Part shown: one piece after another, positions 1 through 64,000 of the stretch
Layout: every line of letters begins with the position of its first letter
Numbering within the stretch: position 1 is the stretch's first letter
NCBI RefSeq assembly: GCF_000166395.1
Contig: NC_014655.1
Span: 1 to 64,000, forward strand
DNA: 64,000 nucleotides
Origin: Leadbetterella byssophila DSM 17132
GTDB taxonomy: Bacteria; Bacteroidota; Bacteroidia; Cytophagales; Spirosomataceae
Direction: 5' to 3'
Position numbers and translations under genes: made by a program
Notes under the pieces: model-generated
The model's database searches: none
What the model saw: only the letters and a program-made list of their open reading frames with translations
Told to the model about the DNA's origin: nothing

Positions 1-41
1 TTTCTTTTGAAGATTTCTCTCTTCGGGTCTCAATTCTTTAT

Positions 42-49
42 TAGCTTTG
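42..49 (+). promoter_or_regulatory. -7 promoter box of dnaA
   Basis: TAGCTTTG matches the Bacteroidota -7 consensus TAnnTTTG at every fixed position. No convincing -33 TTG element lies at the usual 19-21 base distance. It would give a leader of roughly 35-40 bases before the TTG start of dnaA. Confidence 0.45.
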
Positions 50-92
50 TAGCCCTAAAATGGATTTTTAACCTTCATTAACTCTTTTAGTA

Positions 93-1490
93 TTGGAAAC
101 TGCAGTTAAAAATGACGTAGCTCAGGTGTGGAAAGACTGTCTCATGGTGATACGTGAGCATGTTACTGAGCAAAGTTTTAAGACGTGGTTTGAACCAATT
201 ATACCTTATAAATTAATTAATAAAAGGCTTATAATTCAGGTTCCCAGCCAGTTCTTTTACGAGTGGCTAGAGAATAATTACGTCAAGATACTGCGTAAGG
301 CTCTGGATTATGCCATTGGTAAGGACGGGCAATTGGAATATACCATCATCATTGATAGTGGTGGACAAAAGGCCGCACAGAAAAAAGTAGAAACTCCCAA
401 AGAAGATTCCAGAGTTATTCCGAAGAATCCTTTCGAAATCAAGACTTCTTCTGATATTATTTTTGACTCTCAATTAAACAAGAATTATAGATTCGAAAAC
501 TACGTTGAAGGCTCCTGCAATAGACTGGCTCGTGCGGCTAGCGTTGCAGTGGCCCAAAAACCAAGCGTTACTGCCTTTAACCCTCTCATGATTTATGGGG
601 ATGTAGGGTTAGGGAAAACGCACCTGGTACAGGCCATAGGTAACTACATTGAAGACCAGCCCGGTAATAATAAATTAGTATTGTATGTTTCCTCTGAGAA
701 ATTTACCAGTCAGTTTATCAATGCCATAAGGGATAATAGCCTTCAGGACTTCATGAATTTCTACATGATGGTGGATGTTCTCATCATAGACGATATTCAG
801 TTCCTGGCAGGTAAAGAAAAGACCCAAGAAACCTTCTTCCATATCTTCAATCATCTTCACCAATCCGGTAAGCAGATTGTCATGACCTCTGACCGTCCTC
901 CTAGGGAGTTGTCCGGTATGGAGGATCGTTTATTGTCCCGTTTTAAATGGGGTTTAACTACTGATATTCAGATTCCGGATCTAGAAACCAGGATGGCCAT
1001 CATTCAGAACAAGTTGGCTACTGAAAAGGCGGAGATGGATATGGAAGTGGTAGAATATCTGGCTAATTGTGTGGATTCTAATGTGCGTGAGTTAGAGGGA
1101 GTTTTGAATTCCTTGATCGTAGATTCTGCCCTATTACAAAGAAAAATCGATATTGAACTTGCTAAGTACCGCATTAAGAGTTTAGTAGAAGAGAGTCAGA
1201 AAGCGATATCTATAGATAAGATCATAGACGTAGTGACTTCTCACTTCAACATTAAAGTGGCAGATATTAAAGGTAAAACTCGTTTGCGAGAAGTGGTTTT
1301 ACCTAGACAGATCGCTATGTTTTTAACCAAAGAGTACACAGAATTATCCCTGAAAGCAATAGGTTACCATTTTGGAGGAAGAGACCATAGTACGGTAATT
1401 CATGCTATTCAAACCATAAACGATCTACAAAATCAGGATCGGGAATTGCAGATGCATATCAAAGAGATCAAAGAAAAATTGAAAAAATAA
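93..1490 (+). CDS. dnaA: Chromosomal replication initiator protein DnaA
   Basis: DnaA binds origin DNA boxes and opens oriC in its ATP form. Seen here: an N-terminal domain I (VWKDC...TWFEP, residues 12-35), a variable linker around 90-115, an AAA+ ATPase with Walker A GDVGLGKTH (169-177) and Walker B IIDD (231-234), and the C-terminal DNA-binding signature GGRDHSTVIHA. The Walker A has GDVG where GGVG is more common. The 465-residue length is normal. The start is TTG: the next in-frame ATG (residue 18) would cut domain I, so TTG is preferred. The window begins only 92 bases upstream and no DnaA box (TTATCCACA-like) was found there, so the origin probably lies on the other side of the coordinate start. 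The stop overlaps the next start by one base. Confidence 0.97.
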   Translation: METAVKNDVAQVWKDCLMVIREHVTEQSFKTWFEPIIPYKLINKRLIIQVPSQFFYEWLENNYVKILRKALDYAIGKDGQLEYTIIIDSGGQKAAQKKVETPKEDSRVIPKNPFEIKTSSDIIFDSQLNKNYRFENYVEGSCNRLARAASVAVAQKPSVTAFNPLMIYGDVGLGKTHLVQAIGNYIEDQPGNNKLVLYVSSEKFTSQFINAIRDNSLQDFMNFYMMVDVLIIDDIQFLAGKEKTQETFFHIFNHLHQSGKQIVMTSDRPPRELSGMEDRLLSRFKWGLTTDIQIPDLETRMAIIQNKLATEKAEMDMEVVEYLANCVDSNVRELEGVLNSLIVDSALLQRKIDIELAKYRIKSLVEESQKAISIDKIIDVVTSHFNIKVADIKGKTRLREVVLPRQIAMFLTKEYTELSLKAIGYHFGGRDHSTVIHAIQTINDLQNQDRELQMHIKEIKEKLKK

Positions 1491-2488
1491 TGGCCTTGAC
1501 CATTTCTTCTCCCGGTACTATTTCTCTTATTCCTGATGAATATGTTTCCGTAGGAGCCGGGGAAGTATTACTTCAATTAAACTATGTAGGTTTTTGTGGT
1601 TCAGACCTAAGTACGTTTTTGGGAAAGAATCCTTTGGTGAAATATCCGGTTATTCCGGGACATGAGATTTCTGCAGTGATTCATGCGGTAGGAGCAGACG
1701 TACCTTCACATTTGCTTCCAGGAACACCTTGTACCGTTCATCCTTACACTTCTTGTGGTAAATGTACAGCCTGTCAAAAGGGCAAGACCAATGCTTGTCA
1801 ATTCAATCAGACATTGGGAGTACAAAGAGATGGAGCCATGCGTGGTTTTATTGCTGTTCCATGGCAAAAGGTCATACTTGCCCCTGGACTTAATGCACAA
1901 GAACTAGCCATGGTGGAACCATTGAGTGTAGGCTATCATGCCGTTTCCAGAGGCCAGGTTTCTGAGAAGGATACTGTGCTGATCATTGGATTAGGTATGA
2001 TAGGAGTTGGAGTTCTCTTTGGGGTATTATCTAGAGGAGCCAAAGCTATAGTAGTGGACCAAGACCAGAGGAAATTAGATCAGGCTCTACAATGGGGAGC
2101 TTCTGAGGCGTATTTGTCTGCAAACGTCAAAGATGTAAGTCCGGATGTAATCATAGAGGCCGTAGGTTCACCTGTAACCTACAGAAACGCCATAGATTGG
2201 GCACCATTTGGAGGTAGGGTAGTTTACATAGGTTATGCTTTACCTGAGGTGGCTTTCGAAACGCGCTGGTTTGTGCAGAAGGAATTAGATATTAAAGGTT
2301 CCAGGAATGCATTAGCTGAGGATTTTGAAGCGGTGGTCAACTACCTGAGGGCAGGTAGTTTCGATTTACAACCTTTGATTTCAAAAATAATACAACCGGA
2401 AGACGCCGCTCAAACTATTCAAGAATGGATCAAGTCTCCCGGTGATATCTACAGAATCTTAGTTCAATGGAACGGAAGATTGTCTTAA
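1490..2488 (+). CDS. Zinc-dependent medium-chain alcohol/polyol dehydrogenase
   Basis: A 332-residue MDR-family NAD(P)-dependent dehydrogenase of the sorbitol/L-idonate/galactonate dehydrogenase type. Catalytic-zinc ligands are visible as GFCGSD (Cys36) and GHE (His58-Glu59). The structural-zinc cysteines are in the CGKCTACQKGKTNAC segment (Cys89, 92, 95, 103). The Rossmann glycine motif is GLGMIGVG. Its ATG overlaps the dnaA stop (TAATG), so translation may be coupled to dnaA. Its 3' end overlaps the convergent LacI gene by 30 bases. Exact substrate cannot be read from sequence; proximity to an inositol/uronate locus makes a polyol or sugar acid plausible, but this is inference. Confidence 0.85.
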   Translation: MALTISSPGTISLIPDEYVSVGAGEVLLQLNYVGFCGSDLSTFLGKNPLVKYPVIPGHEISAVIHAVGADVPSHLLPGTPCTVHPYTSCGKCTACQKGKTNACQFNQTLGVQRDGAMRGFIAVPWQKVILAPGLNAQELAMVEPLSVGYHAVSRGQVSEKDTVLIIGLGMIGVGVLFGVLSRGAKAIVVDQDQRKLDQALQWGASEAYLSANVKDVSPDVIIEAVGSPVTYRNAIDWAPFGGRVVYIGYALPEVAFETRWFVQKELDIKGSRNALAEDFEAVVNYLRAGSFDLQPLISKIIQPEDAAQTIQEWIKSPGDIYRILVQWNGRLS

Positions 2489-3472
2489 GACCAATTCCGG
2501 CTTTAAGATCTCTTTACGTATGGTTTGCTTCTCTTTGGTAATGGTGTCCAAAAGTATTTTGGAAGATAGCATGCCCATATCATAGACCGGTTGCCAAATG
2601 GTGGTTAATCCCGGACTAAAGTAGCAGGAATAAGGTTCATCATCATACCCTATAACTGAAATGTCCTCTGGTATTTTATATCCCTTCTCTCTAAGTACGT
2701 GCATGGCACCTATGGCTACAGCATCATTAACACAAAATAATGCGTCAAAGGATTGGGAGAGCAAATGCTCGCAGGCTTCCACACCATCTTCTGCAGAAAA
2801 GCCCGTAGATTTGATGATCAATTCCGGGTATAGTTCCCTGTTGTAGTCTTTTAGTGCATTTTGATAAGCGGACATGCGCTCTTGAAAGGTGGGTATATGT
2901 TCCGGTCCTGCTATGTGTGCTATTCTTTGACAACCAGCTTCAATCAGGTATTTTACTGCCTGGTAAGCACCGTCATAGACATCCACAAAAACTTTACTGG
3001 ATTCAAATCCGGGAATGTCTCTATCGAATAAGACTACAGGAATCCCGGCTTTTCTGGCATCTTCTAAATGCTCGAAACCTTGGGTATTAAAGCTAGGAGA
3101 AACCAATAGTCCCTCCACCCTCATTTGGGCCATTTCATGAATGAGTTTTTTCTCTTCATCAAAATTCTCATTCGTTTGCGATATGATCAACTTGTAGCCC
3201 ACAGATGACACCACATCCTGAATTCCCGTGATGACCGTTGAGAAAAAGTAACTGGTGATTTCAGGAACCACTACGCCTATGATCCCAGATTTCTTCTTTA
3301 GTAGGTTTCTAGCCGTTAGGTTAGGGTGATAGTTTAATTTATTGGCTAATTCATTAACCTGCTCCTTCGTTTGAGAACTGATGGAAGGGTGATTATTCAA
3401 GGCCCTTGACACCGTTGAAGGAGATATATTTAGCGCTTTTGCTATATCTATAATTGTGGCGGGTTTTTCCAT
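2459..3472 (-). CDS. LacI-family transcriptional regulator, candidate regulator of the SusCD-iol locus
   Basis: A 337-residue LacI/GalR regulator. The N-terminus carries the helix-turn-helix (DIAKALNISPSTVSRAL, about residues 8-25) and a hinge region (LTARNLLKKKSG), followed by a periplasmic-binding-protein-like effector domain beginning IGVVVPEI and reaching residue ~335 (SVIGYDDEPYSCYFSPGLTT). It is transcribed away from susC1. A perfect palindrome lies 82 bases upstream of its start codon, and two more copies precede susC2 and the iol operon, so this protein is the obvious candidate to bind them and may also autoregulate. LacI-type inositol regulators are known in some Firmicutes (IolQ type). 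PULs are more usually controlled by hybrid two-component, SusR or ECF/anti-sigma systems. The effector is unknown. Confidence 0.93.
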   Translation of the reverse strand: MEKPATIIDIAKALNISPSTVSRALNNHPSISSQTKEQVNELANKLNYHPNLTARNLLKKKSGIIGVVVPEITSYFFSTVITGIQDVVSSVGYKLIISQTNENFDEEKKLIHEMAQMRVEGLLVSPSFNTQGFEHLEDARKAGIPVVLFDRDIPGFESSKVFVDVYDGAYQAVKYLIEAGCQRIAHIAGPEHIPTFQERMSAYQNALKDYNRELYPELIIKSTGFSAEDGVEACEHLLSQSFDALFCVNDAVAIGAMHVLREKGYKIPEDISVIGYDDEPYSCYFSPGLTTIWQPVYDMGMLSSKILLDTITKEKQTIRKEILKPELVLRQSSVPLN

Positions 3473-3554
3473 ATTCCTCTTAATGCGTGATCCCGCAAAT
3501 GGTTAGAATTGCATTATTAATACAAAAAATTGTAAAAAGCAAATACTTTTCTGA

Positions 3555-3570
3555 ATGCAAAGGTTTGCAT
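3555..3570. promoter_or_regulatory. Palindromic operator, site 1 (upstream of susC1)
   Basis: ATGCAAAGGTTTGCAT has perfect 7-base arms around a GG centre. The reverse complement is identical to site 2 at 8501 and matches site 3 at 18720 in all but one base. The form (16 bp, GCAAA/TTTGC arms) is typical of LacI-family operators, and a LacI gene is divergent from it. Its centre lies about 80 bases upstream of the putative -33 of susC1 and 90 bases from the LacI start codon. Confidence 0.75.
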
Positions 3571-3642
3571 TGAATTAAAAGAGGAATTGTATGTAAGATC
3601 ATTTGATTTCCCATTCTTTTGTATAGACTTCCTACAAGGAAT

Positions 3643-3674
3643 TTTGCTAATTGTGTTAAATATACAATTTTTTG
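3643..3674 (+). promoter_or_regulatory. Putative promoter of susC1
   Basis: TTTG at 3643-3646 and ATTTTTTG at 3667-3674 are separated by 20 bases, matching the Bacteroidota -33/-7 arrangement (TTTG, 19-21 bases, TAnnTTTG) with two mismatches in the -7 box. It predicts a leader of about 137 bases before susC1. Confidence 0.4.
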
Positions 3675-3700
3675 CGCGTCCTCGTGGTAGAAGGATAGAC

Positions 3701-3711
3701 AATCAACCTTA
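3701..3711 (+). promoter_or_regulatory. Shared leader motif, copy 1
   Basis: AATCAACCTTA: the TCAACCTTA core recurs at 8621 and 18795, in the leaders of the other two operator-controlled units. Here it precedes an 18-codon reading frame rather than susC1 itself. Confidence 0.35.
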
Positions 3712-3724
3712 ATAAATAGATAAT

Positions 3725-3781
3725 ATGAAACAAAAACTACTAGCTTCTTCATTTTTGTTTTCAAGGAAATCCCAGAGATAG
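3725..3781 (+). CDS. Possible 18-residue leader peptide (uORF) ahead of susC1
   Basis: ATG at 3725 opens a frame reading MKQKLLASSFLFSRKSQR before a TAG at 3779. The beginning (basic residues, then a hydrophobic stretch) resembles the first half of a signal peptide. It stands 13 bases after a TCAACCTTA motif; the same motif precedes the real starts of susC2 and the iol aldolase by 7-10 bases. It may be a regulatory uORF, the remnant of a former gene start, or chance. No homology is claimed. Confidence 0.25.
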   Translation: MKQKLLASSFLFSRKSQR

Positions 3782-3817
3782 GATCCATCAAATCAAAACC
3801 ATCAAAACTATTATTCA

Positions 3818-6790
3818 ATGAACGTATGTAAGCTATTTCAGCGGGCGTTGTCGCTCGTTTTGCTTTTGTTCGTCTACGCCGGAGTAATGGCTCAGTCGGA
3901 CGTAAAAGGTACAGTAACTGACGTTGCCGGAGAGGCTCTCCCCGGAGTAACCGTTTCTGTTAAAGGAGGAACGGTAGGTACAATGACGGATGTAGACGGG
4001 AATTTCACTATTCGTGCGCAAAGAGGTGAGACCCTGGTTTTTAGTTATGTGGGTTATGTGACCAAAGAGGCGTTAGTCAGCGGTACGGCTGTCAATGTCC
4101 AATTGGAAGAAGACCGCAAAACCCTAGATGAAGTAATTGTAGTAGGTTATGGTAGCATGGCCAAAAAGGACATCACCAGTTCCATTACTTCCATTAAACA
4201 AGAGGATTTTAACCAAGGGGTTTATACGGATCCTGCACAATTACTGCAAGGAAAAGTTCCCGGTTTAACTATCTCTAACAATAACAGTGATCCGAATGCC
4301 AGTCCATCTGTAACGCTCAGAGGGTCCTCGACCCTGCGTTCCGGTGCAGCTATGGAACCTTACTATGTTATTGATGGAGTTCCCGGAGCATCCTTAAGCC
4401 TGGTTTCACCTGATGATATCGTAAGTATAGATGTATTGAGAGATGCTTCTGCTACCGCAATTTACGGTTCGAAGGCTGCTAACGGTGTGATCATTGTTAC
4501 TACCAAAAGAGGTAAAAGCGGACAAGCATCAGTCACCTACAGCGGCTACGTGAGCGTTGACAAAATCAGGAAGCGTCTTGAGATGATGAATGCACAGCAG
4601 TACAAGGATTTCGTATTGAACAATGGCTTCTCTTTGGATCCTTATGATGATACCGGTGCAGATACTGATTGGCAAAAAGAGGTTTCTCGTACAGGATTCT
4701 CGCAAAACCATAATATTTCCATCAATGGAGGAAATGAAAAGACTCGTTATAGCACCAGTGTTAATTATCTAAGAAACCTAGGTGTAATCAAAGGTTCAGG
4801 TAGAGAAAGATACGTAGCAAGAGCATTTGTAGAAACTCAAGCTATGCAAGATAAACTGACCGTGTCCTTCAATGTGAATGCAAGTACTTCTACCAGAAAT
4901 AACGTACCTGCTCAAGGACAAGGTCTAAGCGTATATGATGCTATGTATTACTACTTGCCTATGTCCTCTGTAAAGCGACCAGACGGTAGCTGGTTTGAAT
5001 ATCCTCAAAGATCTCAATATGCAAACCCGGTTTCTTTACTTGAAGAGAGCACTATACTTTCCAAAGATAAGGTGATTCAGGCGCATGCGAGAGGTTCGTA
5101 TCAGATCTTTAAGGATTTGAGATATAATTTGGATTTGTCATACCAAAACTCTCAGTTTAACTATGCCAACTATTATACCTCTAAATCAATGGTGGCTGCG
5201 GGAATGAATGGTAAGTCCACCCGTTCAGCAGTAGAAGGGCAGCGTAAGGTAATGGAGATGAACTTGGCTTATGATAAGATTCTTAATAACCGTCATAAAG
5301 TAGGCTTACTAGGTGGATATTCTTGGGAAGAGAACAATGATAACGATGGGTTCCAGTTGACTACTTACAACTACTACAGTGATGACCTAAGCTATCACAA
5401 TCCAGGTATGGCAAACAACATTGACCTGAATGGATTTGGTGGGTACAACCTTTCTACCCTAAGAATGATCTCCTTCTATGGAAGGGCTAACTATTCCTTA
5501 GATGGTAAGTACTTGTTCCAAGCTACAGTTCGTAGAGATGGTTCATCTGCCTTTGGTGCGAATAACCGTTGGGCTACATTCCCTTCTGTATCTTTCGCTT
5601 GGAGAATTTCAGATGAAGAGTTTGCGAAAGGTACTTTTGACGACTTGAAATTCAGGATTGGTTATGGGGTGTCCGGTAACTCATTAGGATTTGATGTATT
5701 TACCGCTACACAAGTGTACGGAGCTACAGGCTGGTTCACAAACTCAGAAGGTAATCTAGTAAGAACCCTAGGTGCGGTGAGAAATTCTAACCCTGACTTG
5801 AGATGGGAAAAAACAGACATGTTAAACATAGGTTTGGATTTCGCTATCCTTAAGAACAGATTGAGTGGTACTATTGAGGTGTACAACAAGAATACGTCTG
5901 ATTTGATTTACGATTACCCGGTTTCTACTACCAAATATCTTTATAGCTATTTGACTACAAACGTAGGGGAAATCAATAACAAAGGGATAGAATTTACTTT
6001 GAGCGCGGTACCTGTGAAGAAGAAAAGCTTCTCTTGGAATACAGGTTTAACTCTTTCTCATAATAAGAACGTGGTGAAGAAGATCTCTAATCAGGAGTTC
6101 TCTGTGAATTATTTGAACCTTTCTAACTTAGATGGTGCAGGTCAATCAGGTATGACTCAGCAGAGAGTAATGGAAGGGTATCCTATAGGTACTTTCTATA
6201 CATGGGAATGGGCAGGCTATAATGACCAGGGAGTATCTGTTTATTATGTACATGACCCTGCTACAGGGGAGCGTACCGGTGAGTTAACGACTACCCCTCA
6301 GGATAAAGATAGAGCGTATACAGGTAGTGCTCAGCCGAAATTGGTGTTAGGTTGGAATAATAACTTCAACTATAAGCGTTTTGGACTAACAGCTACGTTC
6401 CAGGGATTATTTGGTAACAAAATCATGAACGGTACTCGTGCACGTCATTCAAATGTGGTAGGTAATGCGGGCAACAAAAACTTGCTGGCAGATGTACTGA
6501 AAACGGAAAAGGTTACCGACTACAATGCACACTTCTTATCTGATAGATATCTGGAGAAAGGAGATTATCTACGTCTTGCGCAGTTGTCCGGATCGTATTC
6601 CATCGGGAAGATTGGATCCGGTATCAAAAATGCCAGAGTGTTTATGACCGTAAATAATGCTTTTGTGTTGACCAAATATAAAGGTTTAGATCCTGAGGTG
6701 TTCTTGGGAGGTATTACTCCTGGTATTGATAACCGTCAGACTTATCCGCGTACACGTACAGTGATGTTTGGACTTAACCTTAATCTTTAA
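3818..6790 (+). CDS. SusC/RagA-family TonB-linked outer membrane receptor (susC1)
   Basis: A 990-residue outer-membrane importer of the SusC family. A signal peptide (cleavage near Ala25-Gln26 in VMAQ) is followed by a carboxypeptidase-regulatory-like domain (about 29-95), a TonB-box-like DEVIVVGYG, a plug domain (to about 225; includes YYVIDGVPG and the DASATAIYGSKAANGVIIVTT region, both typical of SusC) and a long beta-barrel ending in a C-terminal aromatic/hydrophobic strand (MFGLNLNL). It forms a pair with the SusD homologue five bases downstream. Upstream lie a LacI-type operator and promoter, and a terminator follows susD1, so susC1D1 is a self-contained transcription unit. Substrate is inferred only from the locus. 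Confidence 0.95.
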   Translation: MNVCKLFQRALSLVLLLFVYAGVMAQSDVKGTVTDVAGEALPGVTVSVKGGTVGTMTDVDGNFTIRAQRGETLVFSYVGYVTKEALVSGTAVNVQLEEDRKTLDEVIVVGYGSMAKKDITSSITSIKQEDFNQGVYTDPAQLLQGKVPGLTISNNNSDPNASPSVTLRGSSTLRSGAAMEPYYVIDGVPGASLSLVSPDDIVSIDVLRDASATAIYGSKAANGVIIVTTKRGKSGQASVTYSGYVSVDKIRKRLEMMNAQQYKDFVLNNGFSLDPYDDTGADTDWQKEVSRTGFSQNHNISINGGNEKTRYSTSVNYLRNLGVIKGSGRERYVARAFVETQAMQDKLTVSFNVNASTSTRNNVPAQGQGLSVYDAMYYYLPMSSVKRPDGSWFEYPQRSQYANPVSLLEESTILSKDKVIQAHARGSYQIFKDLRYNLDLSYQNSQFNYANYYTSKSMVAAGMNGKSTRSAVEGQRKVMEMNLAYDKILNNRHKVGLLGGYSWEENNDNDGFQLTTYNYYSDDLSYHNPGMANNIDLNGFGGYNLSTLRMISFYGRANYSLDGKYLFQATVRRDGSSAFGANNRWATFPSVSFAWRISDEEFAKGTFDDLKFRIGYGVSGNSLGFDVFTATQVYGATGWFTNSEGNLVRTLGAVRNSNPDLRWEKTDMLNIGLDFAILKNRLSGTIEVYNKNTSDLIYDYPVSTTKYLYSYLTTNVGEINNKGIEFTLSAVPVKKKSFSWNTGLTLSHNKNVVKKISNQEFSVNYLNLSNLDGAGQSGMTQQRVMEGYPIGTFYTWEWAGYNDQGVSVYYVHDPATGERTGELTTTPQDKDRAYTGSAQPKLVLGWNNNFNYKRFGLTATFQGLFGNKIMNGTRARHSNVVGNAGNKNLLADVLKTEKVTDYNAHFLSDRYLEKGDYLRLAQLSGSYSIGKIGSGIKNARVFMTVNNAFVLTKYKGLDPEVFLGGITPGIDNRQTYPRTRTVMFGLNLNL

Positions 6791-6795
6791 TCCTT

Positions 6796-8421
6796 ATGAA
6801 ATTTAAAACAATACTAGCTACAGCATTAGTGGTGGGAGGATGTACTGATCTAGATGTGAAGATTAAATCCCAGTACACTAGTTTCCCTGATTCGGAGACT
6901 GCTGCAGAAGCTGTATCTGCAGATATATATAATGCCTATAGAGGAGCCATGGGGGTGGCCCACTGGATGGTGAATACCTTGTCTTCTGATGAAGCAGTCA
7001 GTGTGGCAATGGGTTCTGATTACTATGACGGAGGTATTTACCGCCAATATGTAGTGCACGACTGGAACAGGGATAACGGGTATCTGAATACCATTTGGAA
7101 CTCAGCCATGACGGGTGTTACCTCATGTAATAAGGTACTGGCCTTATTAGGTAATGACGAGAGTGAAGTAGCAGCTCCGGTAAGAGCTATGCGTGCCTAT
7201 TACTTCTATATCTTATTAGAACACTTTGGTGCAGTGCCTTTGATTACCTCCATGGGCGATGAACAGCCTGACCGCGCTCCAAGAGCAGAAGTCGTGAGGT
7301 TTGTTGAATCAGAACTCTTAGCAGTAAAAGACAAATTAACCACAGATGTTAACGCGAGTACCTATGGTAAGGCCACGAAGTACATGGCTGAAGCGCTTTT
7401 AGCTAAGATTTATCTCAATTGGGCAGTATATACCGCTAGTGATGTAGCCTCTTATACTCCAAGTGCACCTAATGAAAAGTTGAACGAGGTGGTGAAGATG
7501 TGTGATGCCATCATAGCTTCAGGTAAATTTAATTTGAGTGATAGATACCTATTGAAGTTCAGACCGGATAATGGACCGCACATAAAGGATTTCATCTTTG
7601 TGATGCCATTTGATAGAGAAAGGCAACAAGGTATGACTTATGCCAGGTATTGGATTCATAGAAGTGCACAGAAACAGTTTGGGGATCTTCCTCAGAGTGT
7701 GGGTGGAACTCACCGTGTACTTCCGGAATTCCTGGCTAAGTTTAATTTACCTGGGGACCAAAGAAATGATCAGTTTATAGGCGGAAAACAATACTACTGG
7801 GAAAATTATGCGCCTACTAGTCGACCTTTCTTAATCAATACATCCAAAAGAGGTATAGATCAGGATTACAACGGTCCGGATGCTGATGATAAATTCGATT
7901 GGCAGGTGGAATTCTCTAAGGAAATAACACTTAGACCTGATGGGGGTCCTACCTTAAACGTAGGTAATGACCAAAAGGGAAGATCTATGGGATACAGATC
8001 CATCAAGTTCTATATGGATGTGAACGTAACGGCGGCTCAGAACCGTAGCCAAAGCAATGATGTACCCATCTTCCGTTTAGCTGATATTTACCTGATGAAG
8101 GCAGAAGCCATTCTGAGAGGAGCTACAGCTACAAATGGAGATTCACCTGCCTCATTAATCAATAAGATCAGAGCTTATGTAGGTGCGCCTGCCATCACAG
8201 GAACTCCTACTCTTGAAGATCTTTTAGATGAAAGAGCTAGAGAATTTGCAGATGAATCATGGAGAAGAAATGACCTGATCCGTTTTGGGAAGTTTGAAGA
8301 CAACTGGGGCTTTAAATCGCTCTATCCTGCAGGATTCACTGAGAAGTTCAGAAGGATATTTCCAGTGCCAAGAGATGTGATGAATGTTAACACCAATTGG
8401 TCGCAAAACCCTGGATATTAA
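6796..8421 (+). CDS. SusD/RagB-family surface glycan-binding lipoprotein (susD1)
   Basis: A 541-residue SusD homologue. The N-terminus has a lipoprotein signal with lipobox VVGGC (Cys16), so the mature protein is a lipoprotein. TPR-like helices follow (VRAMRAYYFYILLEHFGAVPLI is a classic SusD segment), and the C-terminal SusD/RagB region includes FRLADIYLMKAEAILRG, LLDERAREFADE and WRRNDLIRFGKF. It caps the SusC1 barrel and helps capture ligand. It lies five bases after susC1 and is followed by a strong intrinsic terminator. Confidence 0.95.
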   Translation: MKFKTILATALVVGGCTDLDVKIKSQYTSFPDSETAAEAVSADIYNAYRGAMGVAHWMVNTLSSDEAVSVAMGSDYYDGGIYRQYVVHDWNRDNGYLNTIWNSAMTGVTSCNKVLALLGNDESEVAAPVRAMRAYYFYILLEHFGAVPLITSMGDEQPDRAPRAEVVRFVESELLAVKDKLTTDVNASTYGKATKYMAEALLAKIYLNWAVYTASDVASYTPSAPNEKLNEVVKMCDAIIASGKFNLSDRYLLKFRPDNGPHIKDFIFVMPFDRERQQGMTYARYWIHRSAQKQFGDLPQSVGGTHRVLPEFLAKFNLPGDQRNDQFIGGKQYYWENYAPTSRPFLINTSKRGIDQDYNGPDADDKFDWQVEFSKEITLRPDGGPTLNVGNDQKGRSMGYRSIKFYMDVNVTAAQNRSQSNDVPIFRLADIYLMKAEAILRGATATNGDSPASLINKIRAYVGAPAITGTPTLEDLLDERAREFADESWRRNDLIRFGKFEDNWGFKSLYPAGFTEKFRRIFPVPRDVMNVNTNWSQNPGY

Positions 8422-8427
8422 TCGCTT

Positions 8428-8455
8428 AAGGCACCTCAATTGAGGTGCCTTTTTT
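8428..8455 (+). terminator. Rho-independent terminator after susC1D1
   Basis: AAGGCACCTC and GAGGTGCCTT form a perfect 10-bp stem with an AATT loop, followed by a run of six T. It separates susC1D1 from the second SusCD unit. Confidence 0.92.
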
Positions 8456-8500
8456 AATTTATTTTATTAATAATGGCCTAATTAATTTAATATCATATTT

Positions 8501-8516
8501 ATGCAAACCTTTGCAT
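8501..8516. promoter_or_regulatory. Palindromic operator, site 2 (upstream of susC2)
   Basis: ATGCAAACCTTTGCAT is the exact reverse complement of site 1, with perfect 7-base arms around CC. It ends 19 bases upstream of the putative -33 of susC2, which would place its centre near -65. Confidence 0.78.
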
Positions 8517-8535
8517 AAAATTATCCAAGTATTAA

Positions 8536-8567
8536 TTGGTTTCGTACAAGTTTATTGCCTTGTTTTG
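8536..8567 (+). promoter_or_regulatory. Putative promoter of susC2
   Basis: TTGG at 8536-8539 and TTGTTTTG at 8560-8567, spaced by 20 bases, match the Bacteroidota -33/-7 pattern with a single mismatch in the -7 box. Predicted leader about 65-70 bases. Confidence 0.45.
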
Positions 8568-8620
8568 TCCTGAAAACCAAACCTTAGAAAGACTTCGCGC
8601 GCCGGGTTATTCTTTAAAAA

Positions 8621-8631
8621 TTCAACCTTAA
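8621..8631 (+). promoter_or_regulatory. Shared leader motif, copy 2
   Basis: TTCAACCTTAA, 10 bases before the susC2 start codon. It is nearly identical to the elements at 3701 and 18795. Confidence 0.35.
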
Positions 8632-8640
8632 CTATTTATT

Positions 8641-11600
8641 ATGAAAATGATTTCCAAATTGCAGGCATTTTGCCTGCAAGGGAAAGGGTGGCTTGCTATT
8701 GCCTTTTTTGTCGGGCTAACTCTCCCTTTACATGCTCAGAAAGTGATTTCGGGTAAAGTCTCCTCAGGTGGTGAGGTTTTAGTAGGTGTCACAGTTAATG
8801 AAAAGGGTACTGCTAATTCTCACTTTACAGATGCAAATGGACAGTTCAAGATTACTGTCGCAAATGAAAATGCTATTCTAGTCTTCAGTTTTGTAGGTTT
8901 TAATACGGTCGAAGAAAGGGTAGGTAACCGTTCAGATTTAAACATACAAATGGCTGAAGCCAACAAGGACTTAGATGAAGTGGTGATCATAGGTTATGGT
9001 CAAGCGAAGAAAAGTGATTTAACGGGCTCTGTTTCCAGTCTAAATGCAGAATCTATCCAAAGGGCAAATAAAACAAATGCCTTTCAAGCTATGCAGGGTC
9101 AAGTGGCCGGGGTTAACCTTCAATTAACGGACAACAAACCGGGGGGAGCATTTAACGTACGTATCCGTGGTTCTAATACCATCAATTCCGGTGAATCTAT
9201 AGAAAATGCGGGATACAGTGCGGGACAAAACCCACTTTATATTGTGGATGGAATTTTCGTGAATGATATCTCATTCTTAAACCCGGCGGATATTGATAAG
9301 ATGGATATCCTAAAAGATGCTTCGGCAACTGCCATTTATGGTTCTAGAGGTACCAATGGTGTGGTGATAATCAAAACGAAAGGTGGAGCGAAAGGTCGAC
9401 TTTCTGTTTCATATGATAATTACTTTGGTACCAAAGAATCTTATAGAAGACCTGAGATGCTTCAGGGAGAAGATTTCGTGGACTACTTTAAAGATGCTGT
9501 GGTAGGTCTACAGTGGGCAGGAGGAAACAGAAACTTTACTCGTGCGGATGTAGATCTAAGCAAGTACATGCGTCCGAATGAATTAGAAAACATCAAGGCT
9601 GGAACATACACGGACTGGATCAACTTAGTAGATACCAAAGGTTTCCAAACCAATCACACATTAGGCCTTAGCGGTGGAAATGAAAATACCACTTTCGGTA
9701 TGGGTGTAGCATATACAAAAGACGAAGGAACTTTCCGGGGTGAGGCTTTTGAACGTTACACTATGCGTGCGAATTTAAATAGTAACATTCTTCCAAATGT
9801 TACATTGGGTTACACTAACTACATCGCTTTGAGCACCAGAGACGAAGGCAGTAAAGAAGGATTGAGATCAGCTTATCGTTTAAGGCCTACAGGTAGTGCT
9901 TATGATTCAGAAGGTAAATTGCAATTCTTCCCTCTTCAAGGCGAATCCTTTATAACAAACCCACTTTTTGAACCTGATAACTGGACCTTGCAGACCAGGA
10001 GTTTGAATTATCTAGGAAATCTATCTTTAGAAATCAGGCCAATCAAGAATCTGAAGATTTCAACTAATTTTTCTCCTAATGTAGAGTTTACAAGGGCCGG
10101 AGAATACATAGGTAGATATAGTAAAGCTACAAGCGGCAATCAGCAAAATACACGTGCGATCGTCAATAACCGCAATAGGATGTCCTATACCTGGGATAAT
10201 ATCATCAACTATGATTTGAAATGGAGTGATAAGCATCAGGTCTTGGCCACTTTGGTTTATTCCCAATTCTATGATAGAAATGAGAGATATTATGGAGAGA
10301 GAAGGAATTTTACTACTGATCAATACCTGTTTTATAATCAAGCGGCTGGTTCTGTAGTACAGGGTTTGACCAGTGGAATGTCAAAGCAAACCCTAGAGTC
10401 CTATACTGCACGTCTGAATTATAACTTCAATAGTAAGTATTTATTCACACTTACGGGTAGATATGATGGCTCTTCCATTTTAGCGGAAAATAACAAATGG
10501 GCCTTCTTCCCTTCTGCAGCATTTGCCTGGAGAATTATAGAAGAGGACTTCATGAGCTCTGTGCCTTCCTTGAGTGATTTGAAACTTAGATTAAGTTATG
10601 GGCAAACCGGCAATAACGGCACAGGAGGAGGTCTAGGACCATTGGCATCCCTGTCATTGATTGGAAGTAACTTTGTGAACATCGGTGATCAAGTGATTCA
10701 AACCGCATTTGTGAGTGGCCTTGCTAACCAGGATTTAACTTGGGAAAGAACCAAAGAGTGGAACATAGGTGCGGATTTTGGATTCCTGAAAAATAGAATC
10801 ACAGGTACTTTGGATCTTTATAATAGGAACAATACTGACATCATTTTCTTCCGCCCGGTTCCTAGTGCTACAGGTTATTCCGGAGTATTTGATAATGTGG
10901 GCGAGGCTACGAACAGGGGTATAGAATTAGGAATTACCTCGAAGAACTTGGTTAAAAAGGATTTCACCTGGAGTACCACCCTGAACTTCGCTGCGAACAG
11001 GAATAAGATCACCAAGCTTTATGGTGGTGTGGATGAGATATTATTCTCAGTTCAAGGGGGATCTTATGCACATAAGGTAGGACATCCTATCGGTTCTATT
11101 TATACATATGAATTTGATGGAATCTGGCAATTGAATGAGGTAGAGGAAGCCAAAAAATATGGTCAGCTTCCAGGGCAGGTTAAGGTGAAAGATATTGATG
11201 GAAATGGAATTATCAACGCTGACGATAGAACGGTTATAGGAAGTGCCATGCCTAAGTGGACAGGAGGTTTAACGAATACTTTTGATTATAAGAACATAGA
11301 CTTCTCCTTCTTCCTTCATACTTCACAAGGAGCTATAAGCAACTCCTATTTCCACTTATCTCATGGTGGTAGGTTTGATTCAACTCCGGCCAGGTTTAAT
11401 AGTGCCAAACTTAATTTTTGGACACCAGAGAATCCATCTAATGAATGGTATCAGCCTAGTAACCAAGGGCCGTATGTAGAAGCTATCCAATACATGGACG
11501 TGTCTTATGTGAAGGTGGGATATATCACCTTAGGATACACCATCAATCCTAGGTTCTTGGAGAGGTACAAGGTAAAAAGTGCCAGGCTTTATTTAACGGG

Positions 11601-11721
11601 TCAAAATCCATTCACTTTCAGTAAGTATCATGGATTTGATCCGGAGACAGCAGTGAGAAATTCTTACGCTTCTGCGCATATGACACGTACTTGGATGGGA
11701 GGTCTTAACATTAAATTTTAA
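8641..11721 (+). CDS. SusC/RagA-family TonB-linked outer membrane receptor (susC2)
   Basis: A 1026-residue SusC family receptor. Signal peptide to about residue 33 (LPLHAQ), carboxypeptidase-regulatory-like domain (VISGKVSSGG...FVGFNTVEERV), TonB-box-like DEVVIIGYG, plug (PLYIVDGIFVNDISFLNPADI; DASATAIYGSRGTNGVVIIKT) and beta-barrel ending NIKF. It differs clearly from SusC1, so the two pairs are not a recent duplication and may take different ligands or different sizes of one ligand. A 9-bp hairpin lies in the signal-peptide codons. It is preceded by operator site 2 and its own promoter. Confidence 0.95.
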   Translation: MKMISKLQAFCLQGKGWLAIAFFVGLTLPLHAQKVISGKVSSGGEVLVGVTVNEKGTANSHFTDANGQFKITVANENAILVFSFVGFNTVEERVGNRSDLNIQMAEANKDLDEVVIIGYGQAKKSDLTGSVSSLNAESIQRANKTNAFQAMQGQVAGVNLQLTDNKPGGAFNVRIRGSNTINSGESIENAGYSAGQNPLYIVDGIFVNDISFLNPADIDKMDILKDASATAIYGSRGTNGVVIIKTKGGAKGRLSVSYDNYFGTKESYRRPEMLQGEDFVDYFKDAVVGLQWAGGNRNFTRADVDLSKYMRPNELENIKAGTYTDWINLVDTKGFQTNHTLGLSGGNENTTFGMGVAYTKDEGTFRGEAFERYTMRANLNSNILPNVTLGYTNYIALSTRDEGSKEGLRSAYRLRPTGSAYDSEGKLQFFPLQGESFITNPLFEPDNWTLQTRSLNYLGNLSLEIRPIKNLKISTNFSPNVEFTRAGEYIGRYSKATSGNQQNTRAIVNNRNRMSYTWDNIINYDLKWSDKHQVLATLVYSQFYDRNERYYGERRNFTTDQYLFYNQAAGSVVQGLTSGMSKQTLESYTARLNYNFNSKYLFTLTGRYDGSSILAENNKWAFFPSAAFAWRIIEEDFMSSVPSLSDLKLRLSYGQTGNNGTGGGLGPLASLSLIGSNFVNIGDQVIQTAFVSGLANQDLTWERTKEWNIGADFGFLKNRITGTLDLYNRNNTDIIFFRPVPSATGYSGVFDNVGEATNRGIELGITSKNLVKKDFTWSTTLNFAANRNKITKLYGGVDEILFSVQGGSYAHKVGHPIGSIYTYEFDGIWQLNEVEEAKKYGQLPGQVKVKDIDGNGIINADDRTVIGSAMPKWTGGLTNTFDYKNIDFSFFLHTSQGAISNSYFHLSHGGRFDSTPARFNSAKLNFWTPENPSNEWYQPSNQGPYVEAIQYMDVSYVKVGYITLGYTINPRFLERYKVKSARLYLTGQNPFTFSKYHGFDPETAVRNSYASAHMTRTWMGGLNIKF
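8659..8679 (+). repeat. Perfect hairpin inside the susC2 signal-peptide codons
   Basis: TTGCAGGCA and TGCCTGCAA are perfect 9-base inverted arms with a TTT loop, starting 18 bases after the ATG. No T-tract follows, so it is not a terminator. Similar early-gene hairpins occur at 15141 and 37582. Confidence 0.6.
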
Positions 11722-11723
11722 TC

Positions 11724-13316
11724 ATGAAGAAGAATATATTAACCCTAATTATAGCAGCTTTAAGCTTGAGCTCCTGCTCAAACTTTCTGGAAGAGGAGAA
11801 CAGGCAGTCCTTAACTAGTAATGAAATCTTCCAGGATCCCAGTTCTTTTGATGGCTTGGTAGGTCAGATCTATTATCTGGCCAGAAATGCTACCTCCTTA
11901 TACAATATCAATCATTTGGGTACTGATATTTATACCCGTGGAGCTATCGTAGCCGGAATAGATGAATTAAATGACTATGTTAACCTTAGACCATTTAACG
12001 GATCAGTGTCTTCTGCATGGACTACGAATTATAGATTGATTGCGGCCGCTAACGTGGCCATAGATAGATCCAATGAGATCTCCGGACTTACAGAAACAGC
12101 AAAATCAAAAGGACTGGGTCAAGCTAAGTTCTTTAGAGCTTTTGCCTACTTTAATTTGGTGGAACAATTTGGACCGGTGCCTTTGATCCTAAATGAAGTG
12201 AGAAGTGCGCAGGTGGATCTTAAACGGGTTGAGGAAGTAGAGGTATATGCGCAGATTCTGAAAGATCTGGATGAAGCATTAGCAGCTGTGGACGAAACTC
12301 CCGCCTTATATGGTACCGTCTCTAAAGATGCGGTAAGACATCTGAAAGCTCAGGTTTTATTAACAAGAGGGTATAAATCATTCAAGGGAGCCAATGATTT
12401 TTCTGAAGCGGCAAGTCTGGCTGAGACGGTCATCTCAAGGCATCCACTAGCAAGTGATTTTGCACAGTTTTTTACAAAAGCCGGCCAAAGGAATAATGAG
12501 GTGGTTTTTGCCCTGCTTTACGGATCAAATCCGGTAACTAGAAGAGAAGGGAACGACAGACATTTATTGTTTAAATTCTCTTATGATGTTTATCCCGGGA
12601 TGACTCGTTCAACTCTTTACCACAGAGGTTTAGGGCCAGCTCCCACTCCCTATTTCTTCTCCCTATTTGAAGAAGGAGACAAGCGTGAAGCGGCTACTTT
12701 AAGAAGAACTTTATTAGCTGAGATTGCGGATGCGGAAAGAGGAGTGAAGGTTGGAGATACAGTGATCCATTTCCCCAAAACTCCCTGGAGTCAGGCCTTG
12801 ATAGGAAGTAAAAGCTATACTGTGGTTAATCCGGAAAACTATTTTATTCCTAATGGAACTACGCAGATCCAGTATCCCATGTTCCGTAAATTTGATGATC
12901 CCGGAGTTCCTTATACGAACGGGGGCATTGATCCGGAAGGAGAGAGAGATGCTGTAATTATGCGTTCCGGTGAAGCCTATCTCTTCGCAGCAGAAGCCTA
13001 CTTACAAATGGGAGATAAGGTAAAAGCAGCTACTTTCATCAATGCCCTAAGAACCAGAGCTGGATGGAATAAACCGGTGACGGCAGATCAAATGACTATT
13101 GATGTTATCTTAGAAGAAAGTGCCAGAGAATTAGCAGGCGAAACGAGCAGATGGATGGAATTGAAGAGGACGGGAAAACTGATGGAAAGAGCTCTTAAAT
13201 ACAATCCTCATGTGGCGCTTAATAATGCACTTAGAGATTTCCATTTGCTAAGACCTATTCCAAATAGCGAAATAGATGCTAGTGGTGGTAGCTTAACTCA
13301 AAATAATGGATATTAA
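11724..13316 (+). CDS. SusD/RagB-family surface glycan-binding lipoprotein (susD2)
   Basis: A 530-residue SusD homologue two bases after susC2. Lipoprotein signal with lipobox SLSSC (Cys18) followed by SNFLEEE, a common SusD beginning. SusD helices include AKFFRAFAYFNLVEQFGPVPLI, and the C-terminus has MRSGEAYLFAAEAYLQMGD, ILEESARELAGE and the family's typical LLRPIPNSEIDAS...QNNGY ending. It partners SusC2 at the cell surface. A hairpin with a T-tract follows, separating the pair from the enzyme genes downstream. Confidence 0.95.
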   Translation: MKKNILTLIIAALSLSSCSNFLEEENRQSLTSNEIFQDPSSFDGLVGQIYYLARNATSLYNINHLGTDIYTRGAIVAGIDELNDYVNLRPFNGSVSSAWTTNYRLIAAANVAIDRSNEISGLTETAKSKGLGQAKFFRAFAYFNLVEQFGPVPLILNEVRSAQVDLKRVEEVEVYAQILKDLDEALAAVDETPALYGTVSKDAVRHLKAQVLLTRGYKSFKGANDFSEAASLAETVISRHPLASDFAQFFTKAGQRNNEVVFALLYGSNPVTRREGNDRHLLFKFSYDVYPGMTRSTLYHRGLGPAPTPYFFSLFEEGDKREAATLRRTLLAEIADAERGVKVGDTVIHFPKTPWSQALIGSKSYTVVNPENYFIPNGTTQIQYPMFRKFDDPGVPYTNGGIDPEGERDAVIMRSGEAYLFAAEAYLQMGDKVKAATFINALRTRAGWNKPVTADQMTIDVILEESARELAGETSRWMELKRTGKLMERALKYNPHVALNNALRDFHLLRPIPNSEIDASGGSLTQNNGY

Positions 13317-13322
13317 CTTTAC

Positions 13323-13349
13323 CTTCGGGGAGTATTCCCCAAAGTTTTT
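13323..13349 (+). terminator. Intrinsic terminator or attenuator between susD2 and the enzyme genes
   Basis: CTTCGGGGA and TCCCCAAAG pair (one C-A mismatch) around a GTAT loop and are followed by TTTTT. Only 11 bases separate it from the next start codon and no separate promoter is evident, so partial readthrough, giving abundant SusCD and less enzyme, is likely. Confidence 0.65.
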
Positions 13350-13360
13350 AATTTTCAACC

Positions 13361-15112
13361 ATGAATAGAAAACAATTTATCAAGGATACCTTAGGGTATA
13401 GCGCGGCCCTTTTTCTTGCGCCTCAATTTTTAAGTTCTGCTCAGCCTATTCCTGCGTCTGATCTCATGAAGCGTCTAATAGTGGGGAATGACAATTTTGT
13501 GGAGAAATTCCTCTCTTTAGGTAAAGAAGGTCCAAAGCAAGGGGGAAGAGCGTATGGATATAATTTTGCAAAATTATCTGCTGCCTATGTGAATCCTCAA
13601 TCCAGGTTTCATAAGAGTGATAAGATCGTAACTGCACTGGAGGAAATCGCCGTACATTTTAATAATGTATTAGCTCCAGACGGTACCATGAATGCCGGGA
13701 ACATAGAAAGTCCGCCGGATACGGCTTTCGTCATGGAGCCTTTGTGTTCGGGAATTCATATTTTGAATCAAAGCAAAGAAAAGGCCTTAGACAAGGCAAA
13801 GGCTTTGATTAAAATTCCAGTAGAACGTGTAGGTGCAGCCTTAACCGTAGGAGGTGTGCATACGCCTAACCACCGTTGGGAAATTTCTTCTGCCTTAGCG
13901 TGGATTAATAAAGTCTACCCTAACCAAAAATATGTAAATCGAATTGATGAGTGGCTTTCTGAAGGAATTTACATAGATCAGGACGGTCACTATCCGGAAC
14001 GTAGTATGAATTATGCCGATGTAGAAAACAGAGGTTTTATCACCATGGGACATCTGCTAAACAGACCGGAACTTTATGCAGCACCTCTGAAAAGCCTGGA
14101 GATGGCCTGGTACTACACCGATGTCAATGGTGAACTGATCACCTTTGATTCCCGCCGTCAAGATCAATATGGAAGTAAGGAGATAATGGTACAATACCTG
14201 CATTATCGATTCCTAGCCATAGAAAAAAATAACGGACTCTTCTCTGCCATTTGTAGGTTTATGGAATCTCTTCCTGAGTTTGAAAAGGATGTGATCCAAA
14301 ATGAGCTATATAGATTTATGGCTGTGCCTCTGTTGGCAAAAGAACTGCCAACCCCAGCAGCTCTTCCTACAAATTATGAAAAGCTATTTACCACCAGTCA
14401 CCTAGCTAGGATCAGAAGAGGGGATACGTCCATGACCATTTTTGGAGGGAATGATTTTCCCTTGATCATAGCTTCAGGTAGATCAGTGAGCCCTAATTTC
14501 TTTGGTTACAGAAAAGGAAAGGCGGCATTAAAACATGTCCGAATGTCTTCCAGATTCTTCAGCATGGGCTTTTTCAGAGGAGATGGATTAGAAAAGGAAG
14601 GTGATCGATACAAACTTCATGAAGTCAAAAAAGCACCGTATTATCAGCCTTTAAAGCCGGAGGATAGAAAGAAGGACGGAGATTATGAATTGACTCCAAG
14701 TGTAGATGATAGATTCTGGAGTAAAATGTCTTTTGATAAGAGAAAGCCAGATTTTAAAGTACAAGAGTCTACTGTTTGGGTAAGAGAGGAAAATGGAGAG
14801 GTTTTTCTGGATTTTGAAGTAAACGGTCCGGAAGGGGTGGCTATCACTATCGACTTATGTTTTGGAGCCGAAGGAACCTTGAAGAACGTCCAAAACAGTA
14901 ACGGTCAGGTGAACTTCCTACCAGAAGGTTATGGAGAATATACCGTGGGTAATGATAAAATTACCTTTGGTCCCGGGATTAAAAAGCACGAATGGACGAG
15001 AGGATTGGAAGGTGAAAAGTATAGTGTGTTTAACGGAAATTTAAATACTCCGGGGCATCATGTGTACTTGACCGGAGTAACTCCATTTAAGCATTCCTTG
15101 AAAATATCATGA
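13361..15112 (+). CDS. Predicted secreted alpha/alpha-toroid polysaccharide-lyase-like protein
   Basis: A 583-residue exported protein that I cannot place in a named family with certainty. The N-terminus (NRKQFIK followed by a hydrophobic stretch to about residue 27) looks like a Tat-type signal with RK in place of RR. The middle is helix-rich, as in heparinase/alginate-lyase toroids. NHRW at 170-173 resembles the NNHxxW catalytic Asn-His segment of toroid lyases. Tyr218 (SMNYAD), 47 residues later, and Arg265/266 are candidate partners. The part after about residue 350 is beta-rich, as in the sandwich domain of such lyases. It overlaps the DUF4861 gene by four bases and sits with GH105, which normally consumes lyase products. 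A role in beta-elimination of a 4-O-substituted uronic acid is inference. Confidence 0.6.
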   Translation: MNRKQFIKDTLGYSAALFLAPQFLSSAQPIPASDLMKRLIVGNDNFVEKFLSLGKEGPKQGGRAYGYNFAKLSAAYVNPQSRFHKSDKIVTALEEIAVHFNNVLAPDGTMNAGNIESPPDTAFVMEPLCSGIHILNQSKEKALDKAKALIKIPVERVGAALTVGGVHTPNHRWEISSALAWINKVYPNQKYVNRIDEWLSEGIYIDQDGHYPERSMNYADVENRGFITMGHLLNRPELYAAPLKSLEMAWYYTDVNGELITFDSRRQDQYGSKEIMVQYLHYRFLAIEKNNGLFSAICRFMESLPEFEKDVIQNELYRFMAVPLLAKELPTPAALPTNYEKLFTTSHLARIRRGDTSMTIFGGNDFPLIIASGRSVSPNFFGYRKGKAALKHVRMSSRFFSMGFFRGDGLEKEGDRYKLHEVKKAPYYQPLKPEDRKKDGDYELTPSVDDRFWSKMSFDKRKPDFKVQESTVWVREENGEVFLDFEVNGPEGVAITIDLCFGAEGTLKNVQNSNGQVNFLPEGYGEYTVGNDKITFGPGIKKHEWTRGLEGEKYSVFNGNLNTPGHHVYLTGVTPFKHSLKIS

Positions 15113-16365
15113 AAAGAGTTTTAATAGCTTTAGCATTTGCGGTCTTAGGATGTAATCCTAAGACCCAATTGACTATTGAAAACGAGAGTACCATTGATCT
15201 TCAGGATAAACCGGTAATTTTAAGTAAATCCGAAATTCCTGGTGGAATCCAGGATGGTTTATTCCCAACTGTACTAAGTCCAAATGGAGAATTGGTTCCT
15301 TCGCAAATAGAAGATGTGGATGGTGATGGAATCTGGGATCAACTAGTCTTTGTAGCTGACTTTCAAGCGGGGGAAGCTAAGAAATTTGATATTGCCTGGG
15401 TTAACCACTTGCCTGAGTTCACAAAAAGAACCAGTGTTCGATTCGGAGTAAGGGATTCCCTGAATGATGTGGTGAAACCCAAAATCACGGATGTGTTCTT
15501 TCCACATGAATTACCGGGAGTGAACGGGTATCAACCTTATCAAACGGATGGACCTTCTTGGGAAAATGACAAAGTTGGATTTAGACATTATCTGGATGGC
15601 AGAAATTCTAAAGATGTTTTTGGCAAGAAGGTAGAGTATATGTCGCCTGAAAATGTAGGGATAAATAAGGACGGAGTTACGGAAGATAATTACCATGTGA
15701 TGGAAGAGTGGGGCAGGGATATCATGAATGTGGGTAATTCTTTAGGACTTGGAGGTATTTCTCTGGAAATCGGAGGTGAAAGATTGAGGAGGTTAGGTAT
15801 CATTGAGGGAGATCCGAAAGGAAATGTGGACAGTACTGTATTTACTATACTACAGGAAGGACCTGTACATTCACAAATGCTCTTTGACTATAAAAGCTGG
15901 AGACCTTTAGATGAGGATAGAACCTATAACTTGACGGAGACAGTAGAGATATGGCCGGGGGTTCACGGTTATAAAAATACGGTTCATCTTAAAGATCCAA
16001 AAGGAGATGAGGTAGTGTTAGTAGGACTTGTAAATTCAAGGACAAATAAGCCACTAAGCACCATCTATGAAAATGAGGAATGGATGGTGTTAGGGACGCA
16101 TGATAAACAAACCTATGAGAAGGAGTGGTATTTAGGACTAGCATTAGTTTTGCCCAAGTCCGCCTTTATAAACACCATAAAAGCACCTGACGAAGGTAGA
16201 ATTTCCAAAACCTATTTGGCAAGAATGAAAGCAGATCAACCCTTCTCTTACTATGCCATGGCTTGTTGGGAATTGAGAGATTCAGGATTTGTGGACGAAG
16301 AATATTATCAAAAGTATTTACAAAACTTTGTAGATCAATTGACTGTAAAATTGAAAGTGAGATGA
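15109..16365 (+). CDS. DUF4861-type lipoprotein
   Basis: A 418-residue lipoprotein (lipobox AVLGC, Cys15) that looks like the DUF4861 family. Its N-terminal part has the immunoglobulin-like start (TIENESTIDLQDKPVIL) and the DVDGDGIWDQLVFVADFQ motif common in this family. Later segments (HLKDPKGDEVVLVGLVNS; YYAMACWELRDSGF) look like a beta-sandwich catalytic or binding domain. To my recollection DUF4861 proteins are commonly found beside GH88/GH105 and lyase-like genes in Bacteroidota, but a firm activity is not assigned here. ATGA overlaps on both sides show tight coupling with the neighbours. A perfect 10-bp hairpin lies in the signal-peptide codons. Confidence 0.75.
   Translation: MKRVLIALAFAVLGCNPKTQLTIENESTIDLQDKPVILSKSEIPGGIQDGLFPTVLSPNGELVPSQIEDVDGDGIWDQLVFVADFQAGEAKKFDIAWVNHLPEFTKRTSVRFGVRDSLNDVVKPKITDVFFPHELPGVNGYQPYQTDGPSWENDKVGFRHYLDGRNSKDVFGKKVEYMSPENVGINKDGVTEDNYHVMEEWGRDIMNVGNSLGLGGISLEIGGERLRRLGIIEGDPKGNVDSTVFTILQEGPVHSQMLFDYKSWRPLDEDRTYNLTETVEIWPGVHGYKNTVHLKDPKGDEVVLVGLVNSRTNKPLSTIYENEEWMVLGTHDKQTYEKEWYLGLALVLPKSAFINTIKAPDEGRISKTYLARMKADQPFSYYAMACWELRDSGFVDEEYYQKYLQNFVDQLTVKLKVR
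15141..15165 (+). repeat. Perfect hairpin inside the DUF4861 signal-peptide codons
   Basis: GGTCTTAGGA and TCCTAAGACC are perfect 10-base arms with a TGTAA loop, about 32 bases after the start codon and spanning the lipobox. There is no T-tract, so not a terminator. Confidence 0.65.
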
Positions 16366-17681
16366 TTAAGAGAATATTGGCTTTATGTTTAGGTACCTGG
16401 CAAGTTTTTGGACAAGTGACAGATGGAAATACTCCTCTACATTTGATCCCACCGGCATACCCACATGCTTACGGGAAGGCCACACCAGCGAGTATTAAGG
16501 AAGATCTAGACAAGATCTATACCTACCTCAATGCGGTGACACCCATGGAATTAGTAGATAAGAATACCGGGAGGTCACTTAAGTCGCCCACTACAAATGC
16601 CATGTTTAAAAAAGGGGATTATCGGCTTTTCAGTTATGAGTGGGGAGTGACCTATTCTGCCATGCTAACTGCTGCGGAGGTTAGCGGAGATTCCAGGTAT
16701 AAGGAGTATGCATTACAAAGAATGCAATATCTGTCCCAACTAGCAGCGTATTATAAATCCAATAGTTCTTTAGAGGAGCAAAAGTCTTCACCTGTAGCCA
16801 GTATCCTGCATCCCCACGCTTTAGATGATGCGGGGGCACTAGGTATGGCCATGATCAAAGGCTTAAATACCCAGAATAAAGGTCAATTAACTCCTGTCAT
16901 TGAGCATTTTCTTGATTTTATAATGAACAAAGAGTATAGATTACCTGATGGAACCTTTGCTCGAAATCGTCCACTGAAAAATACAGTCTGGCTTGACGAT
17001 ATGTTCATGAGTGTTCCCGCCATAGCATACATGGGTAAGCTGACAGGGGAAAAGAAATACTTTGATGAAGCTACTAAGCAGGTTAAGCAATTCAGCCAAA
17101 GGATGTTTGATACCCAAAAGAATATCTTCATTCATGGGTGGTTAGAGGAATCTGCTGTCCAGCCCAAATTCCATTGGGGTAGAGCTAACGGCTGGGCCAT
17201 CATGGCCATAACTGAACTATTAACGGTATTACCCAAAGAACATCCAGATAGATCAGTGATTATGGACTTATATCTGAAACATGTGCAGGGCTTAGCTGCT
17301 TTGCAGTCGGGCAGCGGATTCTGGCATCAACTTTTGGATAAATCTGATACCTACTTAGAGACTTCTGCCACTGCCATTTTTACCTATTCCATTTGCAAAG
17401 GTATCAATGAAGGGTGGTTAGATTACGAAGCATTTGGTCCTATGGTCTTATTAGCCTGGGAAGCACTTTCTACACAGATAACTCCTGATGGCAAGGTGAC
17501 CGGTACTTGTGTGGGGACCGGAATGGGCTTTGATCCGGCATTTTATTATTACCGACCTGTGAACCCTTATGCTGCTCATAGCTATGGCCCCATGTTATTA
17601 GCCGGTTCTGAAGTCATGAAACTTCTAAAAAATCGTTCCTATGGAATCAATGAAACTGCTGTTCAGTTCCTTCAGCGTTAA
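16362..17681 (+). CDS. GH105 unsaturated uronyl hydrolase (YteR-like)
   Basis: A 439-residue secreted glycoside hydrolase of family 105, which removes the 4,5-unsaturated hexuronic acid left at the non-reducing end by polysaccharide lyases. Signal peptide MIKRILALCLGTWQVFGQ. Catalytic-region motifs: SYEWGVTYSAML (91-102), LHPHALDDAGALG (149-161), VWLDDMFMSVPA with the candidate general acid Asp212/213, WGRANGW (272-278) and GTGMGFDPAFYYYRP. The ATG at 16362 overlaps the preceding stop (ATGA) and opens directly into a signal peptide; an upstream in-frame ATG at 16263 lies inside DUF4861 and is rejected. Whether it prefers glucuronyl or galacturonyl, and what it tolerates on the reducing side, cannot be read. 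Confidence 0.9.
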   Translation: MIKRILALCLGTWQVFGQVTDGNTPLHLIPPAYPHAYGKATPASIKEDLDKIYTYLNAVTPMELVDKNTGRSLKSPTTNAMFKKGDYRLFSYEWGVTYSAMLTAAEVSGDSRYKEYALQRMQYLSQLAAYYKSNSSLEEQKSSPVASILHPHALDDAGALGMAMIKGLNTQNKGQLTPVIEHFLDFIMNKEYRLPDGTFARNRPLKNTVWLDDMFMSVPAIAYMGKLTGEKKYFDEATKQVKQFSQRMFDTQKNIFIHGWLEESAVQPKFHWGRANGWAIMAITELLTVLPKEHPDRSVIMDLYLKHVQGLAALQSGSGFWHQLLDKSDTYLETSATAIFTYSICKGINEGWLDYEAFGPMVLLAWEALSTQITPDGKVTGTCVGTGMGFDPAFYYYRPVNPYAAHSYGPMLLAGSEVMKLLKNRSYGINETAVQFLQR

Positions 17682-18714
17682 GGCACTGGTACTTTTAAGC
17701 GTACAGACGGTTAATGCACAGGAAAAACTTAATCATGTGCAAGTAATAGGTACGCACAACAGTTATAAAACGGCCATTGATAAGCCGGTGATGGACACCT
17801 TAATGTCCTTTAATCCCAAATGGGGAGTTAGATTTGATTATAGCCATGAACCCATAGATGTTCAGTTAAATCTAGGCTTGGCGAATTTGGAGATAGATAT
17901 TGCAGTAGATAGAAATGGGGGCAAGTTCTCCAAGCCTGCACTCTATGAATTGTTCAAAGACCAGGTGCCTCCCTACAATCAAGATGGTGAGATGGATAAG
18001 CCAGGATTGAAAGTTTTGCATATGCAGGATTTAGACTTTAGGTCTCATTGTGGCACCTTATCTACATGCTTGCAAATCCTTAGAAAATGGTCAGATGAAC
18101 ATCCTCAACATCACCCTGTTTTTATAACCATGAATGCTAAAACGGGGCCGGTAAATCACTTACCCACAGTGGCAGATGAGTTCGAAAAGGAAGATTATCA
18201 GGAGCTAAACAGCTTGATATGGAAGGAATTGGGGCCCGGGAAATTATTGATTCCAAAAGATGTACAAGGAAACTTCCCCACATTGGAAGCCGCTATCTTA
18301 AAGAAGGGATGGCCTACTATTAATTCAGTGAGAGGTAAGTTTATCTTTGTACTGGATGAGACAGGTGCTAAGCGTAGTACGTATTTGAACAGTGGTAGTG
18401 AAGTGCAAGTGATGTTTACAGATTCACCGGAGGGGGATCCAAACGCAGCTATCTTGATAAAGAATGATCCCAAGAAGCAAAAGGAAGAAATCAAATCATT
18501 GGTGAAAAAGGGATATATCATTCGTACTAGGGCAGATGCTGACACATTTGAGGCCAGGAATGAAGATTACTCTAGATTCCAGGCTGCGTGTGAGTCGGGC
18601 GCGCAGATCATCACCACGGACTATTACAGAGAAAGCACTCATTTTCCTTCTAGCTATAAAATCATCTTTCCTGAAGGGAAATATGTGAGGGTAAATCCCC
18701 TGCTAAAGAAGTAA
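17641..18714 (+). CDS. Secreted calcium-dependent phosphatidylinositol-phospholipase-C-like enzyme
   Basis: A 357-residue exported protein of the PI-PLC X-domain superfamily, most like the bacterial Ca2+-dependent PI-PLC group. Signal peptide to about residue 26 (TVNAQ). The first catalytic histidine is in VIGTHNSY (His39, Asn40 next to it). Candidate calcium ligands are Glu84 and Asp86 in LEIDIAVD, and the second histidine is His127 in HMQDLDFRS. PI-PLCs cleave the phosphodiester between inositol and a lipid, leaving inositol phosphate or cyclic phosphate. It overlaps GH105 by 41 bases; Met4 (17650) is an alternative start. Placement between uronate-processing enzymes and an inositol catabolic operon strongly suggests it serves inositol release. 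No inositol monophosphatase gene is seen in the window. Confidence 0.85.
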   Translation: MESMKLLFSSFSVKALVLLSVQTVNAQEKLNHVQVIGTHNSYKTAIDKPVMDTLMSFNPKWGVRFDYSHEPIDVQLNLGLANLEIDIAVDRNGGKFSKPALYELFKDQVPPYNQDGEMDKPGLKVLHMQDLDFRSHCGTLSTCLQILRKWSDEHPQHHPVFITMNAKTGPVNHLPTVADEFEKEDYQELNSLIWKELGPGKLLIPKDVQGNFPTLEAAILKKGWPTINSVRGKFIFVLDETGAKRSTYLNSGSEVQVMFTDSPEGDPNAAILIKNDPKKQKEEIKSLVKKGYIIRTRADADTFEARNEDYSRFQAACESGAQIITTDYYRESTHFPSSYKIIFPEGKYVRVNPLLKK

Positions 18715-18719
18715 AGTTC

Positions 18720-18735
18720 ATGCAAACCTTTGCGT
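18720..18735. promoter_or_regulatory. Palindromic operator, site 3 (upstream of the iol operon)
   Basis: ATGCAAACCTTTGCGT equals site 2 except for one base in the right arm. It starts five bases after the PLC stop codon and 92 bases before the aldolase start. ATTG at 18755 lies at almost the same distance from this site as in the susC2 promoter, but a good -7 box at 20-base spacing is not present, so the promoter itself is not assigned. Confidence 0.7.
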
Positions 18736-18794
18736 AAGATTTTGTTTCAGAACCATTGCAGGACAGGTCTAAAATGACGTGTATTGCATTGTAA

Positions 18795-18805
18795 TTCAAC
18801 CTTAG
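18795..18805 (+). promoter_or_regulatory. Shared leader motif, copy 3
   Basis: TTCAACCTTAG, 6-7 bases before the aldolase start codon, matching the elements at 3701 and 8621. Confidence 0.35.
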
Positions 18806-18811
18806 ATAAAA

Positions 18812-19750
18812 ATGCTGATTAGTCCTAAAGAGATGTTTGGGAAATGCTATGGCCAATATGCTATAGCGGCCATTAATGTGTTCCATATGGAACAGGTTTT
18901 GGCTGTATTCAGTGCTGCATCTAAAGCAAAATCCCCAGTTATTATACAAACCACACCTGTAGCCAGAAACTATGCAGGTCATGGAATGCTATTGGCCATG
19001 ATTACTGCAGCTTCAGAGAAGTATCCGGAAGTGGTGTATGCCATCCACCTAGATCATGGATTCGAAGAGCATATTGACGATGCTTTAAGTCGTGGGGGAT
19101 ATACTTCAGTCATGATTGATGCATCTCATGATGACTTTCAGATAAATATTGAACGAACTCGTGCCATTGTATCCAAAGCTCACGCTAAAGGTGTAGTGGT
19201 GGAAGCTGAATTAGGCATTCTCAGCGGAGTGGAAGATGATATGGAAGTGGGTGCTGAACATGCTCGATTTACTCAACCGGATGAAGCCGTAACCTTCGTG
19301 GAAGCTACAGGTTGTGACAGTTTAGCCATAGCCGTAGGGACCAGCCATGGGGCTTATAAGTTTTCGGGAAAACAAGGGATTCAATTTCCTATCCTGAAAG
19401 AAATACAAAGTCGTATGCCGGGATTTCCTCTAGTCCTACATGGGGGATCTTCTGTATCCCAGGAAGAAGTACTACGAGTAAATGCTGCCGGAGGACAGAT
19501 GAAGGAAGGAAGCAGAGGGGTGTCAGATGAAGAAATCACAGAAGCCATAAAGTACGGTATTTGCAAGATCAATGTAGCCACAGACCTAAGGGTCTTATGG
19601 GCTAGAGTGCATAGGGAATATTTTAGAGACCAACCGGAATTATTTGATTCCGTGCCTCCCGGACAAATATACATGAGGGAGTTAGAGGCTTTTTGTTTAG
19701 AAAAATTTGAAAAACTAGGATCTGCCGGACGAGCGCAGGAATACCTATAA
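18812..19750 (+). CDS. iolJ: Class II aldolase, probable 2-deoxy-5-keto-D-gluconate 6-phosphate aldolase
   Basis: A 312-residue class II (zinc) aldolase of the fructose-bisphosphate/tagatose family. Visible metal and active-site segments: AIHLDHG, VVVEAELG, AVGTSHGAYKF and LVLHGGSSV, with NVATDLR near the C-terminus. As the first gene of an operon containing iolB, C, D, A, E and G, the natural reading is the IolJ reaction: splitting 2-deoxy-5-keto-gluconate 6-phosphate into dihydroxyacetone phosphate and malonic semialdehyde. A general fructose-bisphosphate aldolase cannot be excluded from sequence alone. It follows operator site 3; iolB follows after 11 bases. Confidence 0.85.
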   Translation: MLISPKEMFGKCYGQYAIAAINVFHMEQVLAVFSAASKAKSPVIIQTTPVARNYAGHGMLLAMITAASEKYPEVVYAIHLDHGFEEHIDDALSRGGYTSVMIDASHDDFQINIERTRAIVSKAHAKGVVVEAELGILSGVEDDMEVGAEHARFTQPDEAVTFVEATGCDSLAIAVGTSHGAYKFSGKQGIQFPILKEIQSRMPGFPLVLHGGSSVSQEEVLRVNAAGGQMKEGSRGVSDEEITEAIKYGICKINVATDLRVLWARVHREYFRDQPELFDSVPPGQIYMRELEAFCLEKFEKLGSAGRAQEYL

Positions 19751-19761
19751 TCATAGATAAG

Positions 19762-20616
19762 ATGAGAGATACATTGATAGTAAAGCCGAATTATAAAGAG
19801 GAGGAATATATCCATATCACCCCTAGTTCGGCTGGATGGGAACACTTAAGTTTTGCTGCGCGAAACATGAAGAAAGGGGAGGTTTGGAAACATCAGACAG
19901 GAAACCATGAATATGCCATTATCCTTCTAGGTGGGGATTTTAGCGTAAAATCCAATAGGGGAGAATGGGTCACTGAGAACGGTAGGAAAGATGTGTTCTC
20001 CGGAATAGCTCACACCTTGTATTTACCTGCCAATACAGACTTTGAATTAGTGGCTGAAAGTGAAATATTGGATATAGCATACGGTTGGTGCAGGACAGAT
20101 AAGCAGTTGGATCCCGTATTTAAACTTCCATCTGAGGCTGAGATTGAGATTCGCGGAGGGGATAATGCTACACGTCAGATCAATAGTCTTGTGCAACCTG
20201 GATTTCCTTGCGACCGACTAGTAGCTGTAGAAGTTTATACTCCCTCAGGCAACTGGAGTAGCTTTCCTGCACATAAACATGATGAGAGAAAAGTAGATGA
20301 GAACGGAGTACTACTTGAGGCATGTTTGGAAGAAACCTATTTCTATAAGATTGATAAACCGCAAGGGTATGCCATCCAACAGGTCTATACAGATGACAGA
20401 AGCCTGGATGTGGTAAACGTAGTTAAACACAATGAAGTGGTTTTAGTGCCCAAAGGATATCATCCTGTAGTAGCCGGACACGGTTATAATGTGTATTATC
20501 TCAACTTCTTAGCGGGATCAGATCAGTCTTTGGCCAATACGCCTGACCCTGATCATGCATGGATTTTTGGTACATGGAAAGGCATTGATGAACGAATCCC
20601 AATGGTAAAGTCATGA
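19762..20616 (+). CDS. iolB: 5-deoxy-glucuronate isomerase IolB
   Basis: A 284-residue cupin-fold isomerase that converts 5-deoxy-D-glucuronate to 2-deoxy-5-keto-D-gluconate in inositol breakdown. The metal-binding cupin motif is PAHKHDERKVD with a downstream glutamate pair (LEETYFYKI) and a C-terminal histidine region (VLVPKGYHPVVAGHGYNVYYLN), all characteristic of IolB. Length is close to the usual ~270. It overlaps iolC by four bases (ATGA). Confidence 0.95.
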   Translation: MRDTLIVKPNYKEEEYIHITPSSAGWEHLSFAARNMKKGEVWKHQTGNHEYAIILLGGDFSVKSNRGEWVTENGRKDVFSGIAHTLYLPANTDFELVAESEILDIAYGWCRTDKQLDPVFKLPSEAEIEIRGGDNATRQINSLVQPGFPCDRLVAVEVYTPSGNWSSFPAHKHDERKVDENGVLLEACLEETYFYKIDKPQGYAIQQVYTDDRSLDVVNVVKHNEVVLVPKGYHPVVAGHGYNVYYLNFLAGSDQSLANTPDPDHAWIFGTWKGIDERIPMVKS

Positions 20617-21617
20617 AATACGATATAGTAGCAATGGGTAGGTCTTCCATAGATCTTTACTCACAAAACATAGGCGCGGATTTTGTAGATATAAAAGGTT
20701 TTGATGCTTTTGTAGGCGGATCACCTTTAAATATCGTTACAGGCTGTCAAAGGCTAGGTTTAAACACAGCCTTATTAACGGGAGTAGGTGCAGATAAAGT
20801 AGGAGATTTTATTTTGAACTTCTTGAAAAATGAGGGAATAGAGACCAAATTTATTCCTACCATCCCGCACGCCAGATCTTCAGCTGTCATCCTAGGTATT
20901 CAGCCTCCTGACACCTTCCCTTTGGTTTATTACAGACATAATGCGGCTGATACCCACGTAAATATAGATCATGTTAACGCCGTGAATATGGAGGAGGTTC
21001 GATTATTCGAAGTGTCAGGTACAGCACTTAGTCTGGAGCCTAGCAGATCTGCGGTGTTCCACGCCATGGAAAGGGCTAATGCCGCAGGAGTGACAACGGT
21101 CCTGGATATCGACTTCAGAGCGGATCAATGGAGTGATTTAAGATCTTTCGGTATCATGGTTAGAGCTTTACTTCCTAAAGTGAAAATCGCAATAGGTACA
21201 GAGGAAGAGATACTAGCGGCCATGCTTAAGGATTCCCGACAGGTGGAAATCACCCACCAACAAATATCTGCACCAACCATTCATGGAGATGTAGAAGAAG
21301 CCATTCAAGGTCTCATGGACTTAGGTGTAGAGATTCTATTGGTGAAAAGAGGATCTAAAGGGGTTAGTGTATACCAAAAGGGCCAAGAGACCTTTAATGT
21401 GCCGGGATTTCCCGTAGAGCCTTTAAATGTGCTAGGTGCTGGTGATGCATTTGCTTCAGGTTTCATCTATGGTTATCTACAAGGATGGGATCTCTATAAA
21501 TCTTGCAGAATGGGGAATGCATCAGGGGCACAGGTAGTCCTTCAGCCAGGGTGCGCCAATTTCATGCCTACTCTGGAAGAATCCATGAAATTTATTGAAG
21601 AACACGGAGGTTTTTAA
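20613..21617 (+). CDS. iolC: 5-dehydro-2-deoxygluconokinase IolC (PfkB family)
   Basis: A 334-residue PfkB-family sugar kinase that phosphorylates 2-deoxy-5-keto-D-gluconate with ATP. Seen: N-terminal GRSSIDLYSQNIG, the GGSPLNIVTGCQRLG substrate-side motif, and the C-terminal PfkB signature NVLGAGDAFASGFIYG with the catalytic Asp of GAGD. It lacks the extra C-terminal aldolase-like domain found in some IolC fusions, which agrees with a separate aldolase gene at 18812. Four-base overlap with iolB; 10 bases to the iolD start. Confidence 0.95.
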   Translation: MKYDIVAMGRSSIDLYSQNIGADFVDIKGFDAFVGGSPLNIVTGCQRLGLNTALLTGVGADKVGDFILNFLKNEGIETKFIPTIPHARSSAVILGIQPPDTFPLVYYRHNAADTHVNIDHVNAVNMEEVRLFEVSGTALSLEPSRSAVFHAMERANAAGVTTVLDIDFRADQWSDLRSFGIMVRALLPKVKIAIGTEEEILAAMLKDSRQVEITHQQISAPTIHGDVEEAIQGLMDLGVEILLVKRGSKGVSVYQKGQETFNVPGFPVEPLNVLGAGDAFASGFIYGYLQGWDLYKSCRMGNASGAQVVLQPGCANFMPTLEESMKFIEEHGGF

Positions 21618-21627
21618 TCATTCGCTT

Positions 21628-23478
21628 ATGAAACTAACAGTAGCTCAAGCTTTGATCCGCTTTTTGGATCAGCAATATGTAGAAAGAGATGGAGTAGAAC
21701 ATAAGTTCTTTGCCGGTTGTTTTGGGATTTTTGGCCACGGAAACGTGGGGGGGATAGGCCAGGCTTTATTTGAAAATCCTGAATTCAGGTATTATCAGGC
21801 GAGAAACGAGCAAGCTATGGTTCATACGGCTGTGGCCTATAGCAAGATGAAGAATAGATTAGAAACCTTTGCATGTACCAGCTCTATAGGACCTGGTGCC
21901 ACAAATATGGTTACCGGTGCAGCTCTAGCTACCATAAACCGTATACCGGTCTTGCTACTTCCAGGTGATATCTTTGCTACGAGACATATAGGTCCGGTGC
22001 TTCAGCAATTGGAAGATCCTTCTAATGCAGATGCTTCCGTGAATGATACCTTTAAGCCGGTTTCAAGGTTCTGGGATAGAGTTAATAGACCGGAGCAATT
22101 GATCTCCTCCCTCCTCCAAGCTATGCGAGTCCTGACCAGTCCTGCTGAAACAGGTGCAGTAACCATTTGTTTACCTCAGGATGTACAGGCGGAAGCTTAT
22201 GATTATCCGGAAGAGTTCTTTAAGAAGAGGGTTTGGTATATGGGTAGACCATTACCGGATGCTCAACTTTTACAGAGAGCTGCCCAGATCATAAAAGAGG
22301 CAAAGAAGCCAATGATTATTGCAGGAGGTGGTGTTATTTATTCTGAAGCTTGCTCTACACTAGCTGAATTCAGTAAGAATACGGGAATTGCCGTGGCTGA
22401 AACCTTTGCCGGAAAAGGGAGTTTGAATTTTGATCATCCTTTGAATTTGGGAGCGGCTGGTGCTACCGGCACGGAAGGAGCAAATGCCTATGCAGCAGAG
22501 GCGGATGTGGTAATCGGTGTAGGGACAAGATACAGTGATTTTACGATGGCTTCCCACACGGCCTTTCAAAATCCCGATGTCAAGTTTATAAATATCAATA
22601 TCGCTGAGTTTGACGCTTATAAGCAAAGTGCGTTGCCTCTTACCGGTGATGCGAAGACTACCTTAGAGGCTTTGGGACGCCTTCTAGGCGGTTACAAAAC
22701 CTCAAAGGAATACCAGGAGCAAGCGGCAGCTTATAATGTTAGTTGGGATCAAAAAGTGGCTGAGGCCTATGCCGTAGTAGCAGAGGATTCTATGTCCCAG
22801 GCAGAAGTGATTGGGGCTGTAAATTCATTTGCAGGTCCAAAAGATGTGATGGTCTGTGCAGCGGGAAGTATGCCGGGCGACTTGCACAAGTTATGGAGAT
22901 GCACAGATCCTAAAAACTTCCATATGGAATACGGCTATTCCACTATGGGCTATGAAATTGCCGGAGGCTTAGGGGTAAAAATGGCTGATCCTTCTAGAGA
23001 AGTGTATGTGATGGTGGGTGATGGAAGTTATCTAATGCTGTCCTCAGAAATAGTAACTGCCGTTCAGGAAGGTGTAAAATTGACCATCGTTTTAATCAAT
23101 AATCATGGATACGCAAGTATAGGTGGACTTTCAAAGTCTTTAGGCAGCGAAGGTTTTGGTACTCAATACAGATACAGAGGAGAGAAACATTTTGACGGAG
23201 ACGCTTTACCTTATGATTTGGCCACTAATGCAGAGAGTTTAGGGGCTACGGTTCTTAGAACAAGTAATGAGTCCAGTTTTAAAGCAGCGCTTGAACAAGC
23301 CAAAAAGAATGCAAACACAACGGTCATCTATATAGAAACTCCTCCTGAAAGAAAAATGGCCGGATATGGTCATGCTTGGTGGGAAGTACCCGTATCAGAG
23401 GTATCAAACACCGCAAGTATTCAGGAGGCCTACGAAAAACTAACCTTAAATAAAAAGCGCCAGAGATGGCATTTGTAA
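21628..23478 (+). CDS. iolD: 3D-(3,5/4)-trihydroxycyclohexane-1,2-dione hydrolase IolD
   Basis: A 616-residue thiamine-diphosphate enzyme that opens the inositol ring. N-terminal ThDP-PYR domain (ARNEQAMVHTAVAYSKM contains the catalytic Glu), a central domain (KKPMIIAGGGVIY), and a C-terminal ThDP-PP domain with GDGSYLMLSSEIVTA...INNHGY, the GDG-NN cofactor motif. The start at 21628 begins MKLTVAQALIRFLDQQY, which matches the usual IolD beginning (TTAQALVKFLNQQY-like). An upstream in-frame ATG at 21595 would overlap iolC and is less likely. Six bases separate it from the symporter gene. Confidence 0.96.
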   Translation: MKLTVAQALIRFLDQQYVERDGVEHKFFAGCFGIFGHGNVGGIGQALFENPEFRYYQARNEQAMVHTAVAYSKMKNRLETFACTSSIGPGATNMVTGAALATINRIPVLLLPGDIFATRHIGPVLQQLEDPSNADASVNDTFKPVSRFWDRVNRPEQLISSLLQAMRVLTSPAETGAVTICLPQDVQAEAYDYPEEFFKKRVWYMGRPLPDAQLLQRAAQIIKEAKKPMIIAGGGVIYSEACSTLAEFSKNTGIAVAETFAGKGSLNFDHPLNLGAAGATGTEGANAYAAEADVVIGVGTRYSDFTMASHTAFQNPDVKFININIAEFDAYKQSALPLTGDAKTTLEALGRLLGGYKTSKEYQEQAAAYNVSWDQKVAEAYAVVAEDSMSQAEVIGAVNSFAGPKDVMVCAAGSMPGDLHKLWRCTDPKNFHMEYGYSTMGYEIAGGLGVKMADPSREVYVMVGDGSYLMLSSEIVTAVQEGVKLTIVLINNHGYASIGGLSKSLGSEGFGTQYRYRGEKHFDGDALPYDLATNAESLGATVLRTSNESSFKAALEQAKKNANTTVIYIETPPERKMAGYGHAWWEVPVSEVSNTASIQEAYEKLTLNKKRQRWHL

Positions 23479-23484
23479 AAGAAT

Positions 23485-25068
23485 ATGAATACTCTAACCA
23501 TTATCACCTTTGTTGGGTTTACTCTACTGACGGGTGCATATGCATACTTTAAAACCCGAAAGGAAAACCTGGAAACGCAGGAAGGGTATTTCTTGGGAGG
23601 AAGGAGCTTGACCGGAATAGTCATTGCCGCTTCCATGATCATGACCAATATTTCAACAGAACATTTGGTAGGAATGAATGGCTCTGCTTATAAGAATGGA
23701 TTTATCATTGTAGCCTGGGAAGTAACCTCAGCACTGGCATTGATCGTGGCGGCAGTTTACTTTGTGCCTAGGTACCTAAGAATGGGTCTGACCACCATCC
23801 CCGAATATTTGGAGAAAAGGTTTGATACCGTGACCCGATCCATGATCTCTCTATTCCTATTGGTATCCTTCGCGGTAACTCTTTTGCCCATAGTTCTTTA
23901 TACCGGCGCAATAAACATTGAAAGCATATTCGATATTTCAGAGGTACTGCAGATCAGCAAAGAGACAGGTTTGTGGATGACCATAGTGATTGTGGGAGTG
24001 ATCGGCTCTTTATATGCCGTCTTCGGAGGATTAAAAGCGGTGTCATTCTCAGACGTGATTTATGGCTACGGTTTGTTTTTGGGAGGTTTGATGATTCCGG
24101 TTTTGGCCTTGTGGCATATTGGGGATGGAAATATGCTCACAGGTTTTGTAAAGGTGTTTGAGAACAGTCCTGAGAAGTTCAGTGTCATAGGGTCTGAAGA
24201 TTCAGTTATGCCCTTCAGTACCTTATTCACAGGTTTGATCATAAACCAGCTATACTTCTGGTGTATGAATCAAACCATAGTTCAAAGGGTATTAGGAGCA
24301 AAAAATCTGGAAGAGGCACAAAAAGGCCTACTTTTTACCGGATTGGCGAAAATATTAATTCCTTTTGTCATCGTGCTGCCGGGAGTTATAGCCTTTTATT
24401 ATTTCGGGGAGCAGTATTACGAGGAGCAAGATAGTGTCTATCCCGCCTTGGTGAAAAAAGTAATGCCCGTAGCATTCTTAGGTTTCTTTGCTGCCGTGAT
24501 TATGGGAGCTGTATTGAGTACTTTTAATGCAGTTTTAAACAGTGCGTCTACCATTTTTAGTATAGATGTGTACAAGAGAATGATAGACGTCAATGCCAGC
24601 GATAAGAAGCTGGTAGTGATGGGAAAACTCACTGCTGCAATATTGGCCATTACATCTATTATTGCGGCTCCTTTTGTGGCTAATGCACCGGAAGGTTTGT
24701 TCCAATTATTGCAACAGCTTAACGGAATATTCTTTATACCTATCGCCTCTATCATCTTAGCTGGTTTCTTTTTCCCTCAGATTTCAGCAGCGGGAGCAAA
24801 AGTTAGTTTATTGACCGGCTTCCTGTTCTATGTAACCTGCATTTATATCTATCCAGTAGATATTCATTTTATACATCTGTGGGGTATTGAATTCTTATTG
24901 AATCTGGCGGTGATGTTTGCCGTGTCAAAGTTCTATCCTCAGCCAGTGATGGAATTACAGCCATCCAGAGAAGTGGTGGAGCTGAAAGCATGGAAATACA
25001 CCAAGCCATTTGCCATCTTTTTGGTGATCATTACTATAGGTATCTACATCTTCTTAGGAAATATTTAA
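23485..25068 (+). CDS. Sodium:solute symporter (SSS/SLC5 family), probable myo-inositol transporter
   Basis: A 527-residue inner-membrane protein with about 13-14 hydrophobic segments. Family motifs include GGRSLTGIVIAASMIMTNIS near the N-terminus, YAVFGGLKAVSFSDVIYGYG, and the middle segment LYFWCMNQTIVQRVLGAKNLEEAQKG, characteristic of SSS proteins. It is embedded between iolD and iolA, so inositol or a close derivative is the likely substrate. It would import what the outer-membrane SusCD systems and periplasmic enzymes release. Confidence 0.9.
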   Translation: MNTLTIITFVGFTLLTGAYAYFKTRKENLETQEGYFLGGRSLTGIVIAASMIMTNISTEHLVGMNGSAYKNGFIIVAWEVTSALALIVAAVYFVPRYLRMGLTTIPEYLEKRFDTVTRSMISLFLLVSFAVTLLPIVLYTGAINIESIFDISEVLQISKETGLWMTIVIVGVIGSLYAVFGGLKAVSFSDVIYGYGLFLGGLMIPVLALWHIGDGNMLTGFVKVFENSPEKFSVIGSEDSVMPFSTLFTGLIINQLYFWCMNQTIVQRVLGAKNLEEAQKGLLFTGLAKILIPFVIVLPGVIAFYYFGEQYYEEQDSVYPALVKKVMPVAFLGFFAAVIMGAVLSTFNAVLNSASTIFSIDVYKRMIDVNASDKKLVVMGKLTAAILAITSIIAAPFVANAPEGLFQLLQQLNGIFFIPIASIILAGFFFPQISAAGAKVSLLTGFLFYVTCIYIYPVDIHFIHLWGIEFLLNLAVMFAVSKFYPQPVMELQPSREVVELKAWKYTKPFAIFLVIITIGIYIFLGNI

Positions 25069-25078
25069 AAAACATATT

Positions 25079-26554
25079 ATGGAATTATTAAAGAATTATA
25101 TTGGGGGTAAGTGGCTAGATAGTAGAGAAGCAGCATTCTCTTCCGTGGTGAACCCTGCTACACAGGAAATATTGGGCAGAGTGCCTGTGGGACCTGGCAC
25201 TTCTACAGATGTTGATGAGGCGGTGAAAGCTGCTCAAGTAGCTTTTAAAGAATGGTCTCAAATACCCGTTATGCAAAGGGTGCAGCCTCTATATAAATTA
25301 AAACAATTAATAGAGGATAACCTTGATGATCTGGCCAATACCATCACCTTAGAATGTGGTAAGACGAAGGTGGAATCTCTAGGGGAATTACAAAGGGCCA
25401 TTGAAAATATTGAAGCTGCCTGTGCAACTCCACTTTTGATACAAAGTGAATTTTCAGAAAATATAGCAAGAGGTGTGGATGAGTTCATGATTCGTCAACC
25501 TCTAGGAGTGTGCGCATGTATCGCACCATTTAACTTCCCAGGGATGATCCCGTTCTGGTTTCTTCCTTACGCCATAGCATGTGGTAATACCTTTGTACTA
25601 AAGCCATCTGAAAAAGTGCCTTTGACCATGATGAAGGTATTTAGCCTCATCGAAAAGATTGGCTTACCTGCGGGTGTAGTGAGTTTAGTGCATGGAGGGA
25701 AAGAGACTGTTGATGCCTTACTTGATCATCCGGATATTAAGGCCATTAGCTTTGTGGGCTCAACCGCTATAGCAAAATACGTGTATTCCCGTGGTGCAGC
25801 AAACGGCAAGCGTGTTCAGGCTCAAGGTGGAGCGAAAAATCCGGTAGTTATTCTTCCGGATGCCGACTTAGAAGTTACCTCAAAGGTGATTGCAGATAGT
25901 GTGTACGGTTGTGCCGGGCAAAGATGCCTAGCCGCATCCACCATCATTTCCGTAGGTGATGAAAAGGGTGAGATCAAAGATGCCTTATATGAAACCGCAA
26001 AACAAAGAACTACGGGCTTTGGCTTATTGCCTGATGTAGAGATGGGTCCTGTTATCTCCAGAGAGAGCAAAAAACGTATAGAAAGTTTGATCCAACAAGG
26101 TATTCAGGAAGGTGGACAAGTATTGTTAGACGGTAGAAATACCCAGATATCTGGATTCGAAAAAGGTAATTTTCTTCGCCCTACCATACTCGAAAATATT
26201 CCTCTAAACGGTGAATTGATCAAAACAGAAATCTTTGGGCCGGTAATGACTTTATTGTCCATGAAGACAGTAGAAGATGCTCTCGCCTTTATCAATGGAA
26301 ACAGATACGGTAATATGGCTTGTATCTTCACTACCAGTGGAGCATCAGCAAGAAAGTTTAGATCAGAAGCAAATGCTGGAAATATAGGCGTCAATATTGG
26401 CGTAGCTGCCCCTATGGCCCAATTCCCTTTCAGTGGTTGGAACGAAAGTTTCTTTGGCGACTTGCATGGTCAAGGTAGACATGCGATAGAGTTCTTTACC
26501 CAAACTAAAATAGTAATCGAACGCTGGCCGAAAGAATGGTCGCGTAAATTTTAA
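25079..26554 (+). CDS. mmsA: Methylmalonate/malonate-semialdehyde dehydrogenase (acylating) IolA/MmsA
   Basis: A 491-residue aldehyde dehydrogenase that turns malonic semialdehyde (and methylmalonate semialdehyde) plus CoA and NAD into acetyl-CoA (or propionyl-CoA), the last inositol step. N-terminal YIGGKWLDS, the NAD-binding FVGSTAIAKYVYSRGAANGKR, and the catalytic cysteine in GCAGQRCLAAST, a signature of the CoA-acylating subgroup. C-terminal MAQFPFSGWNESFFGDLHGQG is also typical. Ten bases after the symporter and four before iolE. Confidence 0.94.
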   Translation: MELLKNYIGGKWLDSREAAFSSVVNPATQEILGRVPVGPGTSTDVDEAVKAAQVAFKEWSQIPVMQRVQPLYKLKQLIEDNLDDLANTITLECGKTKVESLGELQRAIENIEAACATPLLIQSEFSENIARGVDEFMIRQPLGVCACIAPFNFPGMIPFWFLPYAIACGNTFVLKPSEKVPLTMMKVFSLIEKIGLPAGVVSLVHGGKETVDALLDHPDIKAISFVGSTAIAKYVYSRGAANGKRVQAQGGAKNPVVILPDADLEVTSKVIADSVYGCAGQRCLAASTIISVGDEKGEIKDALYETAKQRTTGFGLLPDVEMGPVISRESKKRIESLIQQGIQEGGQVLLDGRNTQISGFEKGNFLRPTILENIPLNGELIKTEIFGPVMTLLSMKTVEDALAFINGNRYGNMACIFTTSGASARKFRSEANAGNIGVNIGVAAPMAQFPFSGWNESFFGDLHGQGRHAIEFFTQTKIVIERWPKEWSRKF

Positions 26555-26558
26555 GCGC

Positions 26559-27458
26559 ATGATAAAGATAGCGAATGCCCCATGTTCTTGGGGTGCTTTA
26601 GAATTTGACCTGGAAGCGGAAGCACCTGGCTTCGAGCAGGTATTAGACGAAATGAAAGATACTGGTTATTTAGGGACAGAGCTAGGCGACTGGGGTTTCA
26701 TGCCTACAGAGCCTAGCGCACTCCGGAAGGAAATTGCAGGTAGAGAATTAGATCTATTGGGCGCATTTGTTCCTGTAAATTTTGTAGATGCCTCTGCACA
26801 TGAAGAAGGAATAGCTTCCGCCCTTCGTGTAGCCGGACTGATGCATGATGCTGGATATTCCCACGCATTTATAGTGCTGGCTGATGAAAATGGATCCGTG
26901 CCCACACGCACTAAGAATGCCGGTAGAATAAGTGCTGAAATGGGACTTAGTGGGGAGCAGTGGGATACGTTTGCTAAAGGAGTGGAAGCCGTAGCAAAAG
27001 CCGTTAAAGATAAGTATGGCATGAGATGTGTATTCCATCATCACTGTGCCGGGTATGTGGAAACCCCTCAAGAGCTGGAACAACTACTACAAAGGACAGA
27101 CCCTTCTTTACTGGGGCTGTGCTTTGATACAGGTCACTACGCATTTGGAGGTGGAGATCCACTGGAAGGCTTGCAGAAATGGAAGGACAGAATCTGGCAT
27201 GTGCATTTTAAAGATTATAGCGAGGTAGTGGGAGCGCAAGGAAGAGAAAAGGAATGGGACTATTTTGAAGCCGTAAAAAATGGAGTTTTCTGTGAGTTAG
27301 GCAAAGGTTCCGTAGACTTTTCCGGTGCCAAAAAGATATTAGAAAACATGCAGTATGAAGGATGGATAGTGGTAGAGCAAGATGTTTTACCGGGTATGGG
27401 AAGTCCGAAGATCTGTGCAGATAATAATCGTCAATTTTTGAAAACTATTGGACTATGA
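26559..27458 (+). CDS. iolE: myo-Inosose-2 dehydratase IolE
   Basis: A 299-residue TIM-barrel (xylose-isomerase-like) protein that dehydrates scyllo-inosose (2-keto-myo-inositol) to the trihydroxycyclohexanedione. Typical IolE segments: APCSWGALEF at the start, GAFVPVNF, VFHHHCAGYVETPQELEQLL, LCFDTGHYAFGGGDP and WHVHFKDY, containing the metal-binding Glu, Asp and His residues. It overlaps iolG by four bases. Confidence 0.95.
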   Translation: MIKIANAPCSWGALEFDLEAEAPGFEQVLDEMKDTGYLGTELGDWGFMPTEPSALRKEIAGRELDLLGAFVPVNFVDASAHEEGIASALRVAGLMHDAGYSHAFIVLADENGSVPTRTKNAGRISAEMGLSGEQWDTFAKGVEAVAKAVKDKYGMRCVFHHHCAGYVETPQELEQLLQRTDPSLLGLCFDTGHYAFGGGDPLEGLQKWKDRIWHVHFKDYSEVVGAQGREKEWDYFEAVKNGVFCELGKGSVDFSGAKKILENMQYEGWIVVEQDVLPGMGSPKICADNNRQFLKTIGL

Positions 27459-28435
27459 AATTAGGATTAATAGGCTTCGGCCGAATAGGTAAAATACACT
27501 ACTATAATATTTTGCAAAGAATACCGGAGGCAGAAATTGTGATGGTTTCTGATCCCATGGCAGATCTAAGTGCGATAGGCACAGCTATAGGTACTCCTGA
27601 TGATATATTAAACCATGAGGAGATTGAAGCGGTGATCATCTGCTCTCCAACTGATACTCATGCTGATCTGGTAGAAGCTTGCGCCAAAAAAGGAAAGCAT
27701 ATCTTCTGTGAAAAACCTTTGGACCTTTCTCTGGAAAGAATCAGTGCAGCCATCAAATTAGTAGAGGAGCATGGAGTAAAGTTGATGATGGGCTTTAACA
27801 GAAGATTTGATGCTAACTTTTTAAAGATTAGAGAGCTTGTCTTAAACGGAAGCGTGGGAGAGCCTCAGATAGTGAAGATCACCAGCAGAGATCCCGGTCC
27901 CCCACCTTTGACCTATTTGAGGGAGTCAGGAGGGATGTTCCTAGATATGAGTATCCATGATTTTGATATGGCAAGATACATCATGGGCAAAGAAGTGACG
28001 GGCGTATTTGCACATGCTGCTGTGTTCTGTGGAGAGGACATCGAAGCCGCGGGAGATATAGATACGGCTATCATCACTTTGACCTTTGAAGATCAATCTA
28101 TGGCAGTGATTGATAATAGCAGGAAAGCAGTGTATGGATATGACCAAAGGCTAGAAGTATTTGGATCAAAGGGAATGGTTAATGTAGATAATAATACCCC
28201 TGATAAGCATCATTTCTATAATGAGCAAGGGGTGCATTCCGCATTGCCTCTACACTTCTTCCTAGAGAGATATACGGAATCTTATCTTTTGGAGATGCGA
28301 CAATTCATTAATGCATTGAAAAACGGTGGTAAAGTGCCGGTTGGAGGAGAGGATGCCCGTCAAGCCACAAGAATCGCATTAGCCGCTAAAAAGTCAGTGA
28401 AAGAGAAACGCTGGGTTTCCTTAGAAGAAATCTAG
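27455..28435 (+). CDS. iolG: Inositol 2-dehydrogenase IolG (Gfo/Idh/MocA family)
   Basis: A 326-residue NAD-dependent dehydrogenase for the first step, myo-inositol to 2-keto-myo-inositol. Rossmann motif GFGRIGKIHY, the conserved EKPLDLSLERI with the catalytic Lys, and DMSIHDFDMARYIMG, which holds the Asp-x3-His pair of inositol dehydrogenases. Length is near the family norm (~335). It is the last gene of the operon; a strong terminator begins four bases after the stop codon. Confidence 0.92.
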   Translation: MKLGLIGFGRIGKIHYYNILQRIPEAEIVMVSDPMADLSAIGTAIGTPDDILNHEEIEAVIICSPTDTHADLVEACAKKGKHIFCEKPLDLSLERISAAIKLVEEHGVKLMMGFNRRFDANFLKIRELVLNGSVGEPQIVKITSRDPGPPPLTYLRESGGMFLDMSIHDFDMARYIMGKEVTGVFAHAAVFCGEDIEAAGDIDTAIITLTFEDQSMAVIDNSRKAVYGYDQRLEVFGSKGMVNVDNNTPDKHHFYNEQGVHSALPLHFFLERYTESYLLEMRQFINALKNGGKVPVGGEDARQATRIALAAKKSVKEKRWVSLEEI

Positions 28436-28438
28436 TGG

Positions 28439-28471
28439 AATAGCCCGACTGCGTTGTCGGGCTATTTTTTT
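28439..28471 (+). terminator. Rho-independent terminator of the iol operon
   Basis: AATAGCCCGAC and GTCGGGCTATT pair perfectly around TGCGTT and are followed by a T-run. The 5' end of a group II intron begins exactly at the end of that T-run. Confidence 0.92.
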
Positions 28472-29055
28472 GTGTGCCCAGCATGTGCAATAACTCTAGG
28501 GTGTAAGTCCCGAACACGCCTTTACAGTGGGAAGTGTTAGCTTATGACAAGGGTGTCCACCGTGAGGTGGAATCTGAAGGAAGTCTGAGGCAAAACCTCG
28601 ATCCGACGAACAGAAACTACATACAAGGCCGCAAGTGTTGGGTGAGGCTGCAAAACAAGCCGAAGCCCTAAACTGTACGGAAACACTATGGTAAATGTAG
28701 CGGATACATGAGGTGAAAGTTATTGTTCTTACCTGGGGAGATCTGACTAAACTCTGTCAAAGGTATACGCGAATGCCCGCGAAGAAACATATAGCAGAAT
28801 AATAATGCTAGTATGCTTTAGTCAGAAGTCAGCAGAGGACATAGTACCCTGTTTCTCTACTTTATACAGGGGAAGGTCTGAATGTTAGAATGGCAAAGGA
28901 ACCATGAAGTTTATGACGAAGTGTTAAAAGCCGAACCACATAAGAGAACTGCTTGCATGAGGGTAGGTCGGAAACCGATAGTAAAATGCAAGAGGAGCTT
29001 AGCTGAGTCGTGCAACGAAGTGGACACAATGCCTGAGGTTTTTTTTAGTAATACT

Positions 29056-30330
29056 ATGTTGGAAGAGATATTACACATCCGAAATGTCAAACACGCAGTT
29101 GATCGTGTCATCTCTAATGGAGGTGCTAGCGGAGTTGATGGTATGCAGATCGATAATCTTCGTGACTACCTTAACACGCACTGGCAATCCCTGCGCTCGG
29201 ATATTCTCTCTGGCACTTACCGCCCACAAGCTGTTCGGAAAGTAGAGATTCCCAAAGCAAGTGGGGGCAAGCGTATGCTGGGTATCCCAACGGTCATCGA
29301 CCGTGTTATTCAGCAAAGCATTTCCCAATGGCTTGGATTAAAGTATGAGGGTGATTTTCACGATAACAGCTACGGCTTCCGTCCGAATCGTAATGCTCAT
29401 CAGGCCGTCAGTAAAGCGCAAGAGTATCTGAACTTGGGCTACACGTGGGTCGTTGAACTTGATTTGGAACAATTCTTCGATCAAGTGAACCACGACATAC
29501 TGATGCATCTTTTGAGCAAGAAGATTACGGATCATCGAGTCCTAGCCCTGATCGGGAAATACCTTCGTTGTGGGATTATGGATCATGGTCTTGAACAAAA
29601 GCGAACCAAGGGCACACCACAGGGTAGTCCTTTAAGTCCACTTTTGTCAAACATCATCCTGAACGAACTGGACAGGGAACTCAGCTCCCGTGGACATCGA
29701 TTTGTACGCTATGCGGATGACTGTAGTATCTACACGAGGAGTAATAAATCCGCAACTCGTATTATGGGCAACATCACCAGCTACATCGAATCTACACTAA
29801 AGCTGAAGGTGAACCGTGAAAAGAGTAAGGTAAGCAGACCTTCCCAAAGTAGCTTACTCGGCTTTAGTTTCTTCAAAACTCAAGGAGATTGGCAGATTCG
29901 TATCTCTGCAAAGAGTATCGAACGAGTCCGAGAGAAGTTACGTCAAAATACTAGACGTAATACAGTTACTCCTATGCATGAGCGACTGACTAAACTACGG
30001 CAAATTATTCACGGCTGGGTGGATTACTTTCGTATAGCAACGAATAAGAAGGTGATGGTAGCACTAGATGAACTAGTGCGAAGACGCTTGCGTGTTCTTC
30101 TTTGGAAACAATGGAAGACCGCAGGTAATCGAATTCGTAACTTAATGAAACTGGGAGCCAAACGCTGGCTTGCCTATCAACATGCGAACACCCGTAAATC
30201 CTATACCCGAACAGGGACAAGTCCTATCCTTCAAACAACGCTAACAAACTCATACTTTACTAAACTAGGCTACGAAGGATTTGCAGACTACTATTACTGG
30301 AGAACAACACATCAAACGACGTTATTCTAA
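29056..30330 (+). CDS. Group II intron reverse transcriptase/maturase, copy 1
   Basis: A 424-residue intron-encoded protein. It begins MLEEILHIRNVKHA, has the RT0/RT1 region (GASGVDGM; GGKRMLGIPTVIDRVIQQ), the DLEQFFDQVNHD catalytic Asp, GTPQGSPLSPLLSNI, the YADD box (FVRYADDCSIY) and a maturase X/thumb region (LRQIIHGWVDYFRI), ending after GYEGFADYYYWR without an HNH domain. An open frame extends upstream to 28882 (58 more residues), but the equivalent part of copy 2 is broken by two indels and the extension does not look like RT sequence, so the start at 29056 is used. It differs from copy 2 at roughly ten to eleven residues. Confidence 0.92.
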   Translation: MLEEILHIRNVKHAVDRVISNGGASGVDGMQIDNLRDYLNTHWQSLRSDILSGTYRPQAVRKVEIPKASGGKRMLGIPTVIDRVIQQSISQWLGLKYEGDFHDNSYGFRPNRNAHQAVSKAQEYLNLGYTWVVELDLEQFFDQVNHDILMHLLSKKITDHRVLALIGKYLRCGIMDHGLEQKRTKGTPQGSPLSPLLSNIILNELDRELSSRGHRFVRYADDCSIYTRSNKSATRIMGNITSYIESTLKLKVNREKSKVSRPSQSSLLGFSFFKTQGDWQIRISAKSIERVREKLRQNTRRNTVTPMHERLTKLRQIIHGWVDYFRIATNKKVMVALDELVRRRLRVLLWKQWKTAGNRIRNLMKLGAKRWLAYQHANTRKSYTRTGTSPILQTTLTNSYFTKLGYEGFADYYYWRTTHQTTLF

Positions 30331-30333
30331 CAA

Positions 30334-30368
30334 ACCGCCTTGGTACGGATCCGTATGCCGGGTGGTGT
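30334..30368 (+). ncRNA. Domain V of group II intron, copy 1
   Basis: A ~35-base hairpin: ACCGCC..GGTACG, a GATC loop, then CGTATGCC..GGTGGT. The CGC triad in the lower stem (instead of AGC) suits class C introns. A domain VI-like stem (AGATAGGGA/TCCCTATCT) follows before the 3' end. Confidence 0.75.
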
Positions 30369-30995
30369 GAGAGGACAGATAGGGAAATAATCCCTATCTT
30401 CCTACTTGATTGTGTGCCCAGCATGTGCAATAACTCTAGGGTGTAAGTCCCGAACACGCCTTTACAGTGGGAAGTGTTAGCTTATGACAAGGGTGTCCAC
30501 CGTGAGGTGGAATCTGAAGGAAGTCTGAGGCAAAACCTCGATCCGACGAACAGAAACTACATACAAGGCCGCAAGTGTTGGGTGAGGCTGCAAAACAAGC
30601 CAAAGCCCTAAACTGTACGGAAACACTATGGTAAATGTAGCGGATATATGAGGTGAAAGTTATTGTTCTTACCTGGGGAGATCTGACTAAACTCTGTCAA
30701 AGGTATACGCGAATGCCCGCGAAGAAACATATAGCAGAATAATAATGCTAGTATGCTTTAGTCAGAAGTCAGCAGAGGACATAGTACCCTGCTTCTCTAC
30801 TTTATACAGGGGAAGGTCTGAATGTTAGAATGGCAAAGGACCATGAAGTTTATGACGAAGTGTTAAAAGCCGAACCACATAAGAGAACTGCTTGCATGAG
30901 GGTAGGTCGGAAACTGATAGTAAAATGCAAGAGGAGCTTAGCTGAGTCGTGCAACGAAGTGGACACAATGCCTGAGGTTTTTTTTTAGTAATACT

Positions 30996-32270
30996 ATGTT
31001 GGAAGAGATATTACACATCCGAAATGTCAAACACGCAGTTGATCGTGTCATCTCTAATGGAGGTGCTAGCGGAGTTGATGGTATGCAGATCGATAATCTT
31101 CGTGACTACCTTAACACGCACTGGCAATCCCTGCGATCGGATATTCTCTCTGGCACTTACCGCCCACAAGCTGTTCGGAAAGTAGAGATTCCCAAAGCAA
31201 GTGGCGGCAAGCGTATGCTGGGTATCCCAACGGTCATCGACCGTGTTATTCAGCAAAGCATTTCCCAATGGCTTGGGTTAAAGTATGAGGGTGATTTTCA
31301 CGATAACAGCTACGGCTTCCGTCCGAATCGTAATGCTCATCAGGCCGTCATTAAAGCGCAAGAGTATCTGAACTTGGGCTACACGTGGGTCGTTGAACTT
31401 GATTTGGAACAATTCTTCGATCAAGTGAACCACGACATACTGATGCATCTTTTGAGCAAGAAGATTACGGATCGTCGAGTCCTAGCGCTGATCGGGAAAT
31501 ACCTTCGTTGTGGGATTATGGATCATGGTCTTGAACAAAAGCGAACCAAGGGCACACCACAGGGCAGTCCTTTAAGTCCACTTTTGTCAAACATCATCCT
31601 GAACGAACTGGATACGGAACTCAGCTCCCGTGGACATCGATTTGTACGTTATGCGGATGACTGTAGTATCTACGCGAAGAGCAATAAATCCGCCACTCGT
31701 ATTATGCGCAACATCACCAGTTACATCGAATCTACACTAAAACTGAAAGTGAACCGTGAAAAGAGTAAGGTAAGCAAACCTTCCCAAAGTAGTTTACTCG
31801 GCTTTAGTTTCTTCAAAACTCAAGGAGATTGGCAGATTCGTATCTCTGCAAAGAGTATCGAACGAATCCGAGAGAAGTTACGTCAAAATACTCGACGTAA
31901 TACAGCTACTCCTATGCATGAGCGACTGACTAAACTACGGCAAATTATTCACGGCTGGGTGGATTACTTTCGTATAGCAACGAATAAGAAGGTGATGGTA
32001 ACACTAGATGAACTAGTGCGAAGACGCCTGCGTGTTCTGCTTTGGAAGCAATGGAAGACCGCAGGTAATCGAATTCGGAACTTAATGAAACTGGGAGCCA
32101 AACGCTGGCTTGCCTACCAACATGCGAACACCCGTAAATCCTATACTCGGACAGGGACAAGCCCTATCGTTCAAACAACGCTAACAAACTCATACTTTAC
32201 TAAATTAGGTTACGAAGGATTTGCAGACTACTATTACTGGAGAACAACGCATCAAACGACGTTATTCTAA
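30996..32270 (+). CDS. Group II intron reverse transcriptase/maturase, copy 2
   Basis: A 424-residue protein of the same family and length as copy 1, with intact GASGVDGM, DLEQFFDQVNHD, GTPQGSPLSP and YADD motifs and no endonuclease domain. Substitutions against copy 1 include Ser to Ile in AVxKAQEYL, His to Arg in ITDxRV, Arg to Thr in LDxELSS and Gly to Arg in RIMxN. Both frames are full length, so both introns could be mobile or could splice. Confidence 0.92.
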   Translation: MLEEILHIRNVKHAVDRVISNGGASGVDGMQIDNLRDYLNTHWQSLRSDILSGTYRPQAVRKVEIPKASGGKRMLGIPTVIDRVIQQSISQWLGLKYEGDFHDNSYGFRPNRNAHQAVIKAQEYLNLGYTWVVELDLEQFFDQVNHDILMHLLSKKITDRRVLALIGKYLRCGIMDHGLEQKRTKGTPQGSPLSPLLSNIILNELDTELSSRGHRFVRYADDCSIYAKSNKSATRIMRNITSYIESTLKLKVNREKSKVSKPSQSSLLGFSFFKTQGDWQIRISAKSIERIREKLRQNTRRNTATPMHERLTKLRQIIHGWVDYFRIATNKKVMVTLDELVRRRLRVLLWKQWKTAGNRIRNLMKLGAKRWLAYQHANTRKSYTRTGTSPIVQTTLTNSYFTKLGYEGFADYYYWRTTHQTTLF

Positions 32271-32273
32271 CAA

Positions 32274-32308
32274 ACCGCCTTGGTACGGATCCGTATGCCA
32301 GGTGGTGT
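32274..32308 (+). ncRNA. Domain V of group II intron, copy 2
   Basis: Same hairpin as in copy 1 with one change in the distal strand (ATGCCA instead of ATGCCG). Domain VI follows and the intron ends at 32350. Confidence 0.75.
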
Positions 32309-32381
32309 GAGAGGACAGATAGGGAAATAATCCCTATCTTCCTACTTGATTAGGACATGTTCAATATGATAGCAAAAGCTA

Positions 32382-32389
32382 TAGATTTG
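32382..32389 (+). promoter_or_regulatory. -7 promoter box of the GNAT gene
   Basis: TAGATTTG is a perfect TAnnTTTG, 18 bases before the GNAT start and 32 bases after the intron end. No clear -33 element. The intron insertion left this promoter intact. Confidence 0.4.
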
Positions 32390-32407
32390 CTTTCGAAAAG
32401 ATAGAAT

Positions 32408-32878
32408 ATGATTCAGACGTATAGGCCGCAGTGGAAAGGGGATTTTGAAAGACTAAATCGTGCATGGATAGAAAAGCTCTTTGTGATGGAGCCTCAAGAT
32501 TACCAATTGTTCAATGATCCGGAAAATGAGGTGATACAAGGAGATGGAATGATCTTTTTTATACTTGAGGAAGGCTCTCCTGTAGCAACTGCCGGTGTAA
32601 AGCCCTATGGAGAGCATGGATTTGAGTTGGTAAAAATGGCTGTAGATGAGAAGGCCAGAGGAAAGGGTTACGCCAGACAATTATGCATGCATGCCATAGA
32701 TTTTGCCAAGCAAAAAGGCAAAGAATTTATAGTGTTATATACTCATTCCAGTCTTACTCCTGCCCTAGCCTTATACAAAAGCTTGGGATTTGAAAATGTA
32801 GAAGTGGAAAATGGGAAATACGCTCGCGCAGATGTCAAAATGCAGTTAAATATATGGAAGGTTACAAAGAATCCGTAA
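32408..32878 (+). CDS. GNAT-family N-acetyltransferase
   Basis: A 156-residue acetyltransferase with the acetyl-CoA motif A MAVDEKARGKGYARQLC (R-G-K-G-Y-A) and motif B LALYKSLGFENVE. Substrate unknown. It overlaps the following DinB-like gene by 25 bases, suggesting coexpression. Confidence 0.9.
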   Translation: MIQTYRPQWKGDFERLNRAWIEKLFVMEPQDYQLFNDPENEVIQGDGMIFFILEEGSPVATAGVKPYGEHGFELVKMAVDEKARGKGYARQLCMHAIDFAKQKGKEFIVLYTHSSLTPALALYKSLGFENVEVENGKYARADVKMQLNIWKVTKNP

Positions 32879-33399
32879 GGAAGCAATTCCTTTACTACAA
32901 AGGGCTAGCAGAAAAGGCCATGTCCCAAGTAAGTGATGAGCAGCTTGTTTGGACTCCTGATGCGGAGACCAATAGTATTGCTGTCATTGTACAGCATGTG
33001 GGAGGTAATATGCTGTCTCGTTTTACAGATTTTCTTACCTCTGACGGTGAAAAACCCTGGAGAAACAGAGATGCTGAATTTGAACCTAGCTTAAGTTCGA
33101 GGGCTGAATTATTAGATTTGTGGGAGAGGGGATGGAAAGAAGTCTTTAATGCTTTAGATCAGGTGGAAGATTTGCAGCAGATAGTTTATATCAGGAATGA
33201 AGGTCATACGGTTTTAGAGGCTTTTAACAGGCAATTGGCCCATTATTCATACCATATTGGCCAGATCGTGTTTTTAGCCAAGTTGCTGAAAAGAGAGGAA
33301 TGGCAAACCTTATCCATAGCCAGAAATAAATCCGGGGAATATAACGAGAAGAAGTTTAGCGCTCCTAAGGAGATCAGACATTATACTGATCGAGTGTAG
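32854..33399 (+). CDS. DinB/DUF1572-like protein
   Basis: A 181-residue predicted four-helix-bundle protein of the DinB-like superfamily, closest in appearance to DUF1572. Candidate metal-binding histidines: VQHVGGN near residue 48, and HYSYHIGQIV near 136-140. Such proteins include thiol-dependent transferases; a bshB1 gene elsewhere in the window suggests bacillithiol is made, so a bacillithiol transferase role is possible but unproven. Its 3' end overlaps convergent coaE by 26 bases. Confidence 0.8.
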   Translation: MEGYKESVRKQFLYYKGLAEKAMSQVSDEQLVWTPDAETNSIAVIVQHVGGNMLSRFTDFLTSDGEKPWRNRDAEFEPSLSSRAELLDLWERGWKEVFNALDQVEDLQQIVYIRNEGHTVLEAFNRQLAHYSYHIGQIVFLAKLLKREEWQTLSIARNKSGEYNEKKFSAPKEIRHYTDRV

Positions 33400-33970
33400 A
33401 CCTTAACTTCTTGTCTATCTCTAAGACCTGACGAAGGATGGAATGGCCATTTCCGTTGTTAATTACGTAGTCAGCTACGGAAATGAATTCCTCTTCCGTT
33501 TTTTGGTTTTCCATGATGTTTTTGACCTGATCCTCCGTCCTGCCATCTCTTTTGATGACCCGCTCTATTCTCTCCTTCACAGGAGTATGTACCACTATTA
33601 TAGCATCCAGACCGGAATCTCTATTCATAATGGCGGCTTCCTTAAGAACATATGGAGCATCCACCTGCTGGTTTACCCAAGCTTCAAAATCCTTTCTGAC
33701 TGCCGGGTGAATCAGGTGATTTAAGGCCTTTAGCTTTTCGGGATTCTTAAAAACTTGTTCGCTGATGTATTTCCGGTGGTAAGTGCCATCCGGTAAGTAA
33801 GCCTCAACTCCCATTAATTGTTTAATCTGAGTTATTAATTGGGTGTCAGAACTAACTAGATCTTTTGCCCTTTGGTCTGAGTCATAAACGGGTATACCCA
33901 GATGTGAGAAGATTCTGGCTACAGTGCTTTTTCCACTACCAATGCCGCCCGTTATTCCTACTTTGAGCAT
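33374..33970 (-). CDS. coaE: Dephospho-CoA kinase CoaE
   Basis: A 198-residue P-loop kinase for the last step of coenzyme A synthesis. Walker A GGIGSGKST lies at residues 8-16, followed by IPVYDSDQRAKDLV and HPAVRKDFEAW, both typical of CoaE. Normal length. It overlaps the upstream glycosyltransferase gene by 13 bases, so the minus-strand trio ybaB, GT2, coaE is probably one operon. Confidence 0.95.
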   Translation of the reverse strand: MLKVGITGGIGSGKSTVARIFSHLGIPVYDSDQRAKDLVSSDTQLITQIKQLMGVEAYLPDGTYHRKYISEQVFKNPEKLKALNHLIHPAVRKDFEAWVNQQVDAPYVLKEAAIMNRDSGLDAIIVVHTPVKERIERVIKRDGRTEDQVKNIMENQKTEEEFISVADYVINNGNGHSILRQVLEIDKKLRSTLDQYNV

Positions 33971-34962
33971 ATTTCTTTATACGTTTTTTTGCCATCCCAA
34001 AAATAAGCCTTCACAATGCTGCCTTTAAATAGTCTTTGGTACCCTAAATAAGATCCATTTCTTTTTTTTATAAGATAAGGCAACCAATAGTAAAACATGA
34101 AATGGCTTTTTAATACGGCCCAAAGCAAAGAAGGAGATCCTTGTAAGAGAAATCTTATCCCTGAGATTCCATCCAAGCTTAAACGAGCAAAAAGGACAGG
34201 GATTAAGTATTTGCCTGGAAGATTCTTGAACATCATGGCTAAGTTGTTCCTGAAGTTCAAATAGGTTTTAAAGGAGCTTCCTGTTTGTAGGGTTCCTCCA
34301 CCTATATGATAAACCTGGGATTGAGGAACATATAGAATACTGTAACCTTTGTTTAACCATCTCCAACATAGGTCTATCTCCTCCATATGAGCGAAGAACC
34401 TCTCATCAAATCCATTTTCTTCTTTGAATGCAGAAGCTTTGACGGCCATGCATGCTCCGCTGGTCCAGAAGATTTCTGAGGCATCTTCGTATTGTCCATG
34501 ATCCTTTTCCACCGTGTCAAATACACGTCCTCTACAGAAGGCATAACCGAAAAGGTCCAGATGTCCGCCTGCTGCACCTGCGTATTCAAAGGCCTCAGGG
34601 TGTGCGAATGATTTGATTTTTGGTTGGACAGCCACCACCTTCTCCTGCTTTTCTAATGTAGAAATCAATGGAGGAATCCACCCTTCACTAACCTCTACAT
34701 CAGAATTTAGTAGAATATAGTACTTGTAGTTGAGATGCTTTAAGCCTTCATTATAACCCTTTGCAAAGCCATAATTCTGCTTCAATGAAACCACTTGTAC
34801 ATCCGGAAACGAAGCGTGCAGAAAAGGGACAGAATGGTCCGTAGATGCGTTGTCTACCACAATCACATCAGCTTCAGCACTACAGTCCAGGTTTTTTTGT
34901 AAGAACCTTTCAAGGAATTGTTTTCCATTAAAGTTCAAGATTACTACAGCAATATCTTTCAC
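33958..34962 (-). CDS. Glycosyltransferase family 2 (rhamnosyltransferase-like)
   Basis: A 334-residue GT-A enzyme. N-terminal VVILNFNGKQFLERFL, nucleotide-binding VDNASTDHSV, the acceptor/DxD region LLNSDVEVSEGW, and FDERFFAHMEEIDLCWRW, which is characteristic of the WcaA/rhamnosyltransferase GT2 subgroup. The C-terminal part has hydrophobic stretches that may touch the membrane. Probably adds a sugar to a cell-surface glycan. It lies between YbaB and CoaE. Confidence 0.9.
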   Translation of the reverse strand: MKDIAVVILNFNGKQFLERFLQKNLDCSAEADVIVVDNASTDHSVPFLHASFPDVQVVSLKQNYGFAKGYNEGLKHLNYKYYILLNSDVEVSEGWIPPLISTLEKQEKVVAVQPKIKSFAHPEAFEYAGAAGGHLDLFGYAFCRGRVFDTVEKDHGQYEDASEIFWTSGACMAVKASAFKEENGFDERFFAHMEEIDLCWRWLNKGYSILYVPQSQVYHIGGGTLQTGSSFKTYLNFRNNLAMMFKNLPGKYLIPVLFARLSLDGISGIRFLLQGSPSLLWAVLKSHFMFYYWLPYLIKKRNGSYLGYQRLFKGSIVKAYFWDGKKTYKEICSK

Positions 34963-34963
34963 C

Positions 34964-35293
34964 TTACTTCTTAAACAAGCTGTCTAGGTCAAAACCGGGA
35001 ATTTTAGGCAAAAGTCCATCAGTCACCTTGGCCATTTCTGCTTTTGCCTCCTCTTCAACATTTCTGAGGGCATTATTTACAGCAGCTACGATCAGGTCTT
35101 GAGTGATCTTGGCATCCTCAGGTTTTAGTAATTCCGGTTCAAGCACTACGCTGAGCAGTTCTTTTTTTCCGTTCACCTTTGCTTTTACCATTCCACCTCC
35201 GGATTCTCCTTCTGCTGTGATTTCTCCCAATTTCTCCTGCGCTTCCTGCATCTTGTTTTGCATATCACGCATTTTATTCATCATGTCAAACAT
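34964..35293 (-). CDS. YbaB/EbfC nucleoid-associated protein
   Basis: A 109-residue small DNA-binding protein of the YbaB/EbfC family: long N-terminal helix (MNKMRDMQNKMQEAQEKL), central VKAKVNGKKELLSVVLEPELL and a C-terminal helix. It forms dimers that coat DNA in other bacteria. First gene of the minus-strand trio, two bases from the glycosyltransferase. Confidence 0.93.
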   Translation of the reverse strand: MFDMMNKMRDMQNKMQEAQEKLGEITAEGESGGGMVKAKVNGKKELLSVVLEPELLKPEDAKITQDLIVAAVNNALRNVEEEAKAEMAKVTDGLLPKIPGFDLDSLFKK

Positions 35294-35310
35294 AGTGCTC
35301 TAATTTTGAG

Positions 35311-35318
35311 TAAATTTG
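35311..35318 (+). promoter_or_regulatory. -7 promoter box of the M28 peptidase gene
   Basis: TAAATTTG is a perfect TAnnTTTG match in the 64-base divergent gap, 39 bases before the ATG at 35358. No clear -33. Confidence 0.35.
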
Positions 35319-35357
35319 TATAAAGATACTTCTAAATAACAAAAAAGTAATAAACGA

Positions 35358-36512
35358 ATGTTCCGCATTATCTTATTGTTCCTCCTGATTCCATTTTTTG
35401 CAAAGGCTCAAATCATAGAGGAGGCCAGGTTAGTAAAGCATGTAGAATTTTTAGCATCAGATAAGTTAGAAGGAAGGGCACCGGGAACAAAAGGCGACAA
35501 ACGTGCTTCGGAATACATTGTTTCGCAATTCAAAAAAATAGGATTAAAGCCATATCCATCATACAAAGACTCCTTTGTGATTCAAAGGGGTAAGGATATA
35601 AAGACCAATAACATCCTGGGTTACTTAGATAATGGCAAGGAGCATACCGTGATCATCGGAGCTCATTATGACCATTTAGGTACTAAGAAGGGCCAAGTTT
35701 ATAATGGTGCTGATGATAATGCCTCTGGAGTAGCCGCTATGTTAGAACTAGCCAGATACTATAGCACTAATAAGGCAGTTGAAAATTACAATTACCTATT
35801 TGTAGCCTTTTCAGGAGAAGAATGGGGTTTATTGGGTTCAAAGCATTTAGCTGATCGATTGTCTCCAGAAAATATCAATTTGATGATTAACCTAGACATG
35901 ATAGGTAGATATAGAGAAGACAAGGGTCTAACTATTGGAGGGGTAGGGACCAGTACCGTTTTGGAGAAATGGGGGCCGGAACTGGGCATGTGTATGGAGC
36001 TTAACTTTCAGATAGATTCCAGTGGTGTGGGCCCAAGTGATCATACTTCCTTCTACCATAAAGGTATTCCTGTCTTGTTCTTATTTACGGGTGCTCATGA
36101 AGATTATCACAAGCCGAGTGACGATACGGACAAGTTGAATTTTAGAGGTATAAAATTGATCAGTAATTATGTGATTCAATTGATGTCTCATTTAGACGAA
36201 CTTCCAAAAATAGATTTTAAGAAAACCCGTGAACCTGCGCCTACGGGAAGGACTCAATTTAAAGTTTCTTTAGGTGTCTTGCCTAATTATGAATATAATG
36301 GCACGGGCTTAAAGATTGAGTTGGTATCACAGGGCAAACCTGCTTCTCAGGCAGGTATAAAAGCTGGGGACGTACTTCTGAAGCTTGATGATACTGAATT
36401 ACAAGATATAAACACTTATGTAGATGTTTTGGGACGCTTAGAGAAGGGCCAAAGGGTGCAAGTAGTATTGGACAGAAAAGGAGAAAAGATTAGTAAGGAA
36501 ATTACATTATAG
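35358..36512 (+). CDS. Secreted M28-family aminopeptidase with C-terminal PDZ domain
   Basis: A 384-residue zinc peptidase. Signal peptide to about residue 17 (FFAKAQ). The di-zinc ligands are visible in GAHYDHLG, NGADDNASGV, FSGEEWGLLGS, INLDMIGR and GAHEDYHKPSDD. After residue ~295 a PDZ-like domain follows (GLKIELVSQGKPASQAGIKAGDVLLKLDD). Likely a periplasmic or extracellular aminopeptidase. One base separates it from the CoA-binding protein gene. Confidence 0.93.
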   Translation: MFRIILLFLLIPFFAKAQIIEEARLVKHVEFLASDKLEGRAPGTKGDKRASEYIVSQFKKIGLKPYPSYKDSFVIQRGKDIKTNNILGYLDNGKEHTVIIGAHYDHLGTKKGQVYNGADDNASGVAAMLELARYYSTNKAVENYNYLFVAFSGEEWGLLGSKHLADRLSPENINLMINLDMIGRYREDKGLTIGGVGTSTVLEKWGPELGMCMELNFQIDSSGVGPSDHTSFYHKGIPVLFLFTGAHEDYHKPSDDTDKLNFRGIKLISNYVIQLMSHLDELPKIDFKKTREPAPTGRTQFKVSLGVLPNYEYNGTGLKIELVSQGKPASQAGIKAGDVLLKLDDTELQDINTYVDVLGRLEKGQRVQVVLDRKGEKISKEITL

Positions 36513-36513
36513 C

Positions 36514-36879
36514 ATGTCAAAGAAAACATTGGTGATAGGAGCCAGTACAAATCCTACCCGCTACTCGAATATGGCCACACATAAACTTCTGGAGCATAAG
36601 CACGAGGTGGAATTATTAGGTAAGCAGTCGGGTGAAGTTGCCGGACACACAATCAAACAATCTACAGAAGAACTTTCTGCAGATTTTCACACTGTTACAC
36701 TGTATATAAATTCAGAGCGTCAAATAGAATATTTTGATTACTTGGTTGCACTGCATCCGCAAAGAGTAATATTTAATCCGGGAACGGAAAATCCTTCTTT
36801 AAAGCTACTTCTGGAGAAAAACGGGATTCAAACTCTTGAGGCTTGTACCTTAGTTTTGTTAGCAACTGGTCAATTTTGA
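36514..36879 (+). CDS. CoA-binding domain protein (YccU-like)
   Basis: A 121-residue Rossmann-like CoA-binding protein: VIGASTNPTRYSNMATHKL at the start and VIFNPGTENPSL near the end are typical of the succinyl-CoA-synthetase-like CoA_binding family. Molecular role unknown. Follows the M28 gene by one base. Confidence 0.85.
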   Translation: MSKKTLVIGASTNPTRYSNMATHKLLEHKHEVELLGKQSGEVAGHTIKQSTEELSADFHTVTLYINSERQIEYFDYLVALHPQRVIFNPGTENPSLKLLLEKNGIQTLEACTLVLLATGQF

Positions 36880-37013
36880 ATAAAAGGTAGTTAAAAATAG
36901 TTATTAAATTACTTGCATATTAGAAAAGTAGTAATATATTGCGGGGTGATCCTTAAAAAAGGTTACAGGCAACTAGTATCCCTATTCTTAAAACCAATTT
37001 ATTATTTACTCGT

Positions 37014-37559
37014 ATGAGAACTAAATTTTTCCTCTTTTTCGCGTTGATTTCTGCTGGAGCTTTTGCTCAGTCTAATACGGATCAGCATACCTTAACTATC
37101 ACTGTGCCTTCGGTGGCTCTTTTAGATTTAGAGCCTAGTTCTGGAAAGAATTTGTCAGTTAGCTTCAATGCCCCTACAGATCCGGGTTTGGCATTGGTAC
37201 TAGACCCCGCTGCGGTTCTCAATTCCGTGTATTTGAATTACACTTCTGTGCTAGCAAGCGCCACCAAGCGGAATATCACCGTTTCCATGACGGGTAGCTT
37301 AACCGGAGTACAAATCAAAGTTACTGCCGGTGCGGCTACTGCCACAGGTGCCGGAGAAAAAGGTACACCTACTTCAGAGGTTACTCTTAGCGATACAGAG
37401 CAGATCATAATTCAAGACGTGGGTAGCGCTTACACCGGTACAGGATCCGGTAATGGGCATCAATTGACTTATGTTGTTGATTTGCCTTCTAGTACCTTTG
37501 GAACCTTAGTTAGTGGGAATAAGGTAGCTACTATCAAGTATACTCTTTCAGGCGACTAA
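37014..37559 (+). CDS. Small secreted surface-fibre subunit candidate 1
   Basis: A 181-residue exported protein of unknown family. Signal peptide to Ala18-Gln19 (GAFAQ). The mature part is almost wholly beta-strand-like and rich in Thr, Ser and Val. It shares a clear motif with the protein at 40833: AYTGxGxGNGxQLxY about 50 residues before the end, and a terminal strand ending YTLS. This alternating, strand-terminated build resembles donor-strand pilus subunits. It precedes a PapD-like chaperone (one-base overlap, TAATG) and an usher-like barrel, so a role as the main subunit of a chaperone-usher-type fibre is inferred. Confidence 0.6.
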   Translation: MRTKFFLFFALISAGAFAQSNTDQHTLTITVPSVALLDLEPSSGKNLSVSFNAPTDPGLALVLDPAAVLNSVYLNYTSVLASATKRNITVSMTGSLTGVQIKVTAGAATATGAGEKGTPTSEVTLSDTEQIIIQDVGSAYTGTGSGNGHQLTYVVDLPSSTFGTLVSGNKVATIKYTLSGD

Positions 37560-38290
37560 TGAAGTATTTAATGTGCATTATCCTCTTTGCAAGTTTTACT
37601 TGCAAAGGGGGCATTTCTGTAGTAAATGGTCTTAGTCACGAACATCAAAATGCACAACTTACCGGAAGTATTAAAGTAAAGAACGAGGGAACTAAGACGG
37701 AGCGAGTATCACTTTACCTTCAGGACTTAGTCCCAAATTGCGATGGAAGTGTAGTGTATCAGGAACCTTCCGGACAGCAGTGGATTTTTTTAGACAAAGA
37801 CTTTATAGAGCTAGGAGCAGGGGAAGAAGTAGAGGTCAAATACTCCTTAGTCCCGTTCAAGGAGAGGGAGACTTCTCAGTGGCAGGTGGTCATGGTTGAG
37901 GCAGAGGATCCTATAGCTACAGATCATCAAGGTGGCGTTCAGATCAATTCTAAGGTCAGATATGCCATTCAAATCGTATTACATGCGGGTGCTTATCAAG
38001 CACCGGAAGTGGGATTTCATGAGGTCAAATTGAACAGCAAAGAAACCATTTCGGTCACTTTGAAAAATCATGGTTCCTATATGACCTTCGTCAACTTAAA
38101 ACTTGAAGTGCTTACCGAAGAAGGGAAAATAGTAAAGGTCTTTGAAGGTAACAATAGAAGGATTTATCCAGGATATTGTACCACTTTCACCATTCCTGTC
38201 GATGATATTCCTGCAGGCAAATATGCAGGTGTGCTGGTGGCTGATAATGGTAAAGACCTGTACGGATCTCACCTATTACTTGAATTATAG
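37559..38290 (+). CDS. PapD-like periplasmic chaperone candidate
   Basis: A 243-residue exported protein with two immunoglobulin-like halves (about 20-135 and 140-243). The first half has conserved-looking strands (GSIKVKNEGTKTERVSLYLQDL; EVEVKYSLVPFKERETSQWQVVMVEAED) as in pilus chaperones. The second half (VTLKNHGSYMTFVNLKLEVL...GYCTTFTIPVDDIPAGKYAGVLVAD) is also Ig-like. It lies between a small secreted subunit and an usher-like barrel, the arrangement of chaperone-usher loci. A 12-bp hairpin lies in its signal-peptide codons. Assignment rests on fold-like pattern and context, not on a recognised family signature. Confidence 0.6.
   Translation: MKYLMCIILFASFTCKGGISVVNGLSHEHQNAQLTGSIKVKNEGTKTERVSLYLQDLVPNCDGSVVYQEPSGQQWIFLDKDFIELGAGEEVEVKYSLVPFKERETSQWQVVMVEAEDPIATDHQGGVQINSKVRYAIQIVLHAGAYQAPEVGFHEVKLNSKETISVTLKNHGSYMTFVNLKLEVLTEEGKIVKVFEGNNRRIYPGYCTTFTIPVDDIPAGKYAGVLVADNGKDLYGSHLLLEL
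37582..37610 (+). repeat. Strong hairpin at the start of the chaperone gene
   Basis: CCTCTTTGCAAG and CTTGCAAAGGGG pair over 12 positions (one T-G) around TTTTA, beginning 23 bases into the coding region. No T-tract follows. It might reduce translation or protect the upstream subunit message, giving more subunit than chaperone. Confidence 0.6.
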
Positions 38291-38325
38291 CCATTCCTGC
38301 TACTAAAACTTTTTATGACGCTCTT

Positions 38326-40836
38326 ATGGATGTTTTTTTAGGCGCCTTTCTGCCGGAGATAATTATGCAATCTCCGGCAAGCCTTGTAAAACCAGGTGAG
38401 AGTTTTACATTAACAGTTCAGGTAAAAGGTACCTCTAAAAATGGTGCACTTCTTCTACCTGAAGGTTGGAAGCAGATAAACTCCTTTTTGATGGAGAATA
38501 AGGAGGGATATACTAGATTTTTTACCCTCAGCACAGATGCACAAATTTCTGCAGGAAAATATACGCTACGCTATCAATTATCTGATCTATCAGCAGCTGA
38601 TTCTTTACAGCTTGAGGTGCAAGCCTTTTCAAAAATTGAGATAGCGCAGATAGATTTGCCGGATATTGCCAGAGAAAACGATTCATTAAGTGTAAGTTAT
38701 TTCATAGAAAACAAAGGCAATACCCCAGAGGTGATCTTCTACTCTTCTTGTGCAGGTCCGGGAGATAGCCTTCTTCTACTACCGGGACAAAGCCGGATGT
38801 TATCCTGGAAAGAGATCGTTCCCTCAGGGGTAGAAAGCTATTTGCATCAAATGGAAGTTTTGCTGGATGGAAAGTACGAAAGATACTACAAGAATATGTC
38901 CGTATTCCTATCTAAACCACCGATCCTCAATAAGGAAGATTCTTGGCCTTTAGAAGTAGGACTGAGATGGTTAGGGAGTATTCCGGGAGGATCTAGCTAT
39001 CAATTTTTTGCAGTAGGATCAGGGAATATGGGAGTTCACAGTTTTGATATTAACCTACGTGGTCCTAACCGACTAAATTTCCCGATGTTCGGATTTTATG
39101 ATCAATATTATCTGGGATATTCATACAACAAAAGGTGGGGGGCAGAACTGGGGGATTTCAGTCTAAGCTTTTCTCCTTTATTAGAATTAGGAAGATTTGG
39201 CAGAGGTGCCCAAATATGGGCCAAAACCGGAGCTTCTCAATTCAAGATATTCTATCATCAGCCAAGATTTTTTTCTAACCAAAAGAACTCTTGGGGTGCT
39301 GAATGGGCATGGAGGAAGAATAACACCGCTTTTTCATTTCTATCCTACAATAAGTCTATGGCCTTTAAAGAGGGATGGAATGACGTGAACATAGCTTCAG
39401 GGAATATTAATTTTAATTTTAAGTTTATTGAACTTGAGCAGGATGTAGCCGTTTCAAATTCTGTAAGAGGCCTAGGATTAGGTTTGCATTCTAGATTAAG
39501 TCTTTCTGTTCAAAAATGGGATCTACACTACCAAGGTATATACTCAGATCAGCATTTTTATGGTTTTTATAACCATTCCAAACTTAGTAATGCCCAATTA
39601 TCTTATAAGATTTACAAAGGCTACCAAATAGGTGTTCAGCACTATTACTCGCTCCTGAATGCCCAGCCTGATATTCACCAATTCTATATTTCTCCAAAAC
39701 ATCAATACTGGACAGGGTATGTCAGTGCATTTTTAAATTCTAAACAAAACTTATATCTGTACTTCCAACAAGGCGAAAGGAGTGATACCTTGTCCCCTTA
39801 TCACTATAAAGAAAGATTCCTGGGTCTAAATTATCAGTACAATGGAAGGAAGTTTAGGCTTAGTGCTCTTGGCCGACAAGGCTCTACACTCAATCTATTA
39901 CTGGATGATCAAAATTATGAAAACCTGAGCGTCTTGAATCTGCAACCTTCTGTACAATTATTCCCCGGTTTTTGGCTGGGGGTTCTTGGTGAATATCAGA
40001 ACACGAAGCGCTTTACAGATCAAAAAGAAAACCTGTATTTCTGGGGTGGAAGTGTACAGTATTTTCCCAACAGGAAGTGGCAGTTTTATATTAATTACAG
40101 AAGCAGCTTGGCACAAGATGAGATTTTTAAACAACAGTCTTTATTGCAAGTATTGGCAAGCACAAATTGGTCTAATCATACTTTCAGTGTACAAGGTGGT
40201 AAATCTTATTTCCCTACTCCGGACGGAAAGGGGGTAGAGAGTCTATTTTTCAACCTCTCTTACTCGTATAAGATCGGGATGCCTACCAAAAAGCGCCCAC
40301 CCATGGGAAGGGTTTCAGGACAGGTACAAGGGAAGGGAGTGCCCGTAAATGGAGTATTGCTGTACTTGGGAGACAGACGATTCATGACAGATGCTAGCGG
40401 CAAATTTGATTTTGGAAAAGTTAAAGCAGGAGAGTATGAACTGCTGGTAAAAAGTACACAAACCGGCATTAATCATCCGGAGAAATTAAACGTCAATGTG
40501 GCCTCAAAATCAAAAAATAATTATATTATACCCGTATTCAAAGGGGCAGTTATCCGTGGAAAAGTAAGTTATCCGGAGGGTCTACGAAGAGTATGGGTGT
40601 ATTTAGAACATCAAGGGGAAGTCAGTACTTTACTAACAAAACCAGACGGTAGCTTTAGTTTTTCAGGATTGAAAAAAGGGGATTATACGGTATATCTACA
40701 ACTTGAAAATTATCAATTGCCAGACCCCGTGACCGTACAATTAGAAGAAGGCGATGAGGTTCAGATACCCTTACAAGTAAAAACCAAACAGAGGACTATT
40801 CAATTTCAAAGTTCTCCTTTACAGATCAAAAGATGA
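38326..40836 (+). CDS. Usher-like outer-membrane protein
   Basis: An 836-residue protein. Residues ~1-190 are two Ig-like/NEW3-like domains; ~195-655 look like a beta-barrel (many aromatic strands; GAELGDFSLSFSPLLELGRFGRGAQIWA is usher-like); ~661-836 hold two carboxypeptidase-regulatory/CnaB-like domains (GRVSGQVQGKGVPVNGVLL; GAVIRGKVSYPEG). This resembles a fimbrial usher built from Bacteroidota-style modules. The given start (ATG 38326) gives no proper signal peptide. Another ATG at 38315 reads MTLLWMFF and then stops, but joins the usher frame if the T7 run at 38333 had eight T, so the true N-terminus may lie there. The last four bases overlap the next gene. Confidence 0.6.
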   Translation: MDVFLGAFLPEIIMQSPASLVKPGESFTLTVQVKGTSKNGALLLPEGWKQINSFLMENKEGYTRFFTLSTDAQISAGKYTLRYQLSDLSAADSLQLEVQAFSKIEIAQIDLPDIARENDSLSVSYFIENKGNTPEVIFYSSCAGPGDSLLLLPGQSRMLSWKEIVPSGVESYLHQMEVLLDGKYERYYKNMSVFLSKPPILNKEDSWPLEVGLRWLGSIPGGSSYQFFAVGSGNMGVHSFDINLRGPNRLNFPMFGFYDQYYLGYSYNKRWGAELGDFSLSFSPLLELGRFGRGAQIWAKTGASQFKIFYHQPRFFSNQKNSWGAEWAWRKNNTAFSFLSYNKSMAFKEGWNDVNIASGNINFNFKFIELEQDVAVSNSVRGLGLGLHSRLSLSVQKWDLHYQGIYSDQHFYGFYNHSKLSNAQLSYKIYKGYQIGVQHYYSLLNAQPDIHQFYISPKHQYWTGYVSAFLNSKQNLYLYFQQGERSDTLSPYHYKERFLGLNYQYNGRKFRLSALGRQGSTLNLLLDDQNYENLSVLNLQPSVQLFPGFWLGVLGEYQNTKRFTDQKENLYFWGGSVQYFPNRKWQFYINYRSSLAQDEIFKQQSLLQVLASTNWSNHTFSVQGGKSYFPTPDGKGVESLFFNLSYSYKIGMPTKKRPPMGRVSGQVQGKGVPVNGVLLYLGDRRFMTDASGKFDFGKVKAGEYELLVKSTQTGINHPEKLNVNVASKSKNNYIIPVFKGAVIRGKVSYPEGLRRVWVYLEHQGEVSTLLTKPDGSFSFSGLKKGDYTVYLQLENYQLPDPVTVQLEEGDEVQIPLQVKTKQRTIQFQSSPLQIKR
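38333..38339 (+). repeat. T7 homopolymer at the usher N-terminus
   Basis: Seven T after ATGGATG. Adding one T would fuse the frame from ATG 38315 (MTLLWMFF) to the usher and restore a hydrophobic exported N-terminus. It is either a slippage-prone on/off switch or a sequencing/assembly error. Confidence 0.4.
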
Positions 40837-41363
40837 GATGGTGGTTGGTCATATTTTCTCTTTTTACGTTGAGTTCATTTGCTCAGACTAATTCAAATAG
40901 TCATTCTGTGAGTTTTACTCTGCAGTCTGTGGCAATATTGTCAATAGTAAGTTCCTCCTCCAGTAATATTGAAATGAAATTTCAGGTGCCAAATAATGCA
41001 GGTTTAAATATTGTGGCACCAGGGACTAACACTCAAAATTGGCTAAATTTCACTTCCGCTTTGGCTACCGGAAGTAGGATCATCTATGTTAACTCATCTG
41101 CAAGCATTCCTTCAAAATATAAGCTTATGTTAGAAGTGACTGGCCCATTTGGGAGTGGAGGAGGTTCTCGTGGAACTTCAAATGGAACAGTAGAAATTGG
41201 AAATTTACCTAAAGCTATTATTTCCGGAATAGGTGGGGCTTATACAGGAGTAGGCCCTGGCAATGGATTTCAGCTAAAATACACAGCAAGCATTCAGCAA
41301 TTTTCAGGATTAATTGCAGGGAATACTGATATACATGTTGTTTACACCTTATCTGACCTATAA
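40833..41363 (+). CDS. Small secreted surface-fibre subunit candidate 2
   Basis: A 176-residue exported protein (signal peptide to about residue 17, SSFAQ), related to the subunit at 37014: similar N-terminal strands, a WLNFTSALATGSR segment like YLNYTSVLASATK, and the motif AYTGVGPGNGFQLKY with terminal VVYTLSDL. It overlaps the usher gene by four bases. Likely a minor or tip subunit of the same structure. Confidence 0.6.
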   Translation: MRWWLVIFSLFTLSSFAQTNSNSHSVSFTLQSVAILSIVSSSSSNIEMKFQVPNNAGLNIVAPGTNTQNWLNFTSALATGSRIIYVNSSASIPSKYKLMLEVTGPFGSGGGSRGTSNGTVEIGNLPKAIISGIGGAYTGVGPGNGFQLKYTASIQQFSGLIAGNTDIHVVYTLSDL

Positions 41364-41364
41364 A

Positions 41365-41868
41365 ATGAAAATATTACTTGGGCTTTTATTTTTGAGCTTA
41401 GGGCTTCAAGCTCAAACTTTGAACATAAGTGGAAATTGGAATATAACCATAGCTAAGCCAACAGTTCCAGGCTCAAATTATCTGAATTCCTACGAAAGTT
41501 CAACAAATGCTGTAATATTATCTGGTTCCGATAATTCAATTCTGACTATTGGAGCAAAGTATACATTTTCTGTGTCTATGACAGGAGCTCTTCCTAGTGG
41601 GGTGAAATTATATGCGAGACGGACAGCTGATGGGACTATAATATCTTCATTTTTAGGATTAAACGTTGGGAATTACAGTGATGGTTTAAGCTACTTAGAA
41701 TTGACAAATTTTGTGCAAGCACTGTTTTATATAAACATTACATTAGCAGTAAGTGTAGGAACAACTTTATTCCAAAACATCCCCATCCAATACAAACTGG
41801 AAGGACTGTCTGTTACACAGCCCACAGGCACTTATACTGTGACCGTAACTTATACCGTTTCCAAATAA
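41365..41868 (+). CDS. Small secreted surface-fibre subunit candidate 3
   Basis: A 167-residue exported protein starting MKILLGLLFLSLGLQAQ (signal peptide). The frame is open from 41314, but that part overlaps the preceding gene and lacks a signal sequence, so ATG 41365 (one base after the previous stop) is used. The mature part is beta-rich and ends TVTVTYTVSK, matching the YTLS-type ending of the other two subunits, but it lacks the AYTG-GNG motif. Probably another component of the same assembly. Confidence 0.55.
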   Translation: MKILLGLLFLSLGLQAQTLNISGNWNITIAKPTVPGSNYLNSYESSTNAVILSGSDNSILTIGAKYTFSVSMTGALPSGVKLYARRTADGTIISSFLGLNVGNYSDGLSYLELTNFVQALFYINITLAVSVGTTLFQNIPIQYKLEGLSVTQPTGTYTVTVTYTVSK

Positions 41869-41874
41869 GTAGAT

Positions 41875-42555
41875 TTACTGTTTCGTCCAAACTTCCTTAA
41901 TGGGGTCACCTTTGGAACTCTTACCGGAATGGATCCACTCCTTATCGTTCACCTCAGCATTAAAATCTAATTCTGCACCTACACGAGAATTATCCCTTGA
42001 AAAGAATTCTATTTTCTCTATGTATTTTCCGTCTTTTAAACTGTATTTCCCCCCACCTGTACCAGAGAATTCGCCGCTCTGAATATTGATGGCTAACCAT
42101 TGAAAATGCCCTTCCACCATCATTTTATAAGTTCTTCTGGCTCCAGGTGTCATTTTAGAAATGTTTCCTTCTGGATTTGCTCTACCGGTTATAACCCACA
42201 GTCCGCTTAAGGCATCCTTTCTATCTGGCGACAACCTTTGAAAATTCTTATTATTGAATTCTAAGGATTTCTTTTTGGTCTTTATGTTGTATGTCTGTTC
42301 AGTACCCACCAATGAAGGACTTTCAGAATGGAACTCCAATTTTATTTGTATACTACCACCTTTCTGAACTTCATACTTTCCACCCCAGGTCTTATTAAAT
42401 GAAGTGGGAGTATATTCCGTCACCGATATATACTGCTCAGTAGCTAGAATCTGAGTAGTTACACCATTATCTATAGCGTGCCAGGCGCCGCTGATTCCTT
42501 GTGCATATCCAAGTACACAGCTTAAACTCAATAGTAGGGAAAGAAACATTTTCAT
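41875..42555 (-). CDS. Secreted protein with two lipocalin-like repeats, function unknown
   Basis: A 226-residue exported protein (signal peptide to about residue 18, GYAQ). The mature part is an internal duplication: SGAWHAI...[22 protein letters not shown] is repeated as SGLWVIT...[21 protein letters not shown], and each repeat then has a (V)GTEQTYNIK/(V)GAELDFNAE strand. The pattern suggests two small lipocalin-like barrels. It is convergent with the fibre locus and divergent from hisB. No function is claimed. Confidence 0.75.
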
Positions 42556-42578
42556 AAGTATATCTTATTATTTTGGAC

Positions 42579-42586
42579 TAACTTTG
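42579..42586 (+). promoter_or_regulatory. -7 promoter box of hisB
   Basis: TAACTTTG is a perfect TAnnTTTG, ending 18 bases before ATG 42605. An in-frame TTG at 42584 lies inside this box, which argues against it as the start codon. Confidence 0.45.
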
Positions 42587-42604
42587 TTCATCAAATCATT
42601 AGGC

Positions 42605-43729
42605 ATGCCAAAAGTATTATTTATCGATAGAGACGGAACTATCATCATTGAACCACCTGTAGATTTTCAGGTTGACTCCCTCGAGAAATTAGAATTTTTA
42701 CCTAAAGCTATATCAAATTTAAGAAAGATTTCGGAAGAAAACCAATTTGAACTGGCCATGGTGACCAACCAGGACGGTTTGGGAACTTCCTCATTTCCAG
42801 AAGATACTTTTTGGCCTGCACACCTTAAGATGATGCGTACTCTGGAGAACGAAAATGTTCACTTTCATGAGGTTTTTATAGATAAGACCTTTCCTCATGA
42901 AAATGCACCCACACGCAAACCGGGTACAGGCTTGTTAGGGAAATACATCAATAATCCAGAATATGATCTGCCCGGTTCTTTTGTACTTGGAGATCGGCTC
43001 ACGGATGTTCAATTGGCCATCAACCTGGGTGCAAAGGCCATTTTTATAGGTAAATCCCTGCAGGAAGATGTCAGCGATGAGATCAAAAATGCTATAGCTT
43101 TAGTGACGGATGATTGGGATGAGATCTATGCCTTCCTAAAAATGCCGGAAAGAACAGCAGAGGTCCGTAGAACTACTAAAGAGACGGATATACACATCAA
43201 ATTGAACTTGGATGGGCAGGGGAAATCAGATATTCATACGGGAATAGGTTTCTTTGATCATATGTTGGATCAATTGGCTAGACATTCTGGAGCTGACCTT
43301 TATATTTCAGTTAATGGAGATTTGCACATTGATGAGCATCATACCATTGAAGATACTGCCTTAGCATTAGGTGAAGCCTATTTGAATGCATTGGGAGATA
43401 AAAGAGGAATAAGTAGGTATGGCTTCTTATTGCCAATGGATGAATGTCTTGCTCAAGTGGCTATAGATTTTTCCGGTAGGCCTTGGTTAGTATGGGATGC
43501 GGAATTTAAGAGAGAAAAGATAGGAGAGATGCCCACGGAGATGTTTATGCATTTCTTTAAATCCTTCTCAGATACTTCTAAGTGTAATTTGAATATCAAA
43601 GTTGAAGGTGAAAACGAACATCACAAGATTGAATCCATCTTCAAGGCATGGGCAAAGGCCATAAAGATGGCAGTCAAAAGAGATATTAAGGAAATAGATA
43701 GATTACCAAGTACAAAGGGGGTTTTATAA
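42605..43729 (+). CDS. hisB: Bifunctional histidinol-phosphatase / imidazoleglycerol-phosphate dehydratase HisB
   Basis: A 374-residue fusion enzyme of histidine synthesis. The N-terminal HAD phosphatase has [12 protein letters not shown], a cysteine-free zinc-loop region ([16 protein letters not shown]) and [11 protein letters not shown]. The C-terminal IGP dehydratase (about 190-374) has [29 protein letters not shown] and [14 protein letters not shown], with the manganese-binding histidines. The start at 42605 ([11 protein letters not shown]) is normal for HisB. No other his genes are nearby, so it stands alone here. A bidirectional hairpin follows. Confidence 0.96.
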
Positions 43730-43738
43730 CCCCCTTTT
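43714..43738. terminator. Bidirectional terminator between hisB and the DUF4097-like gene
   Basis: AAAGGGGGTT and AACCCCCTTT form a perfect 10-bp stem with a TTAT loop, placed at the ends of two convergent genes. T-rich on the plus side (TTTTAGTTTTT). Confidence 0.85.
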
Positions 43739-44738
43739 AGTTTTTCACCTTTACATTAGAATGGTTGGCATTGATGATGACCACCTTGTCAGATTCTTTA
43801 CCTATAAGTGCCTTGTAGACTTGCACGTTCTTCGCCGGAGAAGGAGTTGAAGTCAATTTCTTAGCTTGTACCCCTTGTCCCAAGTACACTTGACCATTGG
43901 TAGTAATAACGTTTAATAGCCCATTAAAGTCCGCTAACTGTATATCTGAATAAGTAGTATTGATCTTTAATTGTTTTAGATTCTTGTTCAAGTTGCCTAG
44001 CCTCAAATCTGTAGTATACGCCACATCCAGTTCAATCATTTGGTTTAGGTTATTGAAATAGGATTTAGCATATTTAATCTGGCCCTTGATATTTTCTACA
44101 TCTTGTGCTGTTAACACACCCCTTTCGAATTTAATGTCAGCATCTTTCAGCAACTGTATGTCCACAGTAGAGTTAGCAGAGTTAATACTTGCTCCCACTA
44201 ACTCGCTGATAACCGCTTTACCAAATTTGATGTTTAATTGAGATTCGGCATTGTTTACCACAGGGACATCAAGCTTCCCATGCTGTAAGCTTATCGTCAA
44301 AGGTGCGAAGGATTCCGGTAGACTGATATCCCCAAAGAAATTCTCGATCCTTAATTGCGTATTTTCCGGCATGTATATCAGATAATCTACCGTGCAGTAG
44401 CTATTCTTCTTATCTAGGTTCTGAGCGAATTCAGACATGTGGGTTTGTAGAATCAAAACCTTGTTCTTAACTTCTTTTTTGATTTGTATATTGTCCAAGT
44501 ATTTCTCGGTCAAGGTATTTGATACTGCATTAGCCCTGATATTAACATTTACTTTTACAGAATTCTTGTTCCAATGCACTACTTTCACGTTTCCGAACTT
44601 ATTAGTAACGTCAATTCTGTCTACATCCTTAGAGTCATATGTGAAGACCAGCGTCTTGGTCTTTTCCACCCAGGTTTTATCTTCCGCAGATAGGCTGAAG
44701 ACAATCCCCATGCATAGAACGGTAAGCCACTTTTTCAT
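43737..44738 (-). CDS. Exported DUF4097-like / putative adhesin beta-repeat protein
   Basis: A 333-residue exported protein; MKKWLTVLCMGIVFSLSAED is the signal peptide. The frame is open 20 codons further upstream, but that part overlaps the preceding gene and is not signal-like. The mature part is built of short repeated strands (VTNKFGNVKVVHW; IENFFGDISLPESF; INTTYSDIQLADFNGLLNVITTNGQVYLG), as in DUF4097-type right-handed beta-solenoid proteins. It overlaps the membrane protein gene by four bases and is third in an ECF sigma operon, so it may be an envelope-stress or surface output of that system. Confidence 0.75.
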   Translation of the reverse strand: MKKWLTVLCMGIVFSLSAEDKTWVEKTKTLVFTYDSKDVDRIDVTNKFGNVKVVHWNKNSVKVNVNIRANAVSNTLTEKYLDNIQIKKEVKNKVLILQTHMSEFAQNLDKKNSYCTVDYLIYMPENTQLRIENFFGDISLPESFAPLTISLQHGKLDVPVVNNAESQLNIKFGKAVISELVGASINSANSTVDIQLLKDADIKFERGVLTAQDVENIKGQIKYAKSYFNNLNQMIELDVAYTTDLRLGNLNKNLKQLKINTTYSDIQLADFNGLLNVITTNGQVYLGQGVQAKKLTSTPSPAKNVQVYKALIGKESDKVVIINANHSNVKVKN

Positions 44739-45211
44739 AACATATAGACTTTTTTCTCTGCAATTTGCGTCTGTTGATTCAATAGCTCTATTTGCCATTC
44801 TAGATTTTGAATCATTGCAGAGATGATTGTTTCAGTATTCGGGTTAGTCGTTAATTCTGCTTTTAAAGCGTTAAAATCGTTTTGTAGTTCAGTAAGGTCT
44901 TTATTAAATGTTTCTCCCAAGTCAGGTTGAGAACTGACCAATTGTTCTAATTTGGACTTCTTTTCCTGGACCTTACTGGCGTACGTAACTAATTTCGCAT
45001 CGTATTTCTCTAAGTCTCTAATCTCTGATTGGGCCTTGGTCTTACCTAGGTAATAAGCCATTCCCATACAGACCAGTAACAAGGCGGCATACCGCATGAT
45101 GGGGAACTTCATTCTCCTCGGTAACCGGGTCTGAATCTTCATCCAGGCTCCTGCTGGTACCTCTTCATCGAAGGCCCCCACGTTCTTTTGGATCAATTCT
45201 TCCAGTTTCAT
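44735..45211 (-). CDS. Single-span membrane protein, possible anti-sigma partner
   Basis: A 158-residue protein with a short cytosolic N-terminus (about 35 residues), one transmembrane segment (YAALLLVCMGMAYYLG, about 41-56) and a C-terminal coiled-coil region (DLEKYDAKLVTYASKVQEKK...). It overlaps the ECF sigma gene by four bases, the standard place for an anti-sigma factor. The N-terminal motif FDEEVPAGAWMKIQ resembles the start of Bacteroidota anti-sigma-like proteins (PxxxWxxI). No zinc motif is seen. The role is inferred from context. Confidence 0.65.
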   Translation of the reverse strand: MKLEELIQKNVGAFDEEVPAGAWMKIQTRLPRRMKFPIMRYAALLLVCMGMAYYLGKTKAQSEIRDLEKYDAKLVTYASKVQEKKSKLEQLVSSQPDLGETFNKDLTELQNDFNALKAELTTNPNTETIISAMIQNLEWQIELLNQQTQIAEKKVYML

Positions 45212-45756
45212 CTTCTTTTTTTATATAGTTCCACTAATTTTTGTTTCGCTCTTATAAATTGGGATCTCGATGTGACCTCTGAAATCCCCAGTATGTTCCC
45301 AATTTCCCGGTGATCATACCCTTCAAACAGGTAAAGGTTTAACACTACTCTATAACCGGAGGGTAACTCTGTGAGTATTACCTTTATTCGCTCAATGGTT
45401 TCTTCCGTTTCTTCAAAATCTACATCCTCACCTTCTTCAAAATTCTCTTTTCCGTCAAGATCCTCCCAATGAATTCTCTGATTTCTTAATCGGGCAATGC
45501 TCTTATTAACTACGATAGATTTTAACCATGCCCCAAATGTGGATTCTCCTCTGAAATTTTCAATCTTTAAAAAGCCATCCAAAAATGAGTCCTGTAAGAC
45601 ATCTTCCGCTTCCTCTCTGTTACCTACAATTCTTAGCGCTGTATTAAACATTGCCTTGGAATACCTTTGGTACAGCTCATACTGTGCCCTACTGTTGCCA
45701 TTACGGCACAGTTCCACCAGGCGTGTTGTATCGTCTTTTGTACTAAAGAATCGCAA
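45208..45756 (-). CDS. ECF-type RNA polymerase sigma factor
   Basis: A 182-residue sigma-70 family factor with region 2 (YQRYSKAMFNTALRIVGNREEAEDVLQDSFLDGF) and region 4 (LPSGYRVVLNLYLFEGYDHREIGNILGISEVTSRSQFIRAKQKL). There is a Glu/Asp-rich linker between them. First gene of a three-gene minus-strand operon with a membrane protein and an exported DUF4097-like protein. Divergent from cysM, with about 100 bases between. Confidence 0.93.
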   Translation of the reverse strand: MRFFSTKDDTTRLVELCRNGNSRAQYELYQRYSKAMFNTALRIVGNREEAEDVLQDSFLDGFLKIENFRGESTFGAWLKSIVVNKSIARLRNQRIHWEDLDGKENFEEGEDVDFEETEETIERIKVILTELPSGYRVVLNLYLFEGYDHREIGNILGISEVTSRSQFIRAKQKLVELYKKRR

Positions 45757-45858
45757 GCTCTACTAAGGTTTCAATGTAAAGACACGAATTTTGGTGAGAA
45801 GTTGCACCTACTTTTAATTTTTTTTCATGTACTTTGTCTAAAACCAACTTTTTATATC

Positions 45859-46728
45859 GTGCCAAGTTTAGTAGAGCTTATAGGAAACACACCTCTTGTT
45901 GAAGTAAAGTCTCCTAATCCAAATGTGAAGATTTTCGGGAAACTGGAAGGGAATAATCCCGGAGGTAGTGTCAAAGACAGAGCGGCATTGAACATGATCC
46001 GTTCAGCCATGGAGAGAGGGGAAATCAAAGAAGGCTCTCAATTGATTGAAGCGACAAGCGGAAATACAGGAATAGCACTGGCCATGTTGGCTTCTCAATA
46101 CCGCCTGCCCATAGAACTGGTGATGCCTGAGAATTCTACTCGGGAAAGGGTAGTTACTATGGAAGCATTTGGGGCAAAAGTGACCCTATTGGATAGTATT
46201 GAAGCTTGCAGGGATTATGCCGATGAGAAAGGTAAACAGGAGGGTTATTTTCAATTTAACCAGTTTGCAAACCCGGATAATTACCTAGCTCACTACAAAA
46301 GTACAGGGCCTGAAATCTGGAGAGATACTGAAGGGAAGATTACGCATTTCGTAGCTTCCATGGGAACTACCGGTACCATTATGGGTACCTCTATGTACTT
46401 GAAGGAGCAAAAGAGTGAGGTGCAGATTGTAGGTTGCCAACCTACCGAAAACTCTTCAATACCGGGAATCAGAAGATGGCCAATAGAATATTTACCAAAG
46501 ATCTTTGACCCTAAGAGAGTGGATAGGGTGGTAGATGTTTCCCAAGAAGATGCAGAGAATAAAGCGGTGGCTTTAGCCAGGGAAGAGGGCATCTTTGTAG
46601 GAGTAAGCTCAGGAGGCCAGGCGCATGTAGCCTACGAATTGGCCAAGGAATTGAACAGTGGATTAATAGTATTTATTTGCTGCGATAGGGGAGATCGTTA
46701 CCTCAGCAGCGGTTTATTCGGCCTATGA
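45859..46728 (+). CDS. cysM: Cysteine synthase (CysM/CysK family)
   Basis: A 289-residue PLP enzyme making cysteine from O-acetylserine and sulfide (or thiosulfate). VELIGNTPLVEV at the start, PLP lysine in NNPGGSVKDRAA (Lys39), phosphate-binding TSGNTGIA, and MGTTGTIMG. The C-terminus SSGGQAHVAYEL...CCDRGDRYLSSGLF favours the CysM (B-type) branch. The start is GTG at 45859 (reading MPSLVELIGNTP); the frame is open to 45667, but that part overlaps the sigma gene and is unrelated. It overlaps GH88 by four bases. Confidence 0.92.
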   Translation: MPSLVELIGNTPLVEVKSPNPNVKIFGKLEGNNPGGSVKDRAALNMIRSAMERGEIKEGSQLIEATSGNTGIALAMLASQYRLPIELVMPENSTRERVVTMEAFGAKVTLLDSIEACRDYADEKGKQEGYFQFNQFANPDNYLAHYKSTGPEIWRDTEGKITHFVASMGTTGTIMGTSMYLKEQKSEVQIVGCQPTENSSIPGIRRWPIEYLPKIFDPKRVDRVVDVSQEDAENKAVALAREEGIFVGVSSGGQAHVAYELAKELNSGLIVFICCDRGDRYLSSGLFGL

Positions 46729-47912
46729 AAAAGTTTCTCGTCTTTTTGATTTTGGGATGTCACTCTTTGAGTGCGCAGAAGGTTATGGAAAACCTGATAC
46801 AGGAGAACTTTGCTTTTGCAGAAAAGCAATACCTGTACATGATGACTGAAAATCCAACTCCTAATAAGATGCCTCAATCTTATGCAAATGGTAAGTTTGA
46901 CGCCAGGGATATCAAATGGTGGTGTAGTGGTTTTTACCCGGGTATACTTTGGTACATCTGGGAACAAACTGGGAATTCTGAAATCAAAAAGGAGGCCGAA
47001 AGGGCCTTACAAGTCATTCTACCTAATCAGCATTTCACAGATAATCATGATCTAGGTTTTATGGTATATTGTAGCTTTGGGAATGCTTTTAGACTTACGG
47101 GAAAGGCAGAATATAAAGAAGCCATCTTCAATGGCTCCGCAGCTTTGGCTAGTAGATACAGACCCTCCATTAAGTCCATTCAATCCTGGAATAAGAACGC
47201 CTATTTCGAATGTCCTGTGATCATTGATAATCTCATGAATCTGGAGATGTTGATCTGGACCTCTGATCAGGGAGGTGACCAGAAGTATAAAGACATAGCT
47301 ATAACCCATGCTAATACGGCATTGAAGGAGCATTTTAGACCTGACTTTAGTTCATATCATGTTATCGATTACGATCTGGCAACGGGTAAGCCACTAAGAA
47401 AAACCACTTGGCAGGGAGCTGCTAATACCTCCGCTTGGTCCAGAGGGCAAGCCTGGGCCTTATATGGATATACTATGTTATACCGCATGACGAAGAACCC
47501 CGAGTATTTGCAACAAGCACAGGGTATCGCAGGATTTATCTTGGATCATCCCAATCTACCGGAAGATGGCATACCGTATTGGGATTTTGATGCTCCTTAT
47601 CAGCCCAAGTGTCCTAGGGATGCTTCAGCTGGTGCCATCATAGCCTCAGCACTTCTGGAACTAGGACAATTTAGTCCGGTTAAGGAAAGAAACAAATACG
47701 TGGAGGCATCTAAGAAGATGTTAATTAGCTTATCTTCTGAAAAATATAGATCTAAGCCTAATGAAAACGGAGGTTTCATACTACTTCATAGTGTAGGGGC
47801 TTTGCCCCTAAATTCTGAAGTGGATGTACCCTTGATCTACGCTGATTACTATTTTCTTGAAGCTTTGAAACGCTACAAAGATTGGTATCTTACAAGTTCG
47901 AATAAGCCTTAA
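46725..47912 (+). CDS. GH88-family unsaturated glucuronyl hydrolase
   Basis: A 395-residue exported enzyme of family GH88, which hydrolyses 4,5-unsaturated glucuronic acid from lyase products. Signal peptide to about residue 18 (SLSAQ). Typical segments: WWCSGFYPGILWYIWE, NHDLGFMVYCSFGNA with a candidate catalytic Asp, VIIDNLMNLEMLIW with the second Asp, TWQGAANTSAWSRGQAWALYGYTMLYR, and YWDFDAPYQPKCPRDASAGAI. It is coupled to cysM by a four-base overlap, an odd partner, and no SusCD is next to it. It could complement GH105 at 16362. Confidence 0.92.
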   Translation: MKKFLVFLILGCHSLSAQKVMENLIQENFAFAEKQYLYMMTENPTPNKMPQSYANGKFDARDIKWWCSGFYPGILWYIWEQTGNSEIKKEAERALQVILPNQHFTDNHDLGFMVYCSFGNAFRLTGKAEYKEAIFNGSAALASRYRPSIKSIQSWNKNAYFECPVIIDNLMNLEMLIWTSDQGGDQKYKDIAITHANTALKEHFRPDFSSYHVIDYDLATGKPLRKTTWQGAANTSAWSRGQAWALYGYTMLYRMTKNPEYLQQAQGIAGFILDHPNLPEDGIPYWDFDAPYQPKCPRDASAGAIIASALLELGQFSPVKERNKYVEASKKMLISLSSEKYRSKPNENGGFILLHSVGALPLNSEVDVPLIYADYYFLEALKRYKDWYLTSSNKP

Positions 47913-49014
47913 GGGCTTGCTGCTCCATATTTTTCTTCAGCGTAGCTACGGCATCACCTAAGATTTTATCATTGGATGGGAAAGCGATAGGCTTCCCTCC
48001 AATTCTTTTAAGGCTTACATCTGAAAGAGCTCGCTTATCGCCTTTAAAGGTAGAAGCATAGTTTTCAAAGACTTGTGCCGCAGTAACAGGTTCGGAGTAA
48101 ATGTTCTTCTTTTTTACTACATCATATAAGATAACCTTCCCTTTTACCTGAGCTTCTTTAAATTGATACAGCTCTACTACTTGAGCACTGACCTCTATTT
48201 TCCTTTTGATCTTCTCATTATCTCTTGAAGAAGTTCCTGCACTTTCCTCAATCTCTTTCTTATCTATGTACTCTCTGCTGCTCTCTTTTTCGGGAGAAAG
48301 GACAAAATCTTCAAGTACGAAAATTAGTTCATAATCATAGGGTGTGCGCTTGTCCGCAGTGATATCAACCCTTTGCCAGTTTTTTGAAAGTGTAGATGAG
48401 GAAAGAGACATAAAGCGCTCTTTTACGGCTTTGCTAACACTGATTTTGGAATCAATCTCTCCTAAGGCCAGGATATACGTAGTGCCTTTCTTCTTCGCCT
48501 CATCTCTCAGACTTTGAAGGTGTGAGGTAGCACCTGTAAGATTGATCATTTGCTGGAACTGATCATAGGCCTTTCTGGCTTCCATTTTACCACCTTTTTC
48601 AAGGTTTCCTATAGCATTAAAGTATAGTTGATCCGCTACCCTGCTTTTGTATTTCGCTACCTCAGCTTTAACATCAATCAGGGGAATGTCAGTGACAAAA
48701 CCGTTCTGATCCTGCAAAGGTAGAAGAGGTTTGATGGAGGAATTGATATTATCAGCAGCTTCATAGATGGATAGGATTTGGCTGTCCTTATTCGACTGTA
48801 GTTTCAGTTGCTCTACTTTGCGTAGTTGCTCTGCAATATAGTATTGATAGGCATCTCTAAGACCAATGATGTCCTTTTCTGACTTCTTTTTACCTTTTAA
48901 TTTAGATAAGGCCAGGTTTACTGCATTGCTATAATTTCCTCTATTGAGTTCTTTCTGTACGCTCGCGCAGCCCCAAATGGTAAAAGCAGTGAGGAAGATG
49001 ATGGTTTTCCACAT
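47890..49014 (-). CDS. Lipoprotein of unknown function
   Basis: A 374-residue lipoprotein (lipobox TIWGC, Cys16). It begins with a short repeat-like helical region (LNRGNYSNAVNLALSKLKGKK), then further helices with possible coiled coil, and a beta-rich C-terminal half (YELIFVLEDFVLSPEK; AQVKGKVILYDVVKKKNIYSEP). The C-terminal part suggests a beta-structured domain; family not recognised. It overlaps GH88 convergently by 23 bases and is followed upstream by pyrE on the same strand. Confidence 0.75.
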   Translation of the reverse strand: MWKTIIFLTAFTIWGCASVQKELNRGNYSNAVNLALSKLKGKKKSEKDIIGLRDAYQYYIAEQLRKVEQLKLQSNKDSQILSIYEAADNINSSIKPLLPLQDQNGFVTDIPLIDVKAEVAKYKSRVADQLYFNAIGNLEKGGKMEARKAYDQFQQMINLTGATSHLQSLRDEAKKKGTTYILALGEIDSKISVSKAVKERFMSLSSSTLSKNWQRVDITADKRTPYDYELIFVLEDFVLSPEKESSREYIDKKEIEESAGTSSRDNEKIKRKIEVSAQVVELYQFKEAQVKGKVILYDVVKKKNIYSEPVTAAQVFENYASTFKGDKRALSDVSLKRIGGKPIAFPSNDKILGDAVATLKKNMEQQALKAYSNL

Positions 49015-49021
49015 AGTAGTT

Positions 49022-49645
49022 TTAGAATTTATCGGGTTGTCGCCTCCATTTTTTCAGGAGGTCTATATCTTCAGCGCTGATGTAGTTCTGTTTTAGGGCT
49101 TCGTCAATCAAGTAGGAATAATTACTCAAGGTTACTAGCTTAAGGTTTTTCACTTCGAAGTTTTTATCAGCAGTTTTAAAACCATAAGTAAAGATGGCTG
49201 CCATGCCTAAAACTTCTACCCCTTGTGCTTGTAAAGCTTCTGCAGCTTTTATGGAGCTACCTCCAGTAGAGATCAAGTCTTCCAAAACTACCACTTTACT
49301 ACCTTCAGGTATTCTCCCTTCAATCTGATTTCCCATGCCATGGTCCTTTGGCTTAGGACGAACATAGGCAAATGGCATTTGTAAATAATCTGCCACCAGT
49401 GCTCCTTGAGCTATACCCGCTGTGGCTACACCGGCTATCATAGTGGCTTCAGGAAAATGCTTCTTTATAGCTTTAGCCAAAGCTTTTTTGATGAAGGTTC
49501 TAGCTTCTGTGTGTGACAAAGTGATGCGGTTGTCACAATAGATAGGAGAATTCCAACCAGAGCTCCATTTAAACGGTTTCTGAGGACTTAACTTAACGGC
49601 TTGGGTTTCTAACAAAAAGGAAGCTATTTTCCTTGCGGTGTTCAT
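49022..49645 (-). CDS. pyrE: Orotate phosphoribosyltransferase PyrE
   Basis: A 207-residue pyrimidine-synthesis enzyme joining orotate and PRPP. The PRPP-binding loop is VVVLEDLISTGGSSIKAAE, and FKWSSGWNSPIYCDNR (start) and VRPKPKDHGMGNQIEG (flexible loop) are typical of PyrE. It overlaps the CNNM/CorC gene by four bases. Confidence 0.96.
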   Translation of the reverse strand: MNTARKIASFLLETQAVKLSPQKPFKWSSGWNSPIYCDNRITLSHTEARTFIKKALAKAIKKHFPEATMIAGVATAGIAQGALVADYLQMPFAYVRPKPKDHGMGNQIEGRIPEGSKVVVLEDLISTGGSSIKAAEALQAQGVEVLGMAAIFTYGFKTADKNFEVKNLKLVTLSNYSYLIDEALKQNYISAEDIDLLKKWRRQPDKF

Positions 49646-50928
49646 TCTTCTGAAGGTTTTTTACTCACTAAAATCTTATCCACTCTATTCTTGTCCATGT
49701 CCATAATCTCAAAGACAAAATCTTCCCAATAGAATCTTTCTCCTTCTGTAGGGATCTCTTTAAGTATATGTAGGGCGAAGCCTCCCATGGTGTCAAAACC
49801 GCTATATTCCTTACGGTTTGGTAATTCTATATCAAATTCAGAAAGGAAATCATCAAAAGGAAGGGCTGCATCTATTAAGAAACTACCGTCTTCTCTTTCT
49901 ACAATCTCGTATTGGAATTCATTGGTCTCAGAAATATCACCTACCAAAGCATCTAAGATGTCATTCATAGTAACTATACCTACTACTGAACCGTATTCAT
50001 CTACAATCACTCCGAAGTGAATTCTCTCTTCCTGGAACTTTTCCAGAACTTGATAAGCGTGGTTATTCTCAGCTATGTATAAAGCTGGACGTAAGATAGG
50101 CTCCAGGTTTTGAAGCTCATCATCCAAAGACTTCCCCAAGAGATCCTTGATATATAGTAGCCCTCTGATGTCGTTGATCCCATCCTTGCATACCGGGTAG
50201 ATGGAATGCTTCTTTTCTATGATCTTCTCTCTATTCTCCTCTGGGCTATCATCAAGATCTAGGTAGGAAATATCATTCACACTGGTCATCAGAGAGGTGA
50301 TCTTGCGGTCTCCTAATTGGAATACATTTTGAACGATTTCATGTTCGATTTCCTCTATAGTGCCACCTGATGCTCCTTCCTGAACCATGGTTTTTATCTC
50401 TTCTTCTGTAACGGAATTATCATGTTCTTTCAAACCAATAACCTTAAAGATCAGGTCAGAAGATTTGCTTAAACACCAGATAAAAGGGGAAGCTATCTTT
50501 GATAGTATGTTCATAGGACGAACCACTACCGTGGCAATTTCTTCCGGAATGGCCATGCCTATCCTCTTTGGCACTAATTCACCAAAGATTAATGTCAGGA
50601 AAGTGACTACCATGGTGATTAAAGCCACCGCTACATTATCTGAATAATTAATAGGCACTCCTATATCGACCAGTAAAGGCGCAATATACCCTTTGAAAGT
50701 ATCACCGGAGTAAATACCGGTTAGAATACCTATTAAAGTAATGCCTATTTGTACAGTTGATAAGAAACGACCTGGTGAACTGGCTAATTCCAGTGCCTCA
50801 GCAGCACTCTTTTTTCCATTTTTAGCAGCTATTTCGAGTTTGGTTTTTCGTGAAGAGACTAAGGCAATCTCAGACATCGAAAATATTCCATTCAGAAGGA
50901 TCAGGAACAGAATTATAAATATTTCCAT
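49642..50928 (-). CDS. CNNM/CorC-type membrane protein with CBS domains (hemolysin family)
   Basis: A 428-residue membrane protein: DUF21/CNNM domain with about four hydrophobic segments (residues 1-150, including the RKTKLEIAAKNGKKSAAEAL loop), then two CBS domains (about 200-330; NDISYLDLDD..., EKFQEERIHFGVIVDEYGSVVGIVTMNDILDALVGD) and a C-terminal CorC_HlyC domain (EREDGSFLIDAALPFDDF). Family members transport or regulate Mg2+/Co2+ or contribute to salt tolerance. Coupled to pyrE by a four-base overlap. Confidence 0.93.
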   Translation of the reverse strand: MEIFIILFLILLNGIFSMSEIALVSSRKTKLEIAAKNGKKSAAEALELASSPGRFLSTVQIGITLIGILTGIYSGDTFKGYIAPLLVDIGVPINYSDNVAVALITMVVTFLTLIFGELVPKRIGMAIPEEIATVVVRPMNILSKIASPFIWCLSKSSDLIFKVIGLKEHDNSVTEEEIKTMVQEGASGGTIEEIEHEIVQNVFQLGDRKITSLMTSVNDISYLDLDDSPEENREKIIEKKHSIYPVCKDGINDIRGLLYIKDLLGKSLDDELQNLEPILRPALYIAENNHAYQVLEKFQEERIHFGVIVDEYGSVVGIVTMNDILDALVGDISETNEFQYEIVEREDGSFLIDAALPFDDFLSEFDIELPNRKEYSGFDTMGGFALHILKEIPTEGERFYWEDFVFEIMDMDKNRVDKILVSKKPSEE

Positions 50929-51031
50929 TTAGAAAAAGATAAGTACCTACTTACCTAAACTTGATTTAAATGCAAAGTAACAAAAAAAATATTTCATATG
51001 AGATTTGGGGGATATAAAATTAATCCCTGTG

Positions 51032-51039
51032 TAACTTTG
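51032..51039 (+). promoter_or_regulatory. -7 promoter box near the NUDIX gene
   Basis: TAACTTTG is a perfect TAnnTTTG only four bases before the ATG at 51044, predicting a leaderless or nearly leaderless message if used. TTTG at 51004 is 24 bases upstream, slightly too far for a -33. Confidence 0.35.
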
Positions 51040-51043
51040 CATC

Positions 51044-51703
51044 ATGGTAATTTTTGTCAATAATATCCCTGTCCACATCCTGGACCAGCCTGAGGATTTT
51101 GCCTTTACAGAATGGAAATCCGATTTCGAAAAACTTGAGGAGCTAAAAGGTAAACCTATATTTTTTGGAGTTAAATACAAAAGAATCTTACTTCTTATTG
51201 AATATCTAACCTCTAAAGCCTTGGACGGTTTGGAGGAAATAGCTTTCGTAGTGAAGGACGTTTCTGATTTTAAACAGTACATCAAAAGTCATGTATCTTT
51301 TGTCAAAGCTGCAGGAGGGGTAGTGAAGAACAAAGATGGTAAGATTTTAATGATGAAGAGATTAGGCTTATGGGACCTGCCGAAAGGTAAAGCTGAGAAA
51401 GGAGAAAAATCAGAAATCACCGCTCTAAGGGAGGTGGAAGAGGAATGTAATGTGACGGTATTTTCTGATGGGCGACTGGTCACTACCTGGCATACATATA
51501 TGGCCAAAGGCAGACTACACCTTAAAAGAACCAAATGGTACAGAATGGGTTTAGTTTCTGATTCAAAAATGAAGCCTCAGAAGGAAGAAGGTATAGAGGA
51601 GTTAGTGTGGATGACAGATGATGAGGTCATAGAAGCAGAGAAAAATTCTTATAAATCCATTTCTTATGTTTTGGAAGCATATAGAAAAAATTGGAGTGAA
51701 TAA
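51044..51703 (+). CDS. NUDIX hydrolase
   Basis: A 219-residue NUDIX protein. The N-terminal ~85 residues form an unidentified domain. The NUDIX domain follows (AAGGVVKNKDGKILMMKRLG), with the NUDIX box beginning GKAEKGEKSEITALREVEEE; the final Gly of the classical box is Cys. It probably hydrolyses a nucleoside diphosphate-linked compound; substrate unknown. Confidence 0.9.
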   Translation: MVIFVNNIPVHILDQPEDFAFTEWKSDFEKLEELKGKPIFFGVKYKRILLLIEYLTSKALDGLEEIAFVVKDVSDFKQYIKSHVSFVKAAGGVVKNKDGKILMMKRLGLWDLPKGKAEKGEKSEITALREVEEECNVTVFSDGRLVTTWHTYMAKGRLHLKRTKWYRMGLVSDSKMKPQKEEGIEELVWMTDDEVIEAEKNSYKSISYVLEAYRKNWSE

Positions 51704-51847
51704 GTGACCTTTTTGAATTTTAGGCGTCATAAATTTAATACACACTTACTATGATGCCGTTCCCGTTGGCAATTTACACAACTTAGCTACATACTCTATA
51801 ACGATTACTTTAAGAACTTGGGCGGATGGATATTCGCTCTTTTTTTA

Positions 51848-51855
51848 TATATTTG
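51848..51855 (+). promoter_or_regulatory. -7 promoter box of the Gfo/Idh/MocA gene
   Basis: TATATTTG is a perfect TAnnTTTG, 22 bases before the GTG start at 51878. No clear -33. The rest of the 174-base gap holds nothing I recognise. Confidence 0.4.
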
Positions 51856-51877
51856 ATCTAAGCAATCAATTTCAAAC

Positions 51878-52945
51878 GTGAAAATAAAAGTTTTAGTGGT
51901 AGGCTGTGGAAACATGGGTGTTTCACATGCTCTAGCATACCATAATTTAGATGCATTTAAAATCTGTGGATTAGTTTCTACAGGTAAAAGTAAAGAAGCC
52001 TTAAATGATAAATTAGGAGGAGGGTATCCACTCTTCAATGATTATTTTGAAGCTTTAAAGGTGACCCAACCGGATGCGGTTTGTATCTCAACCTATCCGG
52101 ACACGCATGAGGAATATGCCATTGCTGCCTTAGAGGCCGGGTGTCATGTTTTCTTAGAAAAACCTATTGCAGATACGGTAGAGGGAGCAGAAAGGGTAGC
52201 TGCCACAGCCGCTAGGGTAAATAAAAAGCTAGTGGTGGGTTATATTCTGCGTGTTCATCCATCTTGGATCAAATTTATTGAAGTAGCTCAAGGTTTAGGG
52301 AAACCACTGGTTATGCGCATGAACCTGAACCAGCAAAGCCATGGGTACATGTGGGATGTTCACCGTAATTTGATGAAGAGCCTAAGTCCGATAGTGGATT
52401 GTGGTGTGCATTACATTGACGTGATGTGTCAAATGACTCGGTCGAAGCCGGTATGGGTAAGTGCTATAGGTGCCCGACTTACAGATGATATTCCGGAAGG
52501 AAATTATAATTATGGTCAGTTGCAAATTCGCTTCGAAGATGGATCTGTAGGTTGGTACGAAGCCGGATGGGGTCCTATGATGAGTGAAACCGCTTATTTT
52601 GTGAAGGATGTAATCGGACCAAAAGGTTGCGTTTCCATTGCAGGTAGAAATGCAGGATCTGAGGGACACTCAGATAATGTGGATGCCCACAGTAAGGCAG
52701 AATCCCTTAAGGTTCATTCGGCAAAAATAGATGAGAAAAACGCTTTTGTAGAAGAAGATAGATGGATTGACCTGAGTGACGAGCCGGATCACAATGAGCT
52801 TTGCAAGCGTGAACAAGAATATTTCCTTAAAGCTATTCAGAAAGATTTAGATCTAACAGACCACTGGAATGATGCAGTGTATAGTCTAAAGGTAGCATTT
52901 GCTTGTGACGAATCTGTTAAGACCGGTGAAGTAGTAAGATTGTAA
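51878..52945 (+). CDS. Gfo/Idh/MocA-family oxidoreductase
   Basis: A 355-residue NAD(P)-dependent sugar/inositol-type oxidoreductase starting with GTG. Rossmann motif GCGNMGVSHALAY, the catalytic-lysine segment FLEKPIADTVEGAERV, and a C-terminal domain with SPIVDCGVHYIDVM and GWYEAGWGP. It resembles, but is not the same as, IolG at 27455, and is far from the iol operon, so its substrate is unclear. A terminator overlaps its stop codon. Confidence 0.9.
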   Translation: MKIKVLVVGCGNMGVSHALAYHNLDAFKICGLVSTGKSKEALNDKLGGGYPLFNDYFEALKVTQPDAVCISTYPDTHEEYAIAALEAGCHVFLEKPIADTVEGAERVAATAARVNKKLVVGYILRVHPSWIKFIEVAQGLGKPLVMRMNLNQQSHGYMWDVHRNLMKSLSPIVDCGVHYIDVMCQMTRSKPVWVSAIGARLTDDIPEGNYNYGQLQIRFEDGSVGWYEAGWGPMMSETAYFVKDVIGPKGCVSIAGRNAGSEGHSDNVDAHSKAESLKVHSAKIDEKNAFVEEDRWIDLSDEPDHNELCKREQEYFLKAIQKDLDLTDHWNDAVYSLKVAFACDESVKTGEVVRL

Positions 52946-52970
52946 GAGGTCATTAAGACCTCTTACTTTT
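52942..52970 (+). terminator. Rho-independent terminator between two convergent genes
   Basis: GTAAGAGGTC and GACCTCTTAC form a perfect 10-bp stem with an ATTAA loop, then TTTT. The stem includes the stop codon of the oxidoreductase gene. Confidence 0.85.
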
Positions 52971-55382
52971 ATATACTGCTCCTACGCCTAACATCACTAA
53001 GGCTATAGAGGCTAGTAGATCTACATATTTTCCTTTTTCTACTGCTGCAGGTTTAAATTCAAAAACTATCTCATGTTTTCCCGCAGGGATTTCCATTCCT
53101 CTTAGTAAGTAATTTACTTTTTGATGTGGAGTTTCTTTACCATCTACGTAGCTGATCCAGTCTTGATTACCTCTATAATAGATTTCTGAGAAGACCGCAA
53201 AACCATTGCTGGCGTTGTCTGAGGTATATACTAATCGGTTAGGAGCATATTCCGCCAAAGTCAATTTTGCCGTACTATCATTAGAGTATACTTTAGTGAC
53301 CAAACCTTGATTCTGTTGAGTAACTGCCGTAGTTTTTGGGTTAAAGTTTCCCAGTGTAGCTAATTCCGCATCTGCATCAGGTACTACTTTCAGTGAGTCC
53401 ACAAACCAAGCGTTTCCTAAAGCATCCGGATTTCTTTGTGCCATAGGGCCATTTGGACCATTTACTATAAGGTATTTGGTGTTTAACATGTCAATTACCG
53501 CTTTGTTCAACTGTCCCTCTTCAGTTACAAATTGATGGTCGAAAAGTTCCTGAGTTTTCTTCAACTTTGCTCCATGGTATCCACCTAAAGACTTATGGAA
53601 GTAAGAATCTCTGGAGTCAGAAGTGAAGGAAGTAGTGACATTCAAGACTTTGAAGTTAGGATCCGTATCCTTCAAGATCTCTAAGTCAGCCGCAGTAGGA
53701 GTGAAGGATTGGGCTTCGTGCTTCTCTGCAGTGAAATCATTGTTATTAAAATACCTTTTACCTACTCCTATTAAATCATAGGCACAAAGTAAGAATATGG
53801 CATATAGGAACACTCTTTTTTGAAGTTTGCCTTTGTAAAAAGCCCAAACACTAGCACTTAGCAAGACAAGTAAGACAGCTCCTCTAATGATATCACTCCA
53901 AGCCATGTCTTTTCTGTCTGCTTGAAGAGCAAAAGCTAGTTTATTGGCAAAATCCGGGCCTGTGCTTTGGGCTATACTGGATTTGAATTCCGCATCTCTG
54001 GGACCTACAAAATCCATACTAAAATAACCTACAAGCATTAAAACGATAAGTATACCAGCTGAATAGGTCACAGGTTTTTTAATTCCTTCCCAGGTGTTTC
54101 CACCTTGATCAAGTAGGTATGAAATGGTGTTTGCTGCTCCCCATACTAACAAGAAGTGAACTATCACTAAGGTCATGGTTACTGCCCTAAACTTATTGTA
54201 TCCCGGAAGGGTATCAAATAGGAAGTTATTAAAGGAGGCAAAATTACTACCCCAGGCTAGAACTATAAAGAAAAGTGTGAGACCTAATTGAACCCATTTA
54301 AACTTTCCGGGTAAAAGGAAAAGTCCCAATAAGAATAGGAAGACTATGATAATTCCTGAGTAGGCAGGTCCGCTGGTGATACTTTGGTTGCCGAAGTATA
54401 AGGGCAATTGTTGCACAAATTGACCAGCCATATTGGGATCTACACCATTAGAAGTTAGGGTCTTGTATGTTTCAGACTTCGTAGACAAAGCACCCATGGA
54501 ACCCCCTCCCATGATATTCGGTACAATCAAGGTCAAGGTTTCATCTATGCCATAACTCCAACCAAAGGCATATTCCTTTGTCAGTCCACTATTTCCTACT
54601 GTACTGTTCTTTAATTCAGATACTCCTCTGGTAGACTCTTTCGAATATACCATATTGTTCCAAAGGCGCATAGTGTGCATTCCCACTCCGATCAAGACGG
54701 CTACTGCTAGGCAACTAACCACCTTCCCTAAACTTTTTTTCTCTCCGGCCTTCCATAATTTTATGATTTCATATAGGAAGTATGCGAAAAGTATAAATAT
54801 AAAATAGTAGGTAATCTGCAGGTGGTTAGCATAGATTTCCATAGAAAGGAATAGAGCCGTAACAAATGTTCCTAGGCCGTATTTTCCTCTAAATATCAAG
54901 GCAAAGCCCCCTAAAATGCCGGGTGCATAAGCTAAAGCTAAGATTTTTGACAGGTGACCCGCTTCAGTATATAGGAGATTATAGGTTCCAAAGGCATATG
55001 CCACAGAGGCTATGACGGCTACCCAGATGGATTTTCTAAAGCTCACCATGAATACAAAGAATCCGGCCATCAATAAAAAGATTACACTTACCGGAGCAGG
55101 TAAAAAGGCATATATCCAAGAGCCTAACTTACTACTTAAACTGAAAGGGTAGGAACCCCAAATCATATTGGCCGGCATACCTCCAAACACGGAATTCGTC
55201 CACCATGTGTACTCTCCGGTTTTTTTGTAGAAATCCATGGCCTCCTTGGCATTTCCCGCACTCATTAGATCATCGTGCATGATCACAGTTTTGCCGCTGA
55301 GTACTGGGCTGAAATACAAAAAGGTCAATACAAGGAAGAATAGTATGGCCAGGAAATAAGGTAAATACTTTTTTACGTTCAT
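52953..55382 (-). CDS. YfhO-family multi-pass membrane protein
   Basis: An 809-residue inner-membrane protein with about 12-14 hydrophobic segments and a large extracytoplasmic loop (about 540-780), ending in a final hydrophobic segment and KSKRS. It has YfhO family features: YFSPVLSGKTVIMHDDLM near the start, and the membrane-proximal C-terminal AGKHEIVFEFKP. YfhO proteins are GT-C-like and are linked to glycosylation of lipoteichoic acids in Firmicutes; the Bacteroidota substrate is unknown. The start at 55382 (MNVKKYLPYF) is preferred; an in-frame ATG at 55409 would add nine residues. Confidence 0.88.
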   Translation of the reverse strand: MNVKKYLPYFLAILFFLVLTFLYFSPVLSGKTVIMHDDLMSAGNAKEAMDFYKKTGEYTWWTNSVFGGMPANMIWGSYPFSLSSKLGSWIYAFLPAPVSVIFLLMAGFFVFMVSFRKSIWVAVIASVAYAFGTYNLLYTEAGHLSKILALAYAPGILGGFALIFRGKYGLGTFVTALFLSMEIYANHLQITYYFIFILFAYFLYEIIKLWKAGEKKSLGKVVSCLAVAVLIGVGMHTMRLWNNMVYSKESTRGVSELKNSTVGNSGLTKEYAFGWSYGIDETLTLIVPNIMGGGSMGALSTKSETYKTLTSNGVDPNMAGQFVQQLPLYFGNQSITSGPAYSGIIIVFLFLLGLFLLPGKFKWVQLGLTLFFIVLAWGSNFASFNNFLFDTLPGYNKFRAVTMTLVIVHFLLVWGAANTISYLLDQGGNTWEGIKKPVTYSAGILIVLMLVGYFSMDFVGPRDAEFKSSIAQSTGPDFANKLAFALQADRKDMAWSDIIRGAVLLVLLSASVWAFYKGKLQKRVFLYAIFLLCAYDLIGVGKRYFNNNDFTAEKHEAQSFTPTAADLEILKDTDPNFKVLNVTTSFTSDSRDSYFHKSLGGYHGAKLKKTQELFDHQFVTEEGQLNKAVIDMLNTKYLIVNGPNGPMAQRNPDALGNAWFVDSLKVVPDADAELATLGNFNPKTTAVTQQNQGLVTKVYSNDSTAKLTLAEYAPNRLVYTSDNASNGFAVFSEIYYRGNQDWISYVDGKETPHQKVNYLLRGMEIPAGKHEIVFEFKPAAVEKGKYVDLLASIALVMLGVGAVYKSKRS

Positions 55383-55493
55383 AGTTGATTTTCCGGTAAA
55401 TTGGCTCAAAGATAAGTTAAGGAGAAGAATAATTTACCACCCTACACAGATCTGTCCCTTTTTAATGTGTAATTTTCGGTAATTTTCCATTGT

Positions 55494-56228
55494 ATGCTAT
55501 CCATCATTACCATCACATTTAATGCCGAACCCTATCTGGAAAGGACTATTCAGAGTATATTGGCTCAGACAGATCAAGATTTTGAATACTTGATAATTGA
55601 TGGGGGATCTAAGGACGGTACACTAGCCTTGGCGAATAAGTATAGAGATAGAGTGAACGTACTCGTATCTGAACCGGATAAAGGGCTATACGATGCCATG
55701 AACAAAGGATTACACATGGCTAAGGGGCCGTACGTCTGGTTTATGAATGCCGGAGATCAGATTGCAGAAGCGGAAGCGGTATACAAACTGAAAATGTTGA
55801 TGTCAGAGGGGGCGGATGTCATCTATTCTGACACCATCATGGTGGACGAACAGGGCCAGAGTTTAGGTCTACGTTCTCAAGTTACACCTCACCGTCTACC
55901 GGAGGTGATGCACTGGAGTAAATTTAAGTACGGGATGCTGATCTGTCATCAGTCTTTTGTGGTAAATAAAGCTATCTGTCCAACCTATGACATAGAAAAT
56001 CTAAGTGCTGACATAGATTGGGAGATCATTTGTCTTAAAAGGGCAGAGAAAATTAGCCTTTATCCGGGCATACTTTCTAAGTATCTTTTAGGTGGAATTT
56101 CTCAGAAACAACATAGAAGATCCCTTGCAGATAGATACAAGGTTTTAAGAAAGCATTTTGGATGGCTTCCAAATCTTTGGAATCATGCATTCATACTCTT
56201 CAGAGCATTAGGAGATAAAATCAAATAG
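55494..56228 (+). CDS. Glycosyltransferase family 2
   Basis: A 244-residue GT-A enzyme: SIITITFNAEPYLERTIQS, DGGSKDGTL, and the DKGLYDAMNKGLHMAKGPYVWFMNAGD segment typical of colanic-acid-type GT2 enzymes. Divergent from the YfhO gene; TAATTTTC at 55470 is a near-match to a -7 box 16 bases upstream. Its 3' end overlaps convergent bshB1 by 21 bases. Confidence 0.9.
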   Translation: MLSIITITFNAEPYLERTIQSILAQTDQDFEYLIIDGGSKDGTLALANKYRDRVNVLVSEPDKGLYDAMNKGLHMAKGPYVWFMNAGDQIAEAEAVYKLKMLMSEGADVIYSDTIMVDEQGQSLGLRSQVTPHRLPEVMHWSKFKYGMLICHQSFVVNKAICPTYDIENLSADIDWEIICLKRAEKISLYPGILSKYLLGGISQKQHRRSLADRYKVLRKHFGWLPNLWNHAFILFRALGDKIK

Positions 56229-56927
56229 ACTGTCTACGCCCAGCATTTTGGAACGAATAAAACCTTCCCCATATTTAACACCTATCTGGTGACCGTATTC
56301 ACTTCCTCGGCTGTTGATGAATTCTAAGAATTCCGGAGATGAAATATACGAGTTCGGTTCAGTGGAGGTGGGATCAAAGAACTGGCTTCTAAAGGCCATG
56401 ATGCTTTGTTTTTTGATCTCCCAAAAATCCGAGACATCCACTACTACGTCTGGGAATAGGAATCTGTCCTGTATATAATGGAAGGCGTTTTTAGGTCGCC
56501 AAGGTTCCTGGATCTGGCCGTTTTCGTCTTTGGTCTCAATTCTTCTTAAGCCAGACAAAAAACAGGCTTGAGTGCAGAGATCAGATGCTCTGCCATGATC
56601 TGGATGCCTGTCCTCTGGGGCATTCATCAAGACCATCTGAGGTCGATATTTTCGGATTACGCTGATCAAAGCCAACTGGTGTTCTTCATCATTCCTGAAG
56701 AAACCGTCCCTAAAACCCATGTTTTCCCGGGCATAAAGATGTAAGACTTTGGCTGCGGCTTGTGCTTCTTGTAAGCGTAAAGGTCCACTACCTCTTGTGC
56801 CTAATTCTCCTTGAGTAAGGTCTACGATAACTACTTTCTTACCTTTAGCAGTTTCTTTTGCAATTGTACCTGCACATCCTAGTTCTGCATCATCAGGATG
56901 CGCCGCAAAAACAAGTAGGTCTATCAT
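56208..56927 (-). CDS. bshB1: Bacillithiol biosynthesis deacetylase BshB1
   Basis: A 239-residue LmbE/PIG-L zinc deacetylase. The zinc motif AHPDDAELG (9-17) with HPDHG and the Bacteroidota/Firmicutes BshB1 segments LTQGELGTRGSGPLRLQEA and NMGFRDGFFRN identify it. It removes acetyl from GlcNAc-malate in bacillithiol synthesis. BshA and BshC are not in the window. Overlaps the M23 gene by four bases. Confidence 0.94.
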   Translation of the reverse strand: MIDLLVFAAHPDDAELGCAGTIAKETAKGKKVVIVDLTQGELGTRGSGPLRLQEAQAAAKVLHLYARENMGFRDGFFRNDEEHQLALISVIRKYRPQMVLMNAPEDRHPDHGRASDLCTQACFLSGLRRIETKDENGQIQEPWRPKNAFHYIQDRFLFPDVVVDVSDFWEIKKQSIMAFRSQFFDPTSTEPNSYISSPEFLEFINSRGSEYGHQIGVKYGEGFIRSKMLGVDSLFDFIS

Positions 56928-58126
56928 CTTACTCTTAGTCTTAGTCCGGGGTATATCTTTTTATTTAGAGGGATCTTATTCAATTTGGCTAACTGTTGAG
57001 CCGTCATATTGAATTTTCTAGCTATGGAATACAAAGTGTCTCCTTTTCTTACGGAATACCATGCTTTTGTCTCCACTTTGACAGGTATTTCTTCTTCAAA
57101 TTCATCTAGATCTGAAGTCTCATCTAGGGCTTCCCCTGTAGGTACTGAACCATTTCTGTATCCTGCAGGAACGGAGGGTTTTCCTCTTAGGTAATCATAT
57201 AATCTGGACGAGACGGTAAATTCTTGAGTCCTGATCTTGATCTCGTTATTGGTATAGTCGTATATGTTCTCTGAGTCAAACTGATTCCCCTCATATCTGG
57301 TTTCGTAATGAAGGTGAGGGCCTGAACTCCTACCTGTACTACCACCTAACCCTATCACATCTCCCGCTTTAACTAGGGTGTTTGGCTCGTAGGTGATTTT
57401 TGATAAGTGTCCGTATAAGGTTTCCAATCCATTGTAATGGCGTACCATAACGGTTCTTCCGTAGCCATTGTACCAGCCAGCTATCCTTACTATACCATCA
57501 AATGCAGCATATACTTTATCACCCGTATCAAGTGCTAAATCTGTTCCTTTATGCCATCTTCTATTTCTCCATCCAAAGTGTGAGCTCAATCTGAACTTAT
57601 CCAGCATCTTAGCCCAGTTTCTACCTTCTTTTTCATTGAATAAGGTAATATTCACTACTTCACTGAAGTCCTTTGGACTGATTCCGTAGGGATTTAAACT
57701 TTTTGTATCCCAAACGGAGTAGTAGCTGGCAATGTTCACCATAGATTCACTTCCTCCGAACTGTGCATCTTCTTCAATTTCCACTATAAGTAGTTCCCCT
57801 TCATCAATAGAAGAAGTATCTTCATGTACCGTAGTAGATAGATCTCTTAAAGGTTCAATTTTGATTCCTTCCTTGTAGTTTCCTGCCGGAGCGGGGGTTG
57901 CAGCTTTATTGGTATTTGAACCCTCGTATTGGTTAGAGAAACGAAGCTTTGGCTCATCTTCAAAAATGAAGTCGAACTCATCTTTCTTAGGCGTTTCTTT
58001 TTTGGTGTTCTTCGTGTTTTGAGGAATCTTCGGAGCGTTAACTATCTTACCTTTTTCCTTCTTTTGTGCAAGGGCCGGTAGGGCCAAGAGGACGAAAACG
58101 AAGAATAAATATTTTTTAAAATTCAT
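56924..58126 (-). CDS. M23-family metallopeptidase with C-terminal LysM domain
   Basis: A 400-residue exported peptidoglycan endopeptidase. Signal peptide to about residue 20 (ALPALAQ), a Lys/Glu-rich low-complexity linker, and an M23 domain with zinc ligands in HFGWRNRRWHKGTDLAL and SSGPHLHYETRYEG. A C-terminal LysM (AWYSVRKGDTLYSIARKFNM...LNKIPLNKKIYPGLRLRV) provides wall anchoring. Coupled to bshB1 (four-base overlap). Confidence 0.94.
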   Translation of the reverse strand: MNFKKYLFFVFVLLALPALAQKKEKGKIVNAPKIPQNTKNTKKETPKKDEFDFIFEDEPKLRFSNQYEGSNTNKAATPAPAGNYKEGIKIEPLRDLSTTVHEDTSSIDEGELLIVEIEEDAQFGGSESMVNIASYYSVWDTKSLNPYGISPKDFSEVVNITLFNEKEGRNWAKMLDKFRLSSHFGWRNRRWHKGTDLALDTGDKVYAAFDGIVRIAGWYNGYGRTVMVRHYNGLETLYGHLSKITYEPNTLVKAGDVIGLGGSTGRSSGPHLHYETRYEGNQFDSENIYDYTNNEIKIRTQEFTVSSRLYDYLRGKPSVPAGYRNGSVPTGEALDETSDLDEFEEEIPVKVETKAWYSVRKGDTLYSIARKFNMTAQQLAKLNKIPLNKKIYPGLRLRVR

Positions 58127-58149
58127 GATCAGGTTCTTTCTATTTTAAC

Positions 58150-58175
58150 CTGACAATTCCCTGGATTATTGTCAG
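58150..58175 (-). repeat. Inverted repeat downstream of the GT4 gene
   Basis: CTGACAAT and ATTGTCAG with a 10-base loop, plus an overlapping third ATTGTCA, directly after the GT4 stop and before the M23 gene on the same strand. No strong T-tract, so a weak terminator or regulatory site is possible. Confidence 0.4.
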
Positions 58176-58179
58176 ATTG

Positions 58180-59289
58180 TCAAAAAAATAATTCCATCAG
58201 CTTCTCCATCTTTTTCATTGATGTATCAAAGCTATAATGCGCTAAAACTTTTTCCTGCGCCTTTTTTCCCATTGCTGCCAAATTTTCCGGAGTACAGTTG
58301 TCTATTGCATTCGCCATGGCTTCCACTTGTAGGTATTCTATTCTCACCCCGGCATCTTCTTCCACAAACTCATCTCCTCCGCCCGTATTTTTGAATGTAA
58401 ATATTGGTTTTTTACAAAGGGCCGCTTCCAGCATTACCAGTGGGAAAGGATCTTCCCTACTGCTTAATAAAAACACATCCATAGCATTAATAAGTTCAAC
58501 GGCCCTTGGGGTTGGGGTGATCCATTTTACTTTATGTGCTATGTTAAGCTTCTTTGCGTCATAGGCTAATTGTCCCATTAAGGGATCATTTTCACTTATT
58601 CCTATCCACGCAAACTTTATATTCTCGTTTCTAACTTTAGATGCAATCTGTAAAAAGATGTCTGGAGCCTTCCTCCAATCCGCGTTGCCACAGGCACATA
58701 CCCACGTGAACTGAGGATCCAGGTCAAAGCTCTTTAGTACTTCTTCCCTTTTGCCTTGGCTATGAATCTCTAGGATTTTTTCGTTCTGTACAAAGGAATG
58801 GATGATCTCTACCTTATCTGATTTTCTTGTTGACAGAAGATTCTCAGCTACTGCTCTTGAACAAGCTACTACCTTATCTGAATATTCAAAGAGGATCTCT
58901 TCGGCATTAGGGACGCCATACTGTGCAATGGAATAAGACAACTCGTGAATATGGCTGATCACCGGCACATTCCAAAATTTCTTCAATTCAGGAATAACAT
59001 GCACACTGGCTATGGTATTGATGTAAATTAAGTCTACCTTCTCTTTCTTCTTTATTTCATCCAATACGGGAGTATGAAACATACGTTCCCAGCGGCGTAT
59101 AGGTTTCTCCTGCAGAGAATAGGTTTTGAATTTACTTTCTAATTCCCCTTTGAAACTTCCCCACTCATGCACCAGAAGTAAGGTTACACCATAACCTTTA
59201 TCCTGTAAAAAGGACATCATGTTGTATAAGAAAATTTGCGCGCCTGCTCGGTTTGCATCGTGACTCACAAACAAGATGTTCTTCTTCAT
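58180..59289 (-). CDS. Glycosyltransferase family 4 (GT-B)
   Basis: A 369-residue retaining GT-B glycosyltransferase: FVSHDANRAGAQIFLYNMM near the N-terminus, and the C-terminal donor site WVCACGNADWRKAPDIFLQIA and DVFLLSSREDPFPLVMLEAALC with the E-x7-E motif. It is the last gene of the minus-strand polysaccharide cluster and overlaps the aminotransferase gene by four bases. Probably assembles a surface polysaccharide. Confidence 0.92.
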   Translation of the reverse strand: MKKNILFVSHDANRAGAQIFLYNMMSFLQDKGYGVTLLLVHEWGSFKGELESKFKTYSLQEKPIRRWERMFHTPVLDEIKKKEKVDLIYINTIASVHVIPELKKFWNVPVISHIHELSYSIAQYGVPNAEEILFEYSDKVVACSRAVAENLLSTRKSDKVEIIHSFVQNEKILEIHSQGKREEVLKSFDLDPQFTWVCACGNADWRKAPDIFLQIASKVRNENIKFAWIGISENDPLMGQLAYDAKKLNIAHKVKWITPTPRAVELINAMDVFLLSSREDPFPLVMLEAALCKKPIFTFKNTGGGDEFVEEDAGVRIEYLQVEAMANAIDNCTPENLAAMGKKAQEKVLAHYSFDTSMKKMEKLMELFF

Positions 59290-60368
59290 AGCTGAGCGTT
59301 TATGATCTCGGCAATTTTATTCACTATTCCATGATCCAGATCCGGATATAAGGGCAAAGAGATTACTCGGGGAGAAACGCTTTCACTTACCGGACAATAG
59401 TACGTTTCAGGTACATATTGCAAGGTATTAAGTGTAGGATAGAAATACCTCCTTGGATAGATATTCTCTGCCTGTAAAGCTTTAATGACCCTTAAGGTAG
59501 TATCCTCATCCTCTAATACGATGGGGTAATAAGCATAATTATACTTAAGGTCAGTAGCTACTTCTGTAGGCTTATATAATTTGTTCCAATTCAAGGTCTG
59601 ATCATATATGCCAAATATAGCTTTTCTGCCGGCAATAATACTATCCAAATGACCTAGGTTAACCAAACCCATGGCCGCGTGAAATTCGGAGTTTTTGCCA
59701 TTTACGCCGGCTAAATAATAGTCGTCTTGTACGTGCCCGAAACTCCGCATCAACTTCACACGCTCAAAAAGTTCCTTGTCGTGACAAACCACACATCCCC
59801 CCTCTACAGTATGAAAAACTTTGGTGGCATGGAAACTACAGGTGGACATGTCTCCGTAAGAAAGCAGAGGTTTCCCTTTGTATTCCACTCCAAAGGCGTG
59901 AGCCGCATCATATATTATTTTGATGCCGTACTTTTTGCCAATACTTTCTAACTTCTCCACGTCACATGGGTTACCGTAAACGTGTGTAGCCAGAATAGCT
60001 GAGGTCTTATCTGTAATGGCCGCTTCCACTAAGTCTGCATTGATATTAAGATCATCTTCTCTGATGTCTACAAATACAGGTTTCAGGTTCTCCCAAAGAA
60101 TGGAGGTAGTGGTAGCACAATAGGAAAACGGTGTAGTAATGATCTCTCCGCTCAAATTCAAGGCTTTTATGGCGAGTTGAATGGCTATGGTACCGTTACT
60201 GGTGATAGCAAAGTACGGAAGATCTAATTTCTTTTGAAGTGTGGTTTCCAGTTCTACCAAGAGTGGGCCGTTATTGGTCAACCACTCGGATTGCCAAACC
60301 CTTTCGAGCATTTTCTCGTACTCCTCTTTCGGCGGTAAAAAGGACTTGGTTACGTTTATTCTGTTCAT
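59286..60368 (-). CDS. DegT/DnrJ/EryC1/StrS-family sugar aminotransferase
   Basis: A 360-residue PLP enzyme that makes amino sugars for surface polysaccharides. ITSNGTIAIQLAIKAL, TTPFSYCATTTSILWENLKPVFVDI, DAAHAFG, and the PLP lysine in FHATKVFHTVEGG. C-terminal RYFYPTLNT (with the conserved RRYF-like segment) is typical. Overlaps both neighbours by four bases. Confidence 0.94.
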   Translation of the reverse strand: MNRINVTKSFLPPKEEYEKMLERVWQSEWLTNNGPLLVELETTLQKKLDLPYFAITSNGTIAIQLAIKALNLSGEIITTPFSYCATTTSILWENLKPVFVDIREDDLNINADLVEAAITDKTSAILATHVYGNPCDVEKLESIGKKYGIKIIYDAAHAFGVEYKGKPLLSYGDMSTCSFHATKVFHTVEGGCVVCHDKELFERVKLMRSFGHVQDDYYLAGVNGKNSEFHAAMGLVNLGHLDSIIAGRKAIFGIYDQTLNWNKLYKPTEVATDLKYNYAYYPIVLEDEDTTLRVIKALQAENIYPRRYFYPTLNTLQYVPETYYCPVSESVSPRVISLPLYPDLDHGIVNKIAEIINAQL

Positions 60369-61606
60369 GCTAATTCATTTTGCCAAGATTGAACCTGAAT
60401 CATCTTCGGTCTAACGGCACCAGGCCATTTTCCTACCCACTCGGTTCCTTCTCTATAATCAATGATGTCAAAGGCCAATGCATCTTCAAAGAAATACACC
60501 GGTGCAAGTCTATCTCTAACTATCATTATGGACATATAGTAAGATCCGTCATTCAGGAAATCTCCAGGTATGTTACAAACGGATTTTACAGTGCCTTTTT
60601 GATAAAATTGAGCTTCATCTCCTATGTTGAACACACATTCTCCTGTCATACTGTACAGGAATATACTTACATTTAGCTCTGCCTGATCTACAAAATTCCA
60701 GTACTCTAATTCCAAACGAAGGGGAGTAGTGGTATCCAGATTCGGGCGGGTATGACTTTCATGTGGAACTAGTTTGATGGACTTGATCCGTACAAGATCA
60801 TTGCCCGGCGCATCATTTGGACTCTCCCATGCTTGGGCCAAATTGAATTTGGATACGTTCTTGACGTATTCAGTTATCACATCATCTATCTGCCCAAATT
60901 TGATCAATTCCCCACCTCTTAAGTAGGCACCTTTATTACATAGTCCTTGAACGGCCGTTAAGTTATGGGAAACAAATAGCAGCGTTCTACCACTATTAGA
61001 CACATCTCGCATCTTCCCGATACTCTTTTTCTGGAAATCTGCGTCACCTACAGCCAATACTTCATCAACTACTAGGATTTCCGGTTCCAAGTGAGCTGCA
61101 ATGGCAAATCCCAGCCTCACGTACATTCCGGATGAATATCTCTTAACAGGAGTATCAATGAATTTCTCTATACCTGCAAAGTCAACGATGGCATCAAAAT
61201 GTTTGACAATTTCTGCCTTACGCATGCCTAAGATGGCTCCGTTCAAAAAGATATTTTCTCTGCCCGTCAGTTCAGGGTGAAATCCGGTACCTACTTCTAA
61301 TAAGCTAGCCATCCTACCATGTATCTTTACGGAGCCTGTAGTAGGAGCGGTGATTTGACTTAATATCTTTAACAAAGTAGACTTTCCTGCTCCGTTAGCT
61401 CCCACTAAACCGAGTCTATCTCCTTGTTTTACTTCAAAGTTGATGTCCTTCAATGCCCAGAAGTCAGTCTTCTCATCCTTAGGTCCTGAAGGTCGTAATA
61501 TCTTCTGAGACCATCCTGTAATGGTGTCACGAAGGTCATCGTTCGACTTACCCTTGCTGTTTAAGACGTACTTTTTGGAAATATTTTCAATGCTAAGAAC
61601 AGTCAT
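60365..61606 (-). CDS. Polysaccharide ABC transporter ATP-binding protein (Wzt-like)
   Basis: A 413-residue ABC ATPase: Walker A GANGAGKST (about 69-77), signature YSSGMYVRLGFAIA, Walker B EILVVDEVLAVGD. After about residue 270 there is a Wzt-type C-terminal beta-sandwich (LRLELEYWNFVDQAELNVSIFLY), which in other systems recognises the modified end of the glycan chain. Pairs with the permease five bases upstream. Confidence 0.93.
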   Translation of the reverse strand: MTVLSIENISKKYVLNSKGKSNDDLRDTITGWSQKILRPSGPKDEKTDFWALKDINFEVKQGDRLGLVGANGAGKSTLLKILSQITAPTTGSVKIHGRMASLLEVGTGFHPELTGRENIFLNGAILGMRKAEIVKHFDAIVDFAGIEKFIDTPVKRYSSGMYVRLGFAIAAHLEPEILVVDEVLAVGDADFQKKSIGKMRDVSNSGRTLLFVSHNLTAVQGLCNKGAYLRGGELIKFGQIDDVITEYVKNVSKFNLAQAWESPNDAPGNDLVRIKSIKLVPHESHTRPNLDTTTPLRLELEYWNFVDQAELNVSIFLYSMTGECVFNIGDEAQFYQKGTVKSVCNIPGDFLNDGSYYMSIMIVRDRLAPVYFFEDALAFDIIDYREGTEWVGKWPGAVRPKMIQVQSWQNELA

Positions 61607-61611
61607 GCCTA

Positions 61612-62454
61612 TTAAATGTAATCCACAAATGAATCTTCATGCTTTCTGAAGAAACGGATGGAGTAGAAAAAGGTAATAAGGATAAATACTACTAGTGGAA
61701 TAAAGCTATTCCAATTGAACGCAGCAAAGTCGCCTAGCATCGCCCAGCGCATGGCATCTATACAACCGGTCACTGGGTTCAGCATGGCCAGTTTATAAAG
61801 AATATCTCCATTAGCGCCGGTTTTATACGCATCTGTTAAATAGGCTACCGGCGATAAGAATGTGCCAAATTGTACCACAAAGGAGATCAATTGACCTATG
61901 TCCCTGTACTTCACATTTAGTACAGCTGCTATCAAACCTATTCCAAAAGAAGCCAAAAAGGTCAATGCCAAAATAGCCGGTACCAGGATGAGTTTCCAAT
62001 CCGGGAGGTACTGATAGTACAAACATATCCCTGCAAATACCGCTAAAGATACCACTACATCTACTAAACCTATAAAGATGGAAGAAATAGGAATGATTAG
62101 ACGAGGGAAATAGACCTTAGTGATCAAATTGGAATTCAATACTAAGCTGGTACTGATGGTAGTCAAACACTGTGAAAAGAATAGCCAGATGGTTACCCCC
62201 GCAGACACAATCAGCATGTACGGGATAGGGGAATTAACATCCAGTTTTCCTAATCTACCAAAAGCCAATGCCATCACTAGAGTAGTGATCAAAGGACGAA
62301 TGGCAGCCCAACCCACACCTAAAATGGCCTGCTTGTATTTAACTATAATATCTCTTTTTGCCAATATCCAGAACAACTCGTTGTAGTTCCAGATCTCAGC
62401 AATGTATTCAGAAATGCTTTTTTTATTGGTAATAGTTCTAACTCTGGAATCCAT
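61612..62454 (-). CDS. Polysaccharide ABC transporter permease (Wzm-like)
   Basis: A 280-residue inner-membrane ABC-2 permease with about six hydrophobic segments. The RDIIVKYKQAILGVGWAAIRPL segment near the N-terminus, plus IPISSIFIGLVDVVVSLA and LNVKYRDIGQLISFVVQFGTFLSPVAY, are typical of Wzm/TagG proteins. It exports the chain made by the cluster. Confidence 0.94.
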   Translation of the reverse strand: MDSRVRTITNKKSISEYIAEIWNYNELFWILAKRDIIVKYKQAILGVGWAAIRPLITTLVMALAFGRLGKLDVNSPIPYMLIVSAGVTIWLFFSQCLTTISTSLVLNSNLITKVYFPRLIIPISSIFIGLVDVVVSLAVFAGICLYYQYLPDWKLILVPAILALTFLASFGIGLIAAVLNVKYRDIGQLISFVVQFGTFLSPVAYLTDAYKTGANGDILYKLAMLNPVTGCIDAMRWAMLGDFAAFNWNSFIPLVVFILITFFYSIRFFRKHEDSFVDYI

Positions 62455-62461
62455 ACGTTTT

Positions 62462-63520
62462 TCAATGATCAGACATTACGTCCAGATAAGTTTTCCGGAG
62501 ACTAATGAATACGATAGTAACAAATAGTAAAATTAATCCCGTTAATCTTACACTAATCCCTACACGAGAGGTAGCCACTAGTGGCAATTTTACCGGGTTA
62601 AGGACATTAAAGATCTGAGATTGCTCTACCAACAAGTTATTCAAATTATCCAGACTCGTTAAGTTGGTGAAGTATAAATTAGACAAATAGGTATTATCTC
62701 GGGTAAGACGTGTCTGAGCACTACCCGCTACAGGGTTAACTACATCGGGTTGTTCAAAGGTTACTTTAGCTAATCGGGAGTCATTTCCTCTCAATAGTAC
62801 ACTTAGACTATCCACTCTTCTTTGTTGGATAGCTATCATCTTTCTGGTCTTGACCGTCTTGATCTCTGTGTAGAAGGATTCTGTAGCTTTAAGTAAGGTT
62901 TCTAACCACGCTTTGGTCAGTAACTCATTACTTAACACAGCTTCCAGTTTATATATTGATCCTTCGTCTTTCTCTAATTGAGTACTTCCTGCAAGCTTAG
63001 TAATGATATCTGACATGATCTCATTTTCTCTAGGCTCAAATTTATCAAAGGGCTTCTTCTCGAATTTGAAGTTTACGTTTGGAGAAGGAGATTTGAATAG
63101 GTTACCTCCCCATTCTTTGGTCTTGATATCACTACTGTCTATGAAATGGTTTACCAAAAGGTCCTTTCTACCATATAGTTCCACTTCAGTCATCAAAGCG
63201 TTTTCAAACACCGTTCTAGACATGATCACCTGAGGGAAGTTAGCTATGGATGTTAAGCCTCCGGTAGTAGGCATGGCTCCACCCATAAATGCACCCGCAA
63301 GTCCACCTAGAGCTGACTGAGTACTTCCTTCTAAGTCAATGTTAAACTCTATCCCTCCACCATACATTTTGGTTGAAGAGAAATAGTTGTTTTTGATCAT
63401 ATCGATCAAGTTTCCGGCAACCAGCATGATCAATAAGATCCTCCAGTTTGTAGCTAAGAACTTGAAATAGCTAAATACCGACTGTAAAAACTCTTTGGTT
63501 GATATTTGATCGCGTTCCAT
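62462..63520 (-). CDS. Wzz-like chain-length/polysaccharide co-polymerase
   Basis: A 352-residue membrane protein with an N-terminal transmembrane segment (WRILLIMLVAGNLIDMI), a long periplasmic part with coiled-coil stretches and a C-terminal transmembrane segment (LTGLILLFVTIVFISLRK), the Wzz/PCP topology. No kinase domain. Four bases separate it from the SLBB gene. Confidence 0.85.
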   Translation of the reverse strand: MERDQISTKEFLQSVFSYFKFLATNWRILLIMLVAGNLIDMIKNNYFSSTKMYGGGIEFNIDLEGSTQSALGGLAGAFMGGAMPTTGGLTSIANFPQVIMSRTVFENALMTEVELYGRKDLLVNHFIDSSDIKTKEWGGNLFKSPSPNVNFKFEKKPFDKFEPRENEIMSDIITKLAGSTQLEKDEGSIYKLEAVLSNELLTKAWLETLLKATESFYTEIKTVKTRKMIAIQQRRVDSLSVLLRGNDSRLAKVTFEQPDVVNPVAGSAQTRLTRDNTYLSNLYFTNLTSLDNLNNLLVEQSQIFNVLNPVKLPLVATSRVGISVRLTGLILLFVTIVFISLRKTYLDVMSDH

Positions 63521-63523
63521 GAA

Positions 63524-64000
63524 TTAGTTCAATTTCATTAGAGTGATAATGGCCACTATAGAACCTAAAGTTCCACCAAGCATAGTGATTAGACCGGAGA
63601 ATTGCGACAATTGTGCCACTGTAGTCTCTGTCTTAGCCGGTATCACAATCTCACTTCCCGGTACTATCTGAGGATGGAAACGTACGAATAAGAATTTTCT
63701 TGTTCTGTCTACACTTCCGTTCGGATAACGTACATAAGCGCTTCCTTTCGCAGATTTTTTAGTGAATCCACCTGAAGCTGAAATATAATCCAAGAAGTTA
63801 TTTGCCTTATTGTATTTTACGGTAGTAGGGTACAATACTTCTCCTTCAATTCTAACGGTTTGCAGTTTCTTAGGGATAACTATTTCATCCCCATCTTGAA
63901 GAATGATGTCTAAGCTCTTATCGTTTGGATTAGCTAGGATCTTTCTTAGTTCAACTCCTATGTCCTCATTGATATAAGAATCTGCTACTTCTCCTTCTGT
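63524..64000 (-). CDS. SLBB-domain polysaccharide export protein (Wza-like), 5' end outside window
   Basis: The minus-strand frame is open from 64000 down to its stop (477 bases, 158 residues), so the gene continues beyond the window edge; a TTG at 63833 only looks like a start. It reads ADSYINEDIGVELRKIL... and DIILQDGDEIVIPKKLQTV, then an SLBB domain (VRIEGEVLYPTTVKYNKANN and LDYISASGGFTKKSAKGSAY), and ends in a hydrophobic segment (TLGSIVAIITLMKLN). It is the C-terminal part of an outer-membrane polysaccharide export protein, first of the cluster genes seen here. Confidence 0.85.
   Translation of the reverse strand, partial: TEGEVADSYINEDIGVELRKILANPNDKSLDIILQDGDEIVIPKKLQTVRIEGEVLYPTTVKYNKANNFLDYISASGGFTKKSAKGSAYVRYPNGSVDRTRKFLFVRFHPQIVPGSEIVIPAKTETTVAQLSQFSGLITMLGGTLGSIVAIITLMKLN

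Follow-up and report, generated by a model that had tools for sequence, protein, structure and literature searches.

Does a PUL that stands directly beside an inositol pathway share one substrate with it, and which substrate would that be? The question is raised by a locus of Leadbetterella byssophila, a bacterium isolated from cotton-waste mushroom compost (PMC3072089). In this study, we investigated the gene content, control, conservation and probable role of this locus (3555-28435) within the first 64,000 nucleotides of contig NC_014655.1, the whole stretch being referred to as the window.

Gene content and control of the locus

All the genes named in a preliminary description of this DNA are open reading frames at the same positions in the program-made list for the window. 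Its two SusCD pairs, DUF4861 protein, GH105, PI-PLC, symporter and Iol set agree with the Pfam results, and the lyase-like protein has no Pfam family (Table 1). For GH105, the program lists TTG 16263 as the start, whereas the translation favours ATG 16362, as described before. Two features by which a PUL is recognized, adjacent SusC and SusD genes (found twice) and a linked carbohydrate-active enzyme (GH105), are present. The Iol operon had been called full, and this holds for IolB, IolC, IolD, IolG and IolA, which pass their NCBIfam cut-offs, whereas the IolE-like protein falls below its own and is assigned, like the aldolase, from gene context. The symporter has SGLT proteins among its PDB relatives.

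Table 1. Features of the locus, with positions in the window and the basis of each assignment
Feature	Position	Strand	Basis
LacI-family regulator, candidate reader of the common operator	2459..3472	-	Pfam LacI and periplasmic-binding domain
Operator copy 1	3555..3570		exact palindrome, between lacI and susC1
SusC1, TonB-dependent transporter	3818..6790	+	Pfam
SusD1, surface lipoprotein of pair 1	6796..8421	+	Pfam
Operator copy 2	8501..8516		exact palindrome, upstream of susC2
SusC2	8641..11721	+	Pfam
SusD2	11724..13316	+	Pfam
Putative uronate lyase, possible (alpha/alpha) toroid with a beta-sheet domain	13361..15112	+	weak fold match; no Pfam family
DUF4861 lipoprotein-like enzyme	15109..16365	+	Pfam, 347.6 bits
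GH105 unsaturated uronyl hydrolase	16362..17681	+	Pfam GH88/105, 285.6 bits; PDB relatives
Secreted Ca-dependent-type PI-PLC (PF16670, PI-PLC-C1)	17641..18714	+	Pfam, 411 bits (cut-off 29.9)
Operator copy 3	18720..18735		one mismatch, upstream of iolJ
IolJ-type class II aldolase	18812..19750	+	Pfam and general ketose-bisphosphate aldolase subfamily model; role by context
IolB	19762..20616	+	Pfam KduI/IolB; NCBIfam TIGR04378 over cut-off
IolC	20613..21617	+	Pfam PfkB; NCBIfam TIGR04382 over cut-off
IolD	21595..23478	+	Pfam TPP enzyme; NCBIfam TIGR04377, 951 bits (cut-off 715)
SSS symporter, probably for myo-inositol	23485..25068	+	Pfam; NCBIfam SSS model over cut-off
IolA, methylmalonate-semialdehyde dehydrogenase type	25079..26554	+	Pfam Aldedh; NCBIfam MMSDH model TIGR01722 over cut-off
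IolE-like dehydratase	26559..27458	+	Pfam AP_endonuc_2; NCBIfam TIGR04379, 208 bits (cut-off 290)
IolG, inositol 2-dehydrogenase	27455..28435	+	Pfam GFO/IDH; NCBIfam TIGR04380 over cut-off

One operator in three copies had been said to link the SusCD and enzyme genes with the iol genes, and this was borne out: the palindrome ATGCAAA(N2)TTTGCAT occurs in three intergenic copies, two of them exact and the third with a single mismatch. With up to two mismatches, four matches were counted in the window against 0.39 expected, a number reached in none of 100 shuffles; the fourth (18006, two mismatches) lies within the PI-PLC gene. At no more than one mismatch, the sole further match in the 4,059,653-bp genome is at 3,940,474. 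LacI is the only regulator among the scanned locus genes, which include no ECF sigma or anti-sigma (FecR) genes. A hairpin followed by T residues is visible in the sequence between SusD1 and operator copy 2, suggesting that the locus probably consists of three transcription units.

Conservation of the linkage and exchange of the inositol route

The preliminary description had staked its reading on the two halves being linked in other genomes, and the outcome is favourable. In four genomes of another family (G605, G714, G767 and G579), iolJBCD-SSS-iolAEG, SusCD2, the lyase and DUF4861 are colinear, with GH105 coming next in three of them; the operator stands upstream of iolJ and susC2 in all four, and lacI genes of 54-55% identity adjoin two of these sister loci (G714 and G767). 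Comparatively, SusC2 shares 59-63% and SusD2 61-64% identity with its counterparts in these genomes and G565, and SusC2 shares 56% with that of Salegentibacter (clade support 1.0). In G1039, from a third family, iolB, D, A, E and G occur with the lyase, GH105 and a SusCD1 that is 55-56% identical, and the IolE-like gene keeps its position here as in the four sister loci. No operator with up to two mismatches was found in G565, G1039, Salegentibacter, G033, G021 or G158, and weaker sites (two mismatches) precede susC1 in G721 and G634. These comparisons support the view that the PUL and the inositol pathway are parts of a single system, conserved and under common control.

Beside the lyase, iol is replaced by MIOX (myo-inositol oxygenase, PF05153) in G565, G721, G634, G715, G741, G033, G021 and the Salegentibacter locus L098, with MIOX and lyase 56-81 bp apart in four cases. 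Orthologues of the SSS symporter lie within iol in all four sister loci and adjoin MIOX in L098 (63%) and L212 (62%). Among 72 hand-chosen genomes (our own, all 24 others with a close lyase, 16 of roughly 51 whose sole lyase is a distant one, and 20 lyase-negative ones of the same family and 11 of the same order otherwise), IolD was detected in 15, MIOX in 47, neither in 10 and both in none. IolD or MIOX lies within 13 kb of the lyase in 12 of the 24 close-lyase relatives, against 0.11 expected by position if relatedness is ignored. Since the iol and MIOX routes have myo-inositol input alone in common, inositol would be a product of the imported substrate, and we consider it very probable that it derives from the PUL's own substrate. 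Even if GIPC were not the source, the swap of iol for MIOX next to a single lyase family points strongly, on genomic grounds, to inositol being released by the PUL.

Some observations count against a PUL for a uronosyl-inositol substrate: in the other 12 close-lyase genomes the inositol gene lies away from the lyase, and G738, G688, G700 and G762 harbor the lyase without SusCD. The presence of an inositol route per genome has no discriminating power inside the window's family, where it was recorded in 25 of 25 close-lyase genomes (our own included) and 19 of 20 lyase-negative ones. In the two other families of the order, a route was recorded in 6 of 6 lyase-positive against 2 of 11 lyase-negative ones among the chosen genomes (Fisher p 0.002, with kinship ignored).

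Candidate enzymes for uronic acid and phospho-inositol

The 13361..15112 protein, searched as a single sequence, matched nothing in Pfam, NCBIfam or PDB. With a 23-member alignment, nothing firm was obtained from the same three sources, one of the 23 relatives grazing Lyase_8_N (E 0.046), and the protein belongs to no sequence family of known lyases in them. Eight residues (H167, N170, H171, R172, Y218, R266, Q267 and D268) are invariant across the 23 relatives. The predicted model is poor (pLDDT 52); its top Foldseek match is the chondroitinase 9o3q (E 2.5e-4) and its third the alginate lyase 3afl (E 1.5e-3), while epimerases, GH76 and complement proteins are interspersed among the hits. We treat the protein as a putative uronate lyase. 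Distant relatives (33-35%) stand alone or in PULs of different make-up (L214-L216), indicating that the substrate need not be common to the whole family. For DUF4861, no PDB match and, in our literature search, no paper naming it were found; its predicted model (pLDDT 38) was too poor for a fold search.

The PI-PLC has 5fyo and 3h4w as PDB relatives. Its H11, H41, E56, D58 and H99 (alignment A1 numbering) are invariant in 25 sequences, and catalytic roles are ascribed to the conserved His, Asp and Glu of PF16670. Three of the four sister genomes lack this enzyme, and in the remaining one its gene lies away from the locus. Of the best 80 among at least 593 confirmed PI-PLC matches, 79 loci lack both lyase and MIOX within 10 kb flanks, L098 being the exception, and none has iolD there, 14 of the 80 spanning less than 20 kb of sequence. 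On gene content, the PI-PLC is a variable add-on to the system. Secreted phosphatase genes are found between SusD2 and the lyase in the four sister genomes and G565; L098 and G1039 carry different ones. No PF00149- or PF00245-type phosphatase was detected in the window; the protein most similar to the linked phosphatases (40%) is encoded at 2.80 Mb, in another PUL.

The substrate had been proposed to contain uronic acid and phospho-inositol. Uronic acid and inositol are very probable; the phospho part finds less support, the PI-PLC being absent or unlinked in the sisters and the window locus having no phosphatase, against which stand the phosphatases of the sister loci. It had also been argued that the uronic acid should leave before PLC acts. 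A Streptomyces Ca-dependent PI-PLC of the PF16670 family is able to act without a free 2-OH, making this order of events insecure.

Candidate substrates and comparison with known systems

From the gene identities, the common operator, the kept PUL-iol linkage and the exchange of iol for MIOX, all obtained by sequence comparison, we infer each enzymatic step, the order of the steps and the substrate. GIPC, glycosyl inositol phosphorylceramide, has the make-up sugar-GlcA-inositol-P-ceramide. Headgroups would be imported via SusCD1 and SusCD2, and the 13361 protein would eliminate the sugar linked to the uronic acid at O-4. The unsaturated uronic acid would be removed by GH105 and then handled by KduI and a KduD-like enzyme, whose genes lie in other parts of the genome. 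PI-PLC could open lipid-bound inositol phosphodiesters, and a phosphatase would free inositol for import by the SSS symporter and breakdown by IolGEDBCJA. On balance, we narrowly favour a LacI-controlled PUL for a uronic acid-myo-inositol glycan, usually phosphorylated and most likely the plant GIPC headgroup. That the substrate is a uronosyl-inositol conjugate is likely; whether it is GIPC-derived is evenly poised. With the lyase activity and the lipid identity both presumed, GIPC headgroups are most likely the best fit among substrates. In the plant plasma membrane, GIPCs are described as the main lipid of the outer leaflet (PMC7980081); they account for about 64% of all plant sphingolipids and supply the plant with phosphate under deprivation (PMC9113257). 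Among the GIPCs in vegetative tissue of Arabidopsis, Man-GlcA-IPC prevails (PMC7980081), and the lyase loci of G565 and G021 contain GH92, a family of alpha-mannosidases, which counts for the GIPC reading. So does the isolation of the bacterium from cotton-waste compost.

The lyase, DUF4861 and GH105 could instead serve a mixed plant-debris regulon, acting on pectin-type oligosaccharides while iol consumes free inositol under mere co-regulation, which we regard as unlikely. The closest PDB match of GH105 is 3k11 (E 5.7e-150), which we take to be an enzyme of a rhamnogalacturonan-I PUL, besides 4ce7, an unsaturated rhamnoglycuronyl hydrolase, and the GH28 in the G021 lyase locus is compatible with pectin too. 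Yet, GH105 apart, the window PUL has no pectinase, linkage and operator are kept in another family, and iol is swapped for MIOX, not lost. A uronosyl-inositol glycan, or one built on another cyclitol, of non-GIPC origin (microbial, algal or a free glycoside) also seems improbable as the substrate, with PI-PLC adding only access to ordinary phosphatidylinositol. The optional nature of PI-PLC speaks for such a source, as does the same gene set in Salegentibacter, whose name suggests a saline habitat; phosphatases recurring across loci speak against it, and no other uronosyl-inositol source of comparable abundance is known to us.

A phosphate-scavenging system (PUS) with acquired carbon genes, in which PI-PLC and SusCD1 provide phosphorus, has only a slim chance. 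Its model is PUSI of Flavobacterium johnsoniae (Fjoh_4168-4173), in which SusCD, PI-PLC-C1 and a metallophosphatase are encoded together and respond to phosphate scarcity with strong induction (PMC8115612). Window SusC1 falls together with 63 PI-PLC-linked SusCs in a clade of support 1.0; its nearest leaf is the SusC of the lyase and iol locus of G1039 (support 1.0), and its group at 40% or above (47 leaves) has support 0.10, against 1.0 for a wider 75-leaf clade. As the tree draws solely on PI-PLC and lyase neighbourhoods and counts at least one locus twice (judging by their shared length of 239,424 bases, L041 and L217 are apparently one contig), clade purity proves little. LacI and a common operator in place of sigma/FecR genes, the lack of a locus phosphatase and the complete downstream carbon pathway led us to set a pure phosphate-scavenging role aside. 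The presence of GlcA lyase-like, GH105 and PI-PLC genes in one locus would also suit an arabinogalactan-protein PUL, in which the lyase takes capping sugars off GlcA and PI-PLC cuts GPI anchors. This is very improbable and was set aside, as 3555-28435 harbors no galactanase or arabinosidase. Such a substrate would release inositol in traces only, whereas complete inositol pathways occur linked in loci devoid of PI-PLC.

Returning to GIPC headgroups, we tentatively suggest, at somewhat below even chances, that Bacteroidota possess a modular family of PULs directed at glycosyl-inositol-phosphate headgroups. SusCD, DUF4861, GH105 and a uronate lyase of a new family would form the core, joined by swappable inositol routes (iol or MIOX), swappable phosphatases and an optional Ca-type PI-PLC. 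Such PULs would feed on plant GIPCs, the lyase splitting 4-linked GlcA in their headgroups. Our literature search found no described bacterial system for GIPC consumption. If this is true, the locus would add a lyase family to those known, suggest a function for DUF4861, supply reagents with which GIPC headgroups can be trimmed and offer a genetic marker of plant-sphingolipid-feeding bacteria.

As far as the accessible text of PMC8115612 goes, PUSI is the closest described system. The earlier statement that no PUL of this composition had been described needs amending to that extent, although that text mentions no uronic-acid or inositol genes for PUSI. Both loci have a SusCD-like pair and a secreted PI-PLC-C1 (PF16670). 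PUSI, with the same arrangement in L095 (F. johnsoniae CI04), has a PF00149 phosphoesterase, which the window locus lacks, and an ECF sigma factor with low-phosphate control instead of LacI (PMC8115612). L095 shows no uronic-acid enzymes or inositol catabolism, both present in the window locus, and its SusC is only 30% identical to SusC1. Clusters of iol occur in 3% of 2,227 Bacteroidetes species against 49% of 55 Spirosomaceae, and the BCDE core gene order reported for Cytophagia is also that of the window (PMC9430895). The accessible text of that survey mentions SusC once, and not for PUL linkage, whereas in the window the iol genes are tied to SusCD, lyase, GH105 and PI-PLC both through the operator and through their location. 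With rhamnogalacturonan- and glucuronan-type PULs the locus shares a lyase-like protein, GH105 and SusCD, and it differs from them by a lyase outside the Pfam, NCBIfam and PDB sequence families tested and by its attached inositol pathway.

Make-up of the locus and its operator

The window opens with dnaA, and the genome of Leadbetterella byssophila comprises 4,059,653 bases; the available part of the source gives cotton-waste mushroom compost as the origin of the type strain (PMC3072089). The gene set that the preliminary description had assigned to this PUL and its inositol pathway was confirmed by gene listing, Pfam and NCBIfam, with most members of the iol set passing their models, whereas IolE and IolJ passed no model of their own and are named by context. 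Genes touch or overlap from 13361 to 18714, as do most iol genes, and a 16-base palindrome (the operator) stands before susC1, susC2 and iolJ and is almost absent elsewhere in the genome. The PI-PLC at 17641 is secreted and belongs to family PF16670. The alcohol dehydrogenase near dnaA scored 121.7 bits against the IolM scyllo-inosose dehydrogenase model, far under the cut-off of 450. Of the two near-identical tandem intron frames, the former was identified by Pfam and the latter by translation.

Features of the locus and of related loci
Feature	Position	Strand	Remarks
Zinc alcohol dehydrogenase	1490-2488	+	start touches dnaA stop; converges on lacI
PUL and iol locus	2459-28435		LacI regulator, SusC1D1, SusC2D2, 13361 protein, DUF4861, GH105, PI-PLC, iol set with SSS symporter
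Group II intron reverse transcriptase/maturase frames	28882-30330; 30996-32270	+	just 3' of iolG
PF00149 phosphatase, PI-PLC-linked type	L210:12463-14229 (genome 2,802,462-2,804,228)		3' of 1329-residue frame, opposite SusCD and GH105-like PUL
PHP-domain-like secreted proteins near PI-PLC	L037:12558-13757; L035:11153-12433; L219:2850-4100		Pfam PHP for L037 protein; L035 and L219 by sequence likeness

No sequence family was found for the 583-residue protein at 13361, though H167, N170, H171, R172, Y218 and R266-Q267-D268 are invariant in an alignment of 23 relatives. Its structure model is poor (pLDDT 52, pTM 0.49), helical in the first half and beta in the second, and Foldseek with this model returned lyases as two of the first three matches (chondroitinase 9o3q and alginate lyase 3afl) among many other helical-toroid proteins. 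It is a fair guess that the protein acts as a lyase, of a family that is probably new.

Linkage to inositol catabolism in other genomes

A search with the putative lyase gave 67 positive genomes among 390 of the order and 12 among 395 of the class, and neighbourhoods were fetched around 23 matches, comprising 22 of the 24 close relatives (all but G531 and G1080) and the distant relative G752. The preliminary description had treated the PUL and iol halves as one system, and their linkage was indeed observed elsewhere. In four sister loci of another family (G605, G714, G767 and G579) the order iolJBCD-SSS-iolAEG, SusC2, SusD2, lyase, DUF4861 recurs colinearly, at 50-76% identity for nearly all genes and with GH105 next in three of the four. 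A third family is represented by G1039, where relatives of SusC1D1 (55-56%), the lyase and GH105 have iolB, D, A, E and G beside them. Since gene order recurs across families and operator sites are kept upstream of susC2 and iolJ in all four sister loci, sequence comparison indicates an ancient link that selection has maintained together with its regulation.

Of the new findings, the strongest is a pathway exchange, in which MIOX, the enzyme converting myo-inositol to glucuronate, takes the place of iol. Lyase neighbourhoods lacking iol often harbor MIOX (G565, G033, G021, G721, G634, G715, G741 and Salegentibacter lacus), which was identified as PF05153 with E near 1e-109 in two members scanned. 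MIOX lies 56-81 bp from the lyase match in G721, G715, G741 and G634, and in Salegentibacter lacus LacI, SusC2 (56%), SusD2, lyase, DUF4861, GH105, phosphatase, MIOX and SSS (63%) are all oriented alike, with a PI-PLC facing them. Among 72 genomes of our choosing (close-lyase, distant-lyase and lyase-negative), IolD above its cut-off was detected in 15, MIOX in 47, both in none and neither in 10. Within the window's family, however, inositol routes are common whether or not a lyase is present (of 20 lyase-negative genomes, 19 have one), and their mere presence is little informative in that group. IolD or MIOX lies within 13 kb of the lyase in 12 of the 24 close-lyase relatives, where genome sizes would lead one to expect 0.11; this figure ignores kinship, but seven family labels or named genera contribute to it. 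In 12 of the 24 the inositol gene is not close to the lyase, and in G738, G688, G700 and G762 neither SusCD nor inositol genes lie beside it. Because the products of MIOX and iol differ and their shared point is the input, myo-inositol, it is inositol and not uronate metabolism that ties the lyase loci together.

Phosphatases, PI-PLC and the candidate substrate

In five loci (the four sister loci and G565) SusD2 is separated from the lyase by a PF00149 phosphatase, relatives of which are found near SusC1-type PI-PLC genes, for example at L041. A second PF00149 type is the neighbour of PI-PLC in many Flavobacterium-like loci and is also found in L098 (Salegentibacter) and G1039; G1039 further contains an alkaline phosphatase, as does L037. 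These recurring genes fit an inositol that is phosphorylated. At the window locus itself there is no phosphatase gene; the same genome has a relative (40%) at 2.80 Mb, beside another PUL.

The PI-PLC stands outside the conserved core, its family being absent from three of the four sister genomes and located elsewhere in the fourth. Among the best 80 of at least 593 PI-PLC matches, Salegentibacter is alone in having the lyase set or MIOX at the PI-PLC locus. A SusC that shares 40% identity or more with SusC1 occurs at 37 of these 80 loci, accompanied at 35 by a matching SusD; of the 23 lyase neighbourhoods fetched, 10 also contain SusC1 relatives (at least 42%). What connects the PI-PLC with the system is the window, Salegentibacter and the SusC1-type transporter.

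Near the PI-PLC of another locus, L218 (G718), lie a protein related at 43% to the alcohol dehydrogenase of the window and one with 31% likeness to IolE, possibly marking another route for inositol products. L222 (G194) and L223 (G579) are PUSI-like clusters in the window's taxonomic order: their PI-PLC adjoins a phosphatase of the second type, a frame of 619-641 residues related to alkaline phosphatases, and SusCD pairs that are more distant.

In GIPC, a sugar is carried on O-4 of the uronic acid, which is itself attached at O-2 of inositol. Given these linkages, a lyase that eliminates the O-4 sugar and a GH105 that then takes off the alpha-1,2-linked unsaturated acid would be well suited; the released acid would be handled by KduI and a KduD-like enzyme, encoded by adjacent genes at 1.717 Mb. 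G565 and G021 carry GH92 genes at their lyase loci, which would suit mannose. The inositol very probably derives from the PUL's own substrate, which is likely a uronosyl-inositol conjugate and stands an even chance of being GIPC-derived. The available parts of two sources describe plant GIPC as an inositol phosphate that bears a uronic acid, to which another sugar is attached in turn (PMC7980081, PMC9113257).

Comparison with described systems

No literature was found, in a search lying outside most subscription journals, that joins GIPC with PUL, PUL and SusD with myo-inositol catabolism, or MIOX with Bacteroidetes and phospholipase C. The nearest described system is PUSI of F. johnsoniae, for which the accessible part of the source reports SusCD, PI-PLC, a phosphoesterase and low-phosphate control (PMC8115612). 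The window shares with it the same PI-PLC family alongside SusCD but differs on two defining features, having no linked phosphatase and, among the genes scanned, no sigma/anti-sigma genes, and for this reason it is not classed as PUSI. Comparatively, a survey that included 55 Spirosomaceae species found iol clusters in 49% of these and, in its available part, describes no PUL link (PMC9430895), whereas the iol set of the window is joined to a PUL.
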